A stretch of 64,000 bases of DNA, taken from assembly GCF_964355755.1 (NCBI RefSeq), contig NC_092678.1, positions 4,002,922 through 4,066,921 on the forward strand, in the 5' to 3' direction. The DNA comes from Antedon mediterranea (Eukaryota > Echinodermata > Crinoidea > Comatulida > Antedonidae). Below the pieces are notes generated by a model, which was not told the DNA's origin, made no database searches, and was given only the letters and a program-made list of their open reading frames with translations. Position numbers and translations under genes: made by a program. Positions 1 through 64,000 of the stretch are shown here, piece by piece (position 1 is the first letter of the stretch; the number at the start of each line of letters is the position of its first letter).

Positions 1-812
1 ACTTGGTATGAATCACCTTTGTTTGAAGTACTCATGACTAAGATATGTATTTATAGATCGAAATTACTAGTATACGAAGTGTGAATAAGTTAATTTTTAA
101 AGATTTATATCATAATTTAGGTTTAGACAATATTAAGCAATTTGATAGCTGTGTTGATACAGGTCTGGTCTCAACCTGTGCATGCAGGCATCGAGTATTC
201 GTACATACCAGTGGACATTTTGGTACGCCAACTTCAAAAGTAACAAATTTGCTACTTTTTCTGAAAGTTGAAATGCTTATGGATGGCGCAACAGCAATTT
301 ACATGAAGTTTTATTAGGCCTAGGCCTAAGTTACGTACGCCAATAACTAGGCTTAGCAACAGGTCATCAACCATTTCATCTTTACTAGTAGAACTATAAT
401 CAATAAGATAAGAAAACATCTGAAAAAAAAACTTTTTTCTTTAAGAAAATGATAGGCTTGGCATATGGTGAGTACACAAAAGAAATGAGGGCTGGAAATA
501 CATTCTGAAATTATTAATATTAAATTAAAAATCAAAGGAGACATGACTTATAAACAAAATAATAAACAACTTTATATGTATGCATTATTATTAAATATGT
601 AATAACTATATTAGGTCATATCGTCATTTTGCTAGGCTATTAATTTACAGAAAGGACGATGAGGGCTAGCGAAATTACCTAAGTCGACATACGTATGTTC
701 GTGGTATCGGTTCTCACAACAGCTGATACTACAACCAATTATGACCTTGGCTGGAGAGTATTTACATCACTAAGAAACTTATCATTTAGTTATTATAAAT
801 AAAAAAGGATAC
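1..812 (-). other. UBE2H intron 1 (part)
   Basis: Non-coding AT-rich sequence to the left of the UBE2H first exon, inferred to be its first intron on the minus strand. I saw no E2 catalytic-core coding sequence here on either strand. The short open frame at 81-317 has no recognisable similarity and is probably chance. Confidence 0.6.
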
Positions 813-865
813 AATCTAATAACATCTATGTCCATTCGACGTTTTCCTGGTGTCGGAGATGACAT
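813..865 (-). CDS. UBE2H: UBE2H first coding exon (partial gene)
   Basis: This exon encodes the N-terminus of ubiquitin-conjugating enzyme E2 H. The family charges ubiquitin on a catalytic cysteine and works with the CTLH/GID E3 ligase. Read on the minus strand from the ATG at 865-863 it gives MSSPTPGKRRMDIDVIRL, which matches the very conserved vertebrate UBE2H start (MSSPSPGKRRMD...). The exon appears to stop after TT at 813 (phase 2), followed by a GTATCC donor. The residues that should follow (IESKHEV-like) and the catalytic core are not seen between 1 and 812, so they should lie past the left edge. The reading frame stays open upstream of the ATG, but the family start fixes the initiator. 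Recognition is strong despite the short length; the exact donor is less certain because it is a weak splice site. Confidence 0.85.
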
Positions 866-2974
866 TTTATGGTCAAAATTAGCCTGAAAAGTAAAGAATA
901 TTTGCTGTAGGTCGGTTTTCTTCCGCCCAAGATAGTTGTGTATCCGAAGCTGCTCGAACCAAAACAATGATCCTACAGCTAAAACCATTCATAAATAGGT
1001 ATACAATTTTTATTTGACTTAAATTATATTTACTATAGTAAATTGATTAGTTTATTATTTTAGTTAGATATACAATATTTATAAAATAAAAGGAATATGT
1101 ATTATTTTAGTACAAATATTATCAGTTAAAGTTGTATAACCATTTAATTAAATATTGATTACCTATTATGAAAATAGACGGGTCTATTTTATGTCGTCAT
1201 CGATGTCAAATCACTCAAGCCATCTAAGGCAAACAAAATATTTTGGAACAACCAGCAAAATATTTACAAAAAGCGTTTCAATAACTATCTGTTTATATTT
1301 GTTTTTTAAACCACAAACAAAATAGAATGTAATTGTTATCCTATATGTATGTAGATTCAGAAATGCTTTAACCCAAAAATATTTATTTTAGCAATGTTAC
1401 CCTAAATATAATGGTATAATCTGATGATCAAAGCAACACTCACAAAAACAGCTGATTACAATAAAGTGATAAGTCGCTGTGCTAAAAGTAACACGACACT
1501 CTTCCAACGAAATCGGATAATTAAAATAATTTAATACAAATATTAAAATCAATTTTTCATTCTTTACAAATTGTTTGTTTACTATCCTTGTTGAAAATAA
1601 ATAGTAGTTAGAATATTAATGTATTCGTTTCTACATCATGGATAGGAATTTTAAAAATATGGAAACGAAAAACACTTTAATTATTGAATTACAAAATTTA
1701 AACGTAAGCCTTTATTTGACAAAATAAACTAATAATCTCTTTAATCATGCTTTAATTTTTTTAATACATTACATATAATGAAGATAACTCAATCAGTCCT
1801 GACGTAACGGTAGGGAAACTTTCAAAACTTTTAAAAGTACGATCTTTATGGACTTGATCATAGAAATATTATAGTTCTATGTACTGTATTATTTGTTTTA
1901 CTGGTTGGAGGTATACACACCTAATTGGTGAAGTGGCTTATGCTGCTTTTGTTCTTTTCTCCTGGCAGCTAGTGACTATGATTTTATATTTCTTCTTCCG
2001 TCGTGATTGTTTAATTTGTTGATTTGTATTATATTTTGTAAAATGTACCTTTTGCCCGAATAAATGATATTACTGATAATAATAATAATAGTACTGTGTA
2101 TTAAAAATATACGTCACTATTGCCATTTTAGTAGTAATTTTATTGGAAACTAAAAACTAAACTATAAAATGAATGTATAAGAACAAAATAACCCTTTGTT
2201 TTGTTGATGATGTCAAGGTTGGATAAATGGACGTAAATAGATTATGAATGAATGAGGTATTAGTTGCATGCATGAATAATCAATTGAAAGAAAAGATTAT
2301 TTATGCACGAAAAAATATATAGGTTGTACTGTATTTTAAAATTCTGTTTTTCTTCTGTTATCATTTTGTTTGACGTATAATACCTCAGTTTTACATTACC
2401 AGAATACACCATACAAATTTCCGGTGCTAACGCTCTGGTGTGTGTGTAACCTTGAGTGTGAGCCTTAATACTGATAGGCGATGTGAAAGAGGTATTGTTG
2501 TTGAAATAATGACAACATTTAACAAATATTAGTATTGTATTATTATTATATAAAACATTTAATAAAAGACAGCAGTCAACATCTTGTGGAAATATATTTA
2601 TTTTTAATTGAAACAAGAGTCAAAATGTTATGCTTACAAAGAGATAAAATCACATAATAATCTAAAAGAAAGGAAATTTCTAAAACACAATCACCTTCAT
2701 GACAGATGACATAATGTCGATCAATGGGTTACAATCAAATAGATTTGGTAGCTACTGTAATTGTATTGAAATAGACAAATCTAATCTCATAAAAACACAA
2801 TTGCACATTGTTTTTCCCTTGGTTATACTGTATACACTTTTCGTTCATATACGTTGTAGAAAACTTAACCAATCCTCACTCCCCATCTACGTGTATACTA
2901 AAATATGAAGCAACACTTTTATCTGTGTTAGCTGCTGCGCGATGACTTATACTGGGCTCTGTTAAACTATCCAA
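866..2974. other. UBE2H upstream / ZC3HC1 downstream region
   Basis: Between the UBE2H start (865, minus) and the ZC3HC1 stop (2975, minus). It should hold the UBE2H 5' UTR and promoter near 866-1000 and the ZC3HC1 3' UTR near 2600-2974. A minus-strand AATAAA-type signal (TTTATT on plus) occurs around 2595, a plausible ZC3HC1 polyadenylation site. Otherwise AT-rich with no gene recognised; the small open frames at 2260-2616 and 2699-2908 resemble nothing. Confidence 0.4.
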
Positions 2975-5748
2975 TCATGTGGTGGGCTTTCCTTGAAAAA
3001 ATCCTAGAATTTTTTTAACAGTTTTCCAAGCTTGACTTGGTGGAATCTGTGAAAGATAAAATTTGAAATAAATAAAACCTTATAAAATAAGGAAAACATA
3101 TTAGATATATTCATTTTTTAGTCGGTTTCAAAAGATTTGAGAGAAGGCAAGCTAGTTTGTTAATTCACATTAAAAGATGCCACTGTTAATTCACATTTAC
3201 ACTTACAGTATTTGCTAATGTTGGTCTGGTTATGTTACTTGATTCTTCAAAGTGTCTGTCAAGCATTTTCCACGTCTGCTTCCACCCAGCGGCAGTTGGG
3301 TCAACTGGCTCTAACATTTGTTTGATTACTTGATCACCTGAAGCTTGAACCTCTTTGATGTCTGTTTCTTTGTTTTTCAAGGTAATCCCCAACACCCATG
3401 GGCACCAGTTACGGTGCTCTGTGGATGGATTGAATGCCTTTACAGGAAGAGGCATCATCTTCCTTCTTTTGGGATCTGGTTCAACATCACTGGTGCCTTC
3501 ACTCGATGTCACTCCATTTTGATTTTCTTTTAAAGATGTAAAGTTCCATAGACCAGCCTGTCGCTTGCAATGATTGCAAATGAGTATTGAAACTCCTTCT
3601 GGCTTACTGAAATAAAGAAAAACAATTTAAAATCTAGTATGATTGGTACTGAAGTATTAATACAGGTACATTTCAATTTCCATGCAAGTAAATTAATTAA
3701 TTAACAAATCAATAAACACACATACACATTGCTCCAGCCAAACAAAGCTAGAAAACCAGCAACACACAATTGTTCATCCTCGATTTTTTCACATGTTTGT
3801 AACTGACTTGAACATTTCTGAATCGTATTGGTTAAATCTGACAAGCCTGTGCTCTATATAAAAAAAGATAATAAATAAGCGAATAACATTTCTACAGGAA
3901 ATATGTTAAATTAACACTACTATGTAAAAGAATCAAATAATTGTAGCCAACCAATTCATTTCAATTTTTTCTGGTACTATGTGGTTTTGCATAATAAGAC
4001 ACTTACCTCTGATATACTATCATCTAAGTCAAGTTTTGGCAAATTGTCTTTTTCTGTTATTATGCTTTTCATTCTTTTAGAGAACTTGGATGCAGTTGAG
4101 CTAGGTGTTGGTTCCACAACACTACAAAACTTTCCTGTCATAAAGAAAATTAAAATGAAACTGTTATTGTCAATTAACTATTCTTTGAACATGAGATACA
4201 ATTCATTAATGATATGAATTATCATGCATACCTGGAGAAGGTGATGTAGGCCAAGGACAAATACTTGAATGCGCCGTCTTTATTAACTCCATCATGTTTT
4301 TACTGATGTCACAATCTACAGAAAAATGTGACAACAATTTTGATAATTATTGATGACATTAGATTTATAAATTTTTAAAGAAGAAGAAAGTTCAATTGTT
4401 ACTCAGCTTTTAGGATACCTACCTTGTTCAAATGATGTAATTTCTGGACTCCCAGCATAAAGTACCTCTTTGCAGCTTACACATTTTAATGTGTTTGTAT
4501 CAATGTTTTCCCATCCATATTTTGAACACTCTAAAGGGGTTAAAGTTGTGAGCGCATCAAACCATTTAAATGGCTAAAAATTTATGTTAAAGAAAGGTAG
4601 AGAAGCAATAAAATAGCTTTTATTTTCATGGTTTTAATTGAACATTTATATTGGTATAAAAATATAATACAAAAAGCAGCAAAAGTATATAGATTTTTAA
4701 TTACTTAATCTCACAAATACACTGTACATCTTGATAATGCCAGTTGAGATATTGATGATATGGCTAACATTAACAAATCACTACATTGTATGTACATACT
4801 AAAAATATAAAACAATAATAATAACCTGGTAACCATGCCATGTATATATATATTTTTAATTACTTAATCTCACAAATACACTGTACATCTTGATAATGCC
4901 AGTTGAGATATTGATGATATGGCTAACATTAACAAATCACTACACTGTATGTCAATTCAATTCAATAAACTTTATTGTCAAACTCATGAATGGCTTGAAA
5001 CTTTGGCTGAAAGTACACACATTGAAATTGTCTAAAAACATTGTCGCACAAACAGTAAAAAAGAATAAAATCACATAAAACTGAGAACAAGTTAATAAAA
5101 AGTTAAAAGAGGGCACAAAAAAATACAAATTGAGTTAAAAATACAGCTAAGATACTTATTGCGTTTATCTTTTCCACATTACATTAAAATGTCAAATTAT
5201 AAAGAAGGATACGGTATACGTCTGAACCCTTTGATAGAACGCTACTTTATTGTCAGGCTGGAAAACTCTCTTGAGGTCACCCGCTGAAGAACCATCACTG
5301 TTTCTTGAGAAATCAACATCATCACCATGCAAAACTTTATCTTTTTCTTCTGAGCTGTAAATATTAAAGATAAATGGAAACAAACAAGTTAAAAATAGAT
5401 AAATTGGTGCCTGTCTCTCTCAAACTTTAGTTACTACTAGTAGAGTAGTAGGGGCCGAGTAGTAGTACTAGGCTAAACGCTCTACTAACTAGCTAGGCCT
5501 AGCTAGGTCGGGGAGTTGACTAGGCCGCATTTTGTAGAGTTGCTGCGTCTACCTATCTACCTATATAGTAGTAGCCTGCTTTTTAGGGCCGGCGGCCTAG
5601 ACTAGTCTGACTTTCTAATCTTATTAGGCTTAGTTATTTGCATATCTTACCACTGGGTATCCTCAGAAGGTGAACCATGAATAAAAGATGAAAGTAGTGC
5701 TTTTACTTTACGTGGAGTTGATTGATTTTGATTCACAACAGAAGCCAT
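2975..5748 (-). CDS. ZC3HC1: ZC3HC1 / NIPA, C3HC zinc-finger nuclear basket protein
   Basis: Orthologue of NIPA (ZC3HC1), known in vertebrates as an F-box-like SCF subunit acting on cyclin B1 and as a nuclear-basket protein that helps anchor TPR. Minus-strand coding exons: 5748-5651, 5354-5213, 4573-4423, 4315-4232, 4134-4007, 3853-3726, 3606-3207, 3046-2975. They sum to 1203 nt and keep one frame throughout, giving 400 residues against about 502 in human. The C3HC finger is intact: C96, C111-x2-C114, H146-x3-C150 (TAHSSICPWP). The second Rsm1-type module shows ICNHC (C254, C257) and EHRNWCPW (H308, C312), with a PKRRK basic patch near 289 between them. Start MASVVNQNQSTPRKVKALL aligns with the family N-terminus; in-frame upstream ATGs exist but lie in the promoter repeat. 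The exon 2 donor (GTATCC) is weak. It is divergent from KLHDC10 and tandem with UBE2H. Confidence 0.9.
4693..4952. repeat. Direct repeat pair, 2 x 101 bp, in ZC3HC1 intron 2
   Basis: Positions 4693-4793 and 4852-4952 are the same 101 bp with a single mismatch (near 4786 versus 4945). The 58 bp between them is AT-rich and differs. Near-identity implies a recent local duplication inside the intron between coding exons 2 and 3. Confidence 0.9.
4953..5100. mobile_element. Possible retroposon tail fragment
   Basis: Immediately after the second 101-bp repeat copy comes a CAATTCAATTCAATAAAC word followed by TTTATTGTC. A similar ATTCAATTC/CTTTATTT start is seen at 43719. Such words are typical of dispersed retroposon ends in marine invertebrate genomes. 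No coding capacity is visible and the boundaries are uncertain. Confidence 0.3.
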
Positions 5749-5785
5749 AATTTTAACGCAAGTTTTTGTGTTTGGAAGTTTAAGT

Positions 5786-5863
5786 CGGTGACTACTTCTT
5801 CGCATGCAGCTAAAGTAAAATGACGTCATGTTAAAGTGGGTCGTCACAGAGTCTCATGCATAT
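5786..5863 (-). promoter_or_regulatory. CRE-containing promoter module, copy A (ZC3HC1 side)
   Basis: A 78-bp segment just upstream of the ZC3HC1 start codon on the minus strand. It contains the perfect palindromic CRE/ATF site TGACGTCA at 5821-5828. The whole segment recurs inverted at 6547-6624 with about 75 of 78 bases identical. Position and motif suggest it is the ZC3HC1 core promoter or 5' UTR; binding itself is inferred. Confidence 0.6.
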
Positions 5864-6336
5864 AAATGAAGCAAACTTGCTGAGAGTTTTTTCCACCACC
5901 ACACGTCACACACGCGACGCGAGATTTATCGAAAATATACAACAAAATATAATTGTTTTCACTGCTGAGGATAATAAATAATATACTTTAATTTTAACAT
6001 GACAGGAGAGCCTAGATACTTCCAGTGCGAATACAAAATAATAATAATGTACAATATTAGTATGTATTTTCAAATGCTGCAAGACATGAGGCCCGAATTA
6101 GGCTAGGCTAGGCCTCCTACTGTCTGTAGTTAGTGGCAGCGCAGTGCATACCTGAGAGCTAGGGTGGGTGGGAAGTTAGCTAGTATGCTGGGTTAGTATC
6201 TGCACAATGCCACGCGGTAACGATGAAGGGGAGGATGGATGGCCTGATAGTGGGTAGTGTATACTGTATTTTACTTGTCTTTAGTAAGGCCGCTAGTGAG
6301 AATAGAAAGTCTGTCTATAGGGCTAGGCATCTAAGC

Positions 6337-6422
6337 AAGCCAAATGGGTCGAATAAACAACTATATTTAATCTGCTTCTAAGCCAAATGGGTCGAATAAA
6401 CAACTATATTTAATCTGCTTCT
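6337..6422. repeat. Tandem duplication, 2 x 43 bp
   Basis: Two adjacent, essentially identical 43-bp units beginning AAGCCAAATGGGTCGAAT at 6337 and 6380. They lie between the two inverted CRE modules. Confidence 0.9.
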
Positions 6423-6546
6423 TTGTTATCTGGAACAATATCGGATTATTTTCTGTACCACCGATCGCACCATCATTAATTAATCACTCTGAAAACATTT
6501 TGTAAAATCATGAGCGCACAAGAAGCAGAGACAAAACACCTTTTGC

Positions 6547-6624
6547 ATATGCATGAGACTCTGTGACGACACGCTTTAACGTGACGTCATTTTACTTTAG
6601 CTGCATGCGAAGAAGTAGTCACCG
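6547..6624 (+). promoter_or_regulatory. CRE-containing promoter module, copy B (inverted, KLHDC10 side)
   Basis: Inverted copy of 5786-5863, facing KLHDC10. The CRE site TGACGTCA is kept at 6582-6589, and only about three bases differ over 78. It may be a duplicated promoter now oriented toward the plus-strand gene, or a duplication by-product. Confidence 0.55.
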
Positions 6625-6720
6625 TTTAAGTCCCACACGTTCTCTCAGTGCAGTCAGGCATATCATCAACAAACAATTTATTACTCCAGTCGTCGTAAGA
6701 GGGCGTCATTTATAAAAAAC

Positions 6721-7070
6721 ACCGGAAGTAGTATTAAAGAGTACCGGAAGTATATAATTGTTAAAGGTCATAATTAACTATAACCGGAAGCGGAAGTATA
6801 AGGTCATTATAATAATATAAAATAACAAAAGTAGTGTTATAAAGGTTAGGATACCAGACGTCATTATTTATAAATAATTATCTAGCTTGGTATTAAAAGA
6901 CGTTTATATAAACCATCGAGGTATACCTCCATGTATAAACAAAAAGGCCTATATCTATAGTTTTCAAAAACTCTTTGTTTATTTGGCCTATATACTTTTT
7001 TGTACGCAACTTCCGGTATAATAATGACCTTTAACGACAATTGTACTTCCGGTAAACTTCAAAACTTCCG
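6721..7070 (+). promoter_or_regulatory. ETS-motif cluster with long inverted repeat upstream of KLHDC10
   Basis: CCGGAAG words (ETS/GABP-type) occur near 6722, 6744 and 6783 in forward orientation and as CTTCCGG near 7011 and 7046, with further CGGAAGT/ACTTCCG half-matches near 6790 and 7064. Arms at about 6743-6790 and 7009-7053 are imperfect reverse complements of each other, each with two ETS words flanking an AAAGGTCAT word. The cluster ends under 100 bp before the KLHDC10 ATG at 7156. Promoter function is inferred; the fold-back could also be a small mobile element. Confidence 0.45.
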
Positions 7071-7155
7071 TTTCTGTGACCCCTGCCCTTTCGCACATGA
7101 ATCGTATGTATTTTTTTAACCCGATCGTATTGGATCCCCGTCACACATTTATAAA

Positions 7156-10100
7156 ATGGCCTTACCTTTAAAAGTGGGGCATTTCGTGCAAATTTCATCT
7201 ATAGATAATAATGGTTAGTTAATATATATAGCCTACAAGGCATATCTAGGCCTAGGTTGTAGTAATTTTTTCATTAAATTACATTTACACGCGTGAACAT
7301 CCCAACCAACCAACTCAACCAGACCGTTGATGTATAGGCCTAGCTAGGCCTTAGTTTAGGCTAAAAAGGCCTAGAGATCTAGCGTCAGCCGAGTCTAGCT
7401 TGGCCTAGCTAGAAGGCCTATATAAGACTCCCTAGCTAGGCCTGGTTTAGTAGGATATGCCTAGCTACTATTAGCTAGGCTTTTTAGCTAGCCCTATTCA
7501 AGATAGCTAGGCCTAGGCTACCCTATTTTATCGGTCTTTTTAATGCTAATGATGCACCTCCACACCACACAGTGCAGTCTCTCGACTCGAGCTTAACACA
7601 ATTTAAAAACATTCACCCACTGCCGCCTGGGCCAAAGTTGCGAAAGTACAGTAGCGCTGTTCTTTTTTGTCAAATAAGTTCAGTATTAAATATGATTAAT
7701 AATTATTATTTTACATTTGACAATAAATATATAATAAAGAGATAGTCTAGCTAGGCCTAATTGGATAAAAATAAAGAAATTTTCTATTTATCAAGACTAC
7801 CAAAATTAATTTGAGCAAGTTCAGAACTCTATTTATTGAGAACTCGTAATTTTATTGTTTTAATTTTTATACACGCAGGTTATACAGAAGAAAAGCAACC
7901 ATACCCCCGAAGTGGACACTGCTGCGTTGCCAATAGCGGACATCTTATAGTTTATGGCGGCTACCACCCTGAATATCAATACTCATTTGAAGAGGATGAA
8001 GATGATGATGTCTCATCACTTTTTATATATAACAAAGTCTTTAAAGAAGTAAGAGAACTTCATGGCACAAGAAACAACTTCAAAAAATAGTTATTAAATT
8101 ATTTTTGTAAAAAAGACACAGAATAGCCAAGACTTAAAGATTACGTTTCACATACAAATTAAACAGAAAACCATAAAGAATTTGTCAACCAAATGTTGGT
8201 TTTACAATAAACAATAAATGATGCTTTGATGTACAATGCTACCATACTGAAGTTGCTGGAACATTTTTCACTAAAGGTTTGGGACAAGAGCCCACACTGT
8301 TTTTTTAGATGTGCGTATATTTGAAAATATTATTTATACTGTATAATTTATATTGCATTCCAGCTGTGGTGTTTTAATCTAACAACATGTGAATGGCAGG
8401 AAGTTGATACCAGGGGTCAACCACCGGCTGAAACAGCATCTATGTCCAGTAAGTTATTATTTTTTATCTTAGATTCAGTACTTTAATTTTACTAAGGTTG
8501 AACGTTCATTTTTGCCATTTCTATATGTTAAAACAAAAGAGAGAAATTAAATTTGTTGTTTGGTTTGTTTTTAGTGGTGTTGTCGGGCCAAACCTTGTTA
8601 CTTTTTGGTGGTACAGGATTTCCATGGGGTAAAAGAAGCAATGATAAAATACATATGTTAAATATGAAGAAACAAGAATGGGATATCTTGAAGTGTTCTG
8701 GAGATTTTCCACCTGGAAAATATGGCCAGGTAAGGCAGATAATGATAGAGTGTAAAGGCTCAATTTAGCACTATTCAAACTTAAAATGTGTAAGTGAAAA
8801 TACTCTTGACAAACCCTTGCATCCTCATGGTCAAGGGAAAACATCTTCTACTTAGGTCAAGTACGTCAAAAAAAAAATGTAAGTAAAATGACCATATCAT
8901 ACTAGTCAACTAGACTTACAAAAAGTCACACTAAATTCTTGTGCTGTGTGAATATCAAACATATTGATTATGATAGTTTTTCACATTTAAAAACTGCTAA
9001 AATTTCTGTTTATCTTTTTAGGCCATGTGTTTACATCAAGGAAGCGTTTACATATTTGGAGGATGCCGCCAAGTTTGTCCGGGGGAATTTCATTTCAACT
9101 CCGAACTTCATGAACTTAATCTCAGTAGAAAAACGTGGAAGAAGTTACATGAGAACTTGCCAAATGATTTTTCAGAGGACTCTCTTTGCCGCGGGATGTA
9201 TAGGCATTCCATTGCTATTCATAGTAATAAAATGTTTGTTATAGGCAGCAGTTGGCATGAATTAAAGTATAAACCACATTTTTTGAACATGGTAAGGAGT
9301 AGTACTTGTAGTTATACTATGACAGGATTGTCAGTTTGGTCATAGTGATAGTTTGCGCATCTACAACAATTTGAAAATCAGGAATGGAGATTTATTAGCG
9401 TATATGCATATGTTTTAGTTTAATAATAAATTAGAATATTTCCTAATCATTTTACAAATACATCAAATTATCATTTTATTGTTATAGTAACAAAGTGTAA
9501 TTTCCCAAAACATGTAACTTAAAAAGTTGCAGTCTTTTCCAGCCTAGGCCGGCCAATATGAACTGGTTTTGGCCACCTTTTCAAATGGTCTTAAATTGTT
9601 ATGACTGTAAACTTCCTAAAAACACATTGATAAATAAGATATTTATATGTTTCTTCATGATTGTAAACTAGGTTCATGTTTATGATCTGGAAACTAGGAA
9701 ATGGGAGTATACAACAACGAAAGCTTCTAGATCATTTGATCATCCATATCCAAAGAGGAGAGTATACCATAGTTGCTGTCACTGGAAAAACAGTAAATAC
9801 ATTTTATGTTCCTACTTGACATGCATGCACAAATATACATAAAATAACTATTTAATAACAGTATTCAAACTGAGTAGAAGATTTACGTATACTGCTCCAA
9901 ATAGTATGTGGTCATCTCCATTGTGATCACCTTCATTGTGGTCATCTTCACTATGATTATCTTCATTTTCGTCATCTTCATTGTGATCGTGTGTATCTGC
10001 ATTTCCTCAGTTTCAGCTTAGGAACTTGCAAATTCACATAATTCACAGATTAAATACTGATATAATAAAGTGGTTTAAAAAAAATTGCAAAATCAAATTA

Positions 10101-10866
10101 TTAACAAGAAATGTACTTTGTTATTATTTGCAGATATATACATGTGTGGTGGTCATAATAGTAGCTATATATATGATGATTTGTGGCGATTGAATCTAGA
10201 GACATTACAGTGGTCTAAGCTTTCTGCAACAATGCCTGTTCCAACTTTCTTTCACACAGCAGCTGTTACACCTGTAAGTCAATTAAAATATTTCCTAACC
10301 AGTCTATCTCAATAGAACAACTTTCTCACACAAAAATAACTGGTCTGTGGTCAGACTTTAATAATCAATTTCTACTGTATATACTTACAAAGTGTAATAA
10401 TTTAAAATCTGTATGTTTGAATCAAGTATAAGTTAAAACTGGTTCTCTAAGTATTGTCTTTGAATAGGCATTGATTCTGTTTCATTTAAGCTCATTCATA
10501 CTGGTAATTTTCTGTGACTCCCAGCCACATCTACAACTGTTCACTGTTTTTATTTGAGCAATGCTAGTAGAACATTACGAGGTGTTTGTGATTCACCAGT
10601 TTATAAATGGAAATAAAAAAACTTCTTTTTTAAACTTTTTTTTGACATAGGCTGGTTGTATGTACTTATATGGTGGTGTGACATCACTGTCAGAGCGAGC
10701 CAGAACGTCAGCCATATTTAGGATCTGGTTAGATGTACCCAGTCTGCTGGAGATCTCATGGAATTACCTGCATCAACTCTTTCCTCATTTACGTAAGCTC
10801 TCAGATACACAGTTATTTACCCTTGGTATACCATCACTTCTGTTAGACCGATTGAAACCATACTAA
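7156..10866 (+). CDS. KLHDC10: KLHDC10, Kelch-domain substrate receptor of CUL2 ubiquitin ligase
   Basis: Orthologue of KLHDC10, a substrate receptor of CUL2-RING ubiquitin ligase that in human recognises C-terminal degrons, including alanine-tailed products of ribosome quality control. Coding exons: 7156-7213, 7879-8048, 8364-8448, 8575-8729, 9022-9291, 9672-9792, 10134-10273, 10651-10866. They total 1215 nt in one frame, 404 residues against about 442 in human; the glycine-rich vertebrate N-terminus is absent. The start gives MALPLKVGHFVQISS, matching the conserved FVQLS segment. Six Kelch blades follow with GG pairs (VYGGYHPEY, LFGGTGFPWG, IFGGCRQ, MCGGHNSSY, YLYGGVTSL). The C-terminus keeps a BC box (SLLEISWNYL, from about residue 364) and a following Cul2-box-like LFPHLRKL, consistent with Elongin B/C-CUL2 binding. 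All junctions are GT-AG and phase-consistent. Divergent from ZC3HC1 across a 1.4-kb shared upstream region. Confidence 0.95.
9907..9992. repeat. Short minisatellite in KLHDC10 intron 6
   Basis: Degenerate units of about 15-18 bp built on GTGGTCATCTTCATT recur five or six times. No coding or regulatory role visible. Confidence 0.6.
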
Positions 10867-12202
10867 GTTTTCATTGAAGTATATTATTTTTTATCTTGTA
10901 CATAAATAATTGATGTTTGTTGTGGTTTTTAAAACTACATTAGGCTTTTATACACATGGCCCTTGCATATTATGTATCAATTGAAAGTTTATACAGTTTT
11001 CCACAATTTAGCAATATACATTTTATTGAAAAACTTTTTGCATAAACTTTCCCAACAAAAGTTGTTAGAATACCATAAATTATTTTCATCAAATAACAAT
11101 AGTTTATAAAACATTTGAAGCAATTACACATATTTTTTGAATCATTATGAGAAATCCAAATTCATGGAATTGAAAGTAAAAACAGTATGTAGAATCGTGA
11201 CTGTTCAAAATTGTTGTTTATTTCACTTTTGCAATCACAATTTTTAATTTCTAATCATATTATGAAACGCCACTATACTAGAATGTTATTAACAATATCT
11301 ACTTCATAATCAGAATTCCAGTAGGTGCTGTATGTTGATTTCCATCATGCATAAAAATCTAGCTGTTTGAAGGATTATATTGCACCATTTTATATTTATA
11401 ATATCATTTTCAATATCAAAAACTTGCATAATATATTTAAATATTTAAAATTATTTAAATAATAAATGAAGTAATATATTTATATTATATTTTAATTTAG
11501 TTTTTTTAACACATTGTGTGTGATGAGTAGCAACTATATTTGTATATATATTTTAAAGTTGAAAAATAGAAGAAAATAGAAAAGAACGGAGTTACTTTAA
11601 TAAATGGATTGATGATACTAAAGAAAAACTTTGTTTATAAGAGTTGTTTTGTTTCCTCTCTAGAACAAACAAATCACTCACTTGAAGAGCATAATTAAAA
11701 GAGGTCGGTCTCTCTTGATGTTTCTACAGATTCATATTTTTTTTCGGCAAAAATATCTCTTTCGAATATTTCAAAAAATGATTTATGCACATCAATTTTT
11801 TTACTTTAAAAAACTATTAATAAAACAATACAGGTTTTTTTCATTTTGTTTTTCCATTTGAAGTTGTTAATTAAATATTAGTAAAATGTAATTGTTTAAT
11901 ATACAAACATTGTTTTGTTGATTAAGTCCAAATATTTTAATTATTGAACAATATTTGACCACTCAACTGCAAATACTGTTTAACATTGACCTGAGAGCAT
12001 TGTTGACACTAGAACTATGTCCTTGATCAAGTCCACTAAATTGCCTTAGGGAAGGTTCACATTGTAGCAATGCTAATTACTTTGTGCAGAATCAGTACAC
12101 AAACAACTTATCTTCAAATTGTAACCCTGCTTCAAATGTCAACAACTAAAAATACTAAATGTCAAGTTAATTAATATATAGATTTGTATTTTCTGCAGAG
12201 CT
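10867..12202. other. KLHDC10 3' flank
   Basis: AT-rich sequence after the KLHDC10 stop. A candidate polyadenylation signal AATAAA occurs at 11461-11466. No gene or clear repeat seen. Confidence 0.4.
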
Positions 12203-12582
12203 ACGTATTACCATTATCAATTCCACACGCATTACAGAGAGCAGAGCTATAAACGTATTACCATTATCAATTCCACACGCAATACAGAGAGCAGAGCTAT
12301 AAACGTATTACCATTATCAATTCCACACGCAATACAGAGAGCAGAGCTATAAACGTATTACCATTATCAATTGCACAAGCAATACAGAGCAGAGCTATAA
12401 ACGTATTACCATTATCAATTCCACACGCAATACAGAGAGCAGAGCTATAAAACGTATTACCATTATCAATTCCACACGCAATACAGAGAGCAGAGCTATA
12501 AACGTATTACCATTATAAATTCCACACGCAATACAGAGCAGATCTATAAACGTATTACCATTATCAATTCCACATGCAATAG
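12203..12582. repeat. Minisatellite, 50-bp unit, about 7.6 copies
   Basis: Units begin with ACGTATTACCATTATCAATT at 12203, 12253, 12303, 12353, 12401, 12452, 12502 and 12550. Most are 50 bp; differences are mainly loss of a GAGA dinucleotide and single substitutions. Confidence 0.95.
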
Positions 12583-12781
12583 TTATATTCTTCAGATACG
12601 CAGATTTTTATATTTATCTTATTTATATATTTTTATTATATATTTTTTCCTCACTCCTGAGGACGATCAAAGCATATTGATCGGAACGTTGAGAAACTCA
12701 TGTTCTTTTTAGAACTAATACATGTGGTGTACCGCAAACTTAAATCAACAATACTAATTGTACTAGAATCTTGTAGAAAAG

Positions 12782-12972
12782 TATAGCATAGATGTGCATA
12801 AAATAGATTCATATAGCATAGATGTGCACAGAATAGATTCATATAGCATAGATGTGCATAGAATAGATTCAAATAGCATAGATGTGCATAGAATAGATTC
12901 ATATAGCATAGATGTGCATAGAATAGATTTATATAGCATAGATGTGCATAGAATAGTTTCAAATAGATGCCT
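12782..12972. repeat. Minisatellite, 30-bp unit, about 6.3 copies
   Basis: Units of exactly 30 bp containing AGCATAGATGTGCATAGAAT. Because the period is a multiple of three, it leaves repetitive open frames on both strands; these are treated as by-products, not genes. Confidence 0.95.
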
Positions 12973-13540
12973 ATAATAGAGCCTAGTAATTGCTTCAGTA
13001 ATTTCTCAATCGTTCCTGACAAGTTGATTTAAGTACGCTTTGTAGTCAATTAGGAGCCTGTCAGCCTGTAACCTATAGATCTTAATCAATATAGTGATTA
13101 TCATACAAGCATTAAGCATTGAAAATATTTATCAAATAGGTTTCCTTGTCATGTGATGCTGCCTTCACTTGGGGATACTGAGAAATGCGTATGTGTAGGC
13201 ACGCCATCTTAATTTAATATTCAATCTATTAGCTTCTCATCATCAGAAATGTTAATATTTTATATTACAGTATCTCAATTCCTTTAGGATGACATAAATG
13301 TTGATGATGTTATCTCAGGAGGCAATAATACACTTCTGCTCTTATAATGAAATTTCATTAGACTAGACTTTTTAAATCATCAATTTTGTGTAATAAACAC
13401 ATATTTGATTAAGACAATTCTGCACTGGAAATTGTTTCTCCTTTTTAAAATTTAGAAAACAAAATATTTATATATTAATTTTTAATTACAGAATACAAGA
13501 GACATTTTTTAATCTATTATTTTTTTTAACTGTTTCATTT

Positions 13541-14220
13541 ACCTCCGCCAAGGAGGTATATGTAATCGGTAGCGTGTGTTTGTTTGTTTGTTTGTTAGCA
13601 GGATTATTCAAAAAGTAATTACAAGATCTTTACCAAAATAAATATACAGATAGATATGTGGTCAAGACCATTCCATTAAATTTTGGGACCATTTGGGACC
13701 ATGGTCCAAATTCTGGACCACTTTTTGAGTATACTTTTCAGACCTGCTAGTGTTTAAAGATAGGACAGAATTTTTCAAAAGCCGGCGAGCAGTCCTAAAG
13801 TAACAAGTAAACTAAAATTGCATTTTCTCGAGAACTACTTGTCCAAAAAACTTCATTTTTGTACAAGAGGCAAGAGTTATAATTTGTGATTTGTAATTTT
13901 AAAACATAATTTGATTTTAAATGCACATGCATGTTTTTTGATGTGAGTAGTTTAAAAAACTATTTCTGTTCAAATTCACTCGTTTGATTTTCGCGTTGCT
14001 GTTCTATTGTTAGTCATCTAAAGCTATTGTTAATTGAAAGGCTTGTTACATAACCATTACACCAAACTCGCATACACATGCTTGTAGTGAAATTAGCCTA
14101 AATCACAAACAGCATTAAGACACACACAAATATATGTATATTTTTTTTTTACCGGCGAAATCTTATGTATGAGAATTTTACAGTAGGCGAAGGTATGCAC
14201 TCTTGGAGTGGCTTTCTAGT
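13541..14220. mobile_element. MITE-like non-autonomous DNA transposon
   Basis: Starts ACCTCCGCCAAGGAGGTATA (itself palindromic), then a GTTTGTTTGTTTGTTTGTTAG stretch and AGCAGGATTATTCAAAAAGT, and ends with GGCGAAGGTATGCACTC and GGAGTGGCTTTCTAGT. The end words are an inverted counterpart of the start. I recall the same layout (CCTCCGCCAAGGAGGT ... GCGGAGGTATGCACTC) as a widely dispersed repeat in marine invertebrate genomes. No open reading frame. Boundaries are approximate. Confidence 0.6.
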
Positions 14221-16620
14221 TATTGTATTGTTATGATGGTTGCTAATGATCAGCTTGGATAGGTCACCCTCATAAAATATTGTTGAAAGAAATAAATTAG
14301 TACAACAGATAAACCAAACAAACAATGAATGCTATTAAATGTGATTGAATCTTTATTTTGGAAACATTTGTCGATAGTAAACACAGCCTTTCCACAATAC
14401 ATTAAAAAAAAGATTTTATACCATGATGATGCAAATAAAACTTTGCAGTTTACATGGAAAATAATAATAACATGCATTTGTTGTTTTATTTCAGAAACAA
14501 TGTGTACATATAACACACATATCCATCATTAATAAATCAAAAATAATTTGGATAATAAAATACATCAAATATTACTTAAGTAATTCCATGTGTAATTCAT
14601 AAAGAAATATCTATAATAATTAAACTTCAAATTTAAGACGTCATAACCAAAGACAAAAAAAAATATTATTCAATTTAATCGAATATTTTATTCATGAAAG
14701 GACTCTAAAAGAAAACAAATAAATAAATTTAATAAATTCTTAATACCATAATAATGTTAAATACGGTAGACACCACAACATATTTAAATATTTAGTACTA
14801 AAAGCAAGTAAATTATCATTTTATTAGTACAGGCAATGTGGAAAAAAATATCGTCAAAATGACAGGAATTGTTTAAACAAGACATAATTTTGATTTATTA
14901 CATAAATGATTTTGAGCTGCAAGAATGTTATTGTTTAGTACACGACGGCCTGTGGCAGTATGCATGTTGAATAACGTCTAAATTACCGCCATTTTGAAAA
15001 TTATGATACATGGGTATAGATAACCTATTTCAACAGCCATTAAAAGCCAGCAATAACATGCAATAATCTTCAATTTATTTGTCATTAAAAATTCACTTTC
15101 ACATTCCTATTGCAAGTTTCTAAATTTTTGTAAAAAACATTGTTTCCCTTTACTCAAACTTTATTGCAAACAAACCCTTATTTAATTATAAATTAAAAAT
15201 ATATATAATATGTAAAAGGATAACCAAAATATCATATTTAATTCTCATCTCATTCACTTCTACCGTGGCCAGAATAAAACAAAATGAAGCGTAGTGATAT
15301 CATTAAAAATAGGAGGTTATAACTCTAATATAATAATAATAATAAATTTAAAAAACCGATATCTCATATTTAAAAAATCACTTTTGTTGTATTAACTACA
15401 GATGATAGCATGGCAAGAGTTGTTAATGGCATGTAAATCAAATTAAAATCAATAAAACACCACAGATATTCTGATCAATAATGCATGATGGGATATCAGT
15501 TAAAAGACATGCCTAACAGCTCAAATTCAATGGAATGCTGCATCTGTTAAAACAAAATTATTCAAAAGTCACTGAATGTATGTTTTAATATCGCCAAAAT
15601 TAGTCGCATATAGATTATACAAAAATTCAATAATTGGTCAGATGTTTTTGCTGTAATCTGATGTATTTACACTCACAGAACCACTGAGTGGAACTTAAAC
15701 GCATGATATCATCAATTCAAAAATTAAATTATATCTAATAATAAAGTACTTTATCATTTTATGTTCAACAAATTCTATAAACTATTCATAAATATTTTGT
15801 AATAAATTAATTAAATTAGCTACGTACAAGGTATAATATAAATACACAAGATAATGTAAAAGACATGAGTTCTGTACATTATAAATACTACAAACAACAA
15901 ACATTTTATTAAAACATTTAACTTCACTTTTAGCATTTTTGTGGCAGTGACAATGAGAACAGAAGCAGTTGAAGCAGCAGGCACAAATTACAACAGTGTT
16001 TGTTTATTTACAAATTAAGACTGTCAAAGTTTTACTTGAGTGTCTTAATAAGGGTGTATTATAAAAACAACTATCTTATTTCATTATGAAAGGTACATCA
16101 CATCACCTTTCTAAACTCTAGGAGTCATTCTTTATAAAGCGAGATTTTTTGTTTGTTTTTGTTAATAATTTTTAAAATGACATACATATTGTATCTAGGG
16201 AAAGTTTGGAGAGTGATGGGTTTACTTTCAGACATGAGAAAGAAATGCTAGGAATACATCAAAATTGAGATTGAGATTAAATAATTTGTAGCATTTTAAA
16301 TGCATTTAAAAGGAAGGATATGTTTATCTTTGGTGTTTTAGGGGTCTGAAGTGTTGTCTAATAATAATGTCTAGGTAAATTATAACATTCAAAATTGTTT
16401 CTTTTTACTATGGACACTTCTAGTTCATTTTTCAGTGTAAATTCTGCATTCACCCTCAATTAGTCACCATCAATTTTAGTCCACAATAAGTTTGAGAAAT
16501 TCTGTTTCCATCCGGAAAAAGGGGGAAATGTTTCTTCAAGGAATGCTGCTACCTACCAACCTACTGGTTGCTGATTATCTTTTCCGTACCCATAAGGATA
16601 TACAATAGTCATCGTTTAAC
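14221..16620. other. Gene-poor AT-rich intergenic stretch
   Basis: 2.4 kb of AT-rich sequence with no recognisable exon. It may include far 3' UTR of the minus-strand ninjurin gene, but a nearer signal at 17037-17032 makes that unnecessary. Confidence 0.4.
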
Positions 16621-16621
16621 G

Positions 16622-16676
16622 GTACTGTGCAAATTGTCGTGGCCGAGAAGCAAAAGAGTTGTCTCAACTGTGACTA
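16622..16676 (-). pseudogene. Degenerate duplicate of the ninjurin transmembrane exon
   Basis: On the minus strand this stretch reads TTLLLLGHDNLHST, aligning with VILLLLGRDNLNNM of the ninjurin exon at 17456-17100. The nucleotide match over the LLLLG-DNL core is roughly 80 percent with several third-position changes. Upstream sequence does not match and a TGA follows shortly, so it cannot encode the full exon. It lies about 430 bp downstream of the intact exon, same strand. Best read as a decayed partial exon duplication; a short alternative exon is less likely. Confidence 0.45.
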
Positions 16677-17031
16677 CTCTCTGTTTCTTTACCAAGTCAT
16701 GTTTTTTGACATATTCTTCCTACTATCTATTACCTAAATCCTGATTTTACTGTTTGTTTTTCTCCAATAATTTCTGCAATTTCTTTTTCATTCATTTTTT
16801 ATGCATAGTTATTTTTGTACACACTTGTGAAATTTACCTTTTCTAACTACTCAATCTTTGATTAAAACTGCCTACATCATCTGTATGATGTTAATTATAC
16901 TTCATTCTGCAATTTTTAAATTAATTTTCTTCTGGTCTAATTACTTTAAAACACTTAACAATTCTTTCCTGGCATTTTATCACACTTTCAAATTATGTTA
17001 TTAAACATAGTAACACATTCATAAGAAACCC

Positions 17032-17037
17032 TTTATT
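17032..17037 (-). terminator. Candidate polyadenylation signal of the ninjurin gene
   Basis: AATAAA on the minus strand, 63 nt past the ninjurin stop codon (17102-17100). It would give a short 3' UTR. No cleavage evidence is available. Confidence 0.4.
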
Positions 17038-17099
17038 AAAACCTGTTCATACAGCTGTCACGCCTCAGTGAACAGCTATAGCTCTTCTATCCGTTCTCT

Positions 17100-20000
17100 T
17101 CATGCTCCCATCTGCGTGTTCAGACCAAATGCGCCGATAAACACATTTATTATTAGAATGAGAAAAATAAGAGCAGTTGCCCAATTGTTGAGTTTATCAA
17201 GACGTCTCTGATGGTACATGTTGTTGAGATTGTCACGGCCAAGAAGTAAAAGAATTACGCCGACTGCGATTTGCAGGATGAATGAAAGAATCAACATCGT
17301 CATAACAAAACCGTAGAAATGATATGATGGGCCTTGAATTATCAAGACTTTAAACTGCGATGCATTGGCCAGTAGTAGAGATACGTCCAGTAAGCCCTCT
17401 GCAATTGTCTTCTTTGTAGCATAGGCATTGTAATCAATTGGGCGGGGCTGGGGGTTCTACAAAAACAAAAAAAAGACATATTAATTTAAAATAATCAAAT
17501 TTGTTGAAAATAGTAAATATTTATATATAGTGTTTTCTCAAAATGTATCAAAGCATCAGCTTAACAGAATTATGAAAACCTGGAAAAGGAAAGATATGCA
17601 CAGAAATAAAAGAAACATATTATTGTGGGAATGGGCATTTTCTAATTGACATGACATTACCCATCATACATAAAAACCAGTAAACAAGTGTCATCATTCG
17701 GTTTGTCCTTGAAATTGTTGCAGTTCATTGTTTGTGAAATCAATATTTTTTATAGTTAACAAACAATTTAAATTCTATAACAAAATCTATTGCTATACAA
17801 ATATATGTTAGATAGTAGACTACTACGAGACAGAAAAACCATGTAAAATCTCCCTCCACCAACCCTATATTGTAATCCAGGGGGTTGCGATTGGAGCTCC
17901 TCCTAAAAAAATGAAATTATAACTATTCTATTTTGGATCTTCCCCCTACTACACCTCCCACCCCCTGCCCCAACAAAAATAAACCAAAATGAACAGCTAC
18001 GCTACTGTACTTTAGTTCACTTTATCAATATGCGAAACAACCAATTTTAACTACAGTAGGGTAGATAATTTTTGGAAAAAAATAGAAAAATACCTCCATT
18101 GTGTTTGGAAAGGAAGAAAATGCATCAACCAGCCTTTCATAAAACACCATGGTTTTTACCGTAGTTCAGATACTAACAGAAATAATCCATCAATCTCAGG
18201 TACTAAGTTCCTGATTACAACACACCAGATCAATTAATAATGCAGTAACCAATCAAGACATTTATCAACAAACCCACAAATTGAATCAGCATGGTGAAAG
18301 GAATTATGGAGAATACTTATTTCTCCATGATGAAATTAATTAACAGACAATGCAGGTGAAAAAATGAAACGAAGCAAGCATAACAGGGGAACAAACAGTG
18401 GCGTACTTAATGAGATCCCATTTGTAGATGGTCCAGCGATTTAACGAATCTGATAAACTAATTTCTTTATTCTTAATCAGACAGCTTAAGGAACTAGAGA
18501 CTTGTGAACAGTGGTACATTATTGGTGGTTGGGTAATCCCTTGTCCTGTGGTATGTAATTAAACCTGTTTGCGTAGCGTGGGTTGCGGTGAGTGGCAAAA
18601 TATTAAAATGATCTGATCTTGTAAATAATAATAATAATAATAATACCAGATTTATATAGCGCCCTTTTCATGAGTAATCATGCTCAAAGGCGCTTTACAA
18701 GCATTATTACACCAGTATTTTTTGGGATCAAACACGTATGGAAACATACTCCCATAATGCAGCCGGTAACCAGCGCAGTTGTGTCTAGATCTAACTGGGT
18801 ACCCATTTATACACCTGGGTGGAGAGAGGCAACGTAAGTAAAGTATCTTGCCTACGGATACAAGCAATGCGGCGAGAGTTGGATTCGAACCTAGGTCTGA
18901 CGATCGGTAGTCCAACGTCCAACACACTGCGCCACATGCCCTCCACAAACAAATGTTTCTTCAGCATGTTTCATTTTCATCAAGGATTTCCTAACATTTT
19001 CATTAAAAAAAAATTATAATAAAGAAGAGGATAACCACAACCAACAACCAAAAGGTTCTGAGTTCAAATCTTGGTTATTTCTGCTTTTTCTCATTCTCAC
19101 AGATTTTCACATCTTTATCATTTCTAAATTAATAAATATTCTTTATATATCAACTGGGGTTTAGAATTTGTTCTGTGTTAATATATATATATATATATAT
19201 ATATAAAGTTTGTATCTCCATTGAAATCCAGCCACTGATACCCACAGCATTGTAATTTTTTCAGTAATTTGCCTTTGGATTTATACTGTATATAAATTGA
19301 CAGGCACATGTTATTAAGGGCAATAATATTATTGCACTGATTTCAATAAACAAATTAACCAATTTAATTTTTCTATATATTTTTGTTTATATATATTAAT
19401 GTTCAGGTAATAATTTAATGCATGTTGATGATGTGCATAATACTAGTAAATGACAAATTAAATTAAACATTTTTTTTTCTAATAAACAACTTAAAATAGA
19501 AGCTCATAACCATAATATTAATGTGGAAATAAATGTCACAAATTTCAACAAATCCTCAGATTCTACAAAAAATACACGAAAACACCTGAAAATCTTATTT
19601 ATGAAAACACATGCTAAAAATATCTAAAGAAAATGCAATTAACCTAATTTGAGTTGCATGCATTATCTTTGAATCAACTAAATAATTCAAATCAAATAAA
19701 AAAGCCATCAAGAACGACTGAATCCATCAGTACAATCATCCGGAATAAACACGATGACAGATGGTCCGACGGAATTGAAGAAACATCTTAGATATAAAGC
19801 ACGTCAAATCCAAATCAGCAGAGCCATGGTGCATGCTCAGTTTTCAATTCGAAAAATTTAACTTGTTTTTTATGCAAAATACGTTACCTCCATGCAGGCT
19901 TCAAATATGTTGGATAGTGAACTGTGAGCATTAAGTGACATGAGTCCACTCCTCTTTTAAAAAAAAACCTCAGGTGTTGTTCCCCGTCAATCCTAATGCA

Positions 20001-22479
20001 TGCGTGTCTTCTTTTCGATAATTTCCATTGTGTGGACGTTGTCATGTAGAGCCGAGCGGATTGATTATACGCATTCGACCATAATATAATTCGTGCATGC
20101 TCAAACAATGCTAATAATAATTTTGTTATCAAAATGGAACATTCCATTTTTACAACAGGGTTATTAATAAGATTTAAATGAAGCTAGTTTAATGTAATTA
20201 TGTTGATTATGTTAATGGTATGATTGCATTAAGATTACGTTGACCATCTTTACTTATTACTATACTATCAATAAAATTCTTTCTTCTCAGAAAATCACAA
20301 ATAAATATGCATTTAATGTTCATTTTCAAATAATTAAGCACATTTTTCAAGTTAAATCAAAAGTCAAATACCCTCTTTTCAAAATAGTTTTTATCTCAAC
20401 AAATTGTCGCATTACATATTGAAATTTGTAACATTATGCATACATAATTTTATAATATAAAAATCCATATCTGAAAGCTTATAACTTCCAACAATGCATT
20501 ACTATTTTATAAAAATTTGTATTGGATAGATATGATACAAAAATTGATATGATTGTCAAAAGAATTTTAGTATTATGACTCTATAAAACATTTGTTAATT
20601 CATATTAGTTTGGTATCAATTTTACTATTATTAAATGTGTCATTAATATTGACTTGATACAGTATATTTCATACATTTTACACTTTTACTACATTTTACT
20701 ACTTTGTAGAATTATTATCTAAACAGTATATTTAATCAGTATTATTCTTGTAAATTTAATGTGTAATACTATCTATTGATTTTTATATGAAACTGAATAT
20801 TGTATTTAACATATTAATAATAGTTGTTAGTATTGAAATGCTTGGTTAGAAAACCGAGCATTGTCATCTTTTATCAGACTTGTGTTTTTAGCAGTTTTTT
20901 CCTATTTTAATCAGTGTTATAACCTATTGAGTAATGTATGAATCTTAATGTTGTATGAAACAGTTTCATTTTTAATTTATTTTACATAAATCATGTTAAA
21001 CATTTACTCTTCTGCAATATGAATCATAGTATATAGTAAATCCAATAATAATAATTAATTATAGCCTCTCTGTTATTACGGCTGGCAACAAAGATTATTG
21101 CTTCAAACATATGCCATTTCTTTCAAACTTTTGAATAATATTCTAATAATCTCTTTTTAATATCAGATGATTGTGGTGTAATATTTCATATGAAAATTTG
21201 ATTTATTAATAATTATTGAAAAACCTAAATTCAACTTTTTTTTTTCAGCTTGATTAAGGTAAGCATTATTGTAAAGTTATTTTACTTTAAAAAAAAATGT
21301 GTGTTATTCACAGTTTGTTTACCTCAACATGAAAATGTGTGTATAGGTTGGAGTCTGATACTTTACACTCGCTGTGCTTTATCATAAATATGTATTCCAA
21401 TCTATAAATCATAAACGGCCCAATGAGAAAATATATAATGAGTGGAAAGGTCATTCCAAATGATACTCAAATTCTGGTCTTCTAATAGTCATTCTGTAGT
21501 TATTAAAAAATGAAAAATATTCCACTGTTGAGGCATTAATAAACGAAAAGTTCCATATAAACATCTTCAACATGATATGCAGCCATTTTATATCTTATAA
21601 GACTCTACAGTGATTCAGAAATGAGTCACAAACTTAAATTTATTATTATCAAAATTAGAAGAGGGACCATGCTTGGTGGAATTAAGATTACCATCCATTC
21701 TTAAACACCACTCTTGGGATAAAAAGGATTTAGCAGTTGCTCACAACTTAAGTCTTTATTTCAGAGTCCATCTAATTTGATATTTTCCTTTTGTTTTTTA
21801 AGAGAGTGTTATTTAATTGAATATGCCATTGTGTATTTAGTGTAATCAAGATACTGTGATATCAAGATTTTTTTTAAGTAGTACAATGTCACTTAAAATT
21901 TATATTGTAAACCTTTAAAAATAGTGTTGTATCTTCAATACTATTATTTATCTTCAAATTTTGTAAAATAATATTAATTTACACTAAATAGGGGTTATCA
22001 GTTACAGCTAGAAAAAAACAATTGGCTCATACAAGGTAAGCATGAACTATTTTTGTTTACCATTGATGAAATTAAATATAAAAAAAATTTACCCCCGATA
22101 TTGGTGTTGCTGGAACCGTAGTGACGTCATCTTGAGGACTCAAATCCAGAACTTCCAACTTTCTCTGTGGTTTTCTAACACTGCCTTGGTTTGCAATAAC
22201 TGAAAATGACCTCTTCTTTTCTTTCAGTGGTGAATCTCCTGATGCCTCCGAGTACCGTCCTCTGCTGATGTTTGAAGGTGTTGAAGGACCATGTCGATGA
22301 ATAAGTGGCGAGCTCTCTGGACCGTGGAATTCTATTTCATCATCTCTATCCCGAGGATTAAGTGGTTGTATATCTCCTAACTCAAAACGTCTTCGAACAT
22401 CTAATGTTGCTCTGTTAGATGGATCATCATGAAGCGATGCTTCTGCAAGAGGACTTGCATGCCCTTCACTGTCTTCCAT
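17100..22479 (-). CDS. NINJ: Ninjurin (NINJ1/NINJ2 family), long form
   Basis: Ninjurins are small two-pass plasma-membrane proteins; NINJ1 oligomerises to rupture the membrane in lytic cell death and both paralogues were first described in adhesion. The common 3' exon (17456-17100) encodes 118 residues: NPQPRPIDYNAYATKKTIAE, then an amphipathic region (LLDVSLLLANASQFKVLII), QGPSYHFYG, a first membrane segment (FVMTMLILSFILQIAVGVIL), the GRDNLNN loop, and a second membrane segment (ATALIFLILIINVFIGAFGL). This closely follows human NINJ1 (HYASKKSAAE, LLMANASQLK, QGPSFAFY, YDLNN). Joined to the first exon at 22479-22093 (phase 0) it gives 247 residues, with a 129-residue charged, probably disordered N-terminus. 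Two shorter first exons give forms of 136-137 residues, near the vertebrate size (142-152). It lies head to head with WNK. Confidence 0.9.
18094..18150 (-). CDS. Ninjurin alternative first coding exon C
   Basis: Reads MVFYERLVDAFSSFPNTME on the minus strand, followed by a GTATTT donor in phase 0. Nineteen residues plus 118 give 137. It is the nearest of the three to the common exon (638 bp) and ends ME like exon B. Support is positional and by phase; expression is unverified. Confidence 0.5.
18624..18944 (-). mobile_element. tRNA-derived SINE in ninjurin intron
   Basis: On the minus strand the element starts at 18944 with a tRNA-like head: box A TGGCGCAGTG (18934-18925) and box B GGTTCGAATCC (18891-18881), the RNA polymerase III internal promoter. 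A non-tRNA body follows and it ends in an (ATT)n microsatellite at about 18650-18624. Just before that tail is a long hairpin at 18658-18693 (GCGCC/AAAGGCGC arms, inner CATGA/TCATG). It lies between ninjurin first exons B and C. The head is intact enough to be recognisable, not a tRNA gene. Confidence 0.8.
19178..19206. repeat. (AT)n microsatellite
   Basis: An uninterrupted TA/AT dinucleotide run of roughly 28 bp within the ninjurin intron. Confidence 0.9.
19888..19941 (-). CDS. Ninjurin alternative first coding exon B
   Basis: Reads MSLNAHSSLSNIFEACME on the minus strand, followed by GTAACG donor in phase 0, directly compatible with the common exon at 17456. Eighteen residues plus 118 make a 136-residue protein, the usual family length. 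Too short to rest on similarity; the case is start codon, phase and donor, plus the shared ME ending with exon C. Confidence 0.5.
19942..22092 (-). other. Ninjurin intron between first exons A and B
   Basis: AT-rich non-coding sequence. It should include the promoter for exon B just above 19941. Nothing else recognised; the open frame at 20240-20422 has no similarity. Confidence 0.4.
22093..22479 (-). CDS. Ninjurin alternative first coding exon A (long N-terminus)
   Basis: Starts MEDSEGHASPLAEASLHDD and runs 129 codons to ...TVPATPISG, followed by a GTAAAT donor, phase 0. The segment is polar and rich in S, P, D, E, R, with no signal peptide or membrane segment, so it should be cytosolic or otherwise extramembrane and disordered. 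It includes basic and proline-directed stretches (SPLKEKKRSFS, DLSPQDD) that look like phosphorylation substrates. Joining to 17456 gives TPISG-NPQPRPIDY. Long N-terminal forms of ninjurin occur in insects. Confidence 0.7.
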
Positions 22480-24919
22480 TAGAAACTGGTGATATCAGAA
22501 ATATATTATAATATATACTTTTCCAAGATATCAAAAATATTCCTTAAACTTTTATCATTCCATATGTCGCTCTACTGAGTAGGCATATATGTCAGTATTC
22601 CATAACTTTGTATGAAGAAAAGGTCAATAAATTTCCTTCACAACACATAACCACTGATGCATTCAAAAATAAATTGCTGTGAGTCTCAAAAAAGCTGAAT
22701 ACACTTCCTCCGGTCGCAGTAAACAGACAGTTTCACAGTAGGCATGTAGTGTTTGTCTTCAACTCTCCAAACATACAGCTCTCTCTTAGTGTGAAATCCA
22801 ATAAACCGAATCAATTTCCAGCTCTATGATCATGCTATAGCCTAACACATCCACGCTATTCCAATTAGCAGACTGTAATTCATCAGTGTTTATTGGAGCC
22901 AGTCTGCTGCCATCTATCAGCTAATCAATTGTTAACTTGATTGTTGAACGCTTCCATTGATGTTTGAAATTAATAGTCTTTTGTACTTAATTGTCAACGA
23001 GAACAGCTGGTGGTAACAAGTTAAGCTTCATATGTACAGTAAATTATGGGCCTATATCAATCAACAACTTATTTTGCATTTGGTTCCAAAAGCTAGTTAA
23101 AATAAATCTTAATGGAAAATGATTCAAAAAATATATCTGAAGGCCAAAAATTGTAAAAGTCAACTTCGTGAAGATTTAAATATTTGTTTAGACCACAGAT
23201 AATAGAAAAATATTCTCAAAGATGAATGATATAGTCAATTAAAGAACAAAATGTCTGTTATTGTCCTGATAAAATCCTCACATTGTCCAGTTAGAGTAAT
23301 TTAAATAAAAAACAAAGTACCTTATCTATAATATAATCTTTTTTTCCTAAAACCCTTTTCAAATTAGCATTCCCAAGTACCAAATGAAAATTTTACAATA
23401 ATTTGGTTTTAAATTATTAATTTCTATTTTAAATTTCCAAAATTGATTGATAAGGCGTTTTTCAGATGAGGCGCGATTTCACAAAAAAAATCAATTATTC
23501 ATTTGTCGATTGATTTGCTTTGTCCAGAAGAATTGATAGGACAGGATATATACAAACAACATTTTTTGTTTTATATAAATGTTCAATGGTTTAATAATAG
23601 AACTATTGCATTTTTATATTTCATTAATTTTACTTTTTTTTGTTTCTTGGCCTTTGCCAGAAACAATAATGGGTTACTCAAGCTGAAGTCTTTATTATCA
23701 ATGAAAAAGCTGGCAGGCACCCAAAAAGTAATAATAATCCTACTGTTTATGATGATTACAAATTTTGTTTCCATCATTATTGATTCAATGTTAAACAGGC
23801 CAGCTAACTATTCCAAACATGTAATAAAATAAAAAATTAAAAAAAATATTTTTAAATATTAATTTTGTTTTTTATTATAAAAAAATAAAATATAAATATT
23901 TATAATATGTACTATTTTCACATCATTTTCAATTCGTGCATGCAGTTTCTTTACTCAACATTGGTGTTACACATGCAAATACCCTTGAAATTTATATAGG
24001 GTTACTTGGTTCCTTCAGCAGATGTTCCCTCCAAAAGTTACTGGTTCCATCCACTCCCATCCAGTCCTTTATGCGGTTGAATGCACAAGAGATAAGGCAT
24101 TAATTGATATATGTGAGGTGAAAAGTTTAATTGATGTCATGACTAAATAATCAATTCAATAATTATAATTAACATTCGTATTTAGTTATGCAATATAATA
24201 TTAATTATGTTATTTATGAAAACAGAGTTTAATTAGAAAAAAAAACGAACATTTGTAAGAATTCTATTATTAGAAAATTACGTAATGAAATAGATCGCGT
24301 ATCCTTCCGCAAATTTCAATTCCAGACGATAGAGGGCCAGGTCACGCTGGTACATTTTGTGAAGAAAGGGTTGTTGTTGTTCATCAGAGAGGTCTGCCAT
24401 GCAAATTTATTGTGTATGGAGCGATAGGATACGAACGGTTGTTATACGAGCAAATACGGAACAAGAAAAACCGCTCCCCAAAGCGGGCAAAGGCGGTAAC
24501 CGCCCTTTCGACTTGGATTTTTCGAAAGTATTTGGTTAAGTTATGTAGAGTTCCATTTTAAGACATATAAATTCTATTGGAAATTGAGAAAATACGACAT
24601 TTTCATCGTCAACCCGGAAGTGGAGGTAAAGGTCTAGCCTTTCGTTTTTGAATGGACACAGCCTTGGCTGCTGGGAGAAGGTGGTAGGCTATCCATCGTA
24701 TCGAACACATCGCTTGGTTCTTTGCTTTTTAATGCTGTAAAAATGCTGTTTATATGATAATTTTTAAGCTGTTTTACATATAACCCGACGCAGGAAGGTT
24801 ACGGAATTTATATTACGTTGGTTTTCGTGTTGATTTTCTCATTGGAATATTTTTAATTTATTTTTAAAAAGATGTCTTGATTTTCGTTATGGCAGTGAAG
24901 GTAGTTGGCTGGTTTCAGG

Positions 24920-24971
24920 TCAACACGGTTCACCGTGTTGATAGTGGTGGACTCCCACGTTGGCAGTCCAC
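24920..24971 (+). promoter_or_regulatory. Tandem hairpins in the putative WNK 5' leader
   Basis: 24920-24941 is TCAACACGG, loop TTCA, CCGTGTTGA: a 9-bp perfect stem. 24947-24971 pairs GTGGACT with AGTCCAC and has an inner CCA/TGG pairing. They lie about 325 nt before the WNK ATG. Whether they are in the mature transcript is unknown. Confidence 0.45.
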
Positions 24972-25036
24972 TTGCGCAAGAATCGTCTTCAACGTTTAGG
25001 ATTCATTTGCTGAGGACTCATTATTTTGAGTCATTA

Positions 25037-25128
25037 ATTATTAGTACGGACATTACATTGTACTCAAACATGAGGGTTTAACAAAGGGTCCAAAAGGATC
25101 TGTATATTAAAAAGTCCGTATTAATAAT
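25037..25128. repeat. Inverted repeat, 15-bp arms, before WNK
   Basis: ATTATTAGTACGGAC (25037-25051) and GTCCGTATTAATAAT (25114-25128) are reverse complements at 14 of 15 positions, enclosing 62 bp. May be an RNA hairpin in the leader or a tiny inverted-repeat element. Confidence 0.7.
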
Positions 25129-25294
25129 AAACAAAATAATAGGCTAGAATTCTTTAATTCCTAGCCACACACCCGAAGGCCTTTTACTTTATGATACATT
25201 ATTATTGCCTGTTGGTAATTAATATAACCAGATTTAATCAAAATAGGCCCAGAGATCCTTTAACTATAGACTAGTAAAAGGAGATAGATATACA

Positions 25295-26029
25295 ATGAAT
25301 GAAAATCCTAAACAGCAAGGAAATAAAAGCATGTCAAATGGCATTGCATTACAAGAGGAAGACAGAATTACCGGAGGGGGTAAATCTGCCAAGGAAATAG
25401 TGAACCAGCTTCCGCATTTAAATGGCAGTGGAGCTGTCCACCGTCATTCACTCGAAAGCAACGGTGAATCAACAATGGTGCTAGAACACTCAATAGAAAG
25501 TGCAGAATTGAAAAATGACAAATCCTTAACGTTGGTGACTAGTGCGTTAAAGAGCGAGAATGGTGCAAGAAAAACAAACAAATCTGTTATGATAACAGAA
25601 CCTGAGGAGGTAATAGCAAAGCGTCAACAGGAGAAAATTGAAAAAGAGCAGCAACATTTCAAAGATAAAGAAGTGCAAGAAAAACAGAATATTAACCCAT
25701 TGGAAGAAAAAACAGACAAACTGAATGGAGAGTCTGTTAAAGGAACCGAGAAATTTGTAGAAAGAACTGCTTGTCTAGATGAAGATATTGGATCAAATAA
25801 TGTTGCTAATAATACTACTGCTGCTGAAAATAATGTAAATGAAGGACAAGAAACATCAAAGCAAGGTGAAGATGAGTTGAAAGAAGAGAAGGAGGAAAAA
25901 GCTGTCGCTGTTTCTCCTTGTGGACGCTTCATGAAGTTTGACATTGAGGTTGGTAGAGGTGCTTTCAAAACTGTATACAAAGGTTTAGATGCAGAGACTG
26001 GAGTTGCTGTTGCCTGGTGCGAAATGCAG
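25295..26029 (+). CDS. WNK: WNK exon 1: disordered N-terminus and start of kinase domain
   Basis: Codes residues 1-245. The first 210 or so are charged and low in hydrophobics ([27 protein letters not shown]) and probably disordered. The kinase begins at [21 protein letters not shown]225 in strand 2 is the shifted catalytic lysine, and C242 takes the normal lysine place, the hallmark of the family. The exon ends ...AWCEMQ before a GTTAGT donor, where vertebrate WNKs also split. The ATG at 25295 is chosen as the first one in the open frame after the leader. Confidence 0.9.
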
Positions 26030-29000
26030 GTTAGTTATAAAGAAAGAACTTGGGTCTTTTGTACTGTGTATTTTCAATAATAAACTTTATTTAAAAATTT
26101 CAAATCATTGCATTGCACTACTGTACATTTAAAATCCAATTTTTATTTTAAGAAGTTCAATATAAATTTGCAACTGTTAGTCTGCTGCATCTCTAAAACA
26201 CTTGATAATATTTGAAATAATAACGATAAATTAAAAAAAAATTGTTTTCCGTCTGAGTTTATTTTCATTAATTTATTCTACTGTAAAAAAGATCTTTTAT
26301 TTTCTGATCACAGATCAGCATAATTTTTTTATCGTGATAAAGGAAAATATTCATTAGCCATAAAAAATATTTATATTGAATAACCACAAATATTCTTTCA
26401 TGTAAAAGACGAGAGTAATCCATTTTCTTAAAATTCAATTAATAATTTTTTTAAATCAAATTCTGACATATTTTGACATAAGAAAGTACATTGAAATTGG
26501 ATATAGACTAATGGAGGAAATAGTTCGTCTGACCACTTGTAATTAGTGAAACTGGTTTATATAAATAATAAAAACCAAACATTATTATCAGGTGATTATT
26601 GGTTTCACTAAAGACACTTTCTTGGAAATCAAACCAAATGTTGTTAAGACAGGTGTAAAGTAAAAAAAAAAACATTGAATATACAGTAACAAAGAAGTAC
26701 AGTTGCAAAAATATAAAAATCTTGCAAAAGCATTTAATTCATTTCTGTACTTGCAAACAGTAATTATATTGTAAACTAATATAAAAGTCTAATTGATTGA
26801 TGTTTTTCTTTGTAAGCTGTTCCTATGTTAGAAAAAACAAAATACATTTCCACAAAAAAATAATTATTATTACAGTTCAGTAGTTAAGAGAACAGGGTAT
26901 TTAAGGAAAAGACTAAAATAGAACGGAAAGGAAGTAAACCCCTTCCGGTATAAATTCAGGTTTACAGGACATTAATTATTTAGGTGTGCCAAGTGGAACA
27001 ACTAAAAAGTTGTTTATATTTAAAAGTAAAATCTATTATTCAGACTTTATACTGTAGTTGCAAAACTGACAGTTAACTGTACTGTACATAAGGAGGTTAA
27101 TGTGGTTATATACTGTACAGTAGTAAGGAGGTTAATGTTTCTGTCTAAACTAATTCATCAACAAGATTTGTTTTTACATTCAATTTTTTTTGTTGGTCAG
27201 CTGGAACTTGGAAGTGGTCATTTGATCACAACCAAATGGTTTAGCTTGACATTTAACTCAAAACCACATCCCACATTTGGCAAAATATTCACCACATCCT
27301 AGGTGGAAAAAGCCATAAAACCTTTGAACTCGAAGAAAAGTAAAAGTATTTACAAACATAAATTAATACATGCATGTATTATTTACTATATTTAAATTAA
27401 TCAGAAACTGATGTTGCAATGCCCAACAAAGCAATTTAGATTTAATTGTAGTTACAGTACCATCAGTACGTATTATAAGTTAGATAATTACTGTAATTTT
27501 ACATACTGTACTGTAGTATACAGTACTACAGGTACTGAGTTAGCATACCTTCATTTAAGTCATGAAAATGGTGCATAAGGTAAATAAAGTTAGTACAAAA
27601 ACTGTAAATGGAAGCATGTTTATTTCTTAAATATTTATACTGTACCTTTAATTGTTCCTTTTTGTGATTTTATTGTTTTAAAAATAATTCAATCAATAAC
27701 TAAATTTGTATTTTCTTATGTAGGAACGAAAATTGTCAAAAGCAGATCGCCAGCGTTTCAAAGAAGAAGCCGAAATGTTGAAAGGACTAAGTCACCCAAA
27801 CATCGTGAGCTTTTACGATTACTGGGAGGCTATGTTTGAGACATCTACTGGTGCAAGGCGGAAACATATTGTCTTGGTTACAGAGCTCATGACATCTGGC
27901 ACGCTCAAAACGTATGTTGTGGTGTGGTCAGAAACTTTATTTAAATACATACATAAATCCAAAGACAAATTATTGAAAATAATGACTGTGGGTATCAGTG
28001 GCTGGATCTCAATGGAGATGCAAAATAAAATAAGATAAATCAAAACGATGAAGTAAACCAGCCAGAAAAAGTAGCAGAGCATATACATTATTTAAATCTA
28101 GTTTTAATAAAAGTATAACAAACTTGGTGTAAAATTTATTATACAGTTATGTGAAATACTTGTAATAATTTTTTAAACAACAGATACTTGAGACGATTTA
28201 AAGTTCCGAAAATAAAGATGTTGCGAGGATGGTGCAAGCAAATCTTAAAAGGTCTTCATTTCTTCCACACAAGACAACCACCTATCATTCACAGAGACTT
28301 AAAGTGTGACAACATTTTCATCACTGGTACATCGGGTTCGGTGAAAATTGGCGACTTGGGCTTAGCCACTCTCAAGAAAAACTCCTTTGCTAAAAGTGTC
28401 ATAGGTAAGAAACTTTAATTTTGTTATTTCTTGTCTAATTTTTTTTGTTTGAATGACAATATTGACTGGGGTTTGTTGCATCATGGTTAAGTCTTGAACG
28501 TAGGTTGAGTCAGATCCACTCAAAGTCACCTTCAAAATTGAGCTGAACCCTGATCAGACAAACTCTAGTCTAATTTAGTCATTTTGTATCTATCACATGC
28601 ATACGTTACAATTGCACATGTTTTGCACTATTCAAGTGTAGCCATGTCTATTACAAGGATCAAAAGGGTGATTAATGGACCAATTGTACAATCTTGGGTT
28701 TACTACTGTATATTATATATATTTGGTTATTATTTATCCCATGTTTCAATTAACAGGTAACCTATGCATGTGATATATCGTTTATCTTAATGTGTATAGC
28801 AGTTGCTTTTCAGGGTTCCCTCAGATTGGTTTCATCTATTTTGTAAGGTATGCAATTTGGATAAAAACTATATTACATTTAACATTACATGATGACATAA
28901 CAGTATTCCACTTGCTATCTTGCGTCTTAATGTAACATGTTGTTGGGATATCTACAGTGTTACATTTTATATTATCTTATCAACAAATTATGTGAGAAAA

Positions 29001-32000
29001 TACACATATATTCCACTAATTAAATAAAAAAAAAATTGACATTTGAAATGTATTTACATATATAAACAATATATTTTTACATTGACACATCACTAACACA
29101 AAATAAGGAGAAATTAATGAAACAGAGTTATCAATTGTTTGTTTATTTTTGTGTCAATTCATGAAAGCCTGAGGCTAGTTTGATCTTGCATATGTCGTGT
29201 GCGTAGTCTTTGCTATTTTATTATTTCCTGCAGTTACAAGGTACAAGTCAGTGTGGAAGAGCCAGGTAGGGAGAAGGGTTAACTTGTTTAGAGGAGTCGT
29301 CAGGGGTGTAGGCATACAGCTTTGAAACGTACCACTTTTAAAGGTCCAATTCAACGGAGATATTTCCATTATTTATGATAGCCAAATATTCTATTTTTAA
29401 TTCTTCCCCTTAGGACATAATTTATAAATTTATTAAGGACGAAATTAATTAAATAATTGACAGTGAATAAATGGTAATTGGCATACATTGGGTACAGCAT
29501 TAATAAAGAAAAGCATTTGCTGTCAATGTTTTTTCACTATTTTATAACGGAAATATTAAGTCTGTTGAGTGAACCTTTATTGTCTTTATTGGCGTGGAAA
29601 TAGGGACATTGTAATTGAACTAAATGACATGAAAGACTATGGTTTGTTAGTTGAGCTATTCATGTTGTGTTAAGTTGTCTGGTTGACTGCTGCATAGTCA
29701 TAATGTGTGTCATTAAAAATAAAGCTCCTGATTACAGTATTTCATAGTCTTTTGTGTTGTGTAGGTAATTGCAAACTCTCTACTGATGTAATCAGTAAGT
29801 TTATATCAAGATTTCAAGCTTAGGCCTAGACCTGAATACCTCTTGAAGACTCTGTAGCACTAACCCTACTCTTTCCTCTGGCTAACCGCCACTTCTCTCC
29901 CCAGCACTCAAACAGAATCCCACCAATCTTTGTATTTAAGGTACCCCCGAGTTTATGGCTCCTGAGATGTATGATGAACACTATGACGAGTCTGTAGATG
30001 TGTATGCATTTGGTATGTGCTTGCTAGAGATGGCGACGTCTGAATATCCGTACTCCGAGTGTCAAAATGCAGCTCAAATATACCGAAGAGTTACAACAGT
30101 AAGTTTAGGTTTAAATTTGAAATTGAATTTTAAATTTATGTAGTGAAGTATGAGACTCAGGTTGGGGAAAGTTTTGACAGTCCAGTCAAGGTCAGGTTTT
30201 TTTATAGTAATTAAATCATCAAAACTATTGTTATTCTCTGAAAATAAACTAAATAAGTGTATACTAGTTACTACTAGTTAATTAGTGTTACTTATTTTCT
30301 AATCTATGAAAATTAGTGGATTCCAAGGAAGTGTTGCGGTTGCGTGCGAATTTGCTAGTATGATTTTACATCTCACTGGGCAGTGGGATAAGTGACATAT
30401 TTAACACGTTGTAAGGCTAAGTGCAGGCTCTTAACATGCACTAGGGAAGCATGGAATCTACCGGCAATTGGTTGATTAATTTAGAATTTGTCGTTTTTTA
30501 TACCGAAGTTGTTGAAATATGTATGTGATGACTGGTTGTTTCAGCATTCATCAAATGTGTATTGAAGCATGCAATTAATTTGGATTGTAAATTAGAGGAA
30601 TCCTCCATAATTGTACCATCTCATTTTACTTTGGCCAAGTTTATTTTGCCTTCCACTATTTATTTAAAATGTAATTTTATTACTGTTGTCCTTTTTTTTT
30701 AGGGGATTAAGCCAGCGAGCTTTGAGAAAGTAAAATATACACAGATTAAGGAGATTATAGAAGGATGTACTCTATCAGATCATACAGCAAGGTAAACACT
30801 TTAAAATTGATTTATTTCCATATCACCACCATGCTGCTCCTTAACATACAACATACTCTAATCAATATCTGTATCAATTTTCAAACTATTCACATAATAC
30901 CAACTCTTCTAAAACACCACATATCCAACAACGCTATACATGCCTACCACATGCAAATATGTTTGGGTGCTAATGCAATTTGTACTCCAGAGTGGAATAT
31001 TTAGCGTGTTAGGTTCTGTTGTAGGAGTGAGGTTGTTTGTTTACGGGTTGAGTACTAACATGCATTAGCGTCTAAGGTTAAATGCGTGTGATATAGTTGT
31101 GTATATCGTTGTATGGATTGTGGCGTTTATTAAGACCTTATGATACAACATCATCCTTTAATTACATTTCATGAATACAAACAACATAATTGTTGAAATG
31201 ATTTAATCTATTGAAATAATAACATTTTGATAAATCAACCCATAACAAAACGATATTCAATAATAAATTTATATTTTGAGTTATATATTGAGTTGGATAT
31301 CAAGCTCACCATTTTAAATTGAGGAAGATTTGTTGATTCTTCTTATCTATTAATCAATGTGTGTTTGGTTAGGTGCATCAGACATGACGTAAAAGGCGTG
31401 ATTAATTACGATAACAATCTGATAAATGTGTACGTGTTTAGTTTTTGTATTTGACTGCTGCTACGCGTTAATTACATTATTAATTTTTTTGTTAATTTGT
31501 CTCTCATCATAATGAAATTAAGATTTTAGATTAAGTATATAAATAAAACTAGAGGAGGATAGTGAAACATTGACAAAAATCAGTGAAATGCAAATAATAC
31601 TTAACCTTTTAGTAAATTGATCTGAATTTTTTTATAAACTATACAATTGTGTAGATCCCTCACAGACGGAAGATGCTTTTTATGATCACAGCAGCTTTTA
31701 CATTAGGTTTCATACTCATTTCGCACAATGACACGATTAACAAAACCTATCATTACAAATGCCTCATTAATGTTTATTACTTTATTTTCCAAACCATTTT
31801 TGTACATCTGCACAATTTCACAGTCTTTCATTCTATCTAGTTTAGTATCCATCTCACACACCGATGTGTCGTGGCCGTTATTTTTAATTTCCAACATTGA
31901 TCGGGCCTGACATAAAAGTACATTTTCAATTGGATTTTGATAAATATTGCAGTGTTAGGTAGATCACAGTATTTGATACACTGTATATTTATCTTGTACC

Positions 32001-35000
32001 ACTGATATGTGACATTAAATTATGCGGCATGCGCCTCGCTTAATCGAAGGTCTCTGTCTGTTATTATCTGGTTCGAAGAAATCAATAATCTAAAAATATA
32101 TGTGCAGTACAGTATACAACAAATAATATAGAATAGGTTTGGAATGTATAAAAATATTCAGATCACGGGTGTAATGTTTTGTTTAATTAGAGAAGATTGA
32201 CCGATTTCTGACACTTGTTCAATAAAGTGTTATTTATTAAAGTTTCATACAGGTCAATATTGATATTGTAACTAAATTTTTATGATTGGAAATTAATCCC
32301 GATTTATGAGATAACATGAGAATATTACTTTTAAGCATTCTAAAGGCTCTATTGGTTTTAGGGCTCATATATACTGTCAAATGTGAATTCTGTTTCTGTA
32401 ATGATTTAAAATTCTTTTCTTTTTAGATTAGTACAGTTCTGTCTATCAATTTATATAGAGTTTCTCAAAGCGCTTTTCATGTGTAATTCTAGGTTGATGT
32501 TACTTGACACAGAAATAAGAGTATAGTTGTGAAATGTATGTAATGAATGTTGCAATGGTTAACATTGGCACGAACTCATGTAATATTCAGTACATTACGG
32601 ATGAAAACTTGAAATGATTGCTTGCTTCGCAACTGAAAAGGAAAAAACGCAATTTCATGTCCATTAGTATTAGTAACATAACATTTAAAACATAGTTGAT
32701 TCATAGGAATTTGTAATGTAATCTAAGATACTGTACGACTAGGATATTTTTGGTAGTTGAGGTTAAAGGTCAACATTAATAAACTAATGGTTTTCTTGCC
32801 ATAGAACTAGTCAGCCATTTATTACTATGTGCAGTAGTATTTAAAACATGTATTAAACAGACATCGTGGAGTTCCTGATTCAACACTTTTCTTTACAACA
32901 TAAAGTATTATTTTCAAAACTAGATAGAATAGAAACCGCTGAAAGAGTAGCTAATTTGTGATGGTTTTTTAAACAAATTATTTAAATTACTGCAGTCCCT
33001 TCCAAGAAACATTTTGAGTTTATTTTTAGAACAAAAGGATAGTTTTAATAATTTTTAGAAAATGTTGTTGATGTACAAACATTTTGTCAATTTGTGATGA
33101 TTTAAGTAAAAATGGGATGAGAATGTTTGTGTTATTTATCTTAAAAGCAGCATCTCTTTCTAAGAAACGTGTGCTAGAACTATTGTACAGTAGATACTTA
33201 AATTTAAGCTATTTCTGAATTTCTCAATTCTACTTTCAGTAGCTTCCTGTTCTTGATTTATGCCATATGGTCATATACATTTGTCAATCTATTAGCTGTT
33301 TAATAATAGAGGTTGAGCCTTTTGAGATCTTTTTTCCAATCCTGATATTTCGCCTCTATGCTGCTTATTTTTGAGGAATTAAGATTGAGTGTCAAGATAG
33401 CGCATAGTTTCAGCCCAATTTAAGTAGTTGAGAGTAGAATTTCTAAGGAAATCCACTCTAGGGTTTACCAATACCATAGAGATATTAGAATATCTCTATA
33501 GGTTTACCAATCTAACCACTAGGCTTATTTAAACACAATGTTAGTAAAAGTAGCAATATAATGTGTGGGCTTAGGCTAACCAACTCTGGGGACCAGAAAA
33601 ACTGATAGTATCGCAGAATAGCCTGAAACCATGTAACACAGCCTCCCAACATCTAGTATCAAGTAGCCAATAGTAGCCTAGTCATTCAACATCCTGTAAT
33701 AAACATTATGATGAAATGAATGCAAGATGTTATTCATGTTGTAATCATTGACAAGCTTAATGAAGTATGCTATGTCATAGGAAAACATTAACAACATGAT
33801 CTACGATGATATGACAGTAATTGGCAGCAATACTTGACATTGATGATAGTGGAGAGTAATGTCGTAATTCTCCTTTCTGAATATATAATGTTGCCTATCT
33901 CTGTATGTTGTTGTTGTTTCACTATGTATCACAGTATCATGTAGGCAGGATTTTGCTGGCTTAATATTTCTCCCACCTAAGTAAGACCCCTTTCTCAAGA
34001 GAAACATTTTTAACTTTTTAAAAGCTCTACTATTTTATAAAAAGTATCCTGGTACTAACTGTTTGGCAGAACTTCTAGAAAAATGACAACTTTCAGATTC
34101 GTTTAGAAATAAAGACCTTTAAATTTGATTGCTATAAGTATTTTAAGTATGTAAGTTTTATGAACAGAAACTTAGATTTTGTTGCCATTTGAAATTGAAT
34201 CTGATGAGTATTAGTCATGATTATTCTTTTTTTATGATTGTTATAAAATATTTGTTTACATAATTTAGAATGATTGTGTATAAACAAAATATTACTAACA
34301 ATAACAAGCATGTAGAATAGGAATGCAAATGATTAGCTATTATTGGTCAATAAAACAAATCCGGCTAATATCCAACCCACTTCTGTTCAAGCTATGTTAC
34401 GTCCAAGCTTGGTCTATGAAGCCGCAAGTAGATTGTGTGCATTTTGTACAATGGTAATAATTGACAAAACAGTTATTGAGTGACTATGTTCACTGCTTGT
34501 TCTTTTGAGTTCTTGCCAATATTTGATTTATTCAAGGGGTTACACATGAATAGTGTGAGTACTAGAAACGATTTATAGACTTAATCCTCCTTGTAGATTT
34601 GAACAAACCTTAGAACATAGTTACCAAACATTTGATCTTTAATCAGCTTTGCATAATATAGCACCTTTCATTTTGAAATTATACAAAGAACATAAACATA
34701 CAGATACTGTTATTGAATTTCTAACATTAATTGCTGCGTACAAAAAACAATTTTAAAACGAGTTTCAAAGTATTGTATTAGTACTAGTAGTATATTAAAA
34801 GAATGAACGTACAACAACCAAACAGTAAGAGTTATCACTGAGTTACCTATTAATCTGGACACATTGATATAAAATTCAATGCTGACCTAATTAATAATGG
34901 TAACATACAGTATTACTTATTGTAAAAAGTATAAATAATATATACAGTTCCACCATAATATTTTAATAGTAATAACATTGTTTACATTGTCATATCATTA

Positions 35001-38000
35001 AAGCCTTTAGCTTCATAACATTATTACCCTAGCCAATTGTAATAGCTAAGGCATACACCTGGTCTTGTCTCTAGGGAGGTGTATTCTACATATAGTATAG
35101 TTAGGAACTAGAGGGGTTAGAGGGTTCAGTAGAGCTGTGAATTGATCTATGCGTTGCTCGGCGGAACTCTTTTATACCCTGTTTACACACACTAGGAACT
35201 TCAAGTGTACTTGAAAGGGGATAGGTCAAGTACACTGCGTGTCCCCACACTGATTAGGGACTTTGTTCCTTTAGTCGGTTCGGTCGGTCGGTTCAGTATT
35301 AAAACTGTTTGAATTTACATTTGGTGAAATAAAAAAAATGATAGCATTCATTTAGTGGTTTTGAAAATATGCATGTTTAATAACTGATTTATAATTGTAA
35401 AACAAACAAAAATCTTTTACCCTTTTTAAATTATAATGTACCTCGCAGTTTGTTGTCAAAATGGCAAAACTCTCTTTCGTGAAATTTGCATAGGTTACAC
35501 CATTGATTTGTTACCAGTGAATAATTCATTGACTACATTCTGTCCGTCAGATCAAATGATATGAAACCAACTAGAGTAGTCTTTTAAATTGTAGCATTGC
35601 GCATTAGGAGCATCACAGGAGAGAGAGTCTTCGATTCATTGCCCATAAGGGACAACAGTGGAATGCAAGCTGTCGAAAATATTCTCAAGATAAAATCTTG
35701 TGGTTGAAAATAATGTCAGAAATTAATGAAATTCTCACTAAAATGACACATTGAAGTTGATTAATCGATGAATACAAAGATTTTTTTTTTATTTAAAGAA
35801 AAACGTACAAACTAAAGTATATATTTGTTATATTTGTTAGGTACAGTAAACCGTGGACTATATTCTTTGCAGAGCCCTTTTATCTTCTCAAAACATACTG
35901 TACATAATGATTTGGTTTCAATCAATATATTCTAAATCTGTGTAACACTGCAAGATAAAAGATATATTTTTGTTTTTTAAAAATTGGTTCCCATTGTGCT
36001 AATAATTATGACATTTACCAGAATGCCTTTTGTGACTTGTCGTAGTTCAAATCTGCAATGCAATCTCTACCCCTTCTTGGGCCCTTATATACAAAAACAA
36101 CCACACTTATTTTTGGAAAGAGAAAGATCTAACTGTAAATAATTCTAAAGTACGTAACATCGGAGGAAAAATAAATGAAAGAAGATTGTAGAATCTGCTG
36201 GGTATCTTGCCATACCTGCTGTTAGACAATAAATTAGGTTACTGTGATACAACCTATCATGACCAACTTGTTGATTGGAATGTTGAAAGTATAACAGAAT
36301 ACAATGTGAAAGAGAAATAATATGCATTCCTTTGCTAGGCAGCAGTGTATGTTGATATTGTTATGAGTATATGTAATAATAGCTAGTGTATAATACATAC
36401 TTAGTTACTACAGTAATAGTATACGTTGTAATAATACGTTGAAGTTATTCATAGTAAAATGTTGTTTTTAGAGCGGTTTGTGTTGATAAAACTTGGTTTA
36501 TTTAAATTTTTACTTAAATAAAACAGATGAAATGTTCCAAATAATACTTTATAATTCTATGTTTCTTATATCGACAAATTATTTAAGTACAGGTACGTAA
36601 CAGTGAAACTTGTTCTATGTTTCTCAGAGAATGGGGCTTCATTAAAGTGTATATTAAAATTGCACTACAATAGGAGTTAATGGTTTTCACCTTGTGATGT
36701 GAAATGTATTGTTGTGTATTGTTATAACACCTGAGTGACTCAGTTGTCAACACTTGTTGTCACTAAGTTAAATGAATATTTTACTGATCAATCGTCGATA
36801 AGTTAAATAAACAGAAAACTGTATAGTACTAAATAGTTGTTTGATTTTTTAGGCCTATATTATTTTCAATGCAATATCTGATTATTGGTTTAAAGTTTAA
36901 TAGGCAATAGACCAATAGCAAGTAGGTTGTTTATTAACTAAATTGCATTAATTAATTTAAATAGGTGGTTATTTCTGGTTGACACTGCATTTACCTTGTC
37001 ATGCTGTTATTTCTCTTGTGACATTTGCATACACAAAACACCATTGATTTCTTACCATGCATAATTCATTGCCGACATTCTGTCAGTCAAATCATTGTGT
37101 AACCAATCGTGTCAGATTGGTTGTTATTATTATACTGTACCTTGTGTTGAGATATTTTATTTTAATTTTAAATGCTGGCCAAGGATTACCAATCACAGTC
37201 CTATCAGATAGGTGGTAATCCCCCTGACATGGGGCTATCTTGTGAACCAGTTCACTGGAGTAATCCCCTACTCATCCTGTATGATGAATTGGGTTCACAC
37301 AATCATCCAACTTGTGTACACTGGACCTATAGTTTATATAGTCCTTATCCAAGAAAACATGTCCCACCACCAGAACTAGGAGTGATTTGGTGTCGAACCC
37401 ATGCCAATAATGTTGCCTCTTAAGGTATGGTACTGTAAATGGCGTCCCTGTCTTAACCATACCTAACTAAAGAGCTTTTGACTCACTATTGATATGACCA
37501 TAGAGATAGTATTTCTAAGATATGACTAAGAATGTGTGGTTAATTTTAGCTGGAATTAATGCACATGTTTGCTTCATGGGGCCCCACTGTGACTCAGTCT
37601 AAAAGAATATCATGACTCTTGGAAACTAGGGCTTCCAAAACCCAACAAATAATCTTCAACAACTACCAAAAATTGAATATCCACAATATGATGTTTGTAC
37701 TGAGCTAAAACATATTTTAAGTTACAAAAGTTTGACGTACTAAATTCTGGGGTTGCAATTAAAGATTTCAAATAAGTGGGCTTGTAATGTTAGAAACCTT
37801 GAATTGAAATTTCTCTGGACAAAAGCTGTTGAAATCCATGAACGAGTTTAGGTATATGGCATGGATTTAATGTAATAAACAAATCAAATTTTCTGAATAT
37901 TTATAGATTATTTCGCCATTAAAAAAACCTGTTTAATTTATTTAGCAGGAAAGGAAGTGGTATCGATTGAAATGTGTTTCTGGTAGCGTTTACAACACCT

Positions 38001-41000
38001 TTGTGAAGGACTTATTTTATTAGAATTTACAGGCTTATACAACCATTTTCCAAGATAATCCCTTATCACTGCCTCTTGATAGGGACCATCTTGAAAATTC
38101 ACTTGATACATTACTGAATGATGGCTATTGGTTGTCGTTCTGCTGATGAGTATTTTAAAATTAAATTACCTTTTCTATTACTTGTCAATCAGATATCAAG
38201 CAAAATTGATTTGTTAAAATGTTGACATTCATGTTTTTAAGTAGCATACTTGAAATGAAAAAATTGATTAGATTTTATGAACTATAGTAATTTAATTTTT
38301 AAAATATCCGGGAAAAGACATGTTCTTGAACCTTTATCCATACCGTTGAAACACTATCTAACCTTAATAGTTACTGCAATGCAAATGTTTGAAAAATATT
38401 TGTTTAATACTGTTTTAATGTATTTTTTTATTTTAGAAACACAATTAATAAAATAACCTTATTGACTGTAAATTGTTGCTTGTAAACATTTATTTCTGTT
38501 CATTAAATTACTGTATAATTTATTTCTATAGATATACCATTAGAGAACTTTTAAATCATGAATTTTTCGATGACACTGGATTTCGGGTTGAGATAGTTGA
38601 AGATGGCAATATTGGTAGTATCCAACTACAGCTAAAAATTGAGGATCCGAGGAAGCGACGCGACAAACATAAAGACAATGAGGCTCTGCAGTTTGATTTT
38701 GATCTTGAGAAGGATGACCACGAAAAGGTGGCGGCAGAAATGGTGAGTACAGGGTTTATCTGTAATATGAGAGGAGTAGAGAACTGTTGAATTACCATTG
38801 GTTAAAAACACCTTCCCTACGTTTAATGTTTTTAAAGTAATTTATATGTATTATTTTGAAAAAACAGCACAAATTGTAGAGAAGGTGTCTTTAAGAATGA
38901 TGACCACAAGCTAGTAATTAACACAAAATATTTTGTATTTTATTTTCAATATTGGAATTACACTACAAATAAAAACAATAACCAATTTTCATATGACCTG
39001 TTTACAATGACCTATGCCATATTTCTAGTTTAATATTGAATATGGTATTAAGATTGGGTAACAAAGGTAAGTACTAAGTAATAAAGAATAGATTACAGGC
39101 TTATTTCCAGTTGTTATTTAATGTCAAGAAAAAGACCTATTTATAAACATATTTGGCCTTTTGTTTGTATTTTATGAATCATATTATCATGATTAGATCC
39201 TCTTCCTTTAAACATTTTGTGAAGGCTTTAAATTTTAATCCAGAATTTAGAGCCCATCTTATAGTTATGCAAAGTACCATAACCACATTTGTATACCAGC
39301 AAATCACCTTAACTCATCATCATTTTAGTTATGCAAAATACCATAACAAAAATCAACCCTATTTTGATACTCAGATTTAAATAAAAATTATGTAAAATTA
39401 TGTAACATACAGTTTGATTACCATTGTTTACTAAACATTTTTGACTTGATTTTTGCTGGTTTGCTATGGCATTTAAGGAAAAAAATCTGATAATTTGTTC
39501 TAAGAATGTATTATAGTACTGAATTTTCTTATTCTATTCATTACGTATTACTTGCTGCAGAAAGGTCAATGAAAAGGTCAACTGCCATTGTTTAACCTAT
39601 TGTAGAAAGTATAAAGCATAAATTTCTTTCCATTTAGACTAATATTTGCCATTTTGATTTTCTAATCTTTGACAACTCGATAAAGGTGAACTTTCTCATT
39701 ACTTTGACCGTTCTAGTAGGTATCCCAATGTAAAAATTCAAATTAATGATGGTACTTTTTCTTTCAGTTAATCAGAAGGAACTTACTAAACATAAACTTT
39801 TGCAATTTAAATGATTGAAATCGGATTATCCATTCAAAAGTTATGGTCCGTTAAAGTGCCCAAAAAACAGTGATTTTTGCTTGAAAAATGGCACTTTTTC
39901 TAATTATATTTGAACCCATTTTTGAAGGGTTATAACTTTTATACTAATAATTTTAAAGTTCTTATTTTTTCCAAACCCATAGATACAACAGAGTTGTACA
40001 AGAAAAAATTTTTTTTGGGTGTCCTCGACATTTTTTTTTTTAGATATCGCCCTACAAAATTCGTCCGAGGGCTTTTTACGCTTGATTTTCCCAATGTCTC
40101 AAAAATGCCCAAAAAGTTCCTGTCTTTAAATGATTCATAACTTTTGAACCAATGTGTGAATTAACTTCTTTTTTTTTGCATTGCATAAAATGTAATATGT
40201 ATTTTAGTAAGGTTATTTATATTGACAGGTAGGTAATTCTGAAATACAACATAAAATATTGTTAAAAAATGTTAAAATGTGAAAAAAAAAAATATTGCGT
40301 TAAAAAACTGTGTGGGTATTGTTTCTTTTCATTAAATATTATTTTTCGTAAGTATACATTTTTTTAATAATTCTAGTATTTAAAGTTATATTTATAATCA
40401 TATATTATTTAAATTGATTTTCGAACCGCCAAAAATAAGAATTAAGCCCGTGCTTATTATGTGTTCGATTCCATTTGGAGCGCCGGGCCGAACGTAGACT
40501 CGGCCGCGCCTACTACAAGTTAAGATAGGCCCCTAGCCTAGCAAGGTCTAAATAAAAGCCTGACGCTAAATTCTGCCTAAGAAATATCGGGAACAAATTT
40601 TTTATTTAACAAAGTAATTACCTCAATGGTATAATTGTAGCATGTTTAATTTTATTTCCCTTTCGATTATTCTAACCGAAAGTTGCACTTTGAATTGAAA
40701 TATACGGAATAAAATTTAGGCCTAGAAACAGCGTAGACATACAACGGCAACACAGGCCAAAGAGCGTTTCGGCCGCCTACATAGAATGGCTTACGGCCGC
40801 TGCATAGCAAAATCAAAGCTTCTTAAATTTCTTCGGTACATTTCTTCCTAACGTACTTGCTTTATATAGTAGATTTATAAATATTCCACTTATTAAATAA
40901 TTTAATAAATCGGTAAAATTGACGTTTCGAAGCAAATATTCCATGAGAGGCGACATTTTTCGACATGCCTCGTGTGCGGCGAAGACTAGTTCAGAAAATG

Positions 41001-44000
41001 GAACAGTCCACTGCAGGGGTTATCCAATCATTAATTAACGCGCTAATACATGCATACCATGCACATTGTGTGGGCGACGATAATTTAGTAATAAGCGGAG
41101 AACTGAATCCCCCCCGTAAGGAAAATGGTAAACACTGATATTTATGGTAGGGATTATTTTTTTCAGTGGTTGGTCTTGTTGGCCTCTTCGCACGAGGTCC
41201 ACGCAAAGTCAAATAAAACGATGTGGTTTATCAAACAGAAATATAAATTAGCTTCAATTCAATACTAAATTAGCCAGATTTTGATAATGAGAAAGACTAA
41301 AAAATTCAATTTTTATCGTTAAAATTGACATTTGAGGCGGATGTACAAAATAATAATAACCGATTTACATATCAAAATAAAGAGTATTTAAAGCCTGATA
41401 ACATGCAACAAAAATTACTCCACCACCTATTATGGACCTCGTGCGATCGTGTTTTGAAAATGGGTAGGTGTTTTCCAAAGTTATTTTTAGCGCGCGGATT
41501 TCGGCTCGCCGGCTTTTGTACCTCATTTTTAACTCGCGTTTTCTATTAAAATATTTAATAAACATAGATTAAAAATATATGAAAATAATCCCTTAAACAA
41601 GATCTTTCCAGACATATAATTTTTATTCACATGTGTATATCAGAAATAGTATATTTTTAACTTCAAAGACACGTCACTTTTTGAAATTTCACGAACGTGT
41701 TAAAATCGCGGTAACGAAAATCCGCTTCATTGGGATACCTAGTTCTAGTTAAGTTATTCTATGTATTGTTTAAACTACTCATTTAATATTACCTTTGGCC
41801 TTTTCAACAGTGAATCACCATGTTTGAAGCGAATCAACCCTTTATTTTTGTGGGTAGTTTAATTTTGTACATCACTTATTTTTGGACATTATACATTGCT
41901 ACGATTCTGCAAAATAACTCGACGATTCGATAGCCAAAGTTAGGTAAACATGAAAATAAGTGTTCATCGCAATTACAGTTTTAGATTTTTCACAATCTGG
42001 AAATATCCATGAAATCAAATGGCTGTATTATACATTTGTATATAGCGAGGTACTTTGGTGTACTTCCTAGGCCGAGACCAGAAATCCCATTACAAATCCC
42101 AATTTCCTGTTATTTGTTGGACAGAATTATTTTTTTATACCTTCAGTATATATTTCTTAACTTATATTTTTAGTGTGCTTATATAATAATTCTTTTCTGA
42201 TGTAGTTACTACTTTCACCAATTGATCACATGAAAACGAAACATGTTGTCATTGCTACTGTGCTTGATGTCTCATGGGCAAGTAATTCTCATCTGAAGTT
42301 GTTACTTTCCCCTTAATGATTACATGAAAAATAAACTTATTATCATCACTACTGTTCTTGATGTCTCATGGGCAAGTCATTCTCAGCTGAAGTAGTTACT
42401 TTCCCCAATTATTGACAACATTTAATACTGGTACTGATAAGTTCCATAAGACCTCCTTCTTGAAACACCAGACATTACTAGATAAGACGCATACATCCTT
42501 CATTTAAAAACAAAATATCGTTGTGGGGATGTTTTCAAATAACGGTCTATGATCAGGTCTAATAATGTGGAAATAGAAGGCATGTGATATAAGCCTGCAT
42601 TTTATATTTCTTATTTTGAATATAAATGAACACATCATGTTCTACCCAGATGGTGAATAGTTTACCAGCTGTTAGATAGATTGAGATAGAACATGGAACT
42701 ATCACTTTATTTAACTCAGCGTTTTTGGCACTATCAGACATGATCTGATGATCCTGTGGCCCTCTTTACAGCTTGTAATTACTCTACTTAGTCTAAAAAT
42801 ATATTGATTAAAACCACAAATTAGCCTCTTGACCAAAACATTGCTGAGATCTGGTATTTCAAAAGAAGTGTCTGTTTATTTGGTGTTCAAAAACATCTAA
42901 TTTAAACATCTTAGCATTGAGTATAAAGTATATTCAAGATTATTATCATCTTTATTATCAATTGATAAATTAATATATCACCTTTCTTCATCATTATATG
43001 TTATCTTACAATGCCATCCTTACCAGTTATTTGTACCCTTAGGCAGGCATCATCTTACACAATCTAACTACTAGTACTACCATTCTCTACATTTCGCCAA
43101 TAATTATGACTGTCAACATTATCATATTATTCATCTATGAATTATTTTTAGGAAACTGCTTAACTATTGCTAAATACCCCTACAATTTGCCTGTAGCATT
43201 AGTTTGACCTTACATTAACCTACATCATATTCTGTTTTTAATCATACCTATACAGTCGTTCTTCTTAACCTCTGGGCCAAAATTTCTGTACTGCAAAGTA
43301 TAGTTCTAGTTTGATTGTTTAGTAGAAACTACTTGTGTACAGTAATGTTGCTTTGTCTTAAAATGTGATTACTTGATCTAATTCAAAGTTGTTGGTTCAT
43401 TCAATCATTGGAAGAAATTAGAAATTGTAGAAAATGGTGTTGTTGTATAGTTTACTTTCATTCAAGATATATCGCCCCTTTTTTTTTTTCTTTTTTTTTT
43501 TTTGCCTTTTTGACAAGCGGAATATTAATTTGTAAATCAGGTGGTTTGTTAACCATGCCAGGCAGTAATGTCTCCCATAACACATGGTAATTACGTGATA
43601 CAGGGTTGTGTAAAAAGCAAAATGCTGATATTTATAATCTTCGAATGACCATGCTAGAATGTATATTGTTCAGATATTAATCCATTGCTCTTAGGTTAGG
43701 TACTGTGTAACACATAATTCAATTCAACTTTATTTAACCACAGAGGTCTTGAGCAACACATGGTTGTTCTTCCCAGGGACCGTGCACATACAAAACACAA
43801 TTTTAACAATATTTTATACGGTATGTAATTTGTAAATACAGTATATAAATACACTATATATTTTAATGTTTTAATGAAGTTTCAATGCATAATTTCGCCA
43901 GTGTAGCATAGCAAAAACCTATACAAAACAACCTCAAATACAATACAGACTCAATCTCAACTTAAAAATCAGTTTGATTAGCAATATTGCTAAACAAAAT

Positions 44001-47000
44001 TTTAAAATAAAATTTTTCCCTAAGTTTGTAGGGACGAGTGAATGTCAACACGAAGATGTGGCAGCTATTGCCCCAAATATATCAGATAAAGGGATTTTAT
44101 ACGCTTTGTTTTTTATGCTACAAACTAGTTGCAAAAGCTTTAGAAATTCCTGAAATATTTTACAGTGTTTGTCCTTTTTAGCCTCAATCACTTGACTTGG
44201 TTTATTCACCCATTAAAGTAAATGTCCTCAATACTATAAAATAAAAAAAAATAGTTACAATACTTTATCTTGACTCTCATTTGTTAAAACGGAACTTCTT
44301 TGCGTTTGTGTGTGCGCTCATCTGTCAAATATCTTAACTATCAATTTTTTTCTGTCCGCCTCATTAATTTAACCTTTGGATATCGTGCAAAAATAAAATA
44401 ACATTTTTAATTGGATGTTATTACCTCAATATAATTATTTGTAGATATGGATGATGGAAGAGTACTGTAGTTTTTTTTTCTGTCATACTGTAGTTGTGCA
44501 ATTATTAAAAAGATTTGAAAAAGTAGTTGAGAAACACATTTTTGCAATAAATCAGTCAAAACCTTAGCCAAATATAGTGAAGTCATAGATATATTTGTCT
44601 TTTACATATTAATACCAGAAGTTTTTACGCACCACATTTTCATGTATTGAAAGATGATAAGGAAAAACTTGTTTTCGACCAAAACTGTGATTGATTAGCC
44701 AAGTGGCCCTTTAGTGTTGTTCGGCCTTCTTTATGGTTGAAGATCTAACAATACATCTAATGATAATAATTTTTAATCAGATGCTTTTTATACCAGCAAG
44801 TTTTATTGAAATGATCTGACTACAGAACATCTGAGAAATTTGATTAATATGCTAATATACTGTAGATCATAAATTATTATAGTTTGATCCTATATACAAA
44901 GAAATCATAAAAACTGTATGTTTTGAAATTTAGATTTAAAAAAATGGTTTACCTCTCTTTAATGAGAGACCACTTCTGGAGCGTTCTGGCTTTTTTTGGA
45001 AACAATGAGCTAGCAAATAAAATCAAATAATTATTACAGTATATTCATCAGATGTGATCTCTAAATTTCATGAGATAGAATTAGAGGATAGAGGACAAAT
45101 TAAAATACACTATAAGTTAAATGATTAACTCAAAATTAAGTCTGAGAAAAATCAAACGATGTAATTGCAGTATTTACTGTGCTACGAAAAAACAAATTTG
45201 TTACACAAGTATTTTCATGAAAACCGGTAACTATTAATCTACAAATTTTTTTGAATTTTATACAAAAACATTGTTATTAGTGTGACGATTGATTGGTTGT
45301 CATTTTAAACAGGACAGGATAAAATAAGTTGTTATTATTGTTATTCTGCTGTGATGTACTGTATTTTCTCTGAGGCCTGCCCACCCTTTAAAATGACTGA
45401 AAAAAAAGTAAATTACAACAATATGGGTTGGTCTTCACTTAACACTTTTCATTTACATAATTATTATTATTATTTATACATGTTAATCCTATTGTAATTT
45501 GAATATGCGTTATTTATGTATAATCTGGTTATATAATGTAATCTGCATATTGTAATTTTCAATTAATATTTTAAGAATTAAATTCTAGATAGCATTATAT
45601 TTTATTCAAAATCATCTACCAATTTGCTGTGTGTATGAAATAGACCAATATATTTCTATTACGCACAAAATATTTTTATTTTTAGGTGAAGTCAGGATTT
45701 CTAAATGAAGAAGATCAGAAGACCGTAGCAAGGAGTATACGTGAAAGGCTAGCACAAGTAAAAAAGACGCATGAGAAGAAAGACAAAGAAAAACAAGAGA
45801 AGGAACGACTGGAGAAAGAAAAACAAGATCGACAGGAGAGAGACCGTATAGAAAAACACGAACGAGATGCTGATGGTATGCATAATTATTTTCTTTCGTT
45901 ATTTTGTTATTTTTCATTTTTTCGCCGTAAAGCTCTCCATAGTCAATTTGACTGAAAAGTTAATCGTCTTTTTCAGTTGCATACCATTTATTTATTAACT
46001 GAACTGTGGCATTACTTTCCATAATAGACTAAGGAATAAGAATGATTCACCAACTTGCTTGAGTCATCACTATTAGAGCATTGTTAATTTACAGGCTATT
46101 GTCGCATACCACTAAAACAGTTATCATAACCACTAAATTCTTATGGTGTTAATAAATCAAGAACATAGCCTGCAAAAATTAGCATTGCGTTCCATACCCT
46201 TTTTTCAAACCAAAATTGTTTGCAGTCTCTTAAATGTTTCTGGCTATTTTGCACCATAACATTTTACAGGGCTTATATAACATACCAAGAGTTGATGAGT
46301 GTAACACTAGCTTTTAATATTGTCAGAATGTTGTTGCTCTTAGTAGAAGTACTTTAGAATTTTATTTATTTTAACAGACCATAATTGGTGATGTTCGGTA
46401 TTGGTAGTGTAAGGAAGGAAAAAAAAGCTTGACGAATCTGTTAACTAGAATCAAGATTTTAACTTAACTTTTAACAACATAAATTTGCTACCTAAATGCT
46501 TAATCTCCAATAACGCTGAACAGAAACAAATTTATGTACCTTAGAATTCCAAGATTATAATGTTGTTTACAGATTGAATCACCTGCCGTCAAGGCATATG
46601 ACAACAAGCTATTGCATAATGCACACTACCATGAATATGAATTCTATACACTGCACATGACATATGGCAGTGAAATTCGAATTAAAGCTTTGCTAATTAT
46701 TAAACACAATTGCAGCCTAGGGAAACAAGCGTTTGTTTATAATACCCGACCTAATATTAATAAGATTTGAATTATTACACAGTAGCACCTCGCCTCATTG
46801 AATGTACTGTGCAAGCCTTCGAGGACACTTACCGACATCGATTTGAACATTGATGATAAAACTAATTAGAAGCCGATAGTAGCTTAAAGAAATGATTATG
46901 TTCAAAAGACCCGGCCTAATAATGATCCCAAATGGAAGTGCTAGAAGCCTCAGAATGTACTTTTGCAGAAATAAAATGTACCTAATGATTATTATAATGA

Positions 47001-50000
47001 ATAATGATGTCTTATTCTAAAATAAAACTAATTGTGTAGGTTTTTAAAATAGAATTGTTTTATTTATAGAATTCAGCCAATAACTTGTTTTTATCTCTCT
47101 AATAATATATTTACATAGTCTTATTTATTAAAGTGGGGTTAAATTTAGTTTCAAATCGAATTCATGTGTAAACAAAATTTAAAATTAATTTTATTGAAAG
47201 AAAAAAAAATAAGTTAACCTTATTATCATAATTTCTGTCTTGTTTGATGAGAATTACTAGGTAATTACCAATTAGTTTTTGTAAAATTGCTTTTTCATAT
47301 TTTAATAGGATGTCCTTGGTAGTAATTACTATAAAAATACTAATGACTGTACATGTAAAAAAAAACAATCATATATATTAATTCTACAGTTGAATAATTT
47401 AAAATCAGACATACAGAAAACTGGACACTTTGGACCAGCTGAGGGTGTTTAGTTTTTAGAAAGTTGACCGTTGGGCATAGTTCATATTTCTCGGTCTTGG
47501 TTGAAAATTAATTGACCGTCCAAGAAAAGTTTTGGTCAAAGAAATTGTAAAGGAAACTTGCAAGATTATATGATTACAGACAATAGAAAGTGTTAATTGA
47601 ATTTGTACAATTCATTACAAAAATCAGGATAAACTATAAATATATAATTATCGGCTTAGTTCAATGGCACATTTATTATGGTAATAATATGATTGATTAT
47701 CATCAAGTCAAGCTGAACATATTTTTATTGCAGTACATGAAATTAAACAACATTAATTCTATAAAAAAAAATTAAAAACTTAAATTTTTCTTTGACAAGT
47801 TTATGATATTTCTCAATTAAAAGTATTAAACTATACATTTAACGGATTAGTTTAAAAAAGGCATATTTATATAATAGTACATTACTATTTTGAAGTCAAA
47901 CTTCAATATTTCATTGCAAGTGGATTGGATTATATGTGAAATTGTTAGCAAAAATGATTATATTAAATTTGTTAAGACTTCATTTTTTTGTTCCATAAAC
48001 AAAACAAACAAAAAATCATTTAGTAATGACGGAAAACTAATTTTCATCTTTTGGATACCGTTAAGTACAACTAATTTTCATCATTTGGATACCGATAAGT
48101 ACATATATATTTTTTGAATTTAATAAAGAGTTATTAATAGAAATAATATTCCACCTCATTAAATAACAACCAAGGATTTCAAAACTTAATATTATATTTT
48201 AACTAAGTTTGTTGATGAGTTAATAACAATATGTTGTATGCGTGACAGGAAATCGCGTTGAGTAAATCCAGAATCATGAATATTCACAGTTTGTTAAGTG
48301 TCATATTTTGTAATAAGATAATACTGTAAGTGTAAATTTTAAGGTCGTATGTCCAGACACGTGATAGAATATTTAAAGGGATTTAAAGATTTGGAAATGG
48401 TTTGTCTACCCCCATTTTAAACGTGTCATTTCCATTCGCATCCGTAGAGTTTTGTCGGGGTACTTATCAACCATCTTTTTGTTAAATATTTTCGGATGGA
48501 CCCCTTTCTTCACCCAGAATATTGTAGACGCGTTATTATAAATAATCTCTATTTTTTAGCCAGAGATGTAATTTTTAACTGTACTGCAGATGAATATTGG
48601 AATATTATATATTGACAAACCTATTAGATTGTAATTACTTAGAATGTTAAGAATTTACTGCTTAACTGTCAATTTAAAGACATGATAAAACTTGAAATTG
48701 AAGATCAAGATATTTGACCCAACCAGGATTGTTAACCTATGACCTTTGTTATGCATAACATTAAATAATGACCTTATATAGATTCACAGTAATATAACCA
48801 ATATTTTATGTGTATTTTGCAGCTGAATCAACTGCTACCTCTGATAGTGGTATGGGAGGGTCAGTGGATCACTCCAGCAAAGGCCATTCATCATCACAGT
48901 CGTTTGTGCCAAACACGTGTCAACGGTCCGGCTCTCAACAATTTGCAAACCAGCCCTACCAACAAAACGCGTCGCAGACTATACCACAGGTAATACAATT
49001 TGGCAGAAGTAAAATACATTGGGTTTTAATATTAATTATTGACAATACTTTATCAAAAAAAATAGTGAAAATGATTAACAAATTAAGAAAAATGTATTGT
49101 AAAAAGGCGAGTTTCAAGATGTGTTTTTCTTTCAGCTTATGAATATCTATGAAATTATTCTGAAATGAACTGAATTTAAAATAGATTATGATGAAACTGA
49201 ATTGCATAAAAATGTTATCAGAATATTCTAAAAACAGATTCTGTCTGCTGACCAGATTGATCGGCGATGCTCCATGGTAACAGCTGCCCTCAAGGGTCTC
49301 AACTGTGTTTCCTTGATTGATTTTCAACATTGTATCATAATACATTTACATAGCATTATTGAGTCATTGAGAAAAGCACCATTTGACATGCATAAATCAG
49401 GGACTATTGTAGTATGCTATGTATTTAAACACACTATGTGCTAGCCTGCCTACTTCTACCGAGCTAGGCTAGTTAAAATTAGCATAAGATCTCACAATAT
49501 CTGGAGCTAACATGTATTCTAACTTTATGGTGCAAGCCAAGTGGCACTTTGGTTAGTAAAATATATTTTGCGAACTAGTCCATTGGGGCAGGTCATCTAG
49601 CCATGTAATTGTGAACTTTGAGCAATGTATTCTGATATATCATATAACAAATTCACATTTGTAGTGTCTAACTAACAGACAAATATATATTTAAAATAAC
49701 TTTGTGAACATGTGTTCATATTGGTCAACTACTAATAATAGTACTGGTGACACTCGCATAAAGGAAGGCCATTGATTGATAGATTTGATGAATGAAGTAA
49801 TAGCTCATAGTGCAGCATTGATTGTATAGTTGGCCTAGCTTATTTTAGTATATAGAATATACAGTATAATCAATAGAAAAAAAAATCTACTGTTACAGGA
49901 GGCAAAAGAATTATCATGAAATTAGTACAGATCTTGTGAGAATATTCCTCTAGGGTATGTGTATGTAAAATGTGAAAGGAAAATGATATCTCTGATCTTT

Positions 50001-53000
50001 AATCTTTAATTTAAAATGTGTTACTAGCCTAGATTTAGCTCTCCTTGTGTTCATTTAACATACAAGTTATTTTTTGCAATTTCATATGTAAAGAAACCTA
50101 ATCATCTTTCTGATGATGTCATCTCATAAACATATTGATAAACTTTGCCACGGTAAAATATAAGCAATATCCAGCCTTAAATATTGATATATTTGTCGGT
50201 TAGTTCGTATCGTGTGTTGCTAGGGGCTAAAATTATTGATCCATGGTCTGAATTGAATTTACCATATTTAATCATTTGCTACCAACATATTCAAGACAAG
50301 TTTATGCATTGAATAGTAATTATTGAAGCCATGTTAATTTATGCTGTGTAAATTATTAATATATAAAGCATTACATAAAATGATACACAACTTTTGAACT
50401 TTTTATTTAAACTTTTGCATTATCAATATCATCCAAAAAAATTTTTCATTGATATCTATTATTTTCAGATAACCCTTTTTGCATTATAAAGATTAATTAA
50501 AACGACAAAGACGGCTTATAGTTTAGTTTCAATATTCATATACACTAACAACATTGTTTTTGTTTCCTCTTTTCTAGTTTAATTTGTTTGGCAACTACTA
50601 GTAAACAAGTGCTGAATCAAGAACAGCAAACGTTCTGGCTACAACAAACACATACCTTAAAACAGCTACCTTTTCTTTTAGCAAACCACGCAAGCTCAGT
50701 CAGGCAACTACCCACCAAGTGACCAAGTGCAATATGCAGAACAGAACCAACAGTTTCAACAGCAGCAACAGACACAACAGTTTCAGCAGAAACAGTTCCA
50801 ACAACAGCAGCAACAGACACAGCAGTTCCAACAGCAACAAACACAACAATTCCAGCAACAGCAGACGCAGCAATTTCAGCAACAACAGCAACAAACACAA
50901 CAGTTTCAGCAACAGCAACAAACACAACAATTTCAGCAACAACAGACACAGCAGTTTCAGCAACAGCCACAGCAGTTTCAATTTACAAATCAACAGTTTC
51001 AACAGGTATTGAAAAATATTCATATTATTGAATTTATTCCATTTCTTTTTCAGAAAGTTTAATTTTGTTTTTATTTTTGATTTCTTCAGCCTTATAACTT
51101 TACATTTTAAAAATTAGAATGTTAGTACATGATATATTACAATACTTAAAAGCTAAAAAGTAGAGAACCAACACCAGTATATTTCATCTTATCAACTATC
51201 AACTTTCCCACTGTGTCTGGCTTTCAATGTTTATATTACATTTCTTCAAACGCCATAGCCTACAGTTCTGATTGCGTAACACAGCAATGTATACTGTGTA
51301 CCACAGGACACTCGCACTGTTAACTGGGGTAGCTAGGTTATGGTATTGATATTGTTGGTGGTCTTGACACATGATGACATCATACCACCAATAGGTCACA
51401 TATTATGATTTCATCATAAAGTGACAATCAGCTATTTTTGATAATGCTTTTTTTGGTGAATGATATTAACTGGTATTTTATTGGTCACATATTATTAGAA
51501 TAGAAGTCATGAGGTTGTTTGTTTGTGATGTCATCATGCCATGAGGTCACTAGTTACAGAATATTTATTAGATCCAACTGGACATAATTTCATAGTTTTT
51601 AATATATTTTCTGTTATTCTTGACAACTCATTATATGCTTATTATTGTTATAAACATTCTTAATGTATCATTCCAATTCATTTCCATACCTGACTTGCCC
51701 AATAGGACATTAATGATGCACTAATACAAATTAATGTACAGCTGGTATCTGCCCTCCTGGTTGTTAATTAGCAACAAGATGGTCTAATGGCTAATATTTT
51801 ATTGGCACTATAATAGAATAGTAGATTTCAATGTGCTTGCTTCACCTGAAGTTAATTGATTTGTAGATTAAAATTAAAGTTTAAAGTCTCAACAATATAG
51901 AACCTTTATATAGGAGGTTGCTCAAACCCATACAGATTATATAATAATTAATATAGTATATATAGTTTTATACAGCACCTTAATAGAATTTCTATAATAC
52001 CAGGACAGTACCACCAATACCTAATTGATTATCCAGCTTTTGGATTGAATAAACAGTTTTATCCAAAGTGTACACATTTTTGGAAAATGTTAATATTATT
52101 TTTAACAGGATTTTGAAGAAGATATGTAACAAATAGGATGCGTATTTTGAAACTGGTTGAATAATTTTACCCTTGCCCCTTTAGCATGCAAGAGATGTTC
52201 ATTGTCAGCTGCCTCTTAAAATGACCCAGGAAATGTCTACCTCTGACTCACCATCACTCAAAGAAAAAAAAAATGATGTGCCAGTCATCAAAGAATATAT
52301 CAATAAGCTTACCTACATACATGTCATTAGACAATTGGAACGAAAGGAGTTTTTAATTGAACAAAGGTCAAAGTTTGTTTTCGTTTGTGTATATACCTGA
52401 TTAAAACTATTTTCATCTCAGTGTTCTGCGATTTATAGTAGCATCAGATTTAATTAAAAACTCATTAAAAAGCTATTGATCGAGTTATCAAAATCTAAAC
52501 TACTTTTCTTTATTTTTACAAATTTGTACATGAATTGTAACAAACATTTAAAAAAGCAGTTTATAATTATAATTAATATATAATAGCTCCAACATACTGG
52601 AATCTTAAAAAAAAAGAAGTATTTTTACCCTTAATAAAAACAGGGTCAATTTGTCAGACAGGAAATGACACAGGTTCAGACTTATTTTACTTGTCATTTG
52701 GGTTTGTTAAATAATGATATACCATTCTCCGTAAAAATTTACCAACTTAACCAGTTTGGGACAGGTTCATTGTCGTTTTGGATGTTTTAATTATTTAAAA
52801 AGAGACAATAACAATCGTACATTGTGTCTATACTTGTTTTGGAATAAAGGTCTTAACTTGTCTAGCTAGTTTATGGGATAAAAACCTCAAAATCACCACA
52901 GGCCAGACAGATGACATACATTATATTGCAAACACTGATCCCTCCAACACTTTTCCCAGTGTATGTTATTCAATCACCAACATGTACTTTAATACTATAC

Positions 53001-56000
53001 CTTGCAACTCTTTCCCCTTCCCATTGTATGTTAGTTTTTCACACTACGTTCACCCACCCAAGTGCAAATATATTTATAGTGGTTTGTCATAGGCCTACAC
53101 CACTTTGTGTATAACATAAAGAAGTAACATAGGAAATAGCACATTAGTACAAAGGCACATACTAATGAGTCATACATTCTGGTGCACATTAATTACCCTA
53201 GTGTTACATGTGTGTTAGTATCCCAGCATTCAATAGATTCATTTGTTAAGCCTATATATTCATGAACATTAAGAAATGTAGATGATCTTAAAGAAAATAT
53301 AGGGTTAGGAAATAATTTGTAAAAATTAGAGCAATGAAAAATTCTGGTTGTTTTGAATTATTTTAATTGTGCCATTATCACAAACTTTAAGCCTCTGTAA
53401 ATGCCATGTCAATTTTAAGTAAGATTTTATTGAGGTTATAAACCCATTTTCTTAGATCAGTATAATGCAAATTGCTGTAGTTTAGCTTGACCTAAGATGG
53501 TCACATGGAGTGAAAGATAGATTGACCTTGCATCAAACGATCCAGAAAATTAAACAAATTAAATTTTAATTTTGTGGAAATTGTAATAACATTCTATGAG
53601 TGCTTAAAACATCTGATAATTTGTTTTTCATTTTCATTTTAGACAGACCAACATACTGTGCAGTGCGATATATTACATTATAGCTTAGTTAACTTAGAAA
53701 GTTATTGATTTGTTTTTTTTTTCTATGGAGATTTCTTGCTATGAATTCTTTTTCTTGTATTCACTGTATTCTTCCTATGTATTTTTAGAGCATTTACCAG
53801 CCTGAGGTCCTAGGCTTGAGGTCACCGTCACCAGGAGTATCGCCTCTACATATGCACCCACGATTTCCAACATTCAAGGCATGTGTAAAATTAACCCTTG
53901 ACCCAAAACATAATGTTGTATTTGAACTGTAATTTTATGGTACTAACATTTTTCTTTGACAAATTTATCAGAAATGTTTCTAGTTATACTAATTTTTTTT
54001 CTAAAGCTATGTCTACACTATCAAACTTTATGTGTCAAAAAAATGTGATGTGCCCATATATGGACATGATGATGTCATATCACTACCATATTTAAGCATA
54101 GCACTACCATATATAGGCACATCAAACTTTAATTATTATGTATATATGATTATACTTTTCTTTAGTACACTTTCTGTATTTGTTCAAATTGTTGGCGATG
54201 TCTGTTGTCACATGGTGTTATGACATCATCATCTAAGTGTAAACAATAGCAATTATCACTACAACAATACATTTATGATGTCATTAACACAAGCTGTTGT
54301 TTGATGGCCTTAATATCTCTGACAAGCCTACTTCTACAACAACAGCTTGTAGACAAAATAACAATCACCAACCTGCTATTTATACTATAGTGGATTGTTT
54401 ACACCAGATTTTGCTATCACTTATTATAGCATGATAAATTAATCTTATTATGTCACAAAAGCATGTATACACTTTCTTAAAAATCATATTTATTTTAAAA
54501 CTAAACAATTAGGCTAACTAGCTTGAGATTTGCCATCACTTGTTGTCTAGTAAATGTAGGTTAAAAATGAGAACAGAGGAACAAAGTTAGGTGATATTAA
54601 TAACCTAGCATTGATAGGAACTTCACATTATTGCATTTGTTGTCCACCTCTTGCTCTCTAGAATGTATGTATACATACTATTAAAAAGCCCAATCACTGT
54701 GATCTCATAGAAGAACATTAGTTACATTCCTAATTTTTCTCTTTTTAATCTCAATAAATTAAAAAAGCTTTAAATCACAGTTGAATAAGTAAATGTGAGC
54801 TTGTTAAAGGAACTGAACCAAGTGTTTGTTAGATGACGTTAGTTGAATTGTGTGTATTCCATTTCCACCATTGTTTGCAACTGTCACATGACTCATCCAC
54901 AGACTTTTAGTAGCATTGTCTTTTAGCCTGACGGAATACATTGTATAAAACGCTAGTTTAGTAAATCACATGTTTAGACAACTGTGCCTTCAGTTAAAAA
55001 CCAAATGATGAATTTAAACAGTAAAGCTCTTATCTTTTCACCCTTATTCTGTAACATGCATTGGTACTAAATTAGCCCCTTTAAAGGAGGTTCTTAACAC
55101 AAGTTCATTTTTTTTTCAGTGTCTGTGTTTTATACTTATTTATTTCAAGCTTTTCACCATATCAGCAATGTTCTAACTCCAGCTATATTTTCCATACATT
55201 TTGAAATGTATATTTAACTATTTATTAGTATTTGTTTTTTTTATTTAATATTAACATGTATATTTCTCCACCTTGCAATCATTAAAAAAAATTCTGTTTC
55301 AATAATGGACCTACAATTTGTCACGGCAACAAATTAAAATCTAGTTTAATTGATATTTTTTACTGAGTGTACTTTAACTACAAACTCTTGATCTTCAATA
55401 TAGTATGTTCAAGGAAATGTACAGTACAGCCAACCAGGTAGTGGTCAGCAGCCTACCTCGTTAGGTCAGCAATATGTTGTTGGTCCAGGTATGGTACAGC
55501 AACCGCCAAAAGCAGAAGTCATACAGGTAGTCTATTAATATGGTTGTTTAATTCTATCCTTTGGGAAAATACAGTATTAATAACAAACTTTTTATCAGTA
55601 GAATTGCAGTGTAACAAAAATGACATCTTTAAAATACCCTGAGCAAAGCCCCACAATTAAATGGAGCCTTGAATCTTTATCAATTAAGTTAAAATAATCT
55701 CAGCTCAGTTTTCAATATGTAATGGTAGACTTTCCTTGATCATTGATTTCTATTATTTTCTTATAGATTGAAGCACAACAGACAGGCAAATTTACAGGCA
55801 ATACAGAAAAGGATGCTGCTTATGACAGCCAGGCATCTCTTACTGACGATGGGTACTATACATCCTTCTTTATTAAATAATACATAACAAGTACTCTATA
55901 TGGTGTCTGCTATACTGGACTAAAGAAACCCTCCCCAAAATTTAAATAAAAACAATTCAATGCCAAACACATCAAATTATGTAACTTGTAATTTGTTAAT

Positions 56001-58535
56001 TTAATGGGATAGAAATAGGGCGAAAAAAAGGTGGAAGTCTGTCACCAAATGTAGAAACATCTAATATGAAACTTTAAAGGTTTATCAGTAGCATCAATAA
56101 CATTTAATCTATAGTAGTAATTCTATATAGTAATACTTTATAGTAACTCATTTATTTTTCACAGAAGTCAACAGCTTAGTGATAAAGAAAAGAGAGACAA
56201 AAGCAAAGAAGAACGAAAACAAAGGCACAAAAGCTTGAAAAGGACCAAAGATCGTCCACCAAAAGTATCAGTCATATCATTTGATAAAGAAATATTAGAG
56301 TGTGCGTTCACTAATCACAATGGCCAACAAGTAACATTCAGATTTAGTTACGAGGATGACAACCCCGAAGAGATGGCTTTAGATTTTGTGAGTTTGTTGT
56401 TGAATCTTTTTTATTGAGGAAAAATTCTATATTAATGATGCAACTGAATTACTGAAAACTCTGTACGTATTTGTAATTATTGTTATATTTTGTTTTTCTA
56501 GATTAAGGGCGGCATGCTCAATGAAACATACAAGGTTCTTCTGATCGACCAACTCCATAAGATCTGTGAAGAATGCAAACTAAAAGGACCAGCAGCCATC
56601 TCACCACCTGGTGAACTAGAACGACCAGTACCACCATCAAGTCCTAAGTCTGCAGCAACTCAGAATCGGATAGTGGTACCAATTGATATTGATGAGGATA
56701 CTAATGTTCAGGTGAATTTTCTACTACCATGGAATCTTTTTTTAATATTTCATAGATCTTAAGGTCTACTGAACAACATAAGCTTTTTAAAGAACCAATT
56801 TTGTTGTAATCCATATTTCAATAAATTGCACCAAAATAAGACTTACTTTTATATGGCCAAGATGCAACTCTAAAATTAAGTTTTTATGTATATCTTATAT
56901 TTTCTGAATTCACAGACACAAGTAGCTAAGAAGCAGCCAGAAACTGTAATGCCATCTCCTAAAAAAGAGCCGCCAGGTGATTTAGTATCAAGTGCAGAGC
57001 AAAAACAAGGAACTGGTAGTCCCGTTGAGAATACATCAAACGGAAGCACGCCAAGAGATGCCACTGTTACCGACCCCATTTCTGAAGTACACCAAATAGA
57101 TTTGTCATCATCAGCAGGATCTTCAAACTTAAATCCAGCATTTGAGCAAATGGCTAATCAAAAACTAAACTCTGTAGCTGCTTCAGAAGTGCCAATGGTA
57201 TCACAGCAGTATTTTGTTCAGAACACAATTGCCAATCCAGTATCTACAATTGGTAGCAGCGCTTATCAGCATGCTTCATCTCACCAGCCTCAAGGTGCTA
57301 CTGTGATGGTGTCTCAAGGCACTGTTATTGCTCCTCAAGTTGGTTCCATTGTAGTCCAAGGAGGCTGTGCTCCGCCTGGTGGTACAACACAGATGTATAT
57401 TCAGACACAACCACAGGTCATTAACACTGGTCAGATGGATGGACAACAACAAGTTATTTATCATCAGGATGCTGGAGGCCAAGCACAGCCAGGGAGCATT
57501 GTTCTGGCTACGCCTGGCAATGTTATTCACCAAACGCAGTCTGGAAATGTTATTCATCAGGCTCAAGCCGGTAGTATAATTCATCAAGGCCAGCCGGGAG
57601 GTGTTATTCACTCATCTCAACCAAGCGGCGTCATTCACCCTGGCCCACCTACTGTAATCCCATCACAAAGCAATGTCATCCATGTTGCAGCATCTCAGCC
57701 TATGTTTCAGTCTGGGCAAGTTCAGACTGGGCAAGTTCAAGGTTTCCAGCCTCAACAATCAGGTCATCAACAGCAAGTGTTTGCTGTTTACCAACAGCCG
57801 ACTCCAGTTCAGTCAGTTGCTAGCCAACAAATATATCATGAAAACATGTATCCGTCTCAGCCTGCTCAATCTCAACCTCCTGGTCAAGTGTATCAGCAAA
57901 ACATCCAAGAAGGTTCTAATCAATCCTGGATAGCTAGTCAACCAGGTCAAAGGGTACCAAACCAACAACCAGAAGGCGCTAATCAAACTTGGATAGCTAG
58001 TCAACCAGGTCAAAGGGTACCAAACCAACAACCAGAAGGCGCTAATCAAACTTGGATAGCTGGTCAACCAGGTCAAAGGGTACCAAACCAACAACGAGAA
58101 GGCACTAATCAAACTTGGATAGCTGGTCAACCAGGTCAAAGGGTACCAAACCAACAACCAGAAGGATCAAATCAAACTTGGATAGCTGGTCAACCAGGTC
58201 AAAGGGTACCAAACCAACAACCAGAAGGATCAAATCAAACTTGGATAGCTGGTCAACCAGGTCAAATGGTACCAAACCAACAACCAGAAGGAACTAATCA
58301 AAATTGGACAGCTAGTCAACCAGGCCAAAGAAACCAGCAGTCAGTTAGCCAAAGTCAGGGGAAAGGTGGTGCATCCTTGTTAGATTTGGATGAAAAACTA
58401 ACCAAGGTTTCCAAGAAGCCAGGTAAGGGTGGTTCTGCCTTTGTTCCACCAACCACAGGGGCAATTGGTCAAAACATACCTGGCACTATTCAGCAACCAG
58501 TTTCTAATGTTGCAATGGGTCAATTTACAGGGCAG

Positions 58536-58574
<39 letters not shown>

Positions 58575-60714
58575 ATGTTTCATAATTCAGCTGTGTCTTC
58601 CCAGCAACAGTTTCCAGGTGTACAGACTCCACAATCTGTTCAGAGTACTACAGGAGGCACATACATACAAATGCAATCACAAATGCACCCTCAGCTTGAG
58701 AGGAAGACATCTGATCAAGAAAAGAGAATGCTTTTGAATCAAGCAATGGAACGACATCCAAGTGACCAAACAGGAGTAGTGAAACCCATTGAAAGGACAG
58801 CCTCTGATCATGAACTTAATTCTTCTCCACCTGAACAAGTTTCAAGTTCACAGAATTCTTTCGATAAGGACACACCAGAACAAGTAGCAAAAGAAAAAGC
58901 CAAAGATATTGAGGAAGCTCGCAGACAATCTCTAGAAAATCCACAGGGTGATAATGTTGGTCAATCTAGGTTCTCTGTTAAAAAAGTTGGAGATGGTCAA
59001 ATTACTGATCAATCACATGAAAGCTCAGTTGAAAATGCTAAAACATCAGCTTCTGAAACTGATTTAGAAGGACAAAAACCTGAAAAACCTGTAGTTGTTG
59101 GACGCTTTAAGGTATCTCCAGCTGCTGCTGAAGAAACAAAAGAGAATTCACCAGAAACTGTTAAGGTTGACAAGTCAGATGAAAAAACACCTAGCCCTGA
59201 AACTGATAAAACCAAAACTGTAACAAATGTAGGGCGTTTCCAAGTGCTAAATATTAGCACATCCAAAGAAGATTCACCAGTACCAGATGAAAACCAAGAC
59301 AAAATTGAAAGCATACCAGAAAAGGAACAAACAGCAGTTGAAAGTCTGAAGAAGTTTGATCATGAGCAACACAGGCCTCTACCTGCTGTCAGCCCACAAA
59401 CATCAGTGAATGAATCTGAGAGATCAGACTCTATACCACTTGCAGAGGCTGTATCTTTAACTGCACCATATCCATTTGATCGTAAAAGTAGCATATCTGG
59501 AAGTGAACGAGGAACACCAGATAGCATTACAGCAGAGATGGCACAAGCAACTGTAACCAATGTTAGTCATGTTATACCTTTCCAGGCTGATTCAGGACAA
59601 ATGGGCTTATCACCAGAGACAGCTTCAAGCACTCCAGAACCTACCCAAATAAATTTTGCACAGGTAAGTAGTTTCTACTAAAACTATCTTTTAAACTCTC
59701 TAACCTTGAAATCTCAGATTAACAAGGATTGTCATTAGTGTTTACTGAATAGTAACTTAAATATACACCTTTCATTACAGCCTGGCCAGGTATCCATCGA
59801 TAACAAAATTCTACATATTGTGACCAGGTAAATTTTCCTTTGTATCATATTGATAAGAAAGTAATATTAAAATATATGAAAATTATACTTGATGGACGAA
59901 ATTCTAATTAATTAATTATTATTTTAGACATAATGAAGATCTTGATACTCTGCATAAGAGGTACATGGAGGATAAAGAAAAGTTATTGAAGAGACAAGAC
60001 CAAGAGTTGTGTGAAGTTCTAACTAGCAAAGGTATACCTCCATTTCCACAACTACTTGAGGCACTACGCAAGAGCTTAGCGCCACAAGAACCAAAACCTG
60101 TGCAATTCCAACCATTGCCACAGAACCTTGCAATTGATATGCAGCTACCTGGCCATGGAAGCCCTCCAGTCATCACTGGAAGTTTACCACATCATGTAAT
60201 TCCAACAACACAAGTAGCCGCTTCTCAAGGAGCATTCTTTGTCCCTGTTACTCATTCTGCCATAAACACTACCATGTCACTGACGCATAACCAGGCTTTT
60301 GATAGACCAACCATGCAGTATCCGATGGTGCACATGCCTTCTGGTAATGTACCAAGCACAAATGCAGCTGTTATATTCACCCAGAGTAATACTTCATATC
60401 CGGCTACTGTGCCTATGCAGATGACTCATGAAGTACAACGATCTAATTCATTAGTCCAAGGGGATCTATCTATACAACAAGGTGCACCCGGTCATCATTT
60501 ATCAAATATCGTCGGCATACAGGGTGGTGAAACTTTTGATCAGAGGATAGGCGAACAGCCAGCAGGCCAACAGATACCGCAAATGTTTCAGACTATACAG
60601 CCTGGGCAACCGCAGGCCGGTCAACCACAGCCTGGTCAACAACAGCCTGGTCAACCACAACCTGGTCAACCACAGCCTCAACATACATACAACAGAAGTA
60701 TAAGTGATAGTTAA
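25295..60714 (+). CDS. WNK: WNK (with-no-lysine) protein kinase
   Basis: Single invertebrate-type WNK kinase, a cytosolic chloride- and osmo-sensing Ser/Thr kinase that activates SPAK/OSR1 to control cation-chloride cotransporters. Coding exons: 25295-26029, 27724-27911, 28184-28404, 29941-30098, 30703-30791, 38532-38742, 45686-45875, 48823-48989, 50682-51005, 53789-53878 (or 53884), 55404-55526, 55767-55852, 56165-56387, 56502-56711, 56916-59663, 59781-59827, 59928-60714. All junctions keep one frame: 6597 nt, 2198 residues, comparable to human WNK1 (about 2,382). Landmarks: lysine in the glycine-rich loop (GRGAFK, K225) with cysteine at the usual lysine site (AWCEMQ, C242), HRDLKCDN (D346), DLGLATL (D365; chloride-site L366/L368), activation loop S375/S379, first CCT/autoinhibitory domain about 490-540, second CCT-like domain about 893-960, three RFxV motifs, and a C-terminal coiled coil. 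Intron 5 and 6 exceed 6 kb each. Confidence 0.95.
26030..27723 (+). other. WNK intron 1
   Basis: AT-rich. Contains a direct repeat of AAGGAGGTTAATGT (near 27090 and 27125) and many CTGTA/TACAG words forming short palindromes near 27060-27120 and 27500-27540. No exon recognised. Confidence 0.5.
27724..30098 (+). CDS. WNK: WNK exons 2-4: kinase catalytic core
   Basis: Exon 2 (27724-27911) encodes [20 protein letters not shown] and [12 protein letters not shown] through LMTSGTLKT. Exon 3 (28184-28404) encodes [13 protein letters not shown], the catalytic loop HRDLKCDN and [18 protein letters not shown]. Exon 4 (29941-30098) encodes [17 protein letters not shown] through [15 protein letters not shown]. 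All catalytic residues are present, and S379 matches the activating autophosphorylation site S382 of WNK1. Leucines 366 and 368 correspond to the chloride-contacting pair of WNK1. Confidence 0.95.
28405..29940 (+). other. WNK intron 3
   Basis: 1.5 kb of AT-rich sequence between exons 3 and 4. Nothing recognised. Confidence 0.5.
30703..38742 (+). CDS. WNK: WNK exons 5-6: kinase C-lobe end and first CCT (autoinhibitory) domain
   Basis: Exon 5 (30703-30791) reads [20 protein letters not shown] and [10 protein letters not shown], the end of the C-lobe. Exon 6 (38532-38742), after a 7.7-kb intron, reads [20 protein letters not shown] and then the CCT1/PF2-like fold: [20 protein letters not shown] and [19 protein letters not shown]. 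The phenylalanine pair in FDFDL corresponds to the family's autoinhibitory FxF motif. Confidence 0.9.
30792..38531 (+). other. WNK intron 5 (7.7 kb)
   Basis: Largest intron. It contains a diverged direct duplication (about 35480-35560 and 36985-37105). Around 37170-37420 there is a GC-richer island with GGTGTCGAACCCATGCC, which might be a decayed SINE head. No exon or alternative kinase promoter could be identified. Confidence 0.5.
35485..37105. repeat. Diverged direct repeat in WNK intron 5
   Basis: The segments about 35485-35560 and 37024-37105 share ordered words: TTTGCATA, ACACCATTGATTT, TTACCA, AATAATTCATTG or ATAATTCATTG, ACATTCTGTC, GTCA. Similarity is roughly 75 percent. Old duplication or two copies of an uncharacterised repeat. 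Confidence 0.5.
39717..41741. mobile_element. Putative 2-kb non-autonomous DNA transposon with TIRs and target-site duplication
   Basis: The left end is TAGGTATCCCAATG and the right end CATTGGGATACCTA, perfect 14-bp terminal inverted repeats. They are flanked by GTTCTAG at 39710-39716 and 41742-41748, a 7-bp direct repeat (8 bp, GTTCTAGT, if the left end is taken one base in). The interior differs from the host intron: the centre is more GC- and CpG-rich (about 40430-41110). Open frames inside (40991-41212 minus; 41325-41549 plus) are short and resemble no transposase I know. TSD size fits hAT-like elements, but the superfamily is not assigned. Confidence 0.75.
42197..42425. repeat. Tandem repeat, about 95-bp unit, 2.3 copies
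   Basis: Units start CTGATGTAGTTACT at 42197, CTGAAGTTGTTACT at 42293 and CTGAAGTAGTTACT at 42387. They share GATGTCTCATGGGCAAGT and end in TTCTCA before the next unit. Confidence 0.85.
43717..43810. mobile_element. Possible retroposon end fragment
   Basis: AATTCAATTCAACTTTATTT followed by AACCACAGAGGTCTTGAGC and CCCAGGGACCGTGCACATAC. The ATTCAATTC/CTTTATT opening resembles the one at 4953. Classification by general resemblance only. Confidence 0.35.
45686..48989 (+). CDS. WNK: WNK exons 7-8: CCT1 end, coiled-coil and Ser-rich linker
   Basis: Exon 7 (45686-45875) begins [20 protein letters not shown], finishing CCT1, then a highly charged helical stretch ([36 protein letters not shown]), a likely coiled coil. 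Exon 8 (48823-48989) continues [20 protein letters not shown], matching the DSGQGS-like segment of human WNKs. The acidic KLHL3-binding motif that precedes this segment in vertebrate WNKs is not seen. Confidence 0.85.
45876..48822 (+). other. WNK intron 7
   Basis: 2.9 kb, AT-rich; holds the 34-bp tandem duplication at 48035-48102. No exon or regulatory motif recognised. Confidence 0.5.
48035..48102. repeat. Tandem duplication, 2 x 34 bp
   Basis: Two adjacent units starting AACTAATTTTCATC at 48035 and 48069, differing at two positions. Confidence 0.85.
48990..50681 (+). other. WNK intron 8
   Basis: 1.7 kb of AT-rich sequence between exon 8 and the Gln-rich exon. Nothing recognised. Confidence 0.5.
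50682..51005 (+). CDS. WNK: WNK exon 9: glutamine-rich repeat exon
   Basis: 108 codons from [20 protein letters not shown], then TQQFQQQQ units repeated about nine times, to FTNQQFQQ. Phase 0 at both ends, so the exon can be skipped without frame change. The CAA/CAG tract should be length-polymorphic. Antisense frames here are by-products of the repeat. Confidence 0.85.
51006..53788 (+). other. WNK intron 9
   Basis: 2.8 kb. Has several short palindromic TGATGACATCA-like words near 51370 and 51520 but no defined element or exon. Confidence 0.5.
53789..55852 (+). CDS. WNK: WNK exons 10-12: linker
   Basis: Exon 10 (53789-53878 or 53884) reads [20 protein letters not shown] and [10 protein letters not shown]. 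Exon 11 (55404-55526) reads [20 protein letters not shown] through KAEVIQ. Exon 12 (55767-55852) reads [20 protein letters not shown] through LTDDG. All low-complexity linker. The exon 10 donor is ambiguous: a GC donor after FPTFK, or a GT donor six bases later adding Ala-Cys; both keep phase 0. Confidence 0.75.
53885..55403 (+). other. WNK intron 10
   Basis: 1.5 kb. Holds the MITE-like element at 54006-54250; otherwise nothing recognised. Confidence 0.5.
54006..54250. mobile_element. Small MITE-like inverted-repeat element
   Basis: Left end GCTATGTCTACACTA, right end (reverse complement) GCTATTGTTTACACT: imperfect 15-bp inverted ends 245 bp apart. The interior holds two related words, CACTACCATAT, and palindromic GATGATGTCATATC. 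No coding capacity; target-site duplication not evident. Confidence 0.45.
56165..56711 (+). CDS. WNK: WNK exons 13-14: second CCT-like domain
   Basis: Exon 13 (56165-56387) opens with a basic helix ([33 protein letters not shown]), then [39 protein letters not shown]. Exon 14 (56502-56711) continues [20 protein letters not shown] and ICEECK. The pattern ([22 protein letters not shown]) matches the CCT2/PF2-like domain of vertebrate WNKs (VTFKFD..SPEEIA). Confidence 0.9.
56916..59663 (+). CDS. WNK: WNK exon 15: giant low-complexity exon with RFxV docking motifs
   Basis: A 2748-bp exon, 916 codons, phase 0 at both ends. In order: a Ser/Pro/Gln-rich linker; a 9-residue GNVIHQxQx-type repeat (about 57525-57650); a 21-residue [17 protein letters not shown]-type repeat, seven units (57912-58329); a short conserved-looking [19 protein letters not shown] patch; a polyglutamine run (58537-58575); then a Ser/Glu-rich part with three SPAK/OSR1-type docking motifs: RFSV (58968-58979), RFKV (59103-59114) and RFQV (59235-59246). 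The last two sit in a (V)GRFxV context as in vertebrate WNKs. It ends [10 protein letters not shown] before a GTAAGT donor. Confidence 0.9.
57912..58329 (+). repeat. Coding 63-bp tandem repeat in WNK exon 15
   Basis: Seven units of 21 residues built on [20 protein letters not shown]. The last unit is divergent ([13 protein letters not shown]). Unit length is a multiple of three, so copy-number change keeps the frame. Confidence 0.95.
59781..60714 (+). CDS. WNK: WNK exons 16-17: C-terminal coiled coil and tail
   Basis: Exon 16 (59781-59827) reads [16 protein letters not shown]; exon 17 (59928-60714) continues [40 protein letters not shown], a heptad-like helix resembling the C-terminal coiled coil of WNKs that mediates multimerisation. 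The rest is disordered and ends with GQPQPGQ-type repeats (60601-60690) and NRSISDS before TAA. Termination at 60714 is certain within this frame. Confidence 0.85.
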
Positions 60715-61181
60715 GGTCTAACAAGTGTATTTACCAGTTCTTTGTGTACCAGAAAACAAGTATTCTGGTAATTATACCAGAAACCAAGAATCTCTGGTAG
60801 TGATAAATGCTCATTAATGCAATACTTGTTCTCAATGAGTTTTGTGTCGTAGAAGAATGTAATAGAAAAACGACTTTGAAACAATCGTACATTTAACTAT
60901 TATAGATGCTCTGTGCTTTCTGTGAGGTTATGTGGAGAACCTGTATATTCTTCAACTATATATAAAAGGTATTACATGAATACTATACTAAAGCACCTTG
61001 TCAATTACAGTTTGACAAATCTTCCTTATTTGGTAAACCAGCCTCACATAGACCAATCAAGCATCGAACTAGAGCAAGCAACTGTTTTCTTAAACATTTA
61101 AATATTGTAATTATTCTGTATAACAGCACTCTAGTAAATTTATGAAGTCACTGAGCTATAAAACTCATTTACATGCTCCAG

Positions 61182-61187
61182 AATAAA
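61182..61187 (+). terminator. Candidate WNK polyadenylation signal
   Basis: AATAAA, first canonical signal after the stop codon at 60712-60714. A second lies at 63258-63263. Usage unknown. Confidence 0.4.
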
Positions 61188-61984
61188 GTAAAAATAAGTT
61201 TGTTTGTGCAATTTACTCCACTATTTACATGGCATCCATTCCATCAAGGTGTATTAAGAAGCTTTAAGGACATTTTATAACAAAACTTAGTAAATTTAGA
61301 TAGTAACTTCATTCATAGTTAGTTGTTTCATGCTGGTTGTGGTAGATCTCATCTAGTGAAAGACTTAACAATGCATTGAGAGAAAATTCAGTTACAGAAA
61401 TGTAGACAGATAAACAATAAGGATTTTACAATGTGCAAAAAGATTTAGGTTGGTAGACAGACAACATTTTGGTGGTTCAAATTCAGAGTTGTGAGCTTAT
61501 GCATGAGTCAGTTCAGTAAACATTCAATTTACGTTTGGTAGGGCTTACTGTAGTAAAATTCCGTTGAATTGTGTGTATATTTTGGTAAAACAATTATAAC
61601 AATATGAGAGACTGAATAACACATTGGTAAAGAATCTTTTGGAACATTCTCAATGCATGGAGTTTTATAAGTCCATGCTCAATATATCCTTAATTAACAC
61701 ATCATTTAGATAAAGAATGTCCACAAAAGAACTTGGGTGCAATCTTATTTGACGAAACCATAGCTTCTTGACAATTCAGTTCAGCCATCACAATCGAGCA
61801 AAACTATATAAATAATTTAAAAATTAAGTAGCTTCTTAACAACCATTATGTTGAATCTAAGAGTACTATTCTGTTACTGCCATGCAGCAGAACATGTAAA
61901 CCATTGCTAAATCTTACTACTAGTTAAGCATTCTGACAGTTCTAGTTGATTCTCATGGCTTCTGATTATAAAGCTTGTCAACGT

Positions 61985-62135
61985 GTATACCATAAGTATG
62001 CTTTAGGTGGATCCTAGTTAGTACTGACAGCTTACGGTAGTCACTATTCCCTATTGCATATACCATGAGTATATGCTTTAAGTGGATCCTAGTTAGCATT
62101 GACAGCTTCTGATCATCTCCATTGCATATACAATA
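61985..62135. repeat. Tandem repeat, about 73-bp unit, two copies, in WNK 3' region
   Basis: Two units share ATACCATAAGTAT or ATACCATGAGTAT, GCTTTA, GTGGATCCTAGTTAG and TGACAGCTT; a partial third (ATACAATAAGTTATGCTTA) follows. Divergence is roughly 15-20 percent. Confidence 0.75.
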
Positions 62136-64000
62136 AGTTATGCTTAGAAGAAAAACAAATGCATTCCTCCACACATCAGTACCCATGTTAACTATGTTTG
62201 TCAGTATGCATTAAAGTCTTGTGTGCCTTTGTACAGATATATCTAAATGTACTTGTTAGTATTAACCATATAGAGTAGAGTTAAGACGAAAAGTTTGCAC
62301 ACTATATTGACGATTTTCGTTTAGTATAAATTTTGATTTTATTTTTTACTAAATTAATATTTAATCATATAAGTAGTTTAGAAAGGTGTTAGAGTAACAT
62401 ACACAAGATGTAGTATATATAAGGAATTAAGTATTGTCAGTAGTTGATTAGAGTTTACCGAAGCAACCATACTGACAAGGTGTTGAGAAAGGGGTGGGGA
62501 AAGGTCCTACTGTGCTTTTGGAGCCTGTTACATTACGGCTTAGCATACAGCATTTTAGGAACCTTGTTTTTGAGATTACACTATAAGAGATGACCTACTA
62601 TGAAGATGTTATGGCATTGTATTTTAGGAGCCTGTTAAGGAAGTATAAGGGTTTACTTACGAAATTTTAGAATCCTGTATGGCATTATAAGGGTTAGACA
62701 TGTAGTTTACTCCATTGTAGGAGCATGCATGCCATTCACAGAGATAGCCTATTGCGGTTCCAGTCATTACCACATGATTACTTGTCTCACTGTTTTCAAT
62801 ATATAGGATCTCAACCAAACATTTTCAAAATCTATTTAATTTCTTCGCATATTTAAAATATTTCTTGCATAAGATAACATCCAATATTGACTATAGCATT
62901 GGGTAAATGTGTAATGAATACATTTAACAAATTTTAAATTATCAACAATATAATCTTTGTCAGGTTTGATGCAATTTCAATGAAACTTTAATAAAAAAAT
63001 TGTGGTTTTTGTCTCAATATTGCATTCAAATATTAAAATTATATAGAAAATACAGTAAACGCAAATTTGAAATGAAGAATGTGCTGTTTCTATGGCAATG
63101 TAATTTTAAGAACATTAAAAGCAGTAGATGGAAATTTGATTGAAATTTCTGTCATGAAAACAGATGAAATATTAAGTGCAAATTGAATTCCTTGTACAAT
63201 TTGAGGGGCTATCAATACAATGCCATCTTAAACTTTAAAATACATGTAAATTTTTGAAATAAATCCAATTTTTTTTTAAAGGAACACTTTGCATATAATA
63301 GGAAGTACATAATTTTATTTTACAATACTTTTTTAAGTTATGGTAATTAGCATTTTAGAACCACTTCCAGGTCATGTCATTGTAAGGACCAAAAAACGCA
63401 TGTGGGCTTTCGGGAGAAAACAGACATGGTATTTTGTCAGTCTCATACTTTTACAGACATGCTATTCCAACTGAGTCTGGTTATGTAGAGTAAGTGTAGA
63501 ATGTATGACAAAACCTAGCATTACAAAACACAGTTTATATAATATTCTGTTTGAAGCCCTATGAGATTGTACAGTGTAAGATATGTATATATTACCTACT
63601 TTTGATTTTCACCGTAGTGAGTTAATGTGCAAAATATTCCATTTTTATTTTTGTGTTTTCATGAATATTTAATTAAGCCAATTACAACATTTGAGAGATA
63701 GTTGATTAATATCGAAATTAAAAACACATTTTTCCTGCCAGTTCATAATATCTGCATGCATTTTTGGGGTACGTTTTTAATTATTCACAATATAATGATA
63801 TAGTAATACTGTGATATCCCCATCTAATGTTATACCTTTACACATACCAAAAAAAAAGAAGATTTAAGGTATACCAAACATAGGTTACTAGCTGCTAATT
63901 AATTCTAACAAAATAAATATTTTATTTTTATAATTGTCTGCGAGTATATAGCATAACAAAATTAGCATTGAATGTAAAAGAAAACATGCTTTGTATATTG

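Follow-up and report, generated by a model that had tools for sequence, protein, structure and literature searches.

A Probably Ancestral Head-to-Head Pair of Ninjurin and WNK Genes in the Crinoid Antedon mediterranea

The ninjurin and WNK genes

The stretch of Antedon mediterranea DNA analysed here (64,000 nucleotides, referred to as the window) contains a ninjurin gene on the minus strand and a WNK kinase gene on the plus strand, whose start codons are separated by 2,815 bp. The outer limits of the pair (17100 and 60714) are the last positions of the respective stop codons. That the two genes are divergent neighbours, as the original prediction held, is confirmed by the Pfam and PDB identities of their products and by exon joins on opposite strands.

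The ninjurin gene comprises two coding exons. Exon 1 (22093..22479, minus strand; start codon 22479-22477) encodes the N-terminal 129 residues, and its phase-0 GT donor joins it in frame to exon 2 (17100..17456, minus strand; stop codon 17102-17100), in which an acceptor can be read and which holds the whole Ninjurin domain, giving a protein of 247 residues; an AATAAA signal lies past the stop codon at ~17035. The frame at 17456-17100 covers the full domain in Pfam (Ninjurin, PF04923, positions 1-102 of 102, E 1.5e-32), and all six PDB matches to the window ninjurin are solved structures of NINJ2 or NINJ1. The 129-residue N-terminal exon is a difference from the mammalian pairs. A CAG acceptor-like site stands immediately upstream of the ATG, so the transcript may begin further upstream, possibly inside the CpG-normal island described below, and an additional 5' exon is possible. 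Genome-wide (354 Mb), there is one Ninjurin-domain match; because matches were counted exon by exon, "single copy" here means that one match was found, and a missing match is not proof of absence. The window ninjurin is identical to human NINJ1 at 53/108 positions and to human NINJ2 at 53/108, the latter two proteins agreeing with each other at 65/108, and this equidistance fits a gene that predates their duplication. The residues described in the cited part of a NINJ1 study as needed by NINJ1 for filaments and lysis (K45, D53, I84, Q91, G95, T123, I134, and A138; PMC10307626) are identical in six of eight cases, the exceptions being I84 (replaced by L) and I134 (replaced by V). At other positions listed there as differing between NINJ1 and NINJ2, the window protein is NINJ1-like at L57 and Q63, and has an A in place of G93, like neither (PMC10307626).

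The WNK gene runs along the plus strand. Its first coding exon (25295..26028, start codon at 25295) has at its end the Gly-rich loop and the cysteine typical of WNKs (VAWCEMQ), and kinase exons 2-5 with their introns (27724..30790) supply the HRDLK, DLG, and APE motifs, with a Pfam Pkinase match on one exon. A cysteine in place of the beta-3 lysine, together with a lysine in the Gly-rich loop, is the signature of WNK kinases; both are present in the window, in a part of the alignment with WNK1 that is free of gaps. When the five kinase pieces (25.3-30.8 kb) are joined by hand, the best 15 PDB matches are WNK1 or WNK3 chains (425-436 bits, the next match scoring 109), and 193 of the 235 columns aligned with a WNK1 chain are identical. 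Further along the same strand lie an open frame with the OSR1_C-like CCTL1 exon (38452..38787; domain match 38620-38766, E 1e-14), an open frame with the CCTL2_WNK exon (56121..56414; the only match of this domain in the genome), and the C-terminal exons (56880..60714; ORFs 56880-59681 and 59908-60714), which contain Q-rich repeats and close with the stop codon ending at 60714. The frame at 56880-59678 has three RFxV motifs (RFSV, RFKV, and RFQV), so that a kinase domain closest to WNK, CCTL1, CCTL2, and RFxV/I motifs, all marks of the WNK family, occur together. A second OSR1_C match in the genome is on contig C1, not on C9, the contig of the window. Tandem repeats of a 21-letter type are also found in the frame at 56880-59678.

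Kidney-specific WNK1 is a form made from an internal promoter, and one intron of WNK has a CpG-rich stretch (40.2-41.9 kb) that resembled such a promoter. This candidate was rejected, since the stretch is mostly a young mobile element: the segment 40200-41750 (query start 40200) has 40 scored matches among 327 candidates, its own included, which are 95-100% identical and are spread over C1-C11. The element is CpG-rich, most of its copies are ~1.5 kb long, and the window copy is ~1.5 kb or more.

The junction and the neighbouring genes

The intergenic DNA separating the start codons (22480..25294, 2,815 bp) was found once in the genome; a repeat origin was rejected, as 22480-25290 matches only itself (one match). 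Pfam searches with three intergenic ORFs, a selection from the short frames present, returned no match that would indicate a further gene between ninjurin and WNK, and an Rfam scan of the whole window gave no match at the gathering threshold. CpG in the window as a whole is at 0.51 of expectation, a poverty that is taken as a mark of germline gene-body methylation. The intergenic segment includes a CpG-normal island (24200..25199; CpG observed/expected 1.0-1.5 in 400-bp steps), a candidate WNK promoter that may also act for ninjurin. The island ends ~0.1 kb before the WNK start codon, begins ~1.7 kb from that of ninjurin, and abuts WNK only. The island could serve both genes, but with its position on the WNK side a shared promoter is a guess. 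It carries an ETS/GABPA site, CCGGAAGT, at 24614 and, at 24972, the palindrome TTGCGCAA; each of the two was reached in ~2% of shuffles, with 15 patterns tried (CCGGAAGT was seen once against 0.02 expected). The patterns used for TonE (osmotic response), HSE, and CTCF had no match in the intergenic segment.

The window reads ZC3HC1(-), KLHDC10(+), NINJ(-), WNK(+), with KLHDC10 and ninjurin tail-to-tail. ZC3HC1 (3186..5853, minus strand) was recognized from its NuBaID domains (3189-3626 and 4406-4573; PF07967, E 1.9e-10, and PF08600, E 1.6e-12), its 5' part as far as 5853 being assigned by eye, and KLHDC10 (7815..10866, plus strand) from its kelch exons and from the single PDB match of the C-terminal exon, Kelch domain-containing protein 10 (E 1.2e-18). 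These two genes form another head-to-head pair, ~6 kb from NINJ-WNK and with no evident shared role. Human ZC3HC1 and KLHDC10 are presumably divergent too. They are neighbours in human as in the window, and KLHDC10 is given as the next gene on 7q32, 19 kb from ZC3HC1 and "downstream" of it, a wording in the cited passage that does not state divergence (PMC4965579).

The gap between ZC3HC1 and KLHDC10 in the window carries four CCGGAAGT sites (6722-7066, two per strand), which lie partly within an inverted repeat. The gap also has a 78-bp inverted repeat (5786-5863 / 6547-6624) whose arms are 96% complementary, are separated by 683 nt, and each contain TGACGTCA. One of these arms runs into the open frame that was assigned as the 5' exon of ZC3HC1. 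No further copy of the 78-bp repeat was found in 164 kb and in loci L011-L017, and it may represent a promoter duplicated in inverted orientation or else a terminal-repeat element. Beyond WNK there is a second KLHDC10-like gene (L006:4863-7494, minus strand; 32/68 residues of its C-terminal exon identical), which places the NINJ-WNK pair between two KLHDC10 relatives. A single open frame of 633 residues at L007:7318-9216 (minus strand) encodes a rhodopsin-family GPCR (Pfam 7tm_1), which by eye we take to resemble histamine H1 receptors.

All five CCGGAAGT sites of the window fall inside the two head-to-head gaps (four in ZC3HC1-KLHDC10, one in ninjurin-WNK). Among 900 8-mers matched for composition and CpG, CCGGAAGT included, 49 of 273 sites fall in these gaps, and no other 8-mer has more than two there. 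In the cited part of a study of head-to-head gene pairs, GABP is reported to be important for their bidirectional transcription (PMC4089025). The sites were nevertheless rejected as proof of bidirectional promoters and kept as a lead, because four of the five are in one gap, partly inside the inverted repeat, and are thus not independent. The RAD52-ERC gap described below has no CCGGAAGT site, and two sites occur elsewhere (one at window coordinate -23744, in the flank, and one in the RAD52 coding region in L017).

Mammalian counterparts and companion families

Human NINJ1 is taken to adjoin WNK2 on 9q22, and the NINJ2/WNK1 and NINJ1/WNK2 pairs are both assumed to be divergent; on 12p13, NINJ2, WNK1, RAD52, and ERC1 would presumably make up two head-to-head pairs arranged tail to tail (WNK1 against RAD52). 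The mammalian neighbourhoods named in the original prediction are borne out by printed gene lists for human NINJ2-WNK1 and mouse Wnk2-Ninj1. The human 12p13 list, in the part cited, names KDM5A, CCDC77, B4GALNT3, NINJ2, WNK1, RAD52, ERC1, and further on DCP1B (PMC8303811), and that of a mouse chr13 QTL gives, in printed order, Phf2, Wnk2, Ninj1, Susd3, "Fdg3", and Bicd2 (PMC4204525). A human region of 196 kb, at a locus reported to be associated with stroke, includes NINJ2, part of WNK1, and the intergenic sequence between them (PMC4069013). A ninjurin gene thus adjoins a WNK gene in NINJ2-WNK1 (human 12p13.33) and Ninj1-Wnk2 (mouse chr13) as it does in Antedon, with KDM5A, RAD52, ERC1, and DCP1B listed as companions of the former and Bicd2 of the latter. 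The start codons are 2.8 kb apart in the window, whereas the corresponding gap in mouse is tens of kb according to the cited section of an insertion study (PMC7935976); in mammals the gap seems to have grown with the order unchanged.

Five families taken from the lists near NINJ2-WNK1 or Ninj1-Wnk2 (KDM5, RAD52, ERC, DCP1, and BICD; none was dropped) were searched genome-wide in Antedon, and all five are on C9, with every reported match of each: BICD at 0.16 Mb (3/3 matches, 3.9 Mb from NINJ-WNK), KDM5 at 3.24 Mb (5/5, ~0.8 Mb away), ERC at 23.67-23.70 Mb (8/8), RAD52 at 23.70 Mb (2/2), and DCP1 at 25.83 Mb (2/2, 21.8 Mb away). The window thus shares a linkage group with the companions of the mammalian pairs. 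C9 makes up 26.05 of 354.4 Mb (7.35% of the genome), and the chance of finding five of five there is ~3e-5, assuming uniform, independent placement and treating RAD52-ERC as one. Tektins, sought with a different aim, have five loci on C1 (two), C3, C4, and C11 (the C4 locus below the cut-off) and none on C9. Their aim was to place the animal, the assembly having no COX1 match from which a mitochondrial code could be read. The L013 tektin fragment scores 295 bits against 8snb_8D, from a sea urchin structure, and 157 against the best tektin-4 entry of the PDB, and L011 scores 182 against 8snb_8Q and 139 against the best tektin-1 entry; L012 points the opposite way (208 for a tektin-3 entry, 121 for 8snb), perhaps for want of that paralogue in 8snb. 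The comparisons were read as indicating a probable echinoderm.

Local order on C9 is unlike that in human. RAD52-ERC, next door to the pair in human, is 19.6 Mb from NINJ-WNK in Antedon, and both head-to-head junctions are intact. At the RAD52-ERC junction (L017, C9:23698500-23702300), the first Cast exon of ERC (minus strand) and a RAD52 exon open from C9:23700016 (plus strand), both checked with Pfam and PDB, are ~0.8 kb apart, a distance between recognisable coding exons in which earlier exons could lie. The four-gene order NINJ-WNK-RAD52-ERC may be the vertebrate rather than the ancestral state. Intact junctions amid scrambled order are the pattern expected from constraint on a shared 5' region, and are suggestive, two junctions being too few for statistics.

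Origin and persistence of the pair

From the one animal genome examined, NINJ-WNK is a real head-to-head pair, probably of deuterostome-ancestral age. The original prediction had proposed one ancestral pair that survived the duplication of the vertebrate genome, and had raised the question of co-regulation, as both products respond to cell volume or membrane stress. Its first part is supported by the divergent arrangement, by one match for each domain, by a ninjurin equidistant from NINJ1 and NINJ2, and by the five companion families on C9. Co-regulation is a hypothesis: the island abuts WNK and is ~1.7 kb from the ninjurin start, the segment has no TonE match, and the mammalian observations discussed below show a Wnk1 that is mostly unchanged in mouse and a human contact that is unspecific.

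The explanation favoured here, with fair confidence, is that the pair is ancestral, was duplicated in vertebrates, and has been kept together at its junction mainly by a shared 5' regulatory stretch and not by a joint osmotic response. The window would represent the invertebrate form, with one ninjurin and one WNK on a descendant of the linkage group of human 12p13.33 and 9q22; the vertebrate genome duplications would have copied the pair, leaving NINJ2-WNK1 and NINJ1-WNK2 as two surviving copies. The junction would have lasted mainly because a single compact promoter or regulatory stretch is common to the two 5' ends, such that breaks would harm WNK and probably ninjurin, and not because the products must respond jointly to osmotic stress. 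Evidence from mouse cells bears on how far this extends to mammals. Where a retrovirus had inserted into Ninj2 intron 1, lower Ninj2, Rad52, and Kdm5a are reported, Wnk1, ~77 kb away, being mostly unchanged in the results cited (PMC7935976). At that distance, a shared compact promoter is improbable as what keeps the genes together in mouse.

It is possible, if less probable, that the ancestral pair was kept only through slow rearrangement, with no regulatory reason. The retention of all five companion families on C9, the lack of a TonE, HSE, or CTCF pattern match in the intergenic segment, and the mostly unchanged mouse Wnk1 when Ninj2 fell (in the results cited from PMC7935976) all agree with such inertia. 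On the other side, the head-to-head junctions examined are both intact on a contig whose local order differs from human, which with two junctions is suggestive only. Head-to-head pairs are, moreover, described in the cited text as evolutionarily conserved and co-expressed (PMC4089025), and amphioxus-specific losses are given as few (5.3%; PMC6292497, in the part cited).

A stronger form of the favoured explanation, which is unlikely as a whole, would make head-to-head junctions indivisible on the ancestral chromosome: NINJ-WNK and RAD52-ERC would have outlived the scrambling since the echinoderm and vertebrate lineages separated, more than 500 million years ago, because each has one promoter stretch serving two genes, and NINJ-WNK would be an ancestral unit coupling a chloride and volume sensor to a membrane-rupture protein.

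Also unlikely is functional co-regulation, in which chloride and volume sensing (WNK) and membrane rupture (ninjurin) would be set together in stressed cells. The hypothesis of a functional link between the two products draws on reports, each in the part cited, that WNK1 restrains NLRP3 activation and pyroptosis (PMC8316491) and that NINJ1 executes membrane rupture downstream (PMC10897344, PMC10307626), although this connection is vertebrate knowledge; the window ninjurin itself keeps six of the eight NINJ1 lysis and filament residues. In human blood cells, the promoters of NINJ2 and WNK1 are described as co-accessible with one NINJ2 element, but the cited data give the same for those of RAD52, CCDC77, and SLC6A12, so the contact is not specific to the pair (PMC10298776). 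The different responses of mouse Ninj2 and Wnk1 (PMC7935976, in the results cited) and the lack of a TonE match in the intergenic segment also count against it.

An independent origin of the adjacency in the Antedon lineage and in vertebrates is scarcely credible, having nothing in its favour except the small number of genomes seen, and facing the same orientation (assumed for human), one match each in the genome, and five of five companions on C9.

The NINJ-WNK pair is a further example of an already known type of head-to-head pair. Like the ancestral chordate bidirectional promoters described in the cited part of a comparative study, which are expected to be old and are often disentangled in vertebrates, it is probably old; it differs in the 2.8 kb between its start codons, which is wide for a strict bidirectional promoter of <1 kb (PMC6292497). 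It also resembles PDI-RhoGDI, a pair of invertebrate age present in several human paralogous copies from which a functional link was argued, but that pair, as the cited text presents it, has the same transcription orientation and is backed by expression and binding data (PMC5722932). The open-licence literature, outside which most subscription journals lie, yielded nothing relevant on ninjurin-WNK synteny or ninjurin microsynteny, and the pair may well already stand in a printed table.

That two genes lie side by side is by itself a weak argument for joint function, as ZC3HC1-KLHDC10, ~6 kb away and with no evident shared role, illustrates. What the Antedon pair provides is a date for the surroundings of two gene pairs of medical interest, which would be placed before the vertebrate genome duplications, and, with one ninjurin and one WNK, a simple setting for the question of common regulation of volume sensing and membrane rupture.
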